DNA from: Candidatus Firestoneibacteriota bacterium | Lineage (GTDB): Bacteria > Oederibacteriota > D2-FULL-39-29 > CAIOVX01 | DNA length: 43,295 nucleotides | Reading direction: 5' to 3' | NCBI GenBank assembly: GCA_903861835.1 | Contig: CAIOVX010000036.1 | Location: 1-43,295, forward strand | In this document: in pieces, positions 1 through 43,295 of the stretch | Layout: each line of letters starts with the position of its first letter | Numbering within the stretch: position 1 is the stretch's first letter | The notes under the pieces: model-generated | What the model was told of the DNA's origin: nothing | Databases searched by the model: none | Seen by the model: the letters and a program-made list of their open reading frames with translations, nothing else | Made by a program: the position numbers and the translations under genes

Positions 1-963
1 CCCGTTATGATAACCCGCGAGGTGATCTCCCGAGTAGAGCGTGTTGCCGAACTCGTCCTTAATCCTGATTCTTATGCGGATCCTCGACCATTCTTTGTCG
101 TTGTAAACATAATCAAGCGCGATTTTTTTTGTTTCTTTCCCCTTCAAGACGAAAGACGCGCAGGAACTGAAATAGAACGAGTCCTCCTTGCCGTAAAAAG
201 TTTCCACGCAGAGCTGGTAATTGCCGGCTTTCGGCAAAAGGCTCTTCACTTCAACTTCCAGTTTGTTCTCCACACCCGCCTGTATCCTGTCGAGGAAGAT
301 GCTCTTAACTTCAAGCGGCTTCTTTGAGAAAACCAGGTCGTTGAAGGCCCAGGGTGAATGCGAGGTGTTAACAACCTGAGTAACCGGACGGGACGCCTCC
401 GCTACTTTCGCTTTATACCTCAGGAAAGAGACCCCCATCGTCGCTTCGGGGTTGAACTCCGCTTTAAACGAAGCGAACGGTATTGAAAAGAGCGTAGTCC
501 ACTTTGAGCCGGCTACTTTTACTTCGCTGGTAAAATTCACTTTATCCGGCTGGGCATAGGCCTTTTTTTCGCTCTTAACCGTGCCCGGATAGGTTTTCAT
601 ATGGACGGCTTCGTGGACATTTCCCGGGTTCACCATATATTGATAATATTCGCTGTGGTCGTGTTTCGGGTCAATGAAGACTTCCATCGTGTCGTCCGTC
701 CACATCGGCATTTCTTTGCGGTATTTGCGAAGCCCAATCTTCGGATCAAAATCGCTTTCCATAAGGACATAGAGCGTTTTTCCGGTATTAAGTATGTAGG
801 CCTTTGCGTTCCTGTCGGTAAAATTTGAAAAGAGCGTTGCCTTTGCCCTGGGAAAACCGCGCAGCGTCACTTTGCCGGTTTTGACGAGCGGAGCACAAAT
901 CGCCTCGAACTCTCTCTTCCAGGGCAGGTTCCTGGAACTCAGCCAGTTTGTTGCTTCTTTCAT
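1..963 (-). CDS. CBM9-like domain protein, C-terminus cut by window edge
   Basis: The frame is open from an ATG at 963 through base 1, giving 321 residues with no stop, so the gene continues beyond the window. The start follows a GGAGGAATT ribosome-binding site. Residues about 80-115 (WTDDTMEVFID, then HDHSEYYQYMVNPGN) resemble carbohydrate-binding module family 9-like beta-sandwich domains. The same motif occurs in the CBM9-like/transglutaminase-like protein at 7598-9253, and the two are probably paralogues. No signal peptide is visible. The function is unknown; the full gene may also end in a transglutaminase-like domain, but that part is outside the window. Confidence 0.65.
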   Translation of the reverse strand, partial: MKEATNWLSSRNLPWKREFEAICAPLVKTGKVTLRGFPRAKATLFSNFTDRNAKAYILNTGKTLYVLMESDFDPKIGLRKYRKEMPMWTDDTMEVFIDPKHDHSEYYQYMVNPGNVHEAVHMKTYPGTVKSEKKAYAQPDKVNFTSEVKVAGSKWTTLFSIPFASFKAEFNPEATMGVSFLRYKAKVAEASRPVTQVVNTSHSPWAFNDLVFSKKPLEVKSIFLDRIQAGVENKLEVEVKSLLPKAGNYQLCVETFYGKEDSFYFSSCASFVLKGKETKKIALDYVYNDKEWSRIRIRIRIKDEFGNTLYSGDHLAGYHNG

Positions 964-1034
964 AATTCCTCCTTGTAGGGTGCAATCATGCAATTATACA
1001 TTAAAAGGGGGGCTGTTCAAGGGAATATGGAGTA

Positions 1035-1739
1035 TCACTTGTTTGGCTTTATGCAATCAACGGAAAATTCGCCTCCGGCTGAAAAAGGGTCAGACGGGTG
1101 TTCATCTTTCTTTCTCCTGAAGCTTATCACCTCGAGCCCCGCGCCTTCTATCTCATTCACTATGTTCCGGGACAGCGGATAACAGACCCAGGGCGCTCCC
1201 CCCCGGGAGAAAGTCCTGCTGGGCGGGTCATAGGAAAAATCGCCGTTTTTCACAGGGATTTCCGGTTTCTCGTCGCCGTGCTGGCCCGCGACAAAACAGA
1301 AACCGCCATACTTTAGCACCCTGCTGATACTGGCGAAGAACTGCTTTCTTCTGTCGCCGCAGATATAATAGGAAACCCCGCCGTCATAAACAAAATCAAA
1401 AAAATCATCCTTCTCTTCCTTTAATTCAGCAACATCGCCCGCGCGAAAAACTGCGGCACCTCCTTCCTTTTCAGCTCTTTCTTTTGCCCAGGCAATAGCC
1501 GCGGGAGAAATATCAACACCGTATACTTCCCAGCCCTGCTTTGCCATGAAAATGCAGTTGTTGCCGGCGCCGGAACCGAGCTCCAGCATTCTCCCTTTTT
1601 TCGGGACATAACCGCTGTCTAAAATTCTTTCCAGTTCGGCCTCGTGCTTCTGATAACTCTCTTCCGATGACCACCCGGGGGCATTTGTGTCCCTGCGGTT
1701 TTTAAATCTGTCATCAAACAGCTTCCAGTTGTTTTGCAT
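1035..1739 (-). CDS. Class I SAM-dependent methyltransferase
   Basis: This 234-residue soluble protein has the Rossmann-type SAM-binding signature: motif I MLELGSGAG at residues 51-59, followed by GVDIS at 74-78, where the acidic residue would contact the ribose of S-adenosylmethionine. Later sections (DFVYDGGVSYYI, VLKYGGFCFVAG) match motifs II and III. The substrate cannot be read from sequence; the fold is used for small molecules such as thiols and quinones as well as macromolecules. The gene stands alone: the peroxiredoxin upstream is separated from it by a short repeat, and the next gene starts 70 bases downstream. The ATG at 1739 is accepted, although only a weak ribosome-binding site is seen. 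Confidence 0.82.
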   Translation of the reverse strand: MQNNWKLFDDRFKNRRDTNAPGWSSEESYQKHEAELERILDSGYVPKKGRMLELGSGAGNNCIFMAKQGWEVYGVDISPAAIAWAKERAEKEGGAAVFRAGDVAELKEEKDDFFDFVYDGGVSYYICGDRRKQFFASISRVLKYGGFCFVAGQHGDEKPEIPVKNGDFSYDPPSRTFSRGGAPWVCYPLSRNIVNEIEGAGLEVISFRRKKDEHPSDPFSAGGEFSVDCIKPNK

Positions 1740-1748
1740 CCCGCCTCG

Positions 1749-1785
1749 ATTTACGTTATGAACGTTATTAACGTTACAAACCTTT
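1749..1785. repeat. Family A period-9 repeat, single arm (A1)
   Basis: Imperfect 9-base units of the form ACGTTATGA, ACGTTATTA, ACGTTACAA. The array overlaps the last codons and the stop of the peroxiredoxin gene: its final residues and TAA are written in the repeat (AAAGGTTTGTAACG on the coding strand). No clear opposite arm is present. Related arrays follow the stop codons of several other genes in the window. Confidence 0.7.
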
Positions 1786-2331
1786 ATTCTTATTCAACTC
1801 CTTAACTATTTTAACCGCCTCTTCCACATGCCTCTTCGCCTCAAACTGGCTCGAGAATATATATTGAATGACGCCCTTTTTATCCAGCACAAAGGTAACC
1901 CTGCCCGGTATCAGCCCGCCGGAACTCTTAATCTTATAAAGTTTTCTCACTTCCCCTTTGTCATCGCTTAGAAGATTGAAGGGTAGTTTGTGCTCTTTAA
2001 TAAAACCCTTGTGCGATTCTATGGAATCTGAGCTTATGCCGATCACCTCAGCTCCGGCCTCTTTGAATACCGTATAGGAATCCCTAAAGGTGCAGACCTC
2101 AGCTGTGCAGCCCGGGCTGAAATCCTTCGGATAGAAGAAAAGCACAATTGAGGATTTACCGAGGATCTTGGAGAGCGTGAAAGGTTCTCCGGTGGAAGAC
2201 TGCAAGGTAAAATCAGGAGCTGCGGTTCCTATTTTCAGTTCAGCGAAAACGTTTGCCCTGTGCTGGGAATACAGAAATCCTAGGCCGAAGAACAAACCAA
2301 TAGCGAGTATCACGGGAATTGAGCGTTTCAT
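1774..2331 (-). CDS. Membrane-anchored or exported peroxiredoxin (Bcp/AhpC-TSA family)
   Basis: The 185-residue product starts with a hydrophobic segment (residues 4-20), probably a signal anchor, followed by a thioredoxin-fold peroxiredoxin domain. The active-site text SPGCTAEVC gives a peroxidatic Cys75 and a likely resolving Cys80, the C-x4-C arrangement of Bcp-type enzymes. It would reduce hydrogen or organic peroxides outside the cytoplasm using an unidentified thiol donor. The ATG at 2331 is chosen over longer frames because GGAGGGATT stands just before it. The gene is divergent from hcp and has its own promoter, so the two form a paired redox-defence locus. The C-terminal codons and stop lie inside a period-9 repeat. 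Confidence 0.85.
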   Translation of the reverse strand: MKRSIPVILAIGLFFGLGFLYSQHRANVFAELKIGTAAPDFTLQSSTGEPFTLSKILGKSSIVLFFYPKDFSPGCTAEVCTFRDSYTVFKEAGAEVIGISSDSIESHKGFIKEHKLPFNLLSDDKGEVRKLYKIKSSGGLIPGRVTFVLDKKGVIQYIFSSQFEAKRHVEEAVKIVKELNKNKGL

Positions 2332-2358
2332 AATCCCTCCCTGAGGCATACTGACTTT

Positions 2359-2388
2359 AGTATAGTGGGTTTGACCTGCCGCTGTCAA
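2359..2388 (-). promoter_or_regulatory. Sigma-70 promoter of the peroxiredoxin gene
   Basis: On the minus strand, TTGACA (2388-2383), an 18-base spacer and TATACT (2364-2359) predict a start near 2352. A perfect inverted repeat CTGTC-AA-GACAG (2382-2393) overlaps the -35 box and could be an operator. Confidence 0.7.
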
Positions 2389-2416
2389 GACAGCAACAAA
2401 TCCTCAAATATTTCTC

Positions 2417-2446
2417 TTGACTGAATGATACTTTTCTGGTATCATT
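2417..2446 (+). promoter_or_regulatory. hcp promoter with an embedded perfect palindrome
   Basis: TTGACT (2417-2422), 17 bases, then TATCAT (2440-2445) form a strong sigma-70 promoter with a predicted start near 2452. Between the boxes and overlapping the -10 is a perfect inverted repeat: AATGATAC (2424-2431), a 7-base loop, GTATCATT (2439-2446). A protein bound there would block RNA polymerase, so this is a likely repressor operator. Known hcp regulators include NsrR and HcpR, but the sequence does not obviously match either consensus. Confidence 0.68.
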
Positions 2447-2473
2447 ATGTATACTCAAAACCCAGGAGGCATT

Positions 2474-3769
2474 ATGTTTTGCAACCAGTGCGAACAAACA
2501 ATCGGCGGTAAAGGATGCGCGGCGAAAGCAGGGGCCTGCGGCAAGAACGAGGACATACAGAGCTTGCAGGACACTCTGGTTTACGGTTTGAAAGGCATCG
2601 CTGCCTACGCCTATCACGCTAGGGAACTCGGAGAAAAGGATGAAACTGTCGACGCTTTCATGCACGAAGCCCTTTTCAAAACTCTCACAAATGTCAGCTT
2701 TGACTTAAACGACCATCTGGAAATAGTGCTTCGCGCCGGGCAGGTAAACCTGAAAGCGATGGAACTGCTGGATAGGGGGAACACGCGCCACTTCGGCAAT
2801 CCCGTTCCGTCGGAAGTTTATACAGGCACCAAGGCCGGACCGGGAATACTGGTCACCGGACATGACCTGCTGGTTCTGAAAAAGCTTCTTGAACAGACCG
2901 AAGGAACGGGAATCAACATATACACTCATAACGAAATGCTGCCGGCTCATGGCTATCCGGAACTTAAAAAGCATAAACACCTTGCCGGAAACTTCGGCGG
3001 ACCGTGGTGGAAACAAAAAGAAGAGTTCCGGAACTTCAGCGGACCGATACTGGTAAACACTAACTGCGTTCAGATACCGCCGGCAAACTCGTACCTGGAA
3101 CGACTTTTCACAACGGGCATCTCGGCTGTCCCCGGCGCGGCGCACATAAAAGGGTTCGACTTCTCGGCTGTGATAAAGAAAGCTAAAGAACTTCCTGCCC
3201 TGCAGGACGCGCCCGGCAAACCGCTTATGACGGGATTCCACCATACCGCTATACTTGGTCTCGCAGGCAAGATAGTCGAACTTGTAAAAGCCGGCAAGAT
3301 AAAACACTTTTTCCTTGTAGGCGGCTGCGACGGAGCAAACAACGGCAGGGATTATTATACCAACTTTGTAAAACAGACGCCGAAGGATACTATTATTCTC
3401 ACGCTTGCCTGCGGAAAATACAGGTTCAACAGTCTCGACCTGGGAAACATCGAAGGCATACCGCGCCTGCTTGATGTCGGGCAGTGCAACGACGCCTACT
3501 CAGCAATACAGGTGGCCCTTGGCCTCGCGAAAGCATTCAATTGCGGAGTTAACGACCTCCCTCTTTCACTTGTACTTTCGTGGTATGAACAGAAGGCAGT
3601 AGCTATACTATTAACGCTGCTCTCTCTGAACATAAAGGGAATACGACTCGGATTTACTCCTCCCGCGTTCCTTTCCCCGAATGTGCTCAAGGTTCTCCAC
3701 GAGACCTACGACCTCAAGCTTATTTCAACGCCTGAAATAGACCTGGCGGATATACTCAAGAAAAAGTAG
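2474..3769 (+). CDS. hcp: Hybrid-cluster protein (hydroxylamine reductase family), short class III form
   Basis: The 431-residue protein begins MFCNQCEQT and carries four N-terminal cysteines (3, 6, 15, 22) for a cubane cluster. The hybrid-cluster ligand motifs all appear in order: THNEMLPAHGYP, NTNCVQIP, GGCDG, LACGKYRF, GQCND and WYEQKA. Hcp proteins reduce hydroxylamine in vitro and are linked to NO reduction and protein S-nitrosylation in vivo. At about 430 rather than 550 residues it matches the shortened class III form of archaea and thermophiles. The ATG at 2474 is chosen because AGGAGG lies 5 bases upstream. It is monocistronic between a palindrome-bearing promoter and a strong terminator. 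No dedicated Hcr reductase is adjacent. Confidence 0.95.
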   Translation: MFCNQCEQTIGGKGCAAKAGACGKNEDIQSLQDTLVYGLKGIAAYAYHARELGEKDETVDAFMHEALFKTLTNVSFDLNDHLEIVLRAGQVNLKAMELLDRGNTRHFGNPVPSEVYTGTKAGPGILVTGHDLLVLKKLLEQTEGTGINIYTHNEMLPAHGYPELKKHKHLAGNFGGPWWKQKEEFRNFSGPILVNTNCVQIPPANSYLERLFTTGISAVPGAAHIKGFDFSAVIKKAKELPALQDAPGKPLMTGFHHTAILGLAGKIVELVKAGKIKHFFLVGGCDGANNGRDYYTNFVKQTPKDTIILTLACGKYRFNSLDLGNIEGIPRLLDVGQCNDAYSAIQVALGLAKAFNCGVNDLPLSLVLSWYEQKAVAILLTLLSLNIKGIRLGFTPPAFLSPNVLKVLHETYDLKLISTPEIDLADILKKK

Positions 3770-3790
3770 TTTCCGAACTTTACTGTAAAG

Positions 3791-3830
3791 AAAACGGAGT
3801 GCTTCGCTTACGCGCTGCACTCCGTTTTTT
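3791..3830. terminator. Bidirectional intrinsic terminator between hcp and the FmdB operon
   Basis: A 12-base stem, AAAACGGAGTGC (3791-3802) with GCACTCCGTTTT (3817-3828), is followed by a T run on the plus strand. On the minus strand the stem is followed by a shorter T-rich tract. It lies between the convergent hcp gene and the DUF2892 gene and would end both transcripts. Confidence 0.9.
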
Positions 3831-3861
3831 CATCTACAAGGTACAAATAATATATTTTGCG

Positions 3862-4044
3862 CTATTTCCCGGTCTTCCATCCAAAGATTGCGTATATGCC
3901 GCACCAGCCGATGGCTCCGGTAATAATGAGAATTCCTCCGATTGGCCACAACCACCAGATGCCTGAGACATACGCTGCAACAAGCAGCCCTGCGCCTATG
4001 AGCAATCTAAGTATCCTGTCTATTCCGCCTTCGTTTATTTTCAT
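3862..4044 (-). CDS. DUF2892 (YgaP-type) small inner-membrane protein
   Basis: The 60-residue protein starts with the family signature MKINEGGIDRILRLLIG and ends GWCGIYAIFGWKTGK. It has two hydrophobic helices (about 14-29 and 33-52) around a short loop, as is usual for DUF2892 proteins, which are often fused or adjacent to rhodanese or redox genes. The ATG at 4044 follows GGAGG; a TTG further upstream is less likely. It is the last gene of an operon after FmdB, ferredoxin and DUF6132 genes. The biochemical role is not known; the neighbours suggest redox or sulfur metabolism. Confidence 0.85.
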   Translation of the reverse strand: MKINEGGIDRILRLLIGAGLLVAAYVSGIWWLWPIGGILIITGAIGWCGIYAIFGWKTGK

Positions 4045-4062
4045 AGTACCTCCCTGCAAATT

Positions 4063-4221
4063 TTAGACAACCGAAAAAATAAAACCAAGAACCGCGCCGC
4101 TTATTGCCCCCCGCCAAGGGTTTCCCGCGAGAGGACAAACTCCCCCGGTGCAGCTCAAATAATATCCGCTTGCCGCTCCCAAAACGCCGCCTATAATTAT
4201 TCCGAGAATCATTTTCCGCAT
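4063..4221 (-). CDS. DUF6132-like small membrane protein
   Basis: The 52-residue protein has two hydrophobic helices separated by a loop with two cysteines (YYLSCTGGVCPLAGNPW). This matches my memory of DUF6132, in which a C-x4-C-P-x3-NP motif sits between helices. The cysteines could bind metal or form a disulfide at the membrane surface. The ATG at 4221 is preferred because AAAGGA precedes it by 7 bases; the longer frame would overlap the ferredoxin gene. It lies 11 bases after the ferredoxin stop in the same operon. The function is unknown. Confidence 0.75.
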   Translation of the reverse strand: MRKMILGIIIGGVLGAASGYYLSCTGGVCPLAGNPWRGAISGAVLGFIFSVV

Positions 4222-4232
4222 TTTGGTTTCCT

Positions 4233-4421
4233 TTAGCTGATTTTTATTGACTTGCTCTTGCAGACTCTCTCGCAGCCTTTTAACCGGTCGCATTTTGAAC
4301 CGTCGGTGACTTTGCATTTGTTGGTTGCTTCGTCAATGTAAAGAATTCCCTGAGGACAGAGCGAGACACAGTTTCCGCAGGCGGTGCAGGTAGCTTCGTT
4401 TATAGTTACATAATTTGGCAT
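4233..4421 (-). CDS. Small 4Fe-4S ferredoxin
   Basis: The 62-residue protein carries a classic cluster motif at its N-terminus, C12-x2-C15-x2-C18-x3-C22-P. A second, less regular cysteine set (C36, C44, C50, C54) could hold another cluster. It is a cytoplasmic electron carrier with an unknown partner. The ATG at 4421 has a GGAGG sequence upstream. It is the second gene of the operon, 21 bases after the FmdB-like gene, and is followed by two tiny membrane proteins. That arrangement suggests delivery of electrons to, or a redox response at, the membrane. Confidence 0.88.
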   Translation of the reverse strand: MPNYVTINEATCTACGNCVSLCPQGILYIDEATNKCKVTDGSKCDRLKGCERVCKSKSIKIS

Positions 4422-4442
4422 TTTAGCCTCCCTTTTGATCTG

Positions 4443-4643
4443 TTAATTTCCGCAGCAACAGCCGGAACCGCAGGAGGGACCGCTTTTTCCCGCTTCCCCT
4501 GAAGAACAGGCAAAAACCGAAAGAGACCTCTCTGTTTTCGCAGAGCCGCAGCCCGGGCACTTTTCCTTGCTTTCGCTGCCGCGCGATTTTAGCTCTTCAA
4601 ACTTTTTCCCGCAAGCTTTGCAGACATATTCAAATATCGGCAT
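4443..4643 (-). CDS. FmdB-family zinc-ribbon protein
   Basis: This 66-residue protein begins with the family signature MPIFEYVCKACGKKFEEL. Cysteines 8, 11, 29 and 32 form a zinc ribbon, and the tail is rich in Gly, Ser and Cys (CGSGCCCGN), as in many FmdB-like regulators. The family is named for a putative regulator of formamidase genes; its real activity is poorly known. The ATG at 4643 is preferred over the longer frame because GGAGAAGGG precedes it. It is first in a four-gene operon whose promoter has a TATAAT box and a CRP/FNR-like palindrome. Confidence 0.85.
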   Translation of the reverse strand: MPIFEYVCKACGKKFEELKSRGSESKEKCPGCGSAKTERSLSVFACSSGEAGKSGPSCGSGCCCGN

Positions 4644-4680
4644 TCCCTTCTCCTTTAGAGCAAAATGAATTAGTTGTTGA

Positions 4681-4725
4681 ATTATAGCTGAGAGCACGAT
4701 GCGGGCGTATGATACCAGTCATACG
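4681..4725 (-). promoter_or_regulatory. FmdB operon promoter with CRP/FNR-type activator site
   Basis: A perfect -10 box TATAAT lies on the minus strand at 4686-4681, predicting a start near 4674. No good -35 box is present. Instead a perfect inverted repeat, CGTATGA (4706-4712), six bases, TCATACG (4719-4725), is centred at 4715.5, exactly -41.5. The core TATGA-N6-TCATA has the half-site geometry of CRP/FNR-family sites. This is the class II activator position known for that family. Confidence 0.65.
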
Positions 4726-4740
4726 GAGAGAATGGTTCGC

Positions 4741-5070
4741 CTATTTCCTTTTTAGAACGATAAGCAGGTCTTTAAGCAATATAAAGGTTATCAGCGGGCC
4801 GGTTACAAGTACATTCCTGTTGAAATTCAACGCTTCAGAGAAGTGACCTCTAAAAAAACAGGAAAGAGCGCGGGTTGTTCCGCAGGCGGGACAATAACCA
4901 AAGAACCTGTCGAAGAGGCAAAGGTCGGGAAAAGAACCGGCCTTCGGAACAAGGAAAACAACAACCGCAATCCCTGTTCCGAAAGCCGCAAGGCGCCCTG
5001 CCGGAGTAGCGAGAGAAACGCATTCAAGCAGGAACGCTAAAACTTTACTTTTTAACGAGCGGATTGCCAT
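4741..5070 (-). CDS. DUF2752 membrane protein
   Basis: The 109-residue protein matches DUF2752. It has an N-terminal hydrophobic helix (about 29-45), the conserved CPACGTTRAL motif in the centre, an RG-HFSEALNFN section and a second helix near the C-terminus. The CxxC before TTRA is diagnostic of the family, whose function is unknown. The start at 5070 overlaps the end of the TM2 gene by 26 bases, so translation is probably coupled; no strong ribosome-binding site is seen and a start further inside is possible. DUF2752 and TM2 genes are often neighbours. Confidence 0.8.
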   Translation of the reverse strand: MAIRSLKSKVLAFLLECVSLATPAGRLAAFGTGIAVVVFLVPKAGSFPDLCLFDRFFGYCPACGTTRALSCFFRGHFSEALNFNRNVLVTGPLITFILLKDLLIVLKRK

Positions 5071-5356
5071 CTGCGTCTTTCAGACTGTTCGTAAGTATCA
5101 TTATCAAATCAATAAGCCACCAGATGCCGCAGCCGCCCGCCGTCAATAATTTAACGATTCCAAGCGGAGTATAGCCCATATAGAACCTGTCGGCTCCGAA
5201 GGTGCCCAGGAATGCCGAGAGCAGGACGGCGGTAAGCCAATCCTTACCGAGAGCCTTATCCCCCTGCACCTGAGCGTTCTGGGCGGTCGAACAGCCGCAT
5301 TTCACGCAAACAACCGCTTCCTCGCGCACTTCCGCGCCGCATTTTTTACAGAACAT
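5045..5356 (-). CDS. Zinc-ribbon TM2 domain protein
   Basis: This 103-residue protein has an N-terminal zinc ribbon (Cys 3, 6, 17, 20), a linker and a TM2 domain from about residue 38. The TM2 features are all visible: AVLLSAFLGTFGADRFYMG, a second helix containing GGCGIWWLIDLI, and the closing DADGNPL. TM2 proteins are small two-helix membrane proteins with no settled biochemical role; zinc-ribbon versions are common in bacteria. AGGAGG stands before the ATG. It overlaps the DUF2752 gene downstream, and the region upstream holds a TAATCTGCG-type inverted repeat. Confidence 0.88.
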   Translation of the reverse strand: MFCKKCGAEVREEAVVCVKCGCSTAQNAQVQGDKALGKDWLTAVLLSAFLGTFGADRFYMGYTPLGIVKLLTAGGCGIWWLIDLIMILTNSLKDADGNPLVKK

Positions 5357-5375
5357 ATTTCCTCCTTTGGAAAGG

Positions 5376-5474
5376 TGATTACGCAGATTACAAAATGAGA
5401 TTAGAAAGATTAAGTCTTTTAGACCGATCCAATTCTTTAATCTGCGTAATCTATTTTGCTAATCTGTGCAATCG
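5376..5474. repeat. Family B inverted repeat of 9-base units (B1, both arms)
   Basis: The left arm (5376-5414: GATTACGCA, GATTAC, GATTAGAAA, GATTAAG) is complementary to the right arm (5438-5474: TAATCTGCG, TAATCT, TAATCTGTG, CAATCG), with about 23 unique bases between. The right arm ends 3 bases from the nitroreductase stop codon, so the structure would form in that gene's 3' RNA. Single right arms recur at 6080-6115 and 34916-34950. Confidence 0.82.
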
Positions 5475-5476
5475 TA

Positions 5477-6034
5477 CTACTTTAGAATTGAGACTATGCC
5501 CTCTTTTCTCGGAGCCGCCGAGGGTTTTGCCGATTTGTATCCAAAAGCGCCCGAGCAGTAAACCTTAAACGATTCCGGTATTTGCAATTCGTTCTTTAGC
5601 GCCTTTCCTTCCGGAGATTCAAGCGCGCCCTTAACCGCGTTTATCCAGCAGGAGCCGATGCCAAGAGACTCGGCGGCAACGAACATATACCCCAGCGCTA
5701 TCGCGCAGTCTTCAACAGGGGTCACCGAGCTCTTGTCGGCCGAAACAATAATGAGAGCCGGCGCGGCGTAGAACGCGCTCGAATCCGGGTTCTTTGCGGA
5801 AGCAATAAGCCGCTCAATCCCGGAAGCCAGCATTACTTTTTTGCAAGCGTCGTTAAGTTTGTCAAGCAGCGACTTCTTTGAAACAACAGTGAATCTCCAG
5901 GGTTGGGCGTTCATCCCCGAGGGAGCAAAAGCGCCCGCCTTAAGTATAGCGGTTAGATGCTCCTCTTTCAACTGCTCCGAAAGGTACACCCTGTGGCTTC
6001 TTCTTTCCGTTATTGCCTTGATGACTTCGTTCAT
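5477..6034 (-). CDS. Nitroreductase-family flavoprotein
   Basis: The 185-residue protein has the nitroreductase landmarks: ITERRSHRVYL near the N-terminus, APSGMNAQPWRFTVV at about 38-52 for FMN binding, and LGIGSCWINAV near residue 131. These FMN enzymes use NAD(P)H to reduce nitro groups, quinones or other flavin-accessible substrates; the natural substrate here is unknown. GGGAGGGAAATC precedes the ATG. The gene is flanked on both sides by family B repeats and appears monocistronic. Confidence 0.9.
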   Translation of the reverse strand: MNEVIKAITERRSHRVYLSEQLKEEHLTAILKAGAFAPSGMNAQPWRFTVVSKKSLLDKLNDACKKVMLASGIERLIASAKNPDSSAFYAAPALIIVSADKSSVTPVEDCAIALGYMFVAAESLGIGSCWINAVKGALESPEGKALKNELQIPESFKVYCSGAFGYKSAKPSAAPRKEGIVSILK

Positions 6035-6079
6035 GATTTCCCTCCCAATATGACAAGAACTTCAAACAGACCAATTTCT

Positions 6080-6115
6080 TAATCTGCGCAATCTGTTTTC
6101 CTAATCAGCGAAATC
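6080..6115. repeat. Family B repeat, single arm (B2)
   Basis: The 36-base unit TAATCTGCGCAATCT, a T-rich centre, then TAATCAGCGAAATC. It matches the right arm at 5438-5474 nearly base for base. It lies 14 bases from the dienelactone hydrolase stop codon. No left arm is visible. Confidence 0.72.
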
Positions 6116-6128
6116 AAAACAATTATTG

Positions 6129-6923
6129 TTAATTAAATATTTCTTTCAAGAAGACTTTTAGCGCTTCAAATGACCGTTTGTCCGCTTTCTCATTGTAGGC
6201 GGCTCCGCGGGAAGCGTCGTTACCGCTCGCCGGATTTGTGAAGGCGTGCACCGCTCCACCGTAGGAAACCATTTGCCAGTCAACGCGGGCGTCGTCCATC
6301 TCTTTTTTGAAGGCCGCGACCTGCGCCGGCGGGACAGACGGATCATCCGCGCCGTGAAGGATAAGTATCCTGCATTTAATGTTCTTTGCGTCCTCCGGGG
6401 TTTTTGTGTCTAAATTTCCGTGGAAAGATACAGCCCCGGCGAGTTCCGCGCCGCTTCTCGCAAGTTCAAGCGCCGCGCCGCCTCCGAAACAGTAGCCCAT
6501 AACGGCGATTCGTTTTGGATCGACAAACTTTATCTTTTTGACCTCAGAAAAAGCAAGGCCGGCCCTCCGCCTCAGCAGCTGCCTGTCGCTCTTATATATG
6601 GAAGAAGTTTTGGCTGATTCTTCCCTTGTCTTCGGCCTTACATCCTTTCCGTAAATATCCGCGCAGAAAGCGACATAGCCCATAGCCGCGATCTGGAGCG
6701 CTCGGGATTTCACGTAATCCCCGGGCCCGTTCCATTCGTGAACAATAATCACGGCGGGAGCGCTGCTCTTTGCGGCGGACTCATCATAGGCAAGAAAACC
6801 TTCAAGCGCGGTTTCCCCGTCCATATATTCCACTGGTTTTGATATAGTACCCGCTGAAGCTCCGTTTTGCAGGCAGCAAACAGCGAAAAATAAAGAAAGC
6901 AATGAGAGCATGGAGTTTTTCAT
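6129..6923 (-). CDS. Exported dienelactone hydrolase-family protein
   Basis: The 264-residue protein has a signal peptide (about 1-24, ending GASA) and a DLH-type alpha/beta-hydrolase domain. The nucleophile elbow is GYCFGG with Cys145, as in true dienelactone hydrolases; the acid is in HGADDPSV near residue 198 and the histidine in GAVHAFTNP near 228. These enzymes cleave lactone or ester bonds. An exported one may act on extracellular esters rather than aromatic degradation. The ATG at 6923 follows GGAGTCTTGAA. A perfect inverted repeat lies just upstream at the likely promoter. Confidence 0.88.
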   Translation of the reverse strand: MKNSMLSLLSLFFAVCCLQNGASAGTISKPVEYMDGETALEGFLAYDESAAKSSAPAVIIVHEWNGPGDYVKSRALQIAAMGYVAFCADIYGKDVRPKTREESAKTSSIYKSDRQLLRRRAGLAFSEVKKIKFVDPKRIAVMGYCFGGGAALELARSGAELAGAVSFHGNLDTKTPEDAKNIKCRILILHGADDPSVPPAQVAAFKKEMDDARVDWQMVSYGGAVHAFTNPASGNDASRGAAYNEKADKRSFEALKVFLKEIFN

Positions 6924-6950
6924 TTCAAGACTCCGTATTTGGGATTATAT

Positions 6951-6984
6951 AACAGGGACAGGACGCGATGGCCCTGTCCCTGTT
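6951..6984. repeat. Perfect 12-base inverted repeat upstream of the hydrolase gene
   Basis: AACAGGGACAGG (6951-6962), a 10-base loop, then CCTGTCCCTGTT (6973-6984). No T run follows on the minus strand, so it is a poor terminator for the secreted protein gene at 7005-7505. The minus-strand sequence right after it contains TATAAT (6949-6944), a possible -10 for the hydrolase, which would place the palindrome over the -35 region. Confidence 0.6.
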
Positions 6985-7004
6985 TGAAGCGCCGGCGGAA
7001 ACCT

Positions 7005-7505
7005 CTAGTTATTTTTTTCTGTCTTATAAGTCACATTCGGATAATCAAGGGCGTTCTTCCCGAGGTAGATAATTACTCTGGTCGTGGTTCTTGTTACCGT
7101 GGTTTTGCCGACAATCGGCTTAGTTGTCACAACCTGGGTTGAAGTCGCGGTCGACTCAATAACAACAGGGTCTCCGGAATTGATGCACGCCGGGCTCTTC
7201 TGCAGTATATTGTCTTTTACCAGAAGAGCTCCGACCATAGAATATTTCACCCTATCACGCCAACCTTTTTCATTTTTCGGAAGTTCAACTACCAGCTGGC
7301 TGCTCTTTCCGTTGCCGCTCACTTCCATTCCATAAACCGTGCCTTTAATGACTGTAGGCCCACCCGGGGCTGCGGGCGCTGCCGCGGCAGGAGCGGCAGG
7401 AGCTTTGCCGGAAGCCGGTTTGCTTCCCGCTGCCGGTTTATCCGCGCAATAAGCGGAACCAGCCAGAAAAACTGCCACAACCAGAAGAACCAGTTTCTTA
7501 TGCAT
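7005..7505 (-). CDS. Small secreted Ala/Pro-rich protein of unknown function
   Basis: The 166-residue product has a clear signal peptide (MHKKLVLLVVAVFLAGSAYC), then a low-complexity linker rich in Ala, Pro, Gly and Lys (about residues 23-50). A compact domain of about 110 residues follows, with alternating hydrophobic strands and many Thr and Val (STQVVTTKP, TVTRTTTRV). It has no recognisable catalytic motif. The start at 7505 is fixed by AGGAGG directly upstream. It is probably a periplasmic or surface protein and is separated by 92 bases from the CBM9-like/transglutaminase-like gene. Confidence 0.72.
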   Translation of the reverse strand: MHKKLVLLVVAVFLAGSAYCADKPAAGSKPASGKAPAAPAAAAPAAPGGPTVIKGTVYGMEVSGNGKSSQLVVELPKNEKGWRDRVKYSMVGALLVKDNILQKSPACINSGDPVVIESTATSTQVVTTKPIVGKTTVTRTTTRVIIYLGKNALDYPNVTYKTEKNN

Positions 7506-7597
7506 ATATCCTCCTGCGCATACGCGCAAAATACTTATTCATTTTACACCAAAAAGAAGCGCAGTCAACAGAGAAACTGCTCCCGCGCGAAAACGCG

Positions 7598-9253
7598 CTA
7601 TTCAGCGGGCGCTCCCGCGGGCCAGGTTGTCCTGCCGTAATGATCAATATAATGCGTTACGGTATCGCGCTGGAAAAGCCGCACATATTTCTCCCCGCTT
7701 TTGCTCACAAGCCGCGCGTCCTTCAGCAACTCTTCATAGGAAGCGAAATCACGGTTGTCATACGAATAAAACACTTTCGCGACCGAGGGATCCAGCGGGA
7801 CATGCCTGCCTTTATAATGAACCACCGTGATTACATGGTTGTTAATATGGAGCATGTGCCCCGTAAAGCATTTCCGGCTCTTATTCCTCCGGAGCTTTTC
7901 TATAACGCCGAGCAGGATCACAGCCGAGCTCCCGCACTGGGCGTACTGCCAGCGAAGCGTCGATAGCGGCGTAAAATCCGTCTCTATTGAGCTTAAGATG
8001 TTCACATAAATCATGAAGGCCGGTCGGTTAATCAGGAAGGCGGCGCCGGCGAGCCGGTCCATGTCATTGTCAAAGAGGGCGTAAACATAATCCGCTATCT
8101 TCTTCATAGCGCCGGCCTTCATCAGGTCAAAAACAACTTTGTTGTCCGCGCTCTTAATGACAAACGGCTTATCCTTGGGCCGGTAAAAATCCGGAATCCT
8201 TGAAAGCAGATACCTGTATTTTTTCTCCACAAAATCCGGGTCTTTCGGATCCGGCTGCGGGTTTTCCCCCTCAGGTTTCCCGTAAAGCAGCATCATGCCG
8301 TGCTTGTAGCTTACCTTATAGGCAGCTTCATAGTATTTCTTCCCGTCCTGCCCGGTTATTTCAATCCTGATAGTTTGATACTCCCATTCAAAATGATCTA
8401 ACCTGTAAATACCCGAGGCGTTAAACCTTTTGCCCGGAGCGGCTTTAAAAGTGGCCGTGCTCTCATAATAACTCTTTTCTTCGTCACCGGTTAAGACGGA
8501 CAGTTTAAGATTAAACAAAGACTCCTTCGACCGGTTCACTCCGGAAACGGTCAGGATGTTATCAACAAGCAGTTTCGTCTCTCCAAGGCAAATTTTATCC
8601 GCAAGCAAGGTCCTGCCTTCCGCTGTCAGGTCCATGAAGGCCCAGGACGAGTGATTGTCCCTTTCAAGATACACCGCCGGAACAGCCTGGTCTCTGCCAT
8701 CAGTGTAGTGGCGCATCAGCATTATCCCCATTACCGGCGCGCCGGCGCCGGGCGCGGTTCCGAGCGACTTGAAAGGTATTATCACGAGCGTCTTCCAGAT
8801 TCCGCCTTTCAGGCTGGTTTTCGAGTTCCATTTTTTATTATAAGGCCCGCTCTGCCTCTTGTGTTCTATCGTAATATTCCCGGGCATGTTCTTGTGGGAA
8901 AAGGCAACCCTCTTATTCTCCGGGTTTACGATAAACTGGATATAATTCTGATGGTCGTGAGAGGCGTCTATCATAATCTCGTGCGTGTCGTCAAGCCAGG
9001 GAACATCCTTGCGCCACGTGGTCCTCAGGTTTTTGCCTGCGCCGCTTTGAAGCATTACATAGAGGTTTTTGCTGTCTCTTCCCAGAAAAGCCGCAACGCC
9101 TGCGGCATTGAAACCGGAATACTTCGCGGCTCCGCTCCTGCTGAAGCTGTTCACGCTTACCTTTCCCTTTATCGAAATCAGAGGACAGACCAGCGTGTCA
9201 AAATTAAATGTTGGCGGATAGTAATGCAGGTTCAGCGTTCTGTTGTCTTTCAT
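7598..9253 (-). CDS. CBM9-like plus transglutaminase-like protein
   Basis: The 551-residue protein has an N-terminal CBM9-like beta-sandwich (WLDDTHEIMID, then HDHQNYIQFIVNP, about residues 84-112). A middle beta-rich region follows, and a C-terminal domain has a transglutaminase-type triad: Cys440 in AQCGSSA, His473 in NNHVITVV and Asp488 in VPLDPSV. That domain order suggests a protein that binds a glycan-like ligand and cleaves or cross-links amides. No signal peptide is seen, although CBM9 domains usually act outside the cell. The partial protein at 1-963 shares the first domain. Its ATG overlaps the DUF4254 stop (ATGA), so the two are co-translated. Confidence 0.72.
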   Translation of the reverse strand: MKDNRTLNLHYYPPTFNFDTLVCPLISIKGKVSVNSFSRSGAAKYSGFNAAGVAAFLGRDSKNLYVMLQSGAGKNLRTTWRKDVPWLDDTHEIMIDASHDHQNYIQFIVNPENKRVAFSHKNMPGNITIEHKRQSGPYNKKWNSKTSLKGGIWKTLVIIPFKSLGTAPGAGAPVMGIMLMRHYTDGRDQAVPAVYLERDNHSSWAFMDLTAEGRTLLADKICLGETKLLVDNILTVSGVNRSKESLFNLKLSVLTGDEEKSYYESTATFKAAPGKRFNASGIYRLDHFEWEYQTIRIEITGQDGKKYYEAAYKVSYKHGMMLLYGKPEGENPQPDPKDPDFVEKKYRYLLSRIPDFYRPKDKPFVIKSADNKVVFDLMKAGAMKKIADYVYALFDNDMDRLAGAAFLINRPAFMIYVNILSSIETDFTPLSTLRWQYAQCGSSAVILLGVIEKLRRNKSRKCFTGHMLHINNHVITVVHYKGRHVPLDPSVAKVFYSYDNRDFASYEELLKDARLVSKSGEKYVRLFQRDTVTHYIDHYGRTTWPAGAPAE

Positions 9254-9900
9254 ATCTCTCCTTTGCCGCTTTTTTTCCGCATCCAGGGATTAGTGGAGGC
9301 GTCGTTGTACATCTTGAACTGGTAATACATTTTCAAGCGTTTTCTGCCGGCGGTGATATCCGCGACCAGCGTGTCATAGCAGCCCATCAGGTCTTTTCTC
9401 TGCTCTTCCATTATCTCAATTCTTTTCGCGCACTTCATCTTGTGCTCGGCGGACGCGTCTTTTCTTAACAACTCTTCGGCCGTATGCCACATCTTGAGCC
9501 CAAGGATGGAGAGCCGGTCAATTATACTGCCCGGGGTTTCGGAATTTTGGCCGGCGGACTTCCCCGGCTTCACGCCTTTGGCTTTGAGCCATTCCGCAAA
9601 ATACCTGTCCAGTTCTTCTATTTTATTGTTTCTCGCCTGATTTGTCCTGTCAATATTGCGTTTTACCCGCGCGATTCCTTCGGCCTTAATAACAGGAGAA
9701 CGAGCCTTATCCTCTTCGTGCCAGAGATAGCAATTTAGCGCGACTATGCCTCCGACAAGCGAAGCCGGAAATTCTTTTCCCCGGTTCAGGGCCGCCACAG
9801 CGCCCTCCATATCTTTAATGGACTTTTCTTTTTTGTGCCAGATAGTTAAGGCGGTTTTAAATATTTTAAAAAGAGCGGTTGATTTGGGCATTGAGTTCAT
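9250..9900 (-). CDS. DUF4254 family protein
   Basis: The 216-residue soluble, mainly helical protein contains the DUF4254 core: LNCYLWHEEDKAR (about 55-67), then the run IARVKRNIDRTNQARNNKIEELD. DUF4254 genes usually sit with glycosyltransferase or lipopolysaccharide genes; the biochemical activity is not known to me. Here it is instead upstream of, and overlapping by four bases, a CBM9-like/transglutaminase-like gene, which may keep a link to cell-surface glycans. The start at 9900 is supported by GGAGGAACA; an in-frame ATG nine bases later is also possible. Confidence 0.78.
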   Translation of the reverse strand: MNSMPKSTALFKIFKTALTIWHKKEKSIKDMEGAVAALNRGKEFPASLVGGIVALNCYLWHEEDKARSPVIKAEGIARVKRNIDRTNQARNNKIEELDRYFAEWLKAKGVKPGKSAGQNSETPGSIIDRLSILGLKMWHTAEELLRKDASAEHKMKCAKRIEIMEEQRKDLMGCYDTLVADITAGRKRLKMYYQFKMYNDASTNPWMRKKSGKGEI

Positions 9901-9914
9901 TGTTCCTCCACAAG

Positions 9915-10035
9915 AAGTTTATAAGGTTCATAAGGTTTGTAAAGTTTGTAAGGTAACATCATCACCATGCACCGAGAGAATGTCGATCTTACCTTATAAA
10001 CTTTATGAACTTTTTATCTTTTACCTTACAAACTT
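9915..10035. repeat. Family A period-9 inverted repeat (A2)
   Basis: Left arm (9915-9955): GTTTATAAG, GTTCATAAG, GTTTGTAAA, GTTTGTAAG. Right arm (9989-10034) is its degenerate reverse complement (ACCTTATAA, ACTTTATGA, ACCTTACAA). About 33 unique bases separate them. The right arm runs up to the ComEC stop codon at 10036, and the left arm ends near the DUF4254 ribosome-binding site. Confidence 0.83.
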
Positions 10036-12129
10036 TTATTTAAAATTAACTTCCCTCCACCCCTTCCCATAAGTATAAAATATCCTGGCGTCGTCGCCTT
10101 TCACATCCGTATACTCAATATGCCTTCTGTCCGCGCCAAAAAACAGGTCTTTGCCTGACATCTGGAAGGTTTCACCGCGGTATTTCCCGACAAGCGTGTA
10201 GTCTTTTGAAACGCAAAGCAAGAAATCTTTTCCTGAGCTTACCAGCAAGTTGTCCTTCAATTCTTCAGGCATCACAAGAACTCCGCCGCATTTGATCTTA
10301 TTTTCCACGCCGAGCGCGTCCGCTGAACAGACCAGAAGGCCAAGGCGGTTGACGCCCGAGGAATACAGGGCGGGAAGCACCACCCTCTCGAGGTCATACT
10401 CGGACGGTTTTCCCGTAATATACAACGCGCTGAACCCGCCGCCGTAATTTGCGTACCTGGCCTGCGCTTTGCCCATGCTGAGATATCCTATGTCAAGGCG
10501 AGTGTATTTATGAACCGCGGCCTGCGCGAATATTAGGGTAAACGCTGCCAGTCCGGCTATCGCGGAAATCGGGGATTTTTTTGCCTGTCTAGGGATAAGC
10601 GGGATCAAAAAGAGCATCGCGTAGTAGAGAAATACGGTGTAAATATCCGGTTTGGCAACCCGCAGCACCGCGAACGGCAATTTCGCGCAGAAGGAGGCAA
10701 CGGGAAGCAAAAGTGTCACGGCCAGCCCGGAAACAAAACCGAGAATTTTTCCCGCGGCCGGAACAAATATGCCGAGCGCCGCCTGGAAAAACCCGAAAAC
10801 CGAAGCGGCCCAGACCAGCGGGGCGGAAACCAGGTTGCACGCAAGGGAAACGAGCGATACCGAATAGAAATACCAGGCCATTATCGGAAAAACAAATATC
10901 TGCGCGGCAAGGGTGACTCCAAGCGCGCCCGAGAGCCATTTCGGGAGGGATTTAAGCGCCTCCTGCAGTTTTGGCGTGAAATATATAATGCCGAAAGTGG
11001 CAGCGTAGGAAAGCTGAAATCCTATGTCAAAAAGGTCCAGGGGATCAAGCAGCAGGACTATCATTGCCGAAAACCCGAGCGTGTTTAACCCGTCCGCCTC
11101 GCGCTCTATTGCAATGGCGGCAAGGAAGACCACGGACATTATGGTTGCCCTGACCACCGAGGGAGTGGCTCCGGCCACGAGACAGTAAAAGAGCACGGCC
11201 CCTATTCCGAACTTCGCCGCAAACCGCTTTCCCGCGCCGAAAAGCCGCAGGATAAAGAAGACGGCAGCCGTCACCAGCCCCACGTTGAAGCCAGAGACCG
11301 CAAGCGTGTGAAAGATGCCGGAATCCCTGAAGTTCCTTGCAACTTCCGAGGGGATATTGTCCGTTTCTCCGAGTATCATGCCCTGGACCACTGCTGCTTC
11401 AACGGGCCTGCCGGGCATGGTTCGTTCAACCGCCTCAAGCAGCCTGGCGCGCGCCAATAGCGAGGCGCTTCTGAAGAAGCTGATTTTTTCCGCGCCGAGT
11501 ACTTCAAAATCCTCGCCGCGGGAAAAATTAACTGATATCAGCCCGTAAATACCGCGCCTTTCCAGGTAGGTCTTGTAATCAAATTCACCGGGGTTCCTTC
11601 TTTCCTTGGCGCGAAAGAGGCGTCCCGTAACACGCACTCTCTGCCCTGGTTTTAGTTCATCGGGTTTGAGCTCTGCATGGATTGACGCTTTGACCAGCCC
11701 GCTTACTTTCCTCTCATCCTTTCCGCACATCAGCCTTTGCGAGCGGATCAGGACGGAAGCGCCCCCTCTCTCAGGATTCAGTTCCGGGGGAACGTCAACT
11801 ACACCGAGCAGCTGGACTCTTTTTCCGTCGAATCTTTCAACGCTGTTCCTTATATTGTCGCGGCTAATGGAAGCCTCGCGCACTGAACAGGACAGCAGCG
11901 CCGCGAGAAATGCGGCAGTAAAAATAACCACGTTCTTGTCAAGCCGGTTAAGAACATAGAGCGCGGCGCAGGCGGCAAGCAGAACGAGCGGAACATAGAA
12001 AGGCAGGACGCCGTAGGCGCTTGAAAGCAGGACTCCGAGCATGAAAAAAAACGCCGCGAACGCGAGCGGCCTCAGCTCTATGTGCCTAAATAAGCTGTTT
12101 GTCAGTCCAGCCGTGCGACTTTGCGCCAT
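10036..12129 (-). CDS. comEC: ComEC/Rec2-family DNA-uptake channel with degenerate C-terminal domain
   Basis: The roughly 697-residue protein has N-terminal membrane helices (about 15-75), a soluble DUF4131/OB-like region (about 85-190) and the Competence membrane domain with GMILGETDNIP and HTLAVSGFNVG, then more helices. In other ComEC proteins the C-terminal part is a metallo-beta-lactamase-like nuclease starting LDVGQGD with an HxHxDH metal site. Here it starts LDIGYLSMGKAQARYANYGG and no metal motif is visible, so that domain looks inactive. The ATG at 12129 is chosen; a TTG at 12150 is also possible. The gene overlaps the upstream hydrolase gene by 44 bases. Confidence 0.87.
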   Translation of the reverse strand: MAQSRTAGLTNSLFRHIELRPLAFAAFFFMLGVLLSSAYGVLPFYVPLVLLAACAALYVLNRLDKNVVIFTAAFLAALLSCSVREASISRDNIRNSVERFDGKRVQLLGVVDVPPELNPERGGASVLIRSQRLMCGKDERKVSGLVKASIHAELKPDELKPGQRVRVTGRLFRAKERRNPGEFDYKTYLERRGIYGLISVNFSRGEDFEVLGAEKISFFRSASLLARARLLEAVERTMPGRPVEAAVVQGMILGETDNIPSEVARNFRDSGIFHTLAVSGFNVGLVTAAVFFILRLFGAGKRFAAKFGIGAVLFYCLVAGATPSVVRATIMSVVFLAAIAIEREADGLNTLGFSAMIVLLLDPLDLFDIGFQLSYAATFGIIYFTPKLQEALKSLPKWLSGALGVTLAAQIFVFPIMAWYFYSVSLVSLACNLVSAPLVWAASVFGFFQAALGIFVPAAGKILGFVSGLAVTLLLPVASFCAKLPFAVLRVAKPDIYTVFLYYAMLFLIPLIPRQAKKSPISAIAGLAAFTLIFAQAAVHKYTRLDIGYLSMGKAQARYANYGGGFSALYITGKPSEYDLERVVLPALYSSGVNRLGLLVCSADALGVENKIKCGGVLVMPEELKDNLLVSSGKDFLLCVSKDYTLVGKYRGETFQMSGKDLFFGADRRHIEYTDVKGDDARIFYTYGKGWREVNFK

Positions 12130-13741
12130 TGAACCTGTGGCCTCCGTCAAAGAAATCAGAACCGAATTTCTCAGCGGCGTTCAGTTCCGCGTAAACGCGC
12201 CTAAGCTTCTTTTCCGCTTCCCCCGCAAAGTGTGAAGAGAAAAGGTAGTCAAGCGTGCCGGCCTCTATGAAAAGCGGGCGGGGGGCTATCAGGGACATAA
12301 TATCGGATATATCGCCGTACTTAAAAACACTTTTCAGGACTTGCGAGCCGCAGACAAAATCCTCCAGCTCCTGCAGGAATTCGGTGTAGGAAGTGGTGCA
12401 GCAGGAAGCCACGCAAGCGCTTATCCTTTTATCAACAGCGGCAAGCATGTAGGCCGACACGCCTCCGAAGGAATTCCCGGCGCAGCCTATTTTTTTCCTG
12501 TCCACATCCTTGCGCGAGCAAAGATAATCCACGGCAGTAATATAATCCTGCAGGTGATAGGAGATAAGATCCCTTCCGAGCAGGTTCACGCCGGTATGCA
12601 GTATCTGGCAGTTGTCAAACCCCGGAGACTCTCTCTCGCCGAAACCCAGAGCATCTATGGCAATGACCACATAGCCGCGAAGAGCGTAGGAAACCCCGCT
12701 TCTGTCATAATAGCAGCTGCCCGCGGGACGCGGGTCGGGAACTTCCACCACCTCTATCTTCCCTTTGCCGTGGCCGTGAAGCCCTACCATGCCCGCGCCG
12801 TTCTTCTTTTTCGGGACGAGAACATACGCGGGAATCCTTGAAAAAGAACCGTCCTTCCAGAGTTCAATCTTTTCTTTTAAATATTCCCCCTCGTCGCTTG
12901 ACGAGAGTTTCCTTACATGCAGTTTTCCTTTTGCCGGGCCCTCGGGCAGCAGCAGGCCCTTCAACACCCGCCCGAATTTTTTCTGCCAGGCGCCTATCGC
13001 TTTCTTTCCTGAAAGCGGGGCCGGCATGCCGGGCCTAAATTCCAGCGCGACGCGCCTCAGCGTGTCCACCGCATCATAGGAAGCTTCATTGCCGAAAATG
13101 AGAGTATTCTTGTCAGTTCCGTCCGGAAGCGCCGCCGAAACTCCCTTCAGCGGGAACCCGCCAAGCTCGGTGAGGCGCAGCATCACCCTGCTCCGGTCAA
13201 TTTTCATAAGAAACAGGTTCAGTCCTTTTTTAAGGCTCACGACAAAACTGTGCTGGTCAAGTATCTGGTGATGCCAGGAATGCTCTTCCCCGATAAGGTC
13301 GCCGTTAAACCAGAGCTTGTAACCGTCCCAGCCTCCGGCATGCGCGAGCACTTCACGGGCCGAGTCTGAATATATGTAGGCAGCCGCGTAGGAAATTGAA
13401 TCCAGAGCTTCCCACCATTTAAATTTCGCTTCTTTCCAAAGCCATTCCTTTTTAGCCGGATCAAGCGAGTGAATTCTCTCGGGTTCAAGCCAGTGAAAAT
13501 ACGGAGTGACAACCGCCTGCCATTTCCTTGACAGGCCCTGCGCTTTGACGGTTTTCCCGGCGCGGGGACGGCAGGTTTTCTCTCCGCAAAGATCCAAATC
13601 CCAATACCTTGTGTGCTTCGGAGAAAGAAATGTCACATCCTCCCCGTCCGTGCAGCCGCTTCTAAAGGGGCCGAGCACATACCAGGCGGTAACAAAGCCG
13701 GGCTTGCCGGCCATGCTGGGCAAAGGTACTTTACGCGCCAT
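12086..13741 (-). CDS. Acetyl-xylan-esterase-like alpha/beta hydrolase
   Basis: The 551-residue protein has a long beta-rich N-terminal part (about 1-270) resembling ligand-binding sandwiches (YAAAYIYSDSAREV, KLWFNGDLIGEEHS). A C-terminal alpha/beta-hydrolase domain has triad candidates Ser424 in GNSFGG, Asp498 in GTLDYLF and His535 in FDGGHRF. The pattern fits large esterases of the acetyl-xylan esterase/dienelactone hydrolase superfamily that act on sugar esters. No signal peptide is visible. The start at 13741 overlaps the apgM stop by 11 bases, so it is translationally coupled; the product overlaps comEC at its end. Confidence 0.8.
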   Translation of the reverse strand: MARKVPLPSMAGKPGFVTAWYVLGPFRSGCTDGEDVTFLSPKHTRYWDLDLCGEKTCRPRAGKTVKAQGLSRKWQAVVTPYFHWLEPERIHSLDPAKKEWLWKEAKFKWWEALDSISYAAAYIYSDSAREVLAHAGGWDGYKLWFNGDLIGEEHSWHHQILDQHSFVVSLKKGLNLFLMKIDRSRVMLRLTELGGFPLKGVSAALPDGTDKNTLIFGNEASYDAVDTLRRVALEFRPGMPAPLSGKKAIGAWQKKFGRVLKGLLLPEGPAKGKLHVRKLSSSDEGEYLKEKIELWKDGSFSRIPAYVLVPKKKNGAGMVGLHGHGKGKIEVVEVPDPRPAGSCYYDRSGVSYALRGYVVIAIDALGFGERESPGFDNCQILHTGVNLLGRDLISYHLQDYITAVDYLCSRKDVDRKKIGCAGNSFGGVSAYMLAAVDKRISACVASCCTTSYTEFLQELEDFVCGSQVLKSVFKYGDISDIMSLIAPRPLFIEAGTLDYLFSSHFAGEAEKKLRRVYAELNAAEKFGSDFFDGGHRFNGAKSHGWTDKQLI

Positions 13742-14936
13742 ACTTGTCCATTCTTCCGGCGTTTCCGAGAAGCAGAGGCATCGCTTCTTTGGAGAACATC
13801 TGGCCAAGTCCGCCTTTCGCGCAGTTTCTTTCCGTAAAACCGAGGCCGTCCGGAAAGGAATTCTTTGAAACCAGCAGGAAAGGATTTGGCTGCCAGCCGT
13901 GCCCTTTCAGGACCGCCGGCGTGCAATGATCTCCGGTTATGCAGATAACCTCAAAGCCCATTTTTTTCAGGCGGGGAATCTCTATATCAACTTCCTCAAT
14001 AATATGAACCTTGGCGTCAAAATTGCCGTCTTCGCCGTAGGAGTCGGTCTTCTTGATGTGCATGTAGAAAAAGTCGTACTTTGAAACATTCTGCTCCAGC
14101 AGGTCAAACTCGCTCTTGATGGTATCCCCCGCGTCCAGCACGTCCATCCCGACAAGACGGGCAAGCCCCTTGTACATCGGGTAGTTCGCCACGCAGGCGG
14201 TTGACATTTTCGTAATCTCCTTGAGCGCCGGAATATCAGGACAGCCCGCTATGCCGCGCAGCAAAAAGGTGTTCGCCTTCGGCTCGTTCTTCAACACCTC
14301 GTTGGCCAGTTTGATAAACTTGTTGAGCACCTCGGAAGTTTTCTTTGCCTCGGGACGCAGCGGCGAAACTTCGTGGGCTTTCAAACCCTCTTTCTGCGGA
14401 TCGGTCTCGTTCACGCCGTCGGCCAGCCCGTCGCCTTCAAGAATCACCACAAACCTGTGCTCCTTGCCGTTTTTGATTATTATTTTAACGCCGTCAATTT
14501 CCTTTATTGCCGCGGAAAGCCTGCCGGTGAGCTCAATATTCTTGTCGGTCGGAATCCTGCCCGCCCGGCGGTCGAGAATGGCCCCGCTTTTATCCATAGT
14601 GGCAAAATTCGCCCTGGCGGCGATGTTTTTGCAGGTCATCGGGAAGTTTATCCCGAGCGCCTCAAGCACTCCGCGCCCTATCGGAAACGCTATCGGGTCA
14701 TAGCCGAAAAGCGCCAGATGCGCGGGCCCCGAGCCGGGAGTGATTCCCCTGGCTATCGGGTGGGTGAGGCCGAGCATTCCGGTTTTCGCGAGCTCGTCAA
14801 GGTTGGGCTTCTTGGCGGTTTCAAGTTCGGTCTTGCCGGTCGAGGGATTAGGCAGGCCTCCGACGCCGTCCATTACCATAAGGAGTATCTTCGTCGTATT
14901 TTTCACAGTGAGCGATTTGATCAGTTTCAGGTCCAT
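13731..14936 (-). CDS. apgM: 2,3-bisphosphoglycerate-independent phosphoglycerate mutase, archaeal type
   Basis: The 401-residue enzyme interconverts 3- and 2-phosphoglycerate in glycolysis and gluconeogenesis. It belongs to the alkaline-phosphatase superfamily: the metal-binding VMDGVGG (Asp23), the catalytic serine in TPGSGPAHLALFGYDP (Ser69) and the later metal sites YMHIKKTDSYGEDG and TGDHCTP are intact. The length matches the archaeal ApgM family, which is also found in some bacteria. CGGAGG precedes the ATG. It is the first gene of an operon with the esterase-like hydrolase and comEC, driven by a strong promoter. Confidence 0.95.
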   Translation of the reverse strand: MDLKLIKSLTVKNTTKILLMVMDGVGGLPNPSTGKTELETAKKPNLDELAKTGMLGLTHPIARGITPGSGPAHLALFGYDPIAFPIGRGVLEALGINFPMTCKNIAARANFATMDKSGAILDRRAGRIPTDKNIELTGRLSAAIKEIDGVKIIIKNGKEHRFVVILEGDGLADGVNETDPQKEGLKAHEVSPLRPEAKKTSEVLNKFIKLANEVLKNEPKANTFLLRGIAGCPDIPALKEITKMSTACVANYPMYKGLARLVGMDVLDAGDTIKSEFDLLEQNVSKYDFFYMHIKKTDSYGEDGNFDAKVHIIEEVDIEIPRLKKMGFEVICITGDHCTPAVLKGHGWQPNPFLLVSKNSFPDGLGFTERNCAKGGLGQMFSKEAMPLLLGNAGRMDKYGA

Positions 14937-14964
14937 TATTGCCTCCGTTGGGGTTAGATTACTG

Positions 14965-15004
14965 ATTATACTTGATTGCAAAGGGGTATTTCAAATCATT
15001 TGAA
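14965..15004 (-). promoter_or_regulatory. apgM promoter with a 15-base palindrome
   Basis: On the minus strand, TTGAAA (14994-14989), 18 bases and TATAAT (14970-14965) predict a start near 14958. A perfect palindrome TTCAAAT-C-ATTTGAA (14990-15004) covers the -35 box, a plausible operator in the region shared with the divergent ceramidase-like gene. Confidence 0.7.
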
Positions 15005-15032
15005 CAAAGGGCCTCAAATTGAAGGCGGTTTT

Positions 15033-15041
15033 TGCTATAAT
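15033..15041 (+). promoter_or_regulatory. Extended -10 promoter of the ceramidase-like gene
   Basis: TGCTATAAT is a perfect extended -10 (TG-N-TATAAT at 15036-15041). The predicted start near 15048 leaves a 27-base leader that contains the GGGAGG ribosome-binding site. No good -35 box is seen. Confidence 0.65.
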
Positions 15042-15074
15042 CATCAATGTAAAATGTTTTCGGGAGGATACTGT

Positions 15075-16526
15075 ATGCTGTCGGCAGGTTTTGGCAAAGC
15101 AAGCATCTGGAATTCGATAAGAACGGAGCGCAGAGCGGCAACCCCGATTGAAGCCGCGGCCTTCTGCGTCTCTTCCGGCAAAACTTCCGCTCTTATGATT
15201 TTTACCGATATGGTCAATATGCGCTATTCTACCGCGGAGAGCGTCAGGAACGCCGTCTCCCGCGCCCTGAAGATTCCCAAAAGCGCCTGCGCCGTTTTCC
15301 TGACTCATAATCACGCCGTTCCGGGAGATACTCCCGGTAATTTTAATGTCGCCCTGCTCTCCCGCGCCTGCGCCCGCGCGGCCCGGCTCGCCTTTAACGG
15401 CAGAAAACCGGCGGAAATTGCCTTTGCGGGTTTCGAACCCAAAAAACCTCTCAACTTCACAAGAAGAATACTTTATAAAGACCTGGGAGCTCTGACTTTT
15501 TATAACGGGCACAGAGATGCAGGCGGAAGGCCCGACATCAGCCACACGCTGAAGATAGAACTTATGAGTTTCTGCAAGGGTACGCCGCCGGTACAGCAGC
15601 ACGGCTTCGATGTTTCAGGCCCGCTAAAGAGCGCCTACAGAGTCCCCGAGCCGCCGGTAAAAGTGAAGTCCCCTTATTTTCTGGGGAAGCCCGTCGACGG
15701 ACTGATGCAGGGCATATTCTTCCGCGAGCCCGGGAGCAAAAAACCCCTCGGCTCCCTCTTGCGCTTCGCGGCTCATGCAGCCGCTTCAAATGTCAAGGGA
15801 GCTGATTTCTATTCCGGGGATTTTCCTTACTTTGCCAGAAAAGAAGCGGAGAGGCTTTTCGGGGGCGGTTCCGTGTTCATGACCGGGCCGTCAGGAAACC
15901 TTGTTCCGCTGTTGACGAGAAAATCGCTGAAACTCGCGGAGAAGATAGGAAAGCAGGCAGCGCGCCTGATCGTTTTAAAGGCAAAGAACGCGCGGTGGGA
16001 AAAGATTGACGGCCCCGTAAAACCGGTTTCACTCAGGGCCGTGTTCCGGTTCAGAGATGATTTTTCCTCCAAAGCCGCCGACCGGAACCGGGAAATGCGG
16101 AAAATAGCGCGCAAAGCTCTGGCCGGCGCCAAAACCGGCATGCCGCTGAAAGACATCAAAAGACTGACCGACAGGTACGAGATGCTCGGTTACTCAAAAA
16201 CTTATTTCGATAAAGGCGGAATGGCTGTCACGAAAAACCCGGGCGGCAAAATACCCTGGGATATTTTCGCTTTAAGGATCGGAAAATACGCCATACTCGG
16301 CCTCCCCGGAGAGCCTTTCGGGGAATACAGCGTTATACTTCGCTCCCGCACCATCGGCCGGCGGCTGATTACGGTTGAATTATGCAACGGCCACCTCTCC
16401 TATTTTCCCCTGAAGAAGGATTATCCTCTCGGCTCCTACGAGGTAAACGCGGCCCGCTGCGGCCCTTCAAACGAGAAAGTGCTTATCAATTCCGGCCTAA
16501 AAGCCCTGAAAAAACTCGGATTTTAG
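15075..16526 (+). CDS. Neutral/alkaline ceramidase-like protein
   Basis: The 483-residue protein shows features of the non-lysosomal neutral ceramidase superfamily: a histidine-rich LTHNHAVPGDTPGN segment (about 75-88), a second RFAAHAAASN segment, YSGDFPYFARKEAERLF and FMTGPSGNLVPLL, then LRIGKYAILGLPGEPFGEY near the C-terminus. In true ceramidases these parts hold zinc and the catalytic serine. The real substrate here could be another amide or lipid. There is no signal peptide, unlike classical secreted enzymes. GGGAGGATACTGT stands before the ATG. It is divergent from apgM and appears monocistronic. Confidence 0.66.
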   Translation: MLSAGFGKASIWNSIRTERRAATPIEAAAFCVSSGKTSALMIFTDMVNMRYSTAESVRNAVSRALKIPKSACAVFLTHNHAVPGDTPGNFNVALLSRACARAARLAFNGRKPAEIAFAGFEPKKPLNFTRRILYKDLGALTFYNGHRDAGGRPDISHTLKIELMSFCKGTPPVQQHGFDVSGPLKSAYRVPEPPVKVKSPYFLGKPVDGLMQGIFFREPGSKKPLGSLLRFAAHAAASNVKGADFYSGDFPYFARKEAERLFGGGSVFMTGPSGNLVPLLTRKSLKLAEKIGKQAARLIVLKAKNARWEKIDGPVKPVSLRAVFRFRDDFSSKAADRNREMRKIARKALAGAKTGMPLKDIKRLTDRYEMLGYSKTYFDKGGMAVTKNPGGKIPWDIFALRIGKYAILGLPGEPFGEYSVILRSRTIGRRLITVELCNGHLSYFPLKKDYPLGSYEVNAARCGPSNEKVLINSGLKALKKLGF

Positions 16527-16576
16527 CGTTTTCCGGGGGGGTTACGCTTTTTATTCAAGCAATTAGCCTGCTTTTT

Positions 16577-16585
16577 TGTTATATT
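16577..16585 (+). promoter_or_regulatory. Extended -10 promoter placed directly before the CDF start
   Basis: TGTTATATT (TG-N-TATATT, -10 at 16580-16585) predicts a start at 16592, one base before the ATG at 16593. The gene has no ribosome-binding site, so a leaderless transcript is likely. A weak hairpin, AAGCA (16557-16561) with TGCTT (16569-16573) followed by four T, may terminate the upstream gene. Confidence 0.6.
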
Positions 16586-16592
16586 TACACCT

Positions 16593-17549
16593 ATGCAAAT
16601 TAACGACGCCGACATAAGAAAACAGCACGCGGCAAAATTTTCAATTATATCCAACTCGGGCCTCATCCTGCTGAAGATCGCCGTCGGCATCGTAACCGCG
16701 TCCGTAAGCATAATCGCTGAAGCGATACATTCCGGCATTGACCTCATTGCCTCAATCATCGCCAATTATTCCGTGAAAAAGTCAGGCGAACCGGCTGACT
16801 CCCTGCACCCTTTCGGCCACGGGCGCATTGAAGACATCTCAGCGCTTATTGAAGGCATCCTGATACTGTTCGCGGCCTGGCTAATCTTCCACGAAGCTTA
16901 CGACAAATTCGCACACGGGGTCAACCTCACTTTACCCGGCGTAGGCGTTTTCATAATGCTCATCTCGTCAGTTTCAAACTGGGTAATCTCCGGCTACCTC
17001 TTTAAAGTAAGCAGGGAGACCGGATCATCCGCCCTTGAAGCCGACGGGTGGCATCTGCGGACGGATGTGTACACCTCAATAGCGGTTTTTGCCGGGCTTT
17101 CGGTCATCACCTTAAACGGTCTGCTGAAGGGCCCGGCCTGGGTCAGATACTTTGATCCGGCTATTGCGGCGCTGACCGCGCTTATGATTGTCAAAGCCGG
17201 ATGGGATATTTCAAAAACCGCGGTAATGAACCTTGCTGACCTGAAAATATCGGACAACGAGGAATTGGCTGTCAAGCAGGCCATAGAAGAGAACTCGGAC
17301 CGCTATGTTGAATTCCACGAACTTAGGACCAGAAGGGCTGGGCCTTTCAGATATATTGATCTTCATCTGGTAGTGTCACGCGACCTGCATGTGGAAACGG
17401 CTCACAAGCTGACCGATCACCTTGAAGAAGACATAAAAGCAAAACTGCCGCATACCGATGTCATTATACATCTCGAGCCCTGCGAGGGAAACTGCGAGGC
17501 CTGCCATATTAAGTGCCCGACGCATGCGCACGACGGAGACCTGAAATGA
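16593..17549 (+). CDS. Cation diffusion facilitator (CDF) metal transporter
   Basis: The 318-residue protein has the CDF layout: an amphipathic N-terminus, six membrane helices (about 19-185) and a cytoplasmic C-terminal domain. Metal site residues are visible in helix 2 (EAIHSGID: His46, Asp50) and helix 5 (WHLRTD). The loop HPFGHGRIE at about 72-80 is typical. These proteins export zinc, iron, manganese or similar divalent ions in exchange for protons. The end is unusual: a tail CEGNCEACHIKCPTHAH rich in Cys and His that may sense or buffer metal. It is co-translated with the phosphodiesterase gene (ATGA overlap) and is probably read from a leaderless message. Confidence 0.92.
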   Translation: MQINDADIRKQHAAKFSIISNSGLILLKIAVGIVTASVSIIAEAIHSGIDLIASIIANYSVKKSGEPADSLHPFGHGRIEDISALIEGILILFAAWLIFHEAYDKFAHGVNLTLPGVGVFIMLISSVSNWVISGYLFKVSRETGSSALEADGWHLRTDVYTSIAVFAGLSVITLNGLLKGPAWVRYFDPAIAALTALMIVKAGWDISKTAVMNLADLKISDNEELAVKQAIEENSDRYVEFHELRTRRAGPFRYIDLHLVVSRDLHVETAHKLTDHLEEDIKAKLPHTDVIIHLEPCEGNCEACHIKCPTHAHDGDLK

Positions 17550-18079
17550 TAGCGGCTGTTTTTTCCGATTCGCATAAAGACCTTAAGACATTGGGTGCGG
17601 CTGCCGAGGCGGCGAAAGCTTTTGGCGCGACAAAAATGATTCATCTGGGAGATACTTTCCGCGACGGCCTTGCACTTAAGAAGTATTCCGGCGACGTAGC
17701 AATGGTCCCCGGTCTCTGGGAAATAGAATACCACGACAGCAGTATTCCAAACAGGCTTATCATCGACCTTTGCGGATTTAAAACACTGCTCACGCACTCA
17801 AACAAAGCAACTCTTGAAGATATGACCCTGGACGGGAATCCTGACGAGATAATAGAAAATGAAAATATAGATATACTCCTATACGGTCACACACATTTTT
17901 TCGAAGCTGTTATCCGGGAAGGAAGGCTTGACCTTAACCCCGGTTCCTGCAGGGCGGGCGATAAAAGAGCCGCTTCTGTAACCTACGGATTGATTTTCAC
18001 TGACGGGAAAAAGGCTACTGGAAGGATAATGGATCTGGATGGGAAAATACTCGCGGAAACGACATTAATAAAATTGTAA
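17546..18079 (+). CDS. YfcE/MJ0936-like metallophosphoesterase with altered motif
   Basis: The 177-residue calcineurin-like phosphoesterase has DxH (Asp8, His10), LGD (Asp36), a later histidine in THSN (His84) and the final GHTH (His115, His117) with NPGS behind it. The family's GN[CH][DE] motif, which supplies the bridging Asn, reads GLWE here (56-59), so the Asn is Leu57. Activity may be reduced or the metal site changed. The family cleaves simple phosphodiesters. It starts at 17546, overlapping the CDF stop (ATGA), so it may work with that transporter. Confidence 0.85.
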   Translation: MIAAVFSDSHKDLKTLGAAAEAAKAFGATKMIHLGDTFRDGLALKKYSGDVAMVPGLWEIEYHDSSIPNRLIIDLCGFKTLLTHSNKATLEDMTLDGNPDEIIENENIDILLYGHTHFFEAVIREGRLDLNPGSCRAGDKRAASVTYGLIFTDGKKATGRIMDLDGKILAETTLIKL

Positions 18080-18110
18080 AAAGACGGTTTCTAACGCTCG
18101 CAACGCAAAG

Positions 18111-18566
18111 CTACTTTCCTATCCCAAAATATACGGCGATTTGAAGCAGGACGTTAGCATATACGCCGGCCAACACATCGTCAATCATTATACCCCAGCC
18201 GCCCGGCAAAGCCTGCAGCCCTCGGATCGGATACGGCTTCCAGATATCAAAGAGCCGGAAAAAAAAGAAGCCTGCGATAATGTACGGAATCCCGAAAGGA
18301 ATGAAAGCCATTGTAACAAGATAACCGACAAACTCGTCGATAACAACTTTGTGCGGGTCCTTTTTCCCGAGGAGTTGTTCCGCTTCGGTTGACGCGAAAA
18401 CCCCCGCAAAAAAAAGAAAAACGGTCACTGCCAGGTATAACAGCATATTGCCGCGCAGCAGCAGGTACGGCAGAACCGTAAAGGCGGTCGCAAAAGTTCC
18501 GCTGGCAAACGGAATATAGCCGATAAAAAGCACGGAAGAGAATAACTTAATTAGAAGGGTCCTCAC
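18111..18566 (-). CDS. pgpA: Phosphatidylglycerophosphatase A
   Basis: The 151-residue membrane protein matches PgpA. It has GYIPFASGTFATAF near the N-terminus, the conserved KDPHKVVIDEFVGYLVTM (about 73-90) whose acidic residues are catalytic, and DIWKPYPIRGLQALPGGWGIMIDDVLAG. It removes the phosphate from phosphatidylglycerophosphate to give phosphatidylglycerol. It directly follows pgsA with a four-base ATGA overlap, so both steps of phosphatidylglycerol synthesis are co-translated. Convergent to the phosphodiesterase gene; no clear terminator is visible in the 31-base gap. Confidence 0.94.
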   Translation of the reverse strand: MRTLLIKLFSSVLFIGYIPFASGTFATAFTVLPYLLLRGNMLLYLAVTVFLFFAGVFASTEAEQLLGKKDPHKVVIDEFVGYLVTMAFIPFGIPYIIAGFFFFRLFDIWKPYPIRGLQALPGGWGIMIDDVLAGVYANVLLQIAVYFGIGK

Positions 18567-19216
18567 AAACCTGCCCCCTTCAGAATATGCCTGTTACGCT
18601 TGAAGAAATCCCAGCCGGAATAAACCGACCAGAGAACGCAAATAAAGGTCATCACCCAGGGTACCGAATGAACAAAGGCAACGAATTTTTCTCCTGCATC
18701 TCCCTGCATAATAAAAAAATCCTCCCAGGGGTGAATAAAGCGAGTGATGTAATCCTGAAAGGCTATGATGACGAGTATAGTTATAATAGTAGCAATATGC
18801 CATGCGGTTTTATGCTTGCCTGCCTGCTCGGCCGCTATGACCGTCCCTTTCTGCGCGGCAACCAGGCGCACGGAAGTTATGATAAGCTCCCTGGAAAAAA
18901 TTATAAGCACCATCCAGAAAGGCACCAGATCCAGCTGGACAAAAGAGAAGAATGCCGAAAGAACCAGCAGCTTATCCGCGAGCGGGTCCATAAACTTCCC
19001 GAATTCCGTAACCTCACCCCTCTGCCTTGCCAGGATACCGTCATATAAATCCGTCAACGAAGCAACAATAAAAACCAAGAGCGCAATGAGTTTTCCGTAC
19101 TTGTAATTGGAAAAAAGGAAGATAATAAAGTACGGGATAAAGGTTATCCTAAGTACCGTCAACACATTTGAGATGGTTATTTTTTCCCTGCCCTGTAAAC
19201 CCTTTTTTTTCTGCAT
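18563..19216 (-). CDS. pgsA: CDP-diacylglycerol-glycerol-3-phosphate 3-phosphatidyltransferase
   Basis: The 217-residue membrane enzyme carries the complete CDP-alcohol phosphotransferase signature, D-x2-D-G-x2-A-R-x8-G-x3-D-x3-D (DLYDGILAR to FMDPLADK, about 63-85), in the second membrane helix. It makes phosphatidylglycerophosphate from CDP-diacylglycerol and glycerol 3-phosphate. The ATG at 19216 is taken because CCGGAGTAAA precedes it, one base after the RimO stop; a longer frame would overlap rimO. The rimO-pgsA order is common across bacteria. Two central helices carry extra aromatic residues but nothing else is odd. Confidence 0.94.
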   Translation of the reverse strand: MQKKKGLQGREKITISNVLTVLRITFIPYFIIFLFSNYKYGKLIALLVFIVASLTDLYDGILARQRGEVTEFGKFMDPLADKLLVLSAFFSFVQLDLVPFWMVLIIFSRELIITSVRLVAAQKGTVIAAEQAGKHKTAWHIATIITILVIIAFQDYITRFIHPWEDFFIMQGDAGEKFVAFVHSVPWVMTFICVLWSVYSGWDFFKRNRHILKGAGL

Positions 19217-19217
19217 T

Positions 19218-20525
19218 TTACTCCGGCCTCCCGGAAAGATCATACTCGGAAGCCCCGGCTATCTTCACTCTGATAATATCTCCCGGCGCCGCTTTCGTGC
19301 TCCTGGGGAGCAGCACTCTGCCGTCAACATCCGGCGCGTCCGCGTATGACCGGCAGACAAATGCGTCCTTCGCCGCGCTGTCAACAAGTACTTCTATTTT
19401 ACTTCCCAATTTAGCTTTGTTCAATTCTAAAGAAATGCCTTTCTGAAGCGTCAATAGCCGGGAAAGCCTCTCCTGCTTCACTTTTTCGCTTATCCCTGCC
19501 TTCATTTTTCCCGAAGGAGTGCCTGATTCGCGCGAATAGGCAAAAGCCCCGAGCTTTTCAAATCTGGCACGGCGCGTGAACTCCATAAGTTCTTCGAAGG
19601 CCGAGTTGTCCTCCCCGGGATGCCCCACGATAAAAGTTGTTCGCAGCGCGGCACCCGGAACCTTTGACCTTATTCTTTCAATTACTCCCGCCGCCTCATC
19701 CCTGCCGTATTTTCTTCCCATCAGCTTCAACACTCTGCCATTAATATGTTGAAGAGGTATATCAAAATAGGAGCAGAGCTTCTCCTCTCCCGCGACGAGT
19801 TCAAGAAGTTCATCGCTCACACGGGAGGGATAAAGATAGAGCAGACGTATCCATTTAAGCCCTTTCACTTTTACAAGCTCTTTGAGCAATTTGACCAGCG
19901 CGGGCTTTCCATATATGTCAGAACCGTAATTCGTAGTATCCTGTGAGATGAGGTTTATTTCCTTCGCGCCGATTAGCGCGAGATTCTTCACCTCTCCGGC
20001 TATATCCTCAAGCTTCCGGCTCTTGAGCGGCCCGCGGATTGAAGGGATAGCGCAGTAATTGCACCTGTTATCGCAGCCTTCCGAGACTTTGACATAGACG
20101 GAATGAAGCGGTGTTGCCAGCACGCGAGGCGTATTTTTATTATAAATATAGCCTGGTTTTGAGACCAACAATTTGTTTGCCGGAACCGCCCTTATGACCT
20201 CGCCGATCCTCGTGAACTCGCTGACACCGATAAACGCGTCCGCTTTCGGAAATTTCTTAATAAGCAGTTCCTTCTGTTTCTGTACCAGGCAACCGGTAAC
20301 AATTAGTTTTTGCCCCGGGCGTTTTTTCACGGAAAATTCTTTTATGGTGTCTTCCGATTCTTTTACGGCATCCTTAACAAAAGAACAGGTGTTTACGATA
20401 AGAACATCTGCTTCTTTGGGGTCGCTGACCGCCTCAGCGCCATTTTCCGCTAGAATACCTAGCATAACCTCAGAATCAACGAGGTTCTTCGAACAGCCAA
20501 GACTTATCATTCCGACTTTGATCAT
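19218..20525 (-). CDS. rimO: Ribosomal protein S12 methylthiotransferase RimO
   Basis: The 435-residue radical-SAM enzyme methylthiolates an aspartate of ribosomal protein S12. The N-terminal MTTase domain holds cluster cysteines 11, 47 and 79 (GCSKNLVDSE, NTCSF, VTGC). The radical-SAM cluster is CDNRCNYC (151, 155, 158). GHPGEDNSAFEELMEF and a C-terminal TRAM domain (about 370-435) complete it. SKNLVDSE distinguishes RimO from MiaB. AAAGGGAAG precedes the start. It leads a tight rimO-pgsA-pgpA operon; the nuclease gene upstream ends 45 bases before. Confidence 0.96.
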   Translation of the reverse strand: MIKVGMISLGCSKNLVDSEVMLGILAENGAEAVSDPKEADVLIVNTCSFVKDAVKESEDTIKEFSVKKRPGQKLIVTGCLVQKQKELLIKKFPKADAFIGVSEFTRIGEVIRAVPANKLLVSKPGYIYNKNTPRVLATPLHSVYVKVSEGCDNRCNYCAIPSIRGPLKSRKLEDIAGEVKNLALIGAKEINLISQDTTNYGSDIYGKPALVKLLKELVKVKGLKWIRLLYLYPSRVSDELLELVAGEEKLCSYFDIPLQHINGRVLKLMGRKYGRDEAAGVIERIRSKVPGAALRTTFIVGHPGEDNSAFEELMEFTRRARFEKLGAFAYSRESGTPSGKMKAGISEKVKQERLSRLLTLQKGISLELNKAKLGSKIEVLVDSAAKDAFVCRSYADAPDVDGRVLLPRSTKAAPGDIIRVKIAGASEYDLSGRPE

Positions 20526-20570
20526 TTTAACTTCCCTTTGATATGACTTTTCTTTTTAGCTGACTTGCGA

Positions 20571-21356
20571 TTACATCTTACCGTCGCAGTAGACTCCGCC
20601 CTTGCCGTCATCGTGGTTAAGGTATTCACAGTAGTTGCAGAGACCGCTTGGATGCTTTTCAAAAACCGTTGCTGTTTCTACTTCTTCAATCAAAAGCAAT
20701 GTATCCCTCTTAAGCGCTTCAAGCTGGGTGTCGGAACGTTCCGAAGTATATTCTATCCCGGACATCAGGTAATTCCAGACCAGGCGAATTTTTCTTTCCC
20801 CGACAAGCTCTTTTACCCCTATTTGGTAGAGGGCAAGCTGGCGTTCTTCATCTATCTGCTTTTGCGAGGGAGGATTCATCCCCGTTTTGTAGTCAACAAT
20901 ATCAATGCTCCCGTCCGGCTTCTCGTCTATGCGGTCGATAACTCCTGTCATAACCCGCAAACCGTCAGGATCAAGTTTTATGTTTAGTTTCTGCTCGAGC
21001 CCGAGAATCTTGTTCTGGGTGAAAGGAGCGTATTGATCAAAATACCTCGCAACTGCCTTTTCACCTATAGACCTGTAATGCTCTTTGCTGTATTGCCTCT
21101 TTACAATAACAATATTGTCGTTCCACTTCCTGCGCCAGTACCAGCCGAAAAGACCTACGACCTGACCCTTATCGGGAGCCACCTTTTCAAAATTGGCCTT
21201 TTTGTAAGTGTACTCCAGCGTCAAGTGCACCATCGAACCAAGGAAACGTTCTATTGTGTCTCTCTCGACTTTTATCTTATCCCTGTACTTAAGTTTGTAC
21301 TGATGTTTACAGTTTTCATAACAGCCAAGACGCGAGTGGGAAAAAGTTTCGGACAA
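20571..21356 (-). CDS. PD-(D/E)XK nuclease-family protein with Fe-S type cysteines
   Basis: A RecB/AddB/Cas4-like nuclease of about 261 residues. Its start SHSRLGCYENCKHQYKLKY is the usual RecB-like opening; the catalytic core is GVIDRIDE, then IDIVDYKTG; the C-terminus has LCNYCEY and VYC. With the first cysteines these could hold a 4Fe-4S cluster as in AddB and Cas4. Start choice matters: an ATG at 21431 would add a tail made from the period-9 repeat (VTTVINVIN). I prefer a TTG at 21356, which has GGAGG five bases upstream and sits just before the conserved opening. No cas genes are nearby, so a repair role is more likely. Confidence 0.8.
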   Translation of the reverse strand: MSETFSHSRLGCYENCKHQYKLKYRDKIKVERDTIERFLGSMVHLTLEYTYKKANFEKVAPDKGQVVGLFGWYWRRKWNDNIVIVKRQYSKEHYRSIGEKAVARYFDQYAPFTQNKILGLEQKLNIKLDPDGLRVMTGVIDRIDEKPDGSIDIVDYKTGMNPPSQKQIDEERQLALYQIGVKELVGERKIRLVWNYLMSGIEYTSERSDTQLEALKRDTLLLIEEVETATVFEKHPSGLCNYCEYLNHDDGKGGVYCDGKM

Positions 21357-21371
21357 AAGGGCCTCCAATAA

Positions 21372-21530
21372 AACTAATCGGTTAATAACGTTTATAACGG
21401 TTGTAACGTTCATAACGTAAAGCAAAAGCAATTCAACAACTCAGGTTCTCTATAAAAGCGCTACAAAGATAACAAGCCAAATTTGAGGGTCTTATGTTTC
21501 CGTTAAAAACGTTAAGAACGTTATAAACCT
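21372..21530. repeat. Family A period-9 inverted repeat (A3)
   Basis: Left arm (21372-21420): TTAATAACG, TTTATAACG, GTTGTAACG, TTCATAACG. Right arm (about 21491-21530): CGTTAAAAA, CGTTAAGAA, CGTTATAAA. About 70 unique bases lie between. The right arm abuts the stop of the secreted protein gene at 21531. The left arm has no stops in one frame and lengthens the apparent nuclease reading frame. Confidence 0.8.
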
Positions 21531-22217
21531 CTATTCTTTATTCTTTTTATCTTCTATTATTTTTTTTATCTTCCCCACCAGCTCTTCAAACTTTGCTTTT
21601 TGCTCTTTATCAAACCCAAGGTCCCTCAAGAACTCATAATTAATATTTACCTTCTTCCTTTTTTTGTAGAGTTCCGAAACATCCCCGCCTGAGACTTCGG
21701 CGGCGGCGCAGGCCGCGATAATTTCATTTTTGTCAGCCCTTTTGTTTTTGAATAATTCCTCAACCGTTTCCTTTTTTATTCCCGTATTCGCGCTTACGGC
21801 GGCCGCCGTTAATGGCGCGTAATCAATGCCTCCGGACGCTCCCCCCTCCCCTCCGGAAATCCGCATATCAAGTTTCCCGACCGTCTTTCTGTTCTCTATT
21901 GCATCCCCCTTAAAACTCCCTCCGGCAACATCCCCCGAGAAAGAAAATGTCCTTTTCTGCCGGGTCAGCACAAACGTCCCGGAAATTGAACTGCCGTTCA
22001 AGGTGAGGCTCCCGGCATAGGTTTCCGGTTTTCCGTTCCATGGAGCGATTATGTTTCCTTCAAAAGCGCCCCCGCCTTTTGACTGCAGCTTACCGTTGAA
22101 AGTTTTCGCGCTTGAACTCTGCCAGGAAGTGGTGTAGCTACCCTCCACTGAAATATCGGCGGAAACCAGCATGAATGGCATTGCCGCTACAACACAAGCA
22201 TTTATTATCCTTTTCAC
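21531..22217 (-). CDS. Secreted protein of unknown function with helical C-terminus
   Basis: The 228-residue product starts at a GTG preceded by GAGGAGG. A signal peptide (about 1-20, ending VSA) is followed by a glycine- and serine-rich beta region (about 22-120: GKLQSKGGGAFEGN, LNGSSISGTFVLTR). The rest is helical and charged (about 128-228), ending FEELVGKIKKIIEDKKNKE, possibly a coiled coil. The beta part may be a small barrel or sandwich. I do not recognise the family. It lies between the aldo/keto reductase gene, from which a two-hairpin repeat separates it, and the nuclease gene. Confidence 0.7.
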   Translation of the reverse strand: MKRIINACVVAAMPFMLVSADISVEGSYTTSWQSSSAKTFNGKLQSKGGGAFEGNIIAPWNGKPETYAGSLTLNGSSISGTFVLTRQKRTFSFSGDVAGGSFKGDAIENRKTVGKLDMRISGGEGGASGGIDYAPLTAAAVSANTGIKKETVEELFKNKRADKNEIIAACAAAEVSGGDVSELYKKRKKVNINYEFLRDLGFDKEQKAKFEELVGKIKKIIEDKKNKE

Positions 22218-22276
22218 AGACGCCTCCTCACAACTTCGTCAATAGCCATTTGTTTTCGTTGTAAACCTTACAAACC

Positions 22277-22352
22277 TTATTCTGCTATGCCGGACGGAGT
22301 CCGGCATGAACAATATCCTTCCTTGCAGAACAAGACGCACGAAGTGCGGCTT
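22277..22352. repeat. Family D two-hairpin element, copy 1 (D1)
   Basis: Hairpin 1: ATGCCGGAC (22287-22295), GGA, GTCCGGCAT (22299-22307), a perfect 9-base stem. Hairpin 2: AAGACGCAC (22332-22340), GAA, GTGCGGCTT (22344-22352), with one A-G mismatch. A 24-base linker contains ATATCCTTCC. It ends 11 bases from the aldo/keto reductase stop and is preceded by the end of a family A arm (AAACCTTACAAACC). Copies 2 and 3 are at 29713-29790 and 36869-36944. Confidence 0.87.
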
Positions 22353-22363
22353 TTAAACGTTTC

Positions 22364-23437
22364 CTAATTAAATATTTGATGCGCCTTCTTCAACTGCTCC
22401 ATTGGCTTCAGGTGTTGCGGACAGCGCTCGTTGCACTTGCCGCATTCCGTACAAAGATCAGCTTTCTTTGGCATTTTGGAGTATTTCTCCTTGCAAGTAT
22501 CTAGCGTGCCGTAAATTTTCATTACGGTGTGCAAGTCCATTATTTCCCAAATATTGAGTCCAGCCGGGCACTCCTTGCAGTACTGGCACCACGTGCAGCA
22601 GCCGTCCTTTGAGACATTTCTGAACTTCTCCGCTTCTTTTGAAAGAAGTTCCACGTCATTCGTATTTTTTATATCATCATACATGTCCCCCGCGAGGACA
22701 ACTTCTTCGGCGTGCTCCGCGGTGTCAATACCGACGATAGCGGTTGATATTTCAGGATTACCGACCAGCCATCTTAATGCCCCGACGGCGTTTGACTTCG
22801 CCTTTCCTCTCTGCAGAAAATTGAACTTCTCTCCCTTATCCCCGAGCATACCGCCGTTTAGCGGACCCATAACAACAATCCCCATATTTTTCTCGTGGGC
22901 AAGCTTTATCTCTTCAGCGTATTCCTGCTTAAAAAGGTTGTGATAAAGCGTGATGCTCTCAAAGAGCCCGGAGGCTATCATATTCCTCACCGCGGCGTTT
23001 GGAGCGTGCGTTGTTATGCCTATGTGTTTAACTATTCCTTCTTTCATGGCCTGTTTCGCGCCTTCCAGCAGCCCGCCGGGGGCAATGATTTTCTCGAATT
23101 CTTCCTGTGAGTTTACATACCACATCTGATAAAAGTCCAGGTAATCGGTCTGCAGGCGCTTCAACTGCTCCTCTATCTTTTTCCTGAAGTCGTCCGCAGA
23201 ACAGATCGTCGTTTTTGTTGAAAGAAATACATCTTTTCTTCTTTTCCCGAGGGATAAACCGATCTTCCTCTCCGAGTCGCCGTAACCCGGCGCCGTCTCA
23301 AAGAAATTAATGCCGAGATCTATACATCTGTTGACCGCTTTATAGGCAACCTCATCAGAAACATTTGGAATTCGCATGCCGCCAAACGAGATAACTGAAA
23401 CTTTCAATCCGGACTTTCCCAACAGCCTGTATTCCAC
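22364..23437 (-). CDS. Aldo/keto reductase with C-terminal 4Fe-4S domain
   Basis: The 357-residue protein has an aldo/keto reductase barrel (about 1-280) starting MEYRLLGKSGLKVSVISFGG, then a bacterial ferredoxin-like tail. Cysteines in CTWCQYCKEC and CTECGKCNERCPQ could hold two 4Fe-4S clusters. The usual DTA-x2-YG catalytic aspartate reads ETAPGYG here, a Glu for Asp change that may be normal in this Fe-S subfamily. It probably uses NAD(P)H or ferredoxin-linked electrons; substrate unknown. The start is GTG, overlapping the anti-sigma gene stop by one base (TAGTG), with AGGAG upstream. It is the last gene of the Tpx operon. Confidence 0.9.
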   Translation of the reverse strand: MEYRLLGKSGLKVSVISFGGMRIPNVSDEVAYKAVNRCIDLGINFFETAPGYGDSERKIGLSLGKRRKDVFLSTKTTICSADDFRKKIEEQLKRLQTDYLDFYQMWYVNSQEEFEKIIAPGGLLEGAKQAMKEGIVKHIGITTHAPNAAVRNMIASGLFESITLYHNLFKQEYAEEIKLAHEKNMGIVVMGPLNGGMLGDKGEKFNFLQRGKAKSNAVGALRWLVGNPEISTAIVGIDTAEHAEEVVLAGDMYDDIKNTNDVELLSKEAEKFRNVSKDGCCTWCQYCKECPAGLNIWEIMDLHTVMKIYGTLDTCKEKYSKMPKKADLCTECGKCNERCPQHLKPMEQLKKAHQIFN

Positions 23438-24780
23438 TAATAACTCCTTTTTTGCTGAAAATAATTCCTTGCAAGAACTTTATACGCGCCGGGAAACTCT
23501 CTTTTCGCTTCCCACGAAAGCGCCTGCCTCGCGCTTTCAATATCTCCGAGTTCAGCGAAGGAGAGACTTTTTTCAAAATCGCCGTAGATTCTGTGGTCCA
23601 GGTCAAGCAATCTGAAACTTCCGTAAAGATCTATCGCATTCTTGTAATCACCCTTAGCCTTAAAGCACCAGGCCAGGTTAACCTTCGAATGGCGTTTATT
23701 CTTCCCGTAGAACCTTATAATTACCTTAGTGTAATCCTCAGCGGCCCTATCAAGATCTAGATGCAGCATCCTGTCGCTGCCCAATATATAGAAGGTTCCC
23801 GCGTTCTCCTTGCCCCGTCTTATCCTTGCAGCCTCAGTTTCCACGAGTGAGGCATATTTTCTTCTTTCTCCGGAGTACTTTGCCATCTCTCCTGCCAAAA
23901 GCGCTTCTAAGCTTCCCGGATATTTTTTCTTGGTCAGCTCATAGTATCCGTCGGCCCCGGAGTAATCGCCTGTTATATCGGAAACAAACCCAAGCCTAAA
24001 CGCAGCGGAGGCGGCCTCTTCGGGGCCCGAGGGCGAAAGCAGAGCCGCCTTGAAACCTTCGGACGCCTTATCCCATTCTTGACTTTCCATATCCACGGAA
24101 GCCTGAAGAAACACCTTTCCGGGGTTTACTTCCGGAAGCTTTTCTGATTTACGTCTGAATATACCTTCGCAATAAATGAAGGCCCAGTCCAGCGCGTCAA
24201 AAACGAAGAAGCGCTTTCTTGCGGCGGAAGCTGATTCATTCAGCAGTAACTTCAGGTCCTCCACCCTCTGTTGCGCGGGAGCTGTTGCCGGAAGGTTAAT
24301 AGCCATATCAAGGGTCGCAAGGGTGCAAAGGTTCGGGTTCTCCCGTCCGAGCTCCCCAATCAAACACTGGCCAAGATAAAGCTTTAGGTCTTTCTCGCCC
24401 ACTTGAGCAGAGATTTGCGTTGAGCTGAGCCGGTTGAAAACAGCCGCACTTTCGTTAAAGATGGCGTACCTGTATAATCCCAGCAGCGCCAGCACACAGG
24501 CCGCGGCATAAAAATACTTCAGAGAGGGCTTAAGTATATCGTGGATAAGATCCCTGACTTCCAGCCTGTCTTCGCACGCGATAATAAGTTCTTTGTCGAA
24601 AACATCGCCAAAAGAGGAGCTCACATTCCAGGTAATAAATTCAGCTTCGGTCTTAAGTAAACCCAGGTAATAGGCGTGGCATTTGGGGCAGTATTTTATG
24701 TGCCCCCTCACCCTGTCAGCTTCCTGTTCCGACAGATTTCCGGTGGCATACTCAAGTATTTGGTCTTCAAAGCAGGGCAC
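23437..24780 (-). CDS. Anti-sigma-like zinc-finger protein with membrane helix and TPR repeats
   Basis: The 447-residue protein begins with a zf-HC2-type zinc finger (Cys3, His27, Cys31, Cys34), the fold of many anti-sigma factors. One membrane helix follows (about 90-107, YAAACVLALLGLYRYAIF), then a long tetratricopeptide-like section (about 230-447: EWDKASEGFKAAL, RAAEDYTKVII, DYKNAIDLYGSF). The layout fits an anti-sigma factor that holds the sigma factor in the cytoplasm and senses through an outer TPR domain. The start is GTG, right after the sigma gene TGA. It overlaps the aldo/keto reductase start. Confidence 0.82.
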   Translation of the reverse strand: MPCFEDQILEYATGNLSEQEADRVRGHIKYCPKCHAYYLGLLKTEAEFITWNVSSSFGDVFDKELIIACEDRLEVRDLIHDILKPSLKYFYAAACVLALLGLYRYAIFNESAAVFNRLSSTQISAQVGEKDLKLYLGQCLIGELGRENPNLCTLATLDMAINLPATAPAQQRVEDLKLLLNESASAARKRFFVFDALDWAFIYCEGIFRRKSEKLPEVNPGKVFLQASVDMESQEWDKASEGFKAALLSPSGPEEAASAAFRLGFVSDITGDYSGADGYYELTKKKYPGSLEALLAGEMAKYSGERRKYASLVETEAARIRRGKENAGTFYILGSDRMLHLDLDRAAEDYTKVIIRFYGKNKRHSKVNLAWCFKAKGDYKNAIDLYGSFRLLDLDHRIYGDFEKSLSFAELGDIESARQALSWEAKREFPGAYKVLARNYFQQKRSY

Positions 24781-25380
24781 TCAGTTACCGCCGCCGGCTT
24801 TTGCCGCGGAAGACTTCCTTGCCTTTCTTTTTCGCGGAGCCGTCTTTCCTGTTTTTCCGGACGAGGAGCTTCTGCTGCTTTGAAGCTCAAGACCCAGGAG
24901 ATCATAAGCAACTTTCATCTGCCATTTTACCCAGCTGGGTTTTTTCCCTACTACATCAGCGATATTGTTATAACTCAGGCTGTGATATTTTTGCATGATT
25001 ACCATAGCCCTATGCTCCGGGTCAAGCCTGTCAAATGCCCGAACTACATATTCTTCCGGAAGCCTTGCCGCAAGATTCCGGATAGCTTTACTACGCGGAA
25101 AGCGGTCAAGACAGACATGATAAAATATCCGGAAAAGCCAGGTTAAAACGCTGCTTCCAATGCGGTAGCTGTCCCGTTTTGCCGCCGCCCTCAACAGGCA
25201 TTCTTTCACGGCTGAAGAGGCCGCAGCGTCATCGCAAAGCATTCGTTGGGCAAAAGCCGCCGCGTGCTTCCTGTACCTTTCATAGAGGAGTTCGAACGCA
25301 AACGGATTCCTGTCTTGAATGTGCAGCAGGAGTGCTGTGTCCGGGCTTTGCTTATTTAGTTCAGGAAGTTTTTTTTCCAT
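24781..25380 (-). CDS. ECF-type RNA polymerase sigma factor
   Basis: The 199-residue protein resembles an ECF sigma factor. Region 2 is near the N-terminus (PFAFELLYERYRKHAAAFA, then YRIGSSVLTWLFRI). Region 4 follows, LDPEHRAMVIMQKYHSLSYNNIADVVGKKPSWVKWQM, ending in the recognition helix. Both regions are diverged from textbook ECFs. A basic, Ser-rich tail follows (KTAPRKRKARKSS). Its ATG at 25380 lies 20 bases inside the end of queF, with no clear ribosome-binding site, so it depends on translation of queF. The anti-sigma-like gene directly follows. Target promoters are unknown. Confidence 0.85.
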   Translation of the reverse strand: MEKKLPELNKQSPDTALLLHIQDRNPFAFELLYERYRKHAAAFAQRMLCDDAAASSAVKECLLRAAAKRDSYRIGSSVLTWLFRIFYHVCLDRFPRSKAIRNLAARLPEEYVVRAFDRLDPEHRAMVIMQKYHSLSYNNIADVVGKKPSWVKWQMKVAYDLLGLELQSSRSSSSGKTGKTAPRKRKARKSSAAKAGGGN

Positions 25381-25753
25381 ATTTCGCAAAAATATCAGAC
25401 CTGATGCCGCCGCGGGGACTGAACTCGCCCTTTATCTCGGCGGACACCGGCTTGACTGCCTTCACAAAATCACGGAGTATCCGGTTTACCGCGTTCTCGT
25501 AGAAGATTCCAATGTTGCGGTAGGCCAGGATATATTCCTTCAGCGATTTTAGTTCCGCGCACCATTTCCCGGGAACATACTTTATAGTCAGCACGCCAAA
25601 ATCCGGCAGCCCGGTCTTGGGGCAGATTGCGGTATATTCCGGAAGCGTTATGGTAATCTCGTAACCCTTAAACTGATTCTCAAAGGATTCGAGTTCCGGA
25701 AGTTTCGCGGAAAGCCCTGCTTTCGCGTGTTCTTCGGTATATCTTCTTTTCAT
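25361..25753 (-). CDS. queF: NADPH-dependent 7-cyano-7-deazaguanine reductase (short QueF)
   Basis: The 130-residue enzyme reduces preQ0 to preQ1 in queuosine synthesis. It carries the nucleophilic Cys44 in AICPKTGLPDFG and Asp51 close by, then the substrate-binding ELKSLKEYILAYRNIGIFYENAVNRI section. Its length is that of the single-domain YkvM type. Its ATG overlaps the tpx stop by one base (TAATG) and its end overlaps the sigma factor gene. Other queuosine genes are not in the window. This is an unusual partner for a thiol peroxidase and a sigma factor. Confidence 0.95.
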   Translation of the reverse strand: MKRRYTEEHAKAGLSAKLPELESFENQFKGYEITITLPEYTAICPKTGLPDFGVLTIKYVPGKWCAELKSLKEYILAYRNIGIFYENAVNRILRDFVKAVKPVSAEIKGEFSPRGGIRSDIFAKYGKKTS

Positions 25754-26271
25754 TATTTTAATATCTCCTTCAGAGCCGCAAGCGCCTTCGTGTAGTCAGG
25801 ATGGGTCGAAACCTCTTTTACATACTCCACATATCTTACGGTGTCAGACGCGTCAACAATAAAGATGGAGCGGGTGAGGAGCCGGAGTTCCTTGATGAGC
25901 GCCCCATAGGCCGCTCCAAACGAACCGTGCATATGATCTGAGACAGTCTTGACTTTGCTGATAGTATGCGCTCCGCAGTATCTCTTCTGCGCGAAAGGCA
26001 GGTCCATACTGACGGTATAGAGCACGAAATCACCTGCCATTTTGTTCGCCTCGGCTTCAAAGCGCTGAGTCTGCAAGTCGCAGACGGGAGTGTCAAGAGA
26101 AGGAACTACGGAAAGCAGCCTCACCTTTCCTTTGCTGGAAGCAAGCGTTACCGCGCCAAAATCATTGTCAACAACCGTAAAATCAGGGGCTTTTTGCCCC
26201 GCCTTTACTTCCTCCCCGATAAGAGTAAGCGGACCGCCGTGCATAGTCACAACACCTTTTCTTTCTGTCAT
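25753..26271 (-). CDS. tpx: Thiol peroxidase
   Basis: The 172-residue atypical 2-Cys peroxiredoxin has the Tpx signature VPSLDTPVCDLQT with peroxidatic Cys64 and resolving Cys99 in LPFAQKRYCGA. It reduces hydrogen peroxide and alkyl peroxides with thioredoxin. It lacks a signal peptide. The ATG at 26271 follows GAGGAGAAT. It is the first gene of a five-gene operon (tpx, queF, sigma, anti-sigma/TPR, aldo/keto reductase) in which every junction overlaps or abuts. Its promoter has an extended -10. Confidence 0.96.
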   Translation of the reverse strand: MTERKGVVTMHGGPLTLIGEEVKAGQKAPDFTVVDNDFGAVTLASSKGKVRLLSVVPSLDTPVCDLQTQRFEAEANKMAGDFVLYTVSMDLPFAQKRYCGAHTISKVKTVSDHMHGSFGAAYGALIKELRLLTRSIFIVDASDTVRYVEYVKEVSTHPDYTKALAALKEILK

Positions 26272-26309
26272 ATTCTCCTCCTATAAGAGATAAGCTTTTT
26301 TGATTTTGC

Positions 26310-26358
26310 AGATTGTACGACCAATCTTGATTACCCATATAAGCGTATTATTATATCA
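26310..26358 (-). promoter_or_regulatory. tpx operon promoter and leader inverted repeat
   Basis: On the minus strand TGATATAAT (26358-26350) is a perfect extended -10, with a predicted start near 26343 and a 71-base leader. In the leader an inverted repeat AGATTG (26310-26315), six bases, CAATCT (26322-26327) could bind a regulator or fold in RNA. A further short palindrome AGCAG-A-CTGCT (26377-26387) lies at about -39. Confidence 0.55.
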
Positions 26359-26385
26359 TATTGGTTTTTATTATTCAGCAGACTG

Positions 26386-28101
26386 CTATCGCGCAAGAAA
26401 CTTGAGCAGGTCTTTCAGCGGAAGACAGTTTATCACATCCTTCTTCTCGAGCCAGCCCCTGCGGGCGGTGATTACTCCGTATTTCATATTTTCAAGCTCG
26501 CCTATGGCGTGGGAATCAGTATTAATGCTGACAGGCGCGCCTTTTTCCTTTGCCGCCCTGCAGTTGATGTCGGTAAGATCTAACCGGTAAGGGGAGGCTG
26601 AAAGCTCCAGAGCCACTCCTTCGCCGGAAGCCGCCGCTATGACTTCTCCCATATCTATTTCATACGGTTCCCGCTCGTTCAATAACCGGCCCGTGGGGTG
26701 CCCAAATATTTTTATCCTTCCGCTTTTGAAAGCGCGGATTACTCTTTTGGTCATCTCGTCCTTCTTCATTCGAAACGAGGTATGCACCGAACCAATCGCG
26801 TAATCCAGCCGGGAGAGCAAACCATCATTATAGTCCAGTGTTCCGTCGGGCTTTATGTCAACCTCACTGCCGCAGAGCACCCTCAGGCCCTTCAGTATTT
26901 TGTTCAACGTTTCTATTTCTTTTATCCTCTTAAGCAGCAATTCCGGAGATAACCCTCTCGCCACTTTCAGCGAAGCGGAATGATCAGTTATCCCAATATA
27001 CTCATAACCCTTCTTCTTCGCCGCAGAGACAAGCTCGCCGATACTGCCGGTCCCGTCTGATGCAGCGGTGTGCATATGAAGGTCTCCCCTGATATCCTCA
27101 AGTTCAATAAGGCGGGGGAGCTTGCCGTTAAACGCAGCTTCTATCTCGCCCCTTCCCTCGCGCAGTTCCGGCTCTATATATGGAAGGCCAAGCGCGCGGT
27201 ATACTTCTGCTTCGGTCTTCGCGGCTACGCGCTTCTTCCCTTTAAAAACCCCGTACTCGGAAAGCTTCAGGCCTTTTTTTATTGCCAGTTCGCGAAGCAA
27301 AATATTATGCTCTTTTGAACCGGTAAAATAATTCAATGCGGCGCCGAATTCTTCCGTAGAAATCACCCGCAGGTCTGCCTGTATGCCGTCTTTCGTAAGG
27401 ATAGAAGCTTTAGTGCCTCCCTTCGCAAGCACTCTGGCCACACTTTCAAAACCCGTAAAGGCTTCGATTGCTTTGCCGTGTTCTTTCGCGGCAACCAGAA
27501 GGTCTATGTCTCCAGCCGTTTCTTTCCCGCGCCTTAAGCTGCCGGCAAAAACGGCTTCTTTCGCCCCGGCCGCCTTTAGTTCTTTAATGAGGCCTTCGGC
27601 AACAGGCAAAGCGTCGCCGAGGCGCATCCGCTCCTTTCCTTTCTTCCTGTATTCAATCCCCTTGAGAATGTTCTCCTCAGTTTTTCCCCCCATCCCCTTC
27701 AGGCCTTTCAACTTACCGGCTTTCACTGCTTTTTCAAGCCCTTTCATATCCTTAATACCAAGTTCTTCAAAGAAGAATTTTGCTTTCTTCGGACCGACGC
27801 CCTGGACGGAGAGGAGTTCCAGCAGCCCTTCCGGCAGTTCCTTCTTGAGCTCCTCAAAATACCTTATTTTGCCTGTGTTAAACAACTCTTCCAGTTTTTT
27901 CGCAAGCCCCTCTCCGATGCCCGGGATCTGCGTGAGTCCTTTGATACCGTTTTCTTTATGGAGTTTTTCCAGGTCTTCCGGATAGGTAGAAAGTATCTCC
28001 GCCGCTTTCAGGTAGGCCCGTATCTTGAATATCATCTCTCCCTTTATCTCAAGGAGCTCGCCAATTTCCAGCATTATTTTACCGATATCTGCGTTCTTCA
28101 T
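26386..28101 (-). CDS. polX: DNA polymerase/3'-5' exonuclease PolX
   Basis: The 571-residue protein has the standard PolX order. Helix-hairpin-helix DNA-binding units (about 1-145, with LTQIPGIGEGLAKKL and LSVQGVGPKKAKFF) are followed by a family X nucleotidyltransferase core with GSLRRGKETAGDIDLL (about 187-202) carrying the two catalytic aspartates. A C-terminal PHP domain (about 335-571) has DLHMHTAASDG, GITDHS and HPTGR metal motifs. It fills gaps in base excision repair. The length is typical. Its start overlaps the UroD-like stop by four bases (ATGA). Confidence 0.95.
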   Translation of the reverse strand: MKNADIGKIMLEIGELLEIKGEMIFKIRAYLKAAEILSTYPEDLEKLHKENGIKGLTQIPGIGEGLAKKLEELFNTGKIRYFEELKKELPEGLLELLSVQGVGPKKAKFFFEELGIKDMKGLEKAVKAGKLKGLKGMGGKTEENILKGIEYRKKGKERMRLGDALPVAEGLIKELKAAGAKEAVFAGSLRRGKETAGDIDLLVAAKEHGKAIEAFTGFESVARVLAKGGTKASILTKDGIQADLRVISTEEFGAALNYFTGSKEHNILLRELAIKKGLKLSEYGVFKGKKRVAAKTEAEVYRALGLPYIEPELREGRGEIEAAFNGKLPRLIELEDIRGDLHMHTAASDGTGSIGELVSAAKKKGYEYIGITDHSASLKVARGLSPELLLKRIKEIETLNKILKGLRVLCGSEVDIKPDGTLDYNDGLLSRLDYAIGSVHTSFRMKKDEMTKRVIRAFKSGRIKIFGHPTGRLLNEREPYEIDMGEVIAAASGEGVALELSASPYRLDLTDINCRAAKEKGAPVSINTDSHAIGELENMKYGVITARRGWLEKKDVINCLPLKDLLKFLAR

Positions 28102-29216
28102 TTTTTCTGAGTTTCATTCACCCTGTCAAGATTCCAATCTTTCATTCCGAATAACTCTTTCTTGCGGTTGAGGTAATACACATAGTTTTCCCACGATACA
28201 TCCGGCGGGCACCTGTGATCCACATGCGGGATGAAGCCCCCGTCTTCTACAAGGGGCAGGAGCCGCAGAAGTTCCGCGTCAATCTCCTTCTTTCCTTTAG
28301 AAAGTTTTGTTTTGTCCACTCCGCCCATAAGGCGCATTTCTTTGCCGAACCTCTTCCTAAGTTCCAGCGGGTCTGTTCCATTGACCTCTATGGGAAACAT
28401 TATGTTCACGCCGCAGTCAAGCCAACAGCCGGCCAGGTCATAGATGCGCCCGTCACAGTCCAGGAAGGTGAGGTCTGTCCCGTATTTTCGCAATAAGCCC
28501 GTGATCTTCTTGTAATGTTTCGCGGCGTATTTATTGAACATCTCCGGGGAAATTATCGGGCCGTGGTTGAACGCTATGTCTTCCCACATTGAAGCGGCGT
28601 CGAAGGCGTGCTTTTTAAGCACCGGCTCAAGAGTGTCAACTATCAAATCGGCCCAGGTTTCTATTATTTCTTCCATAAGCACAGGATCATCATAGAACAT
28701 CATCGCGAAATTCTCAAATCCTATCAGGTCCCGGGGAACGCCGAGAAGGCTCCCTGCGCTTATAATAACCGGATTTCCTGTCGCTTTTGCTTTGGCTACC
28801 CTTGCGTCAATGTCGGCCGGTATTCTTTTGGCGCGGTCTTTTACCAGCCGCTGCTTGTATTCCTTCCAGGACTCGCGATCTTTCAAACCGTAGTCAATAT
28901 AATTAGGTATTGAAGAAGCCCCGCCGGTGAAGACCTTCTTTGTCACATTCTCGTGGTCAACAACAATCTTGTAGTCTTTATTCTCTTCAATAACTTTTTC
29001 GGCAAAAGGGTACAAAAAACCAAGCTTAAGAGATATCCCCTCCATTCCGTCAAAACCTATGAACGGATCAAGCTTTCCCTCGTTGTTATATTTAGCGTCC
29101 AGTCCTTCAGTGTGCCACCTGGGGATAGTTTCATCCCAGTAGCCGTACTCCCTGTTGAAGACACGGTCATACGGCTTGTAGTGCAAAACTGCGTTCCATC
29201 TTTCCCGTGAATTCAT
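28098..29216 (-). CDS. UroD/MtaA-family protein (paralogue 1)
   Basis: The 372-residue protein belongs to the uroporphyrinogen decarboxylase superfamily, which includes corrinoid methyltransferases MtaA, MtbA and CmuA. It opens MNSRERWNAVLHYKPYDRV, and has SLLGVPRDLIGFENFAMMFYD, the zinc-ligand region LTFLDCDGRIYDL and HVDHRCPPDVSWENY at the end. The zinc motif HSCG of the second copy (31075-32181) reads DCDG here, so the metal site may differ. No heme genes or corrinoid proteins are near, so a role in methyl transfer is possible but not shown. It is co-translated with polX. Confidence 0.84.
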   Translation of the reverse strand: MNSRERWNAVLHYKPYDRVFNREYGYWDETIPRWHTEGLDAKYNNEGKLDPFIGFDGMEGISLKLGFLYPFAEKVIEENKDYKIVVDHENVTKKVFTGGASSIPNYIDYGLKDRESWKEYKQRLVKDRAKRIPADIDARVAKAKATGNPVIISAGSLLGVPRDLIGFENFAMMFYDDPVLMEEIIETWADLIVDTLEPVLKKHAFDAASMWEDIAFNHGPIISPEMFNKYAAKHYKKITGLLRKYGTDLTFLDCDGRIYDLAGCWLDCGVNIMFPIEVNGTDPLELRKRFGKEMRLMGGVDKTKLSKGKKEIDAELLRLLPLVEDGGFIPHVDHRCPPDVSWENYVYYLNRKKELFGMKDWNLDRVNETQKK

Positions 29217-29252
29217 GCTGCCTCCAATGTATAAGGACAGTTTACAACAGTA

Positions 29253-29567
29253 TCATTTTATGCTTTCGCTGATCCACTTGAGATAATCAGGATTCCCTGC
29301 TTCTACCGGCACTGCGATTATCTCCGGAACCGTATACGAGTGGATGCTTTTTACCTTCTTTTCAACCGCCTTAAAGAGCCGTTTTTCGGTCTTTGCAATA
29401 AGCAGGCATTCATCAGCTTTCTCTATCTTTCCTTTCCACCAGTAACGGGAAGTTATTTTGGGAATGGTATTTACACAAGCGACAAGTTTAGCTTTCAGCA
29501 GCTTGTCCGCTATAAGGCGGGATTCTTTCGCGCCGGGGCAAGTGATAAAGATAACTATATATCTCAT
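29253..29567 (-). CDS. cutA: CutA-family trimeric protein
   Basis: The 104-residue protein matches CutA1. It has ITCPGAKESRLIADKLLKAKLVACVN at the N-terminus, the conserved SRYWWKGKIEKADECLLIAKT and the end HSYTVPEIIAVPV. CutA proteins form very stable trimers linked to divalent cation tolerance, but the molecular role remains unclear. AGAGG precedes the start. It lies 36 bases downstream of nothing essential: the UroD-like gene starts just beyond it and a repeat cluster lies upstream, so it is probably transcribed alone. Confidence 0.93.
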   Translation of the reverse strand: MRYIVIFITCPGAKESRLIADKLLKAKLVACVNTIPKITSRYWWKGKIEKADECLLIAKTEKRLFKAVEKKVKSIHSYTVPEIIAVPVEAGNPDYLKWISESIK

Positions 29568-29581
29568 ATTAACCTCTGATT

Positions 29582-29712
29582 AAAAGTTTGTAAGGTTTAT
29601 AAGGTTCATAAGGTTTATAAAGTAAAAGCAAAGCAAAACCAAACCACAATAATTATATCTTAAGATTACGTATGGTCTGGTTCTATGTTTTACCTTACAA
29701 ACTTTGCAAACG
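29582..29712. repeat. Family A period-9 inverted repeat (A4), joined to D2
   Basis: Left arm (29582-29626): GTTTGTAAG, GTTTATAAG, GTTCATAAG, GTTTATAAA. Right arm (29689-29712): ACCTTACAA, ACTTTGCAA. About 62 unique bases separate them, including the palindrome ATCTTAAGAT. The right arm runs straight into a two-hairpin element. Confidence 0.8.
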
Positions 29713-29790
29713 TTATTCTGCTATGCCGGACGTAGTCCGGCATGAAATATATATCCTTCCCTACAGAACAAGACGCACAAAGTGCGGCTT
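29713..29790. repeat. Family D two-hairpin element, copy 2 (D2)
   Basis: Hairpin 1: ATGCCGGAC (29723-29731), GTA, GTCCGGCAT (29735-29743). Hairpin 2: AAGACGCAC (29770-29778), AAA, GTGCGGCTT (29782-29790). Loops differ from copy 1 while stems are identical. It ends 8 bases from the MEMO-family stop. Confidence 0.87.
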
Positions 29791-29798
29791 ATAAACCA

Positions 29799-30605
29799 TT
29801 ATTTAATAATTATTCCCGCGTACCCCACCACCTGCTCAAAATCCCCGCTCTCTTCGCCGGAGTTTGAGTATTTAACTAGTTCGGCTTTTGTCGCCCCGAG
29901 TTCCTTTACTGCCGAAAGCATCGCGACCGCCGGCGCCCAGCCGCACATGCTGATATCGTTTTCGCGCACAGTTTCCGCGAGGGCGCGTCCGTCCAGCGCG
30001 AGCAATTTCCCAATAGCCAGTTCATCTTTTCTTTTAGCGGATTCCGCGCTCTCGCAATGGGTCATATCCGAACTTGCGATAATGCAGGCAGAAACCCCGG
30101 TTTTTTTGACCGCGGCAGCGGCGCTTTTGCCTATGGCTTCCAGAACTTTTATATCGCCGGTTGCCAGGCAGACAGGGACTATTTTAATATTTTTAAAATA
30201 ATATTGCAGAAATGGAAGCTGTACCTCAATAGAATGTTCATTTTGGTGCGCTAGGCCGTCTTGTTTAAGAAATTTGCACGAGGAAAGCATATCTGAGGCT
30301 GTCTTTGAATCTATTTCTAGATTCCCAAGAGGAGTCTGCCAGGCGCCCTCCGTCATTATCGACGCTTCGGTTCCAAGACCCGTATGATTGGGCCCGAAAA
30401 TGATAAAAGTGTCAACAGGGGCTATCTTTGAAAGGGTCATCGCGGCAGTCCGTCCGGAATACATATAGCCCGCATGCGGGCAGACCGCGCCCAGGACTTT
30501 CTCTGTGGAGCGTTTAAGCCCACGGACGCGCTTTTCTATATCGGCCAAAAGAGCCGCTTTGCTGCCCGGATAAAACCTGCCTGAAGCGACAGGTTTCCTA
30601 AGCAT
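29799..30605 (-). CDS. MEMO-family (AmmeMemoRadiSam system protein B) protein
   Basis: The 268-residue protein matches the MEMO1 family of class III dioxygenase-like proteins. It has VCPHAGYMYSGRTAAMTL near residue 45, FIIFGPNHTG, NEHSIEVQLPFLQYYF and IASSDMTHCE. The three histidines and acidic residues that bind metal in dioxygenases are partly present. In many anaerobes it sits with AMMECR1 and a radical-SAM gene; neither is seen here. Its start overlaps the ybaB stop by one base (TAATG), so the two are co-translated. Bacterial role unknown. Confidence 0.9.
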   Translation of the reverse strand: MLRKPVASGRFYPGSKAALLADIEKRVRGLKRSTEKVLGAVCPHAGYMYSGRTAAMTLSKIAPVDTFIIFGPNHTGLGTEASIMTEGAWQTPLGNLEIDSKTASDMLSSCKFLKQDGLAHQNEHSIEVQLPFLQYYFKNIKIVPVCLATGDIKVLEAIGKSAAAAVKKTGVSACIIASSDMTHCESAESAKRKDELAIGKLLALDGRALAETVRENDISMCGWAPAVAMLSAVKELGATKAELVKYSNSGEESGDFEQVVGYAGIIIK

Positions 30606-30913
30606 TACATCATCCCGGGGAGGTTTATTCCCATCTCTTTTGAGACCTGCTGCATCCTGGCCGCTGATTTCTGCTGGGCCTGCCCTACCGCGTTGGAGAT
30701 AGCGCGTTTAAGCATATTCTGCAATTCAACTCCCTTTTCCGGGACAAGGTAAAAAGGGTCAATTGAAAGGTCCATCACCTTCATCTCGCCGTTCATCGTG
30801 ACTTTTATTTTTCCGCCGGCCTCTTCAATGGTCACGCTAATCTGCTCCATTTCCTTCTTAATCCTTTTCTGCAGATCGTACAGCTGTTTCATTTGTTTAA
30901 GTTTGTCTAACAT
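30605..30913 (-). CDS. YbaB/EbfC nucleoid-associated protein
   Basis: The 102-residue protein has the YbaB layout: an N-terminal coiled coil (MLDKLKQMKQLYDLQKRIKKEM), a central beta sheet with GGKIKVTMNGEMKVMDLSID, and a C-terminal helix ending NLPGMM. These dimers bind DNA without strict sequence specificity and often lie next to dnaX and recR; neither is in the window. The start at 30913 is fixed by AAGGAGAGAAG. A MEMO-family gene follows with a one-base overlap. Confidence 0.93.
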   Translation of the reverse strand: MLDKLKQMKQLYDLQKRIKKEMEQISVTIEEAGGKIKVTMNGEMKVMDLSIDPFYLVPEKGVELQNMLKRAISNAVGQAQQKSAARMQQVSKEMGINLPGMM

Positions 30914-30935
30914 CTTCTCTCCTTGAAGCAATAAT

Positions 30936-31070
30936 GGTTTATAACGTTCTTAACGTTACTAACGTTTGTAACGTAATGCAAACCGCAACAAATCAGGCTA
31001 AACCATCTTTACGTTATAAACGTTATAAACGTTACGAACGTTACAAACGTTTCAAACCTTACAAACTTTT
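30936..31070. repeat. Family A period-9 inverted repeat (A5), the longest and cleanest
   Basis: Left arm (30936-30981): TTTATAACG, TTCTTAACG, TTACTAACG, TTTGTAACG. Right arm (about 31011-31070): ACGTTATAA twice, ACGTTACGA, ACGTTACAA, ACGTTTCAA, ACCTTACAA. About 30 unique bases lie between. It ends 5 bases before the stop of the second UroD-like gene (31075). Confidence 0.87.
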
Positions 31071-31074
31071 GTTT

Positions 31075-32181
31075 TTAGTATCTCCCATATTCTAACGCCG
31101 ACTCATACATCGCTATTATATTTTCCACCGGCGTGTCGTTCTGTATCTCGTGACAGGCCGCCAGTATATAGCCGCCGTCCTTTCCCAGTGTTTCTATCTT
31201 GTGCTTGACTTCCTTCTTCACATCCGAAACGGAACCGAAAGGAAGTATCTCCTGCTCGTCTATCGCCCCGTGAAAAACCACTTTGTCGCCGAAATCTTGC
31301 TTTAAGCGCTCAGGTTCCATATTCAAGGCCCGCGTCTGCACCGGATTGATTATGTCAACCCCGTCCTCTATCAGATCGCCAAGGAACGAATGGATTGACC
31401 CGCAGGAATGAAGGAAGATCTTCGCTTTGGTATATTGCCTTATGTCGGCAATATAGGATTTGTTCACCGGCTTGATAAATTCTTTATAAAAATCGAGAGA
31501 AAAGAAGGTGCCGTTTTGAGTGCCGTAATCATCTCCAAGCTGTACCATATCAAGGTACTTGCCCACGGCCCCATAGAAAACTTCCGAGGAGTCCTTCTGA
31601 AGTTTATGAATAATACCGAAAAGCTTAACCGTAAACTCCGGTTCAATGGCCATTCCCATAAGTATTCTTTCAAACCCGCAGAGCCAGCAGGCCCTTTCAA
31701 ACACCCCCGCAGATGCGGCTTGTCCGACCACGACAAAAGGAGTGTCGTTGTGAAGCCTTTTCGCTTGCTCAACTATTTCATCACGCACGCCCATAGCGTG
31801 AAAGTCCGGCCACTGATATTTGTCAAGGTCTTCGCGGGTCGCGTCTTTAAGCGGGAAGAAAACATTCTGCTGGTCCTCTCCCGAGAATTTGCTGCCCACG
31901 CCCCAGTTGTCAAAACTCGTTCCGTCTGAAAGGGGAGCCCTGGGTTTTGCCGGCTTCTTTGACCCCGGAGTTACCCTTCTGAAATCAATCTGAAATCTTT
32001 CAAGCACGCGCGAATCAAAATCCTTGTACCAGGCAAGCGGTTCGCCTTTTAGCTTTAAGGCTTCTCTTAAACGCGCATAAACGGCAGGCTTGATGCCGGA
32101 GAGCCAGCCGCCGAGGTCCAGCGGCACCCTGTCGGCTTCCTGATGCGAGCAAATCTTATAAAAGCGTTCTCTGGAATTCAA
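31075..32181 (-). CDS. UroD/MtaA-family protein (paralogue 2)
   Basis: The 368-residue protein opens NSRERFYKICSHQEADRVP, like the protein at 28098-29216, and contains the family's zinc motif AKIFLHSCGSIHSFLGDLI, then the INPVQTRALNMEPERLKQDFGDKVVFHGAID region and HEIQNDTPVENI. HSCG plus the later Cys/His fits methyl-corrinoid transferases such as MtaA rather than heme UroD. The start is TTG at 32181 with GGAGGCGCA before it. It is flanked on both sides by intergenic repeats and has no co-transcribed partner. Confidence 0.86.
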   Translation of the reverse strand: MNSRERFYKICSHQEADRVPLDLGGWLSGIKPAVYARLREALKLKGEPLAWYKDFDSRVLERFQIDFRRVTPGSKKPAKPRAPLSDGTSFDNWGVGSKFSGEDQQNVFFPLKDATREDLDKYQWPDFHAMGVRDEIVEQAKRLHNDTPFVVVGQAASAGVFERACWLCGFERILMGMAIEPEFTVKLFGIIHKLQKDSSEVFYGAVGKYLDMVQLGDDYGTQNGTFFSLDFYKEFIKPVNKSYIADIRQYTKAKIFLHSCGSIHSFLGDLIEDGVDIINPVQTRALNMEPERLKQDFGDKVVFHGAIDEQEILPFGSVSDVKKEVKHKIETLGKDGGYILAACHEIQNDTPVENIIAMYESALEYGRY

Positions 32182-32198
32182 TGCGCCTCCTGTGCAAA

Positions 32199-32302
32199 AC
32201 GTGTACCGTGCACCGTTTACAGTTTACCGTTGTCCGTGTACGGTTTACCGTTAAGAACAAACTTCATCACACGGTAAACGGTTAGCGGTAAACGGTACAC
32301 GT
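32199..32302. repeat. Family C period-7 inverted repeat
   Basis: Left arm (32199-32253) is a run of 7-base units ACCGTGC, ACCGTTT, ACAGTTT, ACCGTTG, TCCGTGT, ACGGTTT, ACCGTTA. Right arm (32269-32302) has ACGGTAA, ACGGTTA, GCGGTAA, ACGGTAC. The outermost 11 bases are a perfect inverted pair: ACGTGTACCGT (32199-32209) and ACGGTACACGT (32292-32302). It ends 4 bases from the ThyA-like stop. Confidence 0.85.
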
Positions 32303-32306
32303 CATT

Positions 32307-33131
32307 TTACAGCCCGTTCTTTTTCTCTTCCGCCAGTTTTTCCTTCCCTATCTCAAAAAACGGTTCCGCAAACTCCGTGTTCCAGACCCGTTCCTCAAAT
32401 TTCCTGTTCTTCACGGTCTCAAGGAATTTCTTAAAATCATTGTAGTAAGAACCATATATATGGAAACTATTGGCGTAATGAACATAGCGCCCGACGCGCA
32501 CCTTCTTGCCGATTTTTTTACCTATCTCTTCTGCTATCATCTTCTGCAGTTCGGTCAGAGCAAAAACATTCATGAAAGCCGCTTTATAGGCGTCATTAGA
32601 GCGCCAGATGGTATTGACATTGAGCACAGGCGTGCCGTCAGAGTCAGGCAGGAGGCGGGCCCAGAGCATCTGCAGGCAGGGCGGATCATAGGAAGGCGGA
32701 TCCTTGTAAACATTCCAGGTAATGGCCTGCGCCCTTCTTGAATGCCCGCTCACGATAAGCTTGTTTATAATGTAAGCTATCTGGTCAATGCTGGTCCCTT
32801 CGGTTTTGTAATTGAAGAACCTTTCGTGATAGGTATAGGTCCACTTGCCTTCCGCGGGGTTTATCCAATGGTCGTGCACGCCGTTCACAACTTCCTGACG
32901 GTAGACCTCGAGGTCTTCAAGCCCGCCCGGGAAAGCGCGATGTATCCGCGGTTCCTTGAATGGGTCATTGACCACCATCATCATAGTGCAGTCTTTGCTG
33001 GGAGGATCCCCCGGCTTGTCATACTCGGTCTTTATATCACAACCCTTTTCCCAGGTCTCTATAACCGCTTTTTCCCAGGCTTCGGGAAGCGTGTCCCCTT
33101 CCACTCTAAGTACCGGAATATTTCCTTCCAT
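32307..33131 (-). CDS. Thymidylate synthase-family (ThyA-like) protein
   Basis: The 274-residue protein has the ThyA core in the C-terminal half: paired arginines (132-133), the nucleophile Cys152 in DPPCLQMLW, RSND (177-180), Asn188 and HYANSFHIYG (218-227). Residues 1-125 differ from classic ThyA. Cys, Arg, Asn and the HIY motif indicate a pyrimidine C5 transferase: thymidylate synthase or a dUMP/dCMP hydroxymethylase-like enzyme. The conserved LGLPFN section reads YKAAFMN. No folA is nearby. GGAGGAATCA precedes the ATG, and the gene has its own strong promoter. Confidence 0.8.
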   Translation of the reverse strand: MEGNIPVLRVEGDTLPEAWEKAVIETWEKGCDIKTEYDKPGDPPSKDCTMMMVVNDPFKEPRIHRAFPGGLEDLEVYRQEVVNGVHDHWINPAEGKWTYTYHERFFNYKTEGTSIDQIAYIINKLIVSGHSRRAQAITWNVYKDPPSYDPPCLQMLWARLLPDSDGTPVLNVNTIWRSNDAYKAAFMNVFALTELQKMIAEEIGKKIGKKVRVGRYVHYANSFHIYGSYYNDFKKFLETVKNRKFEERVWNTEFAEPFFEIGKEKLAEEKKNGL

Positions 33132-33159
33132 TGATTCCTCCGCGGTTCCGCTAAAACAG

Positions 33160-33193
33160 GTATAATTATACTTAAAGCGCCGCTTTCTATCAA
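33160..33193 (-). promoter_or_regulatory. ThyA-like gene promoter with palindromic -10
   Basis: TTGATA (33193-33188), 17 bases and TATAAT (33170-33165) on the minus strand form a near-consensus sigma-70 promoter; start near 33158. The -10 lies within a 12-base palindrome GTATAATTATAC (33160-33171). A second inverted repeat AAAGC-GCC-GCTTT (33174-33186) sits in the spacer. Confidence 0.72.
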
Positions 33194-33208
33194 GAAGAAG
33201 TCAGGCCG

Positions 33209-34021
33209 CTATACTTTATAGGTCCAAACCTTTTTAATGAGTTCCTTTGCCGTCTTTGCCTTTACAAGCGGTTCCGTTATCCACTCCTTGGGAAGATCAT
33301 CAGGGTGGCTTGCTCTCAATTCTTTCTCCGGCTTTGCAAAGATGTCATTTTGATAGGTGAAAGGAGCTTTGAGCTTGTACGGCTTTACCTTTCCTATATT
33401 CTTAACGGCAGTTTCCACTCCCTCGCGTATTCTTTTCCTTGCCTCATCCTTTGAAAGCGATATCGCGGCGTAACGGGAAAGCCCTTCCTTGACGGGAACG
33501 GCAACAATACCGGGAATTATTTTTTTGGCTTCGTTGCAGGCGCCCGTATCTCCGGAGATCATTATTGCCGGAACATCAAAAGCGCCCGCGACAAAAGCGA
33601 AAATCGCGAACTCGCCTGCCGGTTTTCCGTTTAACCTGAACTCGCGGCATTCAAGGCACATCGTATGGTATAACACTCCGCCTCTTGTCCTTGCCATGGA
33701 GTGCGCGCCTATCATTATCATCGCGTCAAAGGAAGAATCTAACCCCGGCATAATTCTGGGCCTTCTTGTTCCGTGGACTATTCTTGCCCGGCTGTCTAAG
33801 GTTTCAGGGTCAATGGTATAACCCCTGCCGTGCGCGTCATCAATCAGCACTTCATCCGCCCCGCCTAAAAAACAGCCTTCCACGGCGGCGTTCACTTCCC
33901 CCGTCAAAAGCCTCGCGCCCCTCTGCCTTTTTATAATATTCGGCGCGCTTTCATCCGCCCTGTCTTCAAAATCAACTACCCCGGCAACGCCTTCGTAGTC
34001 CGTCATTATGTATATTTTCAT
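33209..34021 (-). CDS. M55-family D-aminopeptidase (DppA-like), copy 1
   Basis: The 270-residue protein starts MKIYIMTDYEGVAGVVDF, placing the zinc ligands Asp8 and Glu10 exactly where DppA has them. LIDDAHG (His64), IGAHSMA, LYHTMC and NGKPAGEFAIF supply the other ligands and the proposed nucleophile. M55 enzymes are decameric zinc aminopeptidases that release D-amino acids such as D-alanine from short peptides. The start overlaps the transporter stop (ATGA). A paralogue lies at 34953-35777, with a DMT transporter between them. Confidence 0.92.
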   Translation of the reverse strand: MKIYIMTDYEGVAGVVDFEDRADESAPNIIKRQRGARLLTGEVNAAVEGCFLGGADEVLIDDAHGRGYTIDPETLDSRARIVHGTRRPRIMPGLDSSFDAMIMIGAHSMARTRGGVLYHTMCLECREFRLNGKPAGEFAIFAFVAGAFDVPAIMISGDTGACNEAKKIIPGIVAVPVKEGLSRYAAISLSKDEARKRIREGVETAVKNIGKVKPYKLKAPFTYQNDIFAKPEKELRASHPDDLPKEWITEPLVKAKTAKELIKKVWTYKV

Positions 34022-34884
34022 TTATCCCCTCCGTTAAATTTCCATGGTATGTCGGAAATAATCATTCCCGCAAAGATCAGCCCTCCGCCAAGGACGCGGA
34101 CCGGGATTGCTTTTTCTCCGCCGATCGTCCAGGCAAGCGCTGCCGCAAATACCGGTTCCAGAGTGTAAATCAGGGACGCCCTGACTGCATCAACATGTTT
34201 CTGCGAAAATATCTGCACCAGAAAAGAAAATATTGTCGGGAGGGCAATCAGAAAGCCGAGTGAAATAACAGCCTTCCCCCAGACAATGGAGAATGAATAC
34301 CCCATTACCAGCGCCGTTATCAGACTTAGCAAACCCGCGAAGAAGAACTGCTGGAAACAGAGCACAAGCGGGTCCAGCCCTTTCTTTCCGAACTTATCTA
34401 TGAAGAGAATATGGAACGCGCTTGCGGCGGCGGCAAGCATCGTAAGAAAATCGCCAAGATTTATGGCCTTAAGCCCTTCCGTCAGGAACCACAGGCCCGC
34501 CACGTCTATGCCAATGGCAAGCAGCGAGCTTTTCTTAAGCTTCCCGCCGAAAAGCAGTATGGAAAAAATAGGCACAAAGACTACAAACATCGCCGTGATG
34601 AACCCGGAATTGGAAGCCGTGGTGTAGACCATTCCGACGCCTTGAAGCACGGTAACCAGCCAGACCGTGAAAGCAAGTATAAACCCTTCCAGGAGATTCC
34701 TCATAATGTTCTTTTTGAGAACCACAATTAGGATTGCAACAAAAACAGAGGCAATAAGGAATCTGTAGGCAACCATAACAAACGGATTAACCGTTGAAAC
34801 AAGGTCTTTTACTATGAAAAACGACGAACCCCAGACCAGGGTAGCCGACAAAAGCATTATGTCGTGGAATCTCTTGCTTCTCAT
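34018..34884 (-). CDS. EamA/DMT-family transporter
   Basis: The 288-residue protein has about ten membrane helices and the paired EamA repeats: LSATLVWGSSFFIVKDLV at the N-terminus and a second start near LTMLAAAASAFHILFIDKFG. Conserved SLIYTLEPVFAAALAWTIGGE lies near the end. DMT carriers move amino acids, nucleotides or drugs, often outward; the substrate is unknown. The ATG at 34884 follows AAGGGA by five bases. Placed between two M55 peptidases and co-translated with the first, it may export or import products of D-amino-acid peptide breakdown. Confidence 0.9.
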   Translation of the reverse strand: MRSKRFHDIMLLSATLVWGSSFFIVKDLVSTVNPFVMVAYRFLIASVFVAILIVVLKKNIMRNLLEGFILAFTVWLVTVLQGVGMVYTTASNSGFITAMFVVFVPIFSILLFGGKLKKSSLLAIGIDVAGLWFLTEGLKAINLGDFLTMLAAAASAFHILFIDKFGKKGLDPLVLCFQQFFFAGLLSLITALVMGYSFSIVWGKAVISLGFLIALPTIFSFLVQIFSQKHVDAVRASLIYTLEPVFAAALAWTIGGEKAIPVRVLGGGLIFAGMIISDIPWKFNGGDK

Positions 34885-34915
34885 CAAAATCCCTTAAGCC
34901 TTAAGCGTTTCGCCC

Positions 34916-34950
34916 TAATCTGCGTAATCTCTTTTTGAATCCGTGAAATC
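34916..34950. repeat. Family B repeat, single arm (B3)
   Basis: TAATCTGCGTAATCT, a T-rich centre, then GAATCCGTGAAATC. It matches the units at 5438-5474 and 6080-6115 and ends 2 bases from the stop of M55 copy 2 (34953). No left arm is present. Confidence 0.74.
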
Positions 34951-34952
34951 TT

Positions 34953-35777
34953 TTAAACTTTCTTGCCGTAGATTTTCTTCAGCAGTTCCGCCGCGGACTT
35001 GGCCTTTATCAGCGGGCCTGTGGTCCATTCCTTAGGGAGATTATCAGGATGGCTTGCATACTGCTCGCCGTTTTTCAAAGTCTCCGGCCACAGGTCTTCC
35101 TGATAAGTGAAAGGCGGCTTTAGTTTGTAAGGTTTAACTTTGGAAATGTCCGCAAGAGAACGCGAGACGCCTTCCCGAATCCTTTCCCTCGCAGCTTCCG
35201 GGGAAAGCGAAATCGCAACGGTCCTGGCAAGTCCTTCTTTCACGGCGACAACAGTTATCCCCGGAATAAAGCGGGAGGCTTCTTTGCAGGCCGCAGTATC
35301 TCCCGATACAAATACCATCGGGACGCCGAAAGTCCCTGCCTTTAGGGCAAACAGCCCTATTTCCCCGGCCGGTTTCCCGTTGATTCTTATCTGCCGGACA
35401 TCCTTTGAACTCATTGTATGAGAGAGCACGCCCCTGTGGGTCCCTATCATTGAATGAGCTCCGACAAACACCACAGCGTCAAAGGAGGCGTCAAGGCCTG
35501 CCATCATCCCCGGACGTTTCGTTCCGTGCAATATCTTTGCCCTGCCGTCCAGGTTCTCGTAATCTATGATATAGCCGCCGCCGTGTGAATCGTCTATCAG
35601 GACCTCCGAAGCTCCGGCGGAAAAACAACCTTCGACCGCAGCGTTTACCTCTCCGGTCAAAAGACGGCCCTGCTCCGCGCGCCGCTGATTATAGGAGGTT
35701 TCATTATTTTCACGATTGCGGTCAAAATGAACCACTCCTGCCGCGCCTTCAAGGTCTGTCATTATATATATTTTCAT
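34953..35777 (-). CDS. M55-family D-aminopeptidase (DppA-like), copy 2
   Basis: The 274-residue protein is a clear paralogue of copy 1 and keeps the zinc set: Asp8 and Glu10 in MTDLEGAAGVV, LIDDSHGGG, VGAHSMIG, LSHTM and NGKPAGEIGLFA. Most differences are near the N-terminus (an insertion rich in Arg, Asn and Glu) and near the end (a short insert at DLWPETLKNGEQY). The ATG at 35777 is preferred over a GTG six bases earlier because it matches copy 1. It follows the lipoprotein gene TGA by two bases, so they form an operon. It is probably a D-amino-acid peptide hydrolase. Confidence 0.91.
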   Translation of the reverse strand: MKIYIMTDLEGAAGVVHFDRNRENNETSYNQRRAEQGRLLTGEVNAAVEGCFSAGASEVLIDDSHGGGYIIDYENLDGRAKILHGTKRPGMMAGLDASFDAVVFVGAHSMIGTHRGVLSHTMSSKDVRQIRINGKPAGEIGLFALKAGTFGVPMVFVSGDTAACKEASRFIPGITVVAVKEGLARTVAISLSPEAARERIREGVSRSLADISKVKPYKLKPPFTYQEDLWPETLKNGEQYASHPDNLPKEWTTGPLIKAKSAAELLKKIYGKKV

Positions 35778-35779
35778 TT

Positions 35780-36820
35780 TCACCTCATATCTATCAGCTG
35801 CGGGGTTAAAATGTAATCCTTGCCCGACTGCCTTTTTTTATAACAGAAGATATAATTCCCATCCCACGAATACTCGGGATAGAGTTCCCAGTCATCCGGG
35901 GTCCCCGTGACATTTACCGTACTTCCCGTTTTAAGGTCCAGCATATAAATGTCGCTGTTCTCCTGGTAGTAGACTTTTTCTTCTTTACCTTTTTCGTTCT
36001 TTTCCATATGCGGCTTTAACTCGCCGAAATTGTAGGCAACCTTGCTGCCGTCGGGAGAGAGCGAAAGCCAGGTCGAGGCCGCAGCTCCTGAGGGATTTGG
36101 AAGCGTGGTAAAACAGGCGAGACTGGAATAGGAACCGCTTTCCGCTTCAGCCGTTCCGAACTCAAGGGCTTTCACCACCAGCAGTTTCTTTGAATCCGGA
36201 AACCAGAGCAGGCCCTGCGCCCCGTCCGTGAAACTCTTGAGCTTTTCTCCTTCCACGGAATATATCTTTACCTTTCCTTCGGGCTGTTTAACATAGGCGA
36301 TCTTTTTGCCGTCCGGAGACCACTGAAGAAAGAGCGCGGGATCCTTTGAAAGCAAACGGTTTCCTGTCCCTTCCAGGGTGACGACGAATACGCCTTTTGG
36401 CGATGCATAGGCAAGAAACCTGCTGTCCGGCGAAGCCGCCGCGAAAAGCGGATTGCCCTCGGTCTTTATTTTCCTTTTCTTCATCCCGTCAATTTCCAGG
36501 CATACCAGCGAGCCGGAATCGGAGTAGACTATTCTCCTGCCGTCGGGCACAATGCAAAGTTTTTGAAAGAGGTCATTGGTGCTTTTGGAATTGGAGAGTT
36601 CCGCGAGTTTCTTTGTTTTTCCGGAGGAAACGTCAAGGATGAAGATATTGCCGGTCTTTTCGGAGATGCCAGCGAGCAGGTATTTCCCCGGTATCCATTT
36701 CATCGCGTCCGCGGAAGCGCTTTTTGGCAGCGGGATGAGGGTTCTCTTTTGAACTTCGACTTTAGAATTGCACGACGCCAACATTACAACCAAAACCAAC
36801 AGTCCAAGGTGTTTTTTCAT
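35780..36820 (-). CDS. TolB-like beta-propeller lipoprotein
   Basis: The 346-residue product has a lipoprotein signal with lipobox LASC (Cys about 17), then six or more WD40/PD40-type repeats: AASPDSRFLAYAS, LQWSPDGKKIAYV, LWFPDSKKLLVV, SLSPDGSKVAYN and PEYSWDGNYIFCY. This fits a TolB-like periplasmic propeller anchored by lipid. In TolB such propellers bridge the inner system and Pal; here no tol genes are near. The ATG at 36820 has GAGG eight bases upstream. It is co-transcribed with M55 copy 2, suggesting envelope peptide turnover. Confidence 0.87.
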   Translation of the reverse strand: MKKHLGLLVLVVMLASCNSKVEVQKRTLIPLPKSASADAMKWIPGKYLLAGISEKTGNIFILDVSSGKTKKLAELSNSKSTNDLFQKLCIVPDGRRIVYSDSGSLVCLEIDGMKKRKIKTEGNPLFAAASPDSRFLAYASPKGVFVVTLEGTGNRLLSKDPALFLQWSPDGKKIAYVKQPEGKVKIYSVEGEKLKSFTDGAQGLLWFPDSKKLLVVKALEFGTAEAESGSYSSLACFTTLPNPSGAAASTWLSLSPDGSKVAYNFGELKPHMEKNEKGKEEKVYYQENSDIYMLDLKTGSTVNVTGTPDDWELYPEYSWDGNYIFCYKKRQSGKDYILTPQLIDMR

Positions 36821-36868
36821 AGTCATCGCCTCTTTTAATAGCAGGGTTTTTCATTTTAAAAAGCTTGC

Positions 36869-36944
36869 AAGCCGCACTTCGTGCGTCTTGTTCTATAGTG
36901 GAGGATATCATTCATTCCAGGCTGCGCCTGGCATAGCAGAATAA
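36869..36944. repeat. Family D two-hairpin element, copy 3 (D3), inverted
   Basis: Hairpin 2: AAGCCGCAC (36869-36877), TTC, GTGCGTCTT (36881-36889). Hairpin 1: ATTCCAGGC (36914-36922), TGC, GCCTGGCAT (36926-36934), with one mismatch. Compared with D1 and D2 the hairpin 1 stem has two base-pair swaps (a G:C to A:T and an A:T to G:C), each compensated in the other arm. It lies 49 bases upstream of the lipoprotein gene. Confidence 0.87.
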
Positions 36945-37092
36945 GGTTTATAAGGTAAAAACAATAACCAGCCTTGCATAATTCCGGAATTATTTGCCTG
37001 GCTCAGATATTTTGTCTTGCCTTTACTTTACAAACTTTTTCCCGCGTTCTACGTTATAAACGTTAAGAACGTTACAAACGTTACGAACCTCT
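36945..37092. repeat. Family A period-9 repeat cluster (A7)
   Basis: Next to D3 a short left arm AAGGTTTATAAGGTAAA (about 36943-36960) is followed by about 60 unique bases. A right arm (37021-37092) then mixes the AAGG and ACGTT types (CTTTACTTTACAAACTTT, then ACGTTATAA, ACGTTAAGA, ACGTTACAA, ACGTTACGA). It reaches the obg stop at 37093. The 272-base gap 36821-37092 holds only this and D3. Confidence 0.78.
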
Positions 37093-38112
37093 CTAATTTT
37101 TTTCTTTTATTTTCTTGTACTTCTTAAACACCTCGAAAACGAGTTCCTTCAACCCCTCCCCCTTCATCGCCGCTATCGGGAAGAGTTTCACCTTCTTTTT
37201 CGCCAGGTGTTTCTTGAGCAGTTCATAGTTCTTCTTCGCCCCGGGCATGTCCAGTTTATTCGCGGCGACGACCTGCGGCTTTTTCGCGAGTTCCTTGCTG
37301 TAGAGCGCGAGTTCCTTGTTGATGTTCGTGTAGTCCTTGACGGGATCCCTTTCCTCGGCAGAAACATCCACCATATGAACAAGTATTTTGGTTCTCTCCA
37401 CGTGGCGCAGTATCTCGCCTCCGAGCCCCGCGCCTGTATGCGCGCCGTCTATTAGGCCCGGAATGTCCGCCCAGGTAAAACTCACCCCGGCTTCAATCCT
37501 TACAACTCCGAGATTGGGCGAAAGCGTAGTGAAAGGATAATTTGCTATCTTGGGATTGGCTTTTGAAATCTTAGAAAGGAGAGTTGATTTACCCGCATTG
37601 GGATAGCCGATTATCCCCACATCGGCGATGCTTTTCAGTTCAAGAAATATTGTCTTTTCCTCGCCTTCCTCGCCGTACTCAAAGGATTTCGGCGCGCGGT
37701 TTGTTGAGCATTTATAGGAAGTGTTGCCCCTGCCGCCCTTGCCGCCTTTAGCAATAAGCATTCCGGGGTTTTCGTTAAGAATCTCTCCGAGCACTTCTCC
37801 CGTGTCAAAATCTTTCACCACCGTCCCGAGCGGAACCAGGATTGTCATATCCTTCGCATTGCGCCCGTACATGTTCTTGCCCATGCCGTGCTCGCCGCGT
37901 TCGGCCTCAAAGTGGGGTTTATACCTGAAATCGATAAGCGTTGAAAGGCCGGAATTGCCAAGCAGTATTACGCTGCCGCCGTTTCCGCCGTTTCCGCCGT
38001 CAGGCCCCCCAAAAGGGACGCCTTTTTCCCTGCGGAAACTGAGGCAGCCGCTGCCGCCCGTCCCGGCTTTAACGAATATTCTGACTTTATCTATGAAAGG
38101 ATGTTTGTCCAT
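37093..38112 (-). CDS. obgE: Obg/CgtA GTPase, short form
   Basis: The 339-residue GTPase has the glycine-rich Obg domain (about 1-160: GGSGCLSFRREKGVPFGGPDGG) and a G domain with G1 GYPNAGKST, switch ANYPFTTL, G3 DIPGLIDGAH and G4 NKLD. The length shows that the optional C-terminal OCT domain is absent. Obg acts in 50S subunit assembly. It has no ribosome-binding site; an extended -10 (TGCTAAAAT) lies so close that the predicted leader is about four bases. It is separated from the iron operon by 33 bases. Confidence 0.96.
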   Translation of the reverse strand: MDKHPFIDKVRIFVKAGTGGSGCLSFRREKGVPFGGPDGGNGGNGGSVILLGNSGLSTLIDFRYKPHFEAERGEHGMGKNMYGRNAKDMTILVPLGTVVKDFDTGEVLGEILNENPGMLIAKGGKGGRGNTSYKCSTNRAPKSFEYGEEGEEKTIFLELKSIADVGIIGYPNAGKSTLLSKISKANPKIANYPFTTLSPNLGVVRIEAGVSFTWADIPGLIDGAHTGAGLGGEILRHVERTKILVHMVDVSAEERDPVKDYTNINKELALYSKELAKKPQVVAANKLDMPGAKKNYELLKKHLAKKKVKLFPIAAMKGEGLKELVFEVFKKYKKIKEKN

Positions 38113-38122
38113 TGTAAGGGTG

Positions 38123-38131
38123 ATTTTAGCA
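38123..38131 (-). promoter_or_regulatory. Extended -10 promoter immediately before obg
   Basis: On the minus strand TGCTAAAAT (38131-38123) is a TG-N-TAAAAT extended -10. The predicted start is near 38116, leaving about four bases before the ATG at 38112. No ribosome-binding site is present, so initiation is probably leaderless or nearly so. Confidence 0.58.
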
Positions 38132-38145
38132 TATATGGAAGGGTT

Positions 38146-38430
38146 TTACTTCTTTTTCCTGAACCAGCGGGCGGGATTGAGCTTATCCCAGTGCTTTTTC
38201 ACAAACTCTTCTCCAACCAGAAATATGCCGAACCAGAAAAGCGCTTCAGACACGCCTATCGTCAGCCCCGCGAAGAATATCTTGTGTTTCATTGAGATAT
38301 CAAGGAAGTATATATGGAAAGGGAGGTAGTACCTTATGGAAGACACTACAATAAGCGCCACTCCAAGAACCACCAGGGCCTTCCGGTTCTTCCTGGGAGC
38401 GCACTCTGTCTGCCCGTTTTCTTCCGTCAC
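38146..38430 (-). CDS. Small 'transporter suffix'-type membrane protein
   Basis: The 94-residue protein has a polar N-terminus with one cysteine, two membrane helices (about 18-32 and 50-74) and a basic C-terminus LNPARWFRKKK. The pattern GEEFVKKHWDKLNPARW resembles the 'transporter suffix domain' family, small proteins beside transporters. Its GTG start overlaps the regulator gene stop (GTGA), so it is translated with the iron operon and may accompany FeoB. The function is unproven. Confidence 0.72.
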   Translation of the reverse strand: MTEENGQTECAPRKNRKALVVLGVALIVVSSIRYYLPFHIYFLDISMKHKIFFAGLTIGVSEALFWFGIFLVGEEFVKKHWDKLNPARWFRKKK

Positions 38431-39077
38431 TGTTCTATCCTCACAAAGATCTCCCTCGCTATCAAAGCGTCAACCGCGAATTGTGAATTTCCCACCTTAA
38501 AAAGGTAGGACGGAAAGTTCTGCAGCAGCTGTATCGTGTTCCCGGGGAGTACTCCCATTGCCATCATCTTATTCAGGTTTTCCCTGCTTGAAGCCTGAAT
38601 ATAGGCTATCTTGCCTTTCTCTCCCGCTCTAAGCTCCGCGAGCGCCCCGACAACCCTGACATCCCCCACTTTCGCCTTTTTCAGGCAGCATTTCCCCGGA
38701 GGGATAGGCGTCCCGTGCGGACAGGTCTTCGGGTGCCCGAGCATGGTGCAGATCGCTTCGTCAACGCCCTTGTGCAGTACATGCTCAAACTTGCAAGCGG
38801 ATTCGTGAACCGAAGCATCCTGGATATTCAAAACATCCGTGAGCATCCTCTCGGCCAGTCTGTGCCTTCTCACCACATCGCGCGCGGCCGCTTCACCGTC
38901 GCCCGCCAAACGAAAACCGTTTTTCCCTTGTTTAATTAATTTTTTATCCAGAAGCTCCTTGAGCGCCTCGTCCGAATCGGAAGCGCAAAGAGAGGAAAGG
39001 TCCGCCGTTTTCTCTTTGTTCTCAACCGTCTGTATCCAGAGGGCTTCCAGTATCTCTTCAGCTTTTTCGCTTATCAT
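38427..39077 (-). CDS. DtxR-family metal-dependent repressor with FeoA-like C-terminus
   Basis: The 216-residue protein has a winged-helix N-terminus (about 1-70), then the DtxR/MntR dimerisation and metal region with HRLAERMLTDVLN, ESACKFEHVL and HPKTCPHGTPIP. The C-terminal 75 residues form an SH3/FeoA-like domain (AGEKGKIAYI, MGVLPGNTIQLL). It is probably the iron-sensing repressor of this operon. A separate feoA gene is missing, and this domain may stand in for FeoA or only mimic it. Its start overlaps the zinc-ribbon gene by 20 bases. Confidence 0.87.
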   Translation of the reverse strand: MISEKAEEILEALWIQTVENKEKTADLSSLCASDSDEALKELLDKKLIKQGKNGFRLAGDGEAAARDVVRRHRLAERMLTDVLNIQDASVHESACKFEHVLHKGVDEAICTMLGHPKTCPHGTPIPPGKCCLKKAKVGDVRVVGALAELRAGEKGKIAYIQASSRENLNKMMAMGVLPGNTIQLLQNFPSYLFKVGNSQFAVDALIAREIFVRIEQ

Positions 39078-39255
39078 TTTTTTCTCCGTATCCTAAAAGT
39101 TTTTTCAGCCAGCCGGGTTCCTGAGGAAACTCGTACCCGCAGTTCGGACATTTAATAAGCTTGCAGCCCTTGTTGAAAGGGCAGCTTCTGCAGGCCGGAA
39201 CAGCCTCTTCTTTTCCGAACTCTTTGCCGCACATACCGCATTTATATTCAGCCAT
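39058..39255 (-). CDS. Small cysteine-rich zinc-ribbon protein
   Basis: The 65-residue protein has seven cysteines: 6, 9, 22, 25, 31, 36 and 39 (YKCGMCG, CRSCPFNKGC, CPNCGYEFP). Two overlapping zinc ribbons or a zinc ribbon plus an iron site fit. It ends in a basic tail. Small Cys-rich proteins of this kind occur in feoB operons of anaerobes and may aid iron handling. The ATG at 39255 is preferred; AAGGCG is upstream. It lies 22 bases after feoB and overlaps the regulator gene. Confidence 0.78.
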   Translation of the reverse strand: MAEYKCGMCGKEFGKEEAVPACRSCPFNKGCKLIKCPNCGYEFPQEPGWLKKLLGYGEKNDKRKS

Positions 39256-39277
39256 TTTACGCCTTCGATCCGCCAAC

Positions 39278-41212
39278 TTACAGGGTAATCCGTAAGATGT
39301 TCAGAAGTTCATTCAGCGCATAGCCGGAAGCAAAAGCTATAACTAAAACAAGCGCCGAGATATAGAGCCCTGTCTTTATTCCCCGCTCCTTGACCATCAC
39401 AATAAACTGGGCAACACAGGGCAGGAAAAGCGTAATAGTTACCAAGGCAACAACAAGTTGGTTGTGCGTGAGCGAGCCGGCCATATCCCGAAGGCCCGCC
39501 GCCCCGTAATCCCTGCGGAAAAATCCGTAAAGAAAAGCCTCGCTTGTCTTTTCCGGAAGGCCTATCCATTTTACGGGATAGTTCAGCGCCTTCATAGCCA
39601 GCTGGAAGAGTCCGGTGAGCCGCCCCGCCCAAATGAGCAGGCTTACGAGAATGAACATCGGAATAACCTCTTTCAGGTACCACTCAAGCCGCGTGTAGGT
39701 CTTGATCACCAGGTTCTTAACTTTAGGAAACCTGAGCGGCGGCACTTCAATGAAGAAAACCGGGGCCTCGCCGGGAAGTATTTTCGCGCTCAACCAGCCG
39801 ACAACCATAAATATCAGAAAAATAGCCCCGAACCAGACCAGAAACATCATAATATTCGCCGAAAGCAGGCCCATTATAAGCCCTAATTGGGCAGAACAGG
39901 GAATTGCCAGCGCCAACAGGAAGGTAGCTATAACCCTTTCGCGCAGGCTCGGCAAAGTTCTGGTGACTATGGTTGCCATGGTATCACAGCCGAGGCCCAG
40001 CACCATCGGTATGACAGCCCTCCCGGAAAGACCCATCATCTTAAATATCTTATCTATGAGCATCGCCAGCCGCGGAAGGTACCCGCTGTCTTCTATTATA
40101 GCGAACATAAAGAAGAATAAAGACACTATGGGGAGAATTATTGCGAACGAATACCTGATGCCGAGGCTAAAGATGCCGTAGTCGTGAACGAGCAAATCCT
40201 GAACCGCGACCCACGGGAAGACGGCCTCAACAAACCTCGTAATGGGAGGAATAATATATACCCCAAAGATATTATTTTCTATGTAATCCACGCAAATCTT
40301 GGAACCAAAAACTCCGACCACGAGATACACCACCAGCAGCACGAGTACAAGTATAACGAGCCCGAAGAACGGGTGCATCGTAAGCCGGCTAAGCGCCTCT
40401 TCCGCGAGCAGCCGCGGTTTTTCCGGAGAGAGCTCGCATTTTCCGGAGATAATAGTCGCGCGCTTCTGCCTTAAAAGGGCGAGCGCGTAGCTCATATGAT
40501 CTTTATACTTGCCCGAGAGTGTTTTTCTGGCAGCCGCGAGTTTCTTAAATACCGCCGGTTCCTTTGCTTTTACCAGCGCGGTAACCTCGGGATCCTCCTG
40601 CAGCAGCCAGAGAAGCATAAGCCGTTCCGCTACGCCGTAATTTTTTTTGAGCAAACCAGTATTGTCTGAAACGAATTTCTCTATGCGGGAATCAAGCGGA
40701 AAAGTTGAAGCCTTTGAGGGTTCATAGGAATCTATGGCGTCCTTGAGTTCCTTTATCCCGCGGTTCAAAGCTCCCGCCGCCAGTATCACGGGAAGCCCCA
40801 ATTCCTTCGAGAGCTTTGCCGCGTCAATCTTAATGTCGAGCCGTTCCGCCTCGTCCATGATATTTAAGACCAGGACAACCGGAAGACCGGCGTCAATCAA
40901 TTGGAGCGTGAAAGGAAGCATGCGCTCAAGATTCTTGCCGTCTATCACATGTATGACAACGCGGGCTTTTTCTTTAAGCAAAATAGTCCTGGAAACCCTC
41001 TCTTCTTCGGTGACCGGCACCAATGAATACATTCCCGGAGTGTCTATTATCTCGTAAGCATTGCCGCAGATTTTGCAGGGGCCGCGGAAAACATCGACAG
41101 TCGTTCCGGGATAGTTTGAGACCGTGGCGTAGCGCCCCGTGAGAGCGTTAAAGATGACGCTTTTCCCGACATTGGGTGTTCCGACTATCAGTATTTTCTC
41201 AGGTAAAGCCAT
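39278..41212 (-). CDS. feoB: Ferrous iron transporter FeoB
   Basis: The 644-residue protein has an N-terminal G domain (G1 GTPNVGKS at 11-18, switch SNYPGTT, G3 DTPG, G4 NIMD), a GDI-like helical linker (about 165-270) and a membrane core with two Gate motifs. The Gate sections PRLAMLIDKIFKMMGLSGRAVIPMVLG and the later FRRDYGAAGLRD are typical. It imports Fe2+. It is shorter than the E. coli protein and has no FeoA fused. The predicted message is leaderless. It heads an operon with zinc ribbon, DtxR/FeoA-like and a small membrane protein. Confidence 0.96.
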   Translation of the reverse strand: MALPEKILIVGTPNVGKSVIFNALTGRYATVSNYPGTTVDVFRGPCKICGNAYEIIDTPGMYSLVPVTEEERVSRTILLKEKARVVIHVIDGKNLERMLPFTLQLIDAGLPVVLVLNIMDEAERLDIKIDAAKLSKELGLPVILAAGALNRGIKELKDAIDSYEPSKASTFPLDSRIEKFVSDNTGLLKKNYGVAERLMLLWLLQEDPEVTALVKAKEPAVFKKLAAARKTLSGKYKDHMSYALALLRQKRATIISGKCELSPEKPRLLAEEALSRLTMHPFFGLVILVLVLLVVYLVVGVFGSKICVDYIENNIFGVYIIPPITRFVEAVFPWVAVQDLLVHDYGIFSLGIRYSFAIILPIVSLFFFMFAIIEDSGYLPRLAMLIDKIFKMMGLSGRAVIPMVLGLGCDTMATIVTRTLPSLRERVIATFLLALAIPCSAQLGLIMGLLSANIMMFLVWFGAIFLIFMVVGWLSAKILPGEAPVFFIEVPPLRFPKVKNLVIKTYTRLEWYLKEVIPMFILVSLLIWAGRLTGLFQLAMKALNYPVKWIGLPEKTSEAFLYGFFRRDYGAAGLRDMAGSLTHNQLVVALVTITLFLPCVAQFIVMVKERGIKTGLYISALVLVIAFASGYALNELLNILRITL

Positions 41213-41217
41213 GAGAA

Positions 41218-41226
41218 ATTCTATCA
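41218..41226 (-). promoter_or_regulatory. Extended -10 promoter immediately before feoB
   Basis: TGATAGAAT on the minus strand (41226-41218) is a TG-N-TAGAAT extended -10 whose predicted start falls at 41211-41212, on the feoB ATG (41212). No ribosome-binding site is present. A palindrome GTCTT-AA-AAGAC (41255-41266) lies about 50 bases upstream in the region shared with the plus-strand SMR-like gene. Confidence 0.58.
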
Positions 41227-41284
41227 GAAAAACTCTTGTTATTCTATGACTTATGTCTTAAAAGACGCCGTTTTTAATATTGGA

Positions 41285-41313
41285 TTGTCATTTATTGGTT
41301 TCTCTGGTATTAT
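41285..41313 (+). promoter_or_regulatory. Leaderless promoter of the SMR-like gene
   Basis: TTGTCA (41285-41290), 17 bases, TATTAT (41308-41313). Position +1 falls on the A of the ATG at 41320. No ribosome-binding site exists. ATTGGT (41294-41299) and ACCAAT (41316-41321) are an inverted repeat spanning the -10 and the start codon. Confidence 0.68.
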
Positions 41314-41319
41314 TGACCA

Positions 41320-41709
41320 ATGAAAACAATATTACTTTCGGTCTCTTCGGTCTTCTTGCTCGCGCTGGGTCAGATTCTTTGGAAAATAGGAACAAACCAG
41401 GCAGGCGCGGAAATAACGATGAGCAATCTCCTGCCTTCTTTCCTAAAACTTATAACAAATGTCTGGTTCGTCCTCGGCTGTATTGTCTCTCTTGCAAGCT
41501 CCGTTCTCTGGTTCGCCGCGCTCTCAACCGGCCCTTTAAACGAAATATTTCCATTTTACGGCCTTAGTTTTGTCTTTGTATTTATCCTTTCCTGGCTGAT
41601 ACTTAAAGAAAAGTTAAACCCGCTGACTATCGGGGGAATGCTGGTTATCTCCATAGGGGTCTTTGTCGGCGTGCTGATGATAGCAAAAGGCGGGATACCA
41701 AAACCTTAA
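41320..41709 (+). CDS. Small DMT/SMR-like membrane transporter
   Basis: The 129-residue protein has four hydrophobic helices and resembles half-size DMT proteins such as EamA-like flippase subunits (ArnE/F type). It has LLALGQILWKIG near the N-terminus, SSVLWFAALSTGPLNEIFPFYGL in the middle and LILKEKLNPLTIGGMLVISIGV near the end. Such proteins usually dimerise to form a working carrier. The substrate is unknown. The start has no ribosome-binding site; a sigma-70 promoter sits so that transcription begins at the ATG. It is divergent from feoB. Confidence 0.87.
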   Translation: MKTILLSVSSVFLLALGQILWKIGTNQAGAEITMSNLLPSFLKLITNVWFVLGCIVSLASSVLWFAALSTGPLNEIFPFYGLSFVFVFILSWLILKEKLNPLTIGGMLVISIGVFVGVLMIAKGGIPKP

Positions 41710-41791
41710 GCACCATGAAACTTGCCGGGCAACAATTATCTAAATAATCGTCTTCGGGGGAAAGACAAATGCTTTAAGAAAAGGAGTAATT

Positions 41792-43295
41792 GTGAAAAAA
41801 TTAATCCTTTCCGCTGTTTCACTCTCTCTTCTCCTCCTCATTGCTTCCTCCGCTGGCGCCCAAAGCATTTCAAACCCCTATTACGCAAACCCGACCTGGA
41901 AACTCTGGGCCACGGATACGACTCCGGTTACGGACGGCACCCTCGTTACTCCGGGACAGGTCGGAATTATGTCAACCACCAATCTCACAAATATGTTTTA
42001 TCCCGATGACATAGTGACTCCCGGAAAATACCTTGAGTACCGCAAGATTGACTGGGGGGGCAGGAAATACGCGGGATTTTGGGATGATGTTTATTTTAGC
42101 GTGGATCAAAATTCCGGAGATACACAGCCTCACAGCTGGCTGCCCGGAGGCTATTACGGAGACGTGACAGGACTAAATACAATCTGGTTCGGCAGCGATT
42201 GGTGCTTCCGCGGATATAAAGGGAACATCCAGGGCGATCCGGGAATAGATGGATTTGGTGTCAATTTCACGAGCCAGTCAACAACAATGATGGGCCACGA
42301 TATTGCAAACAGCGGCTCAAATAGTCAGTACGGCACCACCGGACTTGAACAGTCCTGGTACTTCAAGAACTGTCTTCGCGGCGGAGTTGCGCATATCTCC
42401 TATGTGGAAGATAAGCCGACGCAGATGGACGATTATTTTAAGGCTCTTGCTCCCTGCTATTACGATTCTCTCGGCTCCTCAGGAACCGAGGTAAAAGGTT
42501 TGCTCAAAATGATCCTGACCGGCAGCTATTTCCAGAAAACCTTCAAACCGGAATTAAAACGCCAGGGAATATATATCGCAACCCTTCTCTATATCTTCAA
42601 GGCCTGCCTTCCTTATGACGCGCCCTATGACAGCGAAGTCAGGCACAGGGTCTGCTACGCTTCAGACGGCGGCTATGTCCCTCCGGTCAATGCCTACGCG
42701 AGAGAGTATCACCTCTATAATGATTCAGCGCACCTGGCCGCGATGATTGCGATGGCAAAGAATATGACGGTTGCTCCCCCGATATCTTTAATCAGAGAAG
42801 TGGCCACGCTTGTCGGCACCAAGACATATTTCAACAAGACCTGCGCTCTTTACGAGTACGGGCTAAACCAGGGAGTTCAGGTACGCGTATCGGTCTCCGA
42901 CAGTTACGATATTGCAGGCAGGCCTCTTACCTTCAAGGTTACAAAGATCTGCGGAGGCACCCCGCAAACGACCATCGTTGACGAAGGCGGCGGCAACTAT
43001 CTTGTCACCCAGCCTTTCTACGCGGGCCTGCCAAACTGCCGCACATCAATATTGTTTATAGCCAATAACGGAATCTACGACAGCAACCCCGCGGTCCTTA
43101 ACCTTTACTACAGCGGCGGCTCAGCCGTTAACCAGAGGCCCATATATACCGGCGAGCAAAATAAGACCGTCTCGCCGGGAGGAACAGTGACCTATAACCT
43201 TTCCGCTTCCGATCCCGAAGGGTTTCAGTGCTCTATCTACAAAAAAACTCAGGACTTAGGAACCATCAGCGGCAACACCTGGACCTGGACCTGCC
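41792..43295 (+). CDS. Large secreted protein, C-terminus cut by window edge
   Basis: From a GTG at 41792 with AAGGAG five bases upstream the frame is open for 501 codons to the end. The signal peptide MKKLILSAVSLSLLLLIASSAGA is clear. The body has many aromatic and Gly residues, some Cys (HRVCYASDGGY, NKTCALYEYG), and a helical section around NDSAHLAAMIAMAKNM. At the end NQRPIYTGEQNKTVSPGG, then LSASDPEG, and SGNTWTWTC looks like an Ig/cadherin-like or PKD-type beta-sandwich. It is probably a surface or extracellular protein; the catalytic function is not visible. It is easily missed by ATG-based ORF calling. Confidence 0.78.
   Translation, partial: MKKLILSAVSLSLLLLIASSAGAQSISNPYYANPTWKLWATDTTPVTDGTLVTPGQVGIMSTTNLTNMFYPDDIVTPGKYLEYRKIDWGGRKYAGFWDDVYFSVDQNSGDTQPHSWLPGGYYGDVTGLNTIWFGSDWCFRGYKGNIQGDPGIDGFGVNFTSQSTTMMGHDIANSGSNSQYGTTGLEQSWYFKNCLRGGVAHISYVEDKPTQMDDYFKALAPCYYDSLGSSGTEVKGLLKMILTGSYFQKTFKPELKRQGIYIATLLYIFKACLPYDAPYDSEVRHRVCYASDGGYVPPVNAYAREYHLYNDSAHLAAMIAMAKNMTVAPPISLIREVATLVGTKTYFNKTCALYEYGLNQGVQVRVSVSDSYDIAGRPLTFKVTKICGGTPQTTIVDEGGGNYLVTQPFYAGLPNCRTSILFIANNGIYDSNPAVLNLYYSGGSAVNQRPIYTGEQNKTVSPGGTVTYNLSASDPEGFQCSIYKKTQDLGTISGNTWTWTC

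Follow-up and report, generated by a model that had tools for sequence, protein, structure and literature searches.

Enzymes of the IS200/IS605 family bind subterminal hairpins, and a guide just 5' of the hairpin foot picks the cut (PMC6006769, PMC8266576), interacting with the target tetranucleotide on the left and with the last tetranucleotide on the right (PMC6006769). When the foot of a Marinomonas REP was changed, the cut changed as well, and irregularities of loops or stems are known recognition features (PMC8266576). Here, we describe a 74-base intergenic repeat whose host order is Candidatus Firestonebacteria. The repeat shares with the ends of IS608 and ISDra2, and with their gene-less derivatives, hairpins close to each end of the same strand, insertion 3' of a target that is short, fixed, and not duplicated, guide bases at a hairpin foot that match the terminal bases, a mismatch within a stem, and the absence of terminal inverted repeats (PMC6006769, PMC8266576). 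Unlike those elements, it has a helix, P1, that links the left end to the base of the right hairpin; its three-base right guide covaries with the tail among subfamilies, with no left guide recognized; it has neither tnpA nor an autonomous copy; and its orientation bias is opposite to the lagging-template rule.

The repeat also resembles REP, BIME, and REPIN elements with their RAYT transposases (PMC3733652, PMC8266576), in that it is intergenic, palindromic, present in dozens of copies, arranged in mosaic arrays, and marked by a stem mismatch, in genomes that encode RAYT-like genes. Unlike them, it has no GTRG foot, no inverted pair of palindromes, and no RAYT linkage, and it occupies a defined site, NTTA. 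The likeness to REP/BIME or REPIN elements suggested in the initial annotation holds in spirit, as a kinship with single-strand REP-like DNA, and fails as membership, since the GTAG/GTGG foot is absent, two unlike hairpins stand in direct order, and no copy lies near any of 25 Y1/RAYT-type genes. In Porphyromonas gingivalis, too, one genome holds both a short tandem repeat and a miniature mobile element; there, the minisatellite is reported to sit within a MITE that has inverted repeats (PMC4596501), whereas here a hairpin element without terminal inverted repeats lies inside arrays of 9-mers.

Copies, three-helix fold, and covariation

The window, meaning the whole stretch of 43,295 nucleotides that we analyzed, is contig C36 of a 2.18-Mb genome that is 98% complete (G000). 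Its copies D1, D2, and D3 belong to a large family, with the following features.

22277-22353, plus strand: D1 copy; element proper 22280..22353 (TTCTG...CTTT), directly after CTTA (22276-22279)
22280..22284, plus strand: D1 5' arm of helix P1, TTCTG, pairing with CAGAA at 22326-22330 (DNA fold and covariation across subfamilies)
22287..22307, plus strand: D1 hairpin P2, 9 bp, loop GGA at 22296-22298
22313..22322, plus strand: D1 unpaired conserved linker ATATCCTTCC (alignments A1 and A5)
22332..22352, plus strand: D1 hairpin P3, with AAG foot, A.G mismatch, 5 bp, and loop GAA, pairing to the CTT beside the 3' end
22267..22279, plus strand: 9-mer array CTTACAAACCTTA that receives D1
29713-29791, plus strand: D2 copy; element proper 29716..29791 (76 nt, two extra bases in the linker), after GTTA
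29723..29743, plus strand: D2 hairpin P2, loop GTA (DNA fold)
29770..29790, plus strand: D2 hairpin P3, loop AAA, A.G mismatch (DNA fold)
29681..29715, plus strand: degenerate 9-mer array that receives D2; inverted partner at 29586-29621
36868-36944, minus strand: D3 copy; element proper 36868..36941, P1 decayed, ending in CTTG
36914..36934, minus strand: D3 hairpin P2 (ATGCCAGGC GCA GCCTGGAAT), two compensated pairs and one mismatch
36869..36889, minus strand: D3 hairpin P3 (DNA fold)
36942..36954, minus strand: 9-mer array that receives D3; inverted partner array at 37053-37088

Inspection of all three copies bore out the initial annotation in treating them as one element with two hairpins, three-base loops, and an ATATCC-bearing linker between the hairpins. 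The annotation missed helix P1 (TTCTG/CAGAA), which encloses hairpin P2 and brings the two ends of the element together, and which is lost in D3. Of the two 9-base stems that it described, P2 does have 9 bp; the second stem has 8 pairs and an A.G mismatch, which occupies pair four of P3 in 89 of 96 copies. The loops, said to vary freely, are instead GNA triloops in 186 of 197 cases (P2, 96 of 100 copies; P3, 90 of 97). In D3, the swap from CCGGAC to CCAGGC in the first stem is indeed matched in the partner arm, accompanied by an uncompensated change that went unmentioned, GGCAT to GGAAT (G-C to G.A). Folded as single-stranded DNA, D1, D2, and D3 gave z values of -5.5, -6.2, and -3.6, respectively, against shuffles.

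Collecting the genomic copies, as had been proposed, yielded numbers far beyond chance: blastn over the whole G000 genome returned 53 matches, and a covariance model built on 43 copies (R1) found 73 in G000 and 38, 36, and 37 in its congeners G001, G002, and G003, respectively. A second model (R2) recovered 60, 35, 34, 35, 25, 51, 1, 10, and 41 copies in G000 to G008, so that the family is present in all nine genomes of the order, including all five of the sister family; the same search found none in 70 other genomes, 36 within the phylum and 34 beyond it. No match was found among the phages, plasmids, and viral contigs searched, and a phage or plasmid origin was rejected on that basis. When named genomes were scanned by pattern, the hairpin together with its context turned up solely in lake MAGs of Candidatus Firestonebacteria, the contigs of which match those of the congeners G001 to G003. 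Matches to a single hairpin, as in Streptomyces, Dakarella, Cohnella, and others, come without the remainder of the element and were dismissed as chance palindromes. Several copies form head-to-tail tandems with a period of 74 to 76, often at contig ends, where the assembly breaks. The uncultured order thereby gains a clear intergenic repeat system.

Across 43 copies, 97.5% of cells in the P1, P2, and P3 structure are paired, with double changes at five pairs. The covariation score was 0.077, compared with 0.039 ± 0.004 in column shuffles, none of which reached the observed value, and sliding the partner positions within the genus lowered pairing from 97.5% to 24 to 42%. These results support the proposed selection on pairing. 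Counted as single cells within the 43 copies, compensated and uncompensated changes are nearly even (23 double changed versus about 24 unpaired, the latter 2.5% of 946), the unpaired cells being scattered and mostly singletons. The changes that define subfamilies, on the other hand, are compensated: 22 subfamily representatives hold 24 double-changed cells versus 1 unpaired, a count that ignores relatedness. Helix P1 is nearly invariant inside the genus, although TTTTG/CAAAA classes occur there too, and across subfamilies it changes to TTTTG/CAAAA, TCTCG/CGAGA, or TCTTG/CAAGA while keeping about 99% pairing. Among the representatives, 99.1% of P1 cells are paired, with double changes at three of five pairs; at the base of P3, pairing is complete (100%), and two of three pairs show double changes. 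Sliding the partners across subfamilies lowered pairing from 99.4% to 40 to 55%, a control partly favored by the hand-chosen and trimmed representatives, for which the tally of double changes carries more weight.

The weak matches in sister-family genera are true relatives with other stems. One type combines P1 TCTCG/CGAGA or TCTTG/CAAGA with P2 ATGTCAAC-NNNN-GTTGACAT, another combines P1 TTTTG/CAAAA with P2 CTTCATAGCC...GGCTATTGAAG, and a further stem type is TTCTGG/CCAGAA. Their P2 loops have four bases, GNNA in 21 of 34 copies and mostly not GNRA. Both GNA and GNNA loops form extraordinarily stable DNA mini-hairpins (PMC4686876). Stem mismatches among 1,169 cells comprise 7 G.T, 6 A.C, and 17 others; wobble pairs are thus unfavored on both strands, unlike in an RNA, although the numbers are small. 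Details of loops and mismatches point to DNA rather than RNA.

Insertion site and terminal bases

Copies lie within arrays of the 9-mer [G/C/T]TTA-NN-AAC, between NTTA on the left and NNAAC on the right. Among 111 copies, the left flank is GTTA, CTTA, or TTTA in nearly all and the right flank is mostly NNAAC, while the P3 foot and the right end pair as AAG-CTTA in 71, ATG-CATA in 11, and AGG-CCTA in 8. Since NTTA persists on the left as foot and tail covary, the final bases are part of the element and the TTA is not duplicated; a target duplication of TTA was rejected on the CATA and CCTA classes, which have no second TTA. The match between foot and tail (AAG/CTTA, ATG/CATA, and AGG/CCTA) fits the guide feature of IS200/IS605 elements, and plain stem covariation could explain it too. 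In the sister family, the TTTTG class follows ATA or GTA, not TTA, and some copies (e.g., at L277) follow TTA outside arrays. A DDE-type MITE with TTA duplication was also considered and rejected, as the ends TTCTGC and GCGGCTTA are not inverted repeats and the CATA and CCTA types lack a second TTA.

Presence and absence of copies differ between species. The site of D1 has an empty counterpart in G001 (L090), a G000 copy at L045 has empty counterparts in G003 (L063) and G002 (L087), and a tandem pair of G002 (L058) is missing in G001 (L064), in each case with a 9-mer array at NTTA. Occupied and empty sites also differ in how many 9-mers they contain, which means that the flanks change as well. 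With insertion sites this exact, sequencing reads by themselves suffice to test mobility. Another copy follows directly after 16 of 71 CTTA-ended copies versus 0 of 35 others, where tandem copies count as nonindependent events; the exception is a CCTA-type copy at a contig edge that is followed by another copy (L108).

Models of mobility

We are about evenly poised on whether the element is nonautonomous mobile DNA that works like IS200/IS605-family ends joined without a gene. Under such a scheme, when the locus becomes single stranded, the strand TTCTG...CTTA would fold, with P1 closing over P2 and P3 stacking beside it, so that the boundaries after TTA and CTTA would lie side by side. We infer that a trans-acting endonuclease of the HUH/Y1 type would recognize the hairpins capped by GNA and, in P3, the A.G mismatch, cutting on the left after NTTA, the target outside the element, and on the right after the last four bases of the element, with three guide bases (AAG, ATG, or AGG) at the 5' foot of P3 reading the right site. 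The strand would then be joined at another NTTA, mostly in TTA-rich 9-mer arrays, and CTTA-ended copies would offer a new target, giving rise to head-to-tail tandems. By analogy with the described elements, P3 with AAG...CTTA fits the right end, P2 the left end, and NTTA the left target, and P1 would be an addition. No bases matching TTA stand at the P2 foot; published guides include noncanonical pairs.

Two further features of IS200/IS605 elements, a relative that carries a Y1 gene between matching ends and an active strand on the lagging-strand template, were looked for and not found, and we therefore do not file the element as an IS200/IS605 member. Separate searches with left-half and right-half profiles for an autonomous copy returned only decayed copies, other subfamilies, and contig edges, and no half-element accompanied by a gene appeared in the sequence searched. 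The genomes G000 to G008 carry 1, 3, 1, 3, 5, 4, 0, 3, and 5 Y1_Tnp genes, 25 in total and nearly all RAYT-like by eye. A search for a REP-associated tyrosine transposase, as had been proposed, located no copy of the repeat within about 1.5 kb of any of these 25 genes, and a descriptor scan of the Y1 loci returned chance matches only. The four congeners, whose MAGs are 86 to 98% complete, share no Y1 type. None of the nine genomes has a TnpB match above the cutoff, on which ground a TnpB-linked IS605 origin was rejected. The initial annotation was right that the window holds no RAYT gene; the genome nevertheless has one RAYT-like gene, with a different repeat beside it. This single RAYT-like Y1 gene of G000 (L051:1174-1863) is accompanied by GGTGTCTGTCCCC/GGGGACAGACACC repeats at L051:1155, 1905, and 1991, a separate REP-like system.

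Genes and GC skew are strongly strand biased in G000. In 34 of 50 copies, the folded strand coincides with the C-rich one (p of about 0.015), and in 30 of 41 it runs counter to codirectional genes (p of about 0.005). IS608 and ISDra2 prefer the lagging-strand template (PMC6006769); if the G-rich strand is the leading one, the bias of the repeat is opposite to this preference. It could be explained by selection against one orientation in transcripts or by the other strand acting.

That the RAYT enzymes of these genomes spread the repeat in trans as a REP/BIME/REPIN-type element seems improbable to us. RAYT-like Y1 proteins do occur in most of the nine genomes, and G006, the only one without a Y1 gene, holds a single copy, a point that also speaks for the IS200/IS605-like scheme; a short Y1 type (191 to 200 amino acids) is found in G004, G005, and G008, which hold the TCTCG class; and the repeat is intergenic, high in copy number, and palindromic, with a stem mismatch. 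Yet in the consensus, P2 is preceded by CTGCT and P3 by AACA rather than by GTAG or GTGG, the unlike hairpins P2 and P3 keep a direct, fixed order in all copies instead of forming an inverted pair of one palindrome, and the G000 gene has its other repeat beside it. We consider it rather unlikely, though less so, that the repeat is a passive unit of the mosaic, gained and lost by replication slippage and recombination between TTA/9-mer repeats, with hairpins that only promote slippage and dispersal via gene conversion between arrays. Tandem copies inside one array are nearly identical, hairpin-deletion derivatives are known (L241 17313 and L087 1366), and in the common class every unit, whether 9-mer or 74-mer, ends in TTA. 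However, the CATA and CCTA classes have no TTA end and still stand exactly after NTTA, some sister-family copies follow TTA outside arrays (e.g., L277), and the covariation of guide and tail and the conserved A.G mismatch would be left without a role.

An element acting as RNA, transcribed between genes as, for example, a terminator, attenuator, small RNA, or self-cleaving unit, is very improbable. In favor of this reading, the stems covary and the orientation is biased relative to genes. On the strand opposite the linker (window 22280-22353 and other copies), most subfamilies also have, by eye, AAGGAAGGATAT followed a few nucleotides on by ATG, which is ribosome-binding-site-like, although the reading frame varies between copies. 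Against an RNA stand the lack of an excess of G.U or A.C, the DNA-type loops, the occurrence of copies in both orientations, and hairpins without a trailing U-run. Rfam covariance models gave no gathering match in the window (best E of 4.9, around D1), and a reverse transcriptase gene was found only in G004, with none in G000 or its congeners. We rejected the RNA hypothesis on the absence of a wobble excess, an Rfam match, and a reverse transcriptase in the genus.

If the IS200/IS605-like reading is true, then one lineage holds three natural subfamilies in which terminal bases and guide change together, a natural version of the laboratory retargeting of IS608 guides and of the Marinomonas REP, and a folded end-to-end element can spread to tens of copies without a linked transposase. 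It is possible, if tentative, that the repeat represents a new class of single-strand mobile DNA, defined by a unit of 65 to 110 nt, a P1 end-joining fold uniting both cleavage sites, a covarying tail and guide, and a TTA-delimited mosaic with 9-mers, and moved by an enzyme other than a linked Y1 transposase.

Arrays and neighboring repeat families

Arrays of the 9-bp unit GTTANNAAC, with NN mostly TA, AG, CA, TG, or CG, lie in the window at 9917-10010, 21381-21528, 29586-29716, 30937-31048, and 36942-37088. They form outward-pointing inverted pairs that flank 25 to 160 bp of unique intergenic sequence; in the 806 kb of G000 sequence that we read in stretches, neighboring arrays were oriented minus-plus 26 times and plus-minus never. 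In G005 (L260 to L275), 9-mer arrays start with a conserved 22-mer, ATATCCTTCAACGATTTTAGAC, which has ATATCCTTC in common with the linker of the element.

A second, larger family of about 110 nt is built on the same plan: its P1 is TTTCG/CGAAA or TCTTT/AAAGA, its long P2 contains an inner GC-rich hairpin, and its linker reads AATATTAACACACC or TATATCTTTACCAACC. It occurs at L231:6217-6328 (contig C91 of G000), L072:2500-2581, and L092:3333-3414, and on contig C22 of G000 near 30399-30585 and 53899-54205. The window also contains, at 32199-32302, an imperfect inverted repeat with 32-nt arms made of ACGTGTACCGT/ACGGTAAACGGT units.
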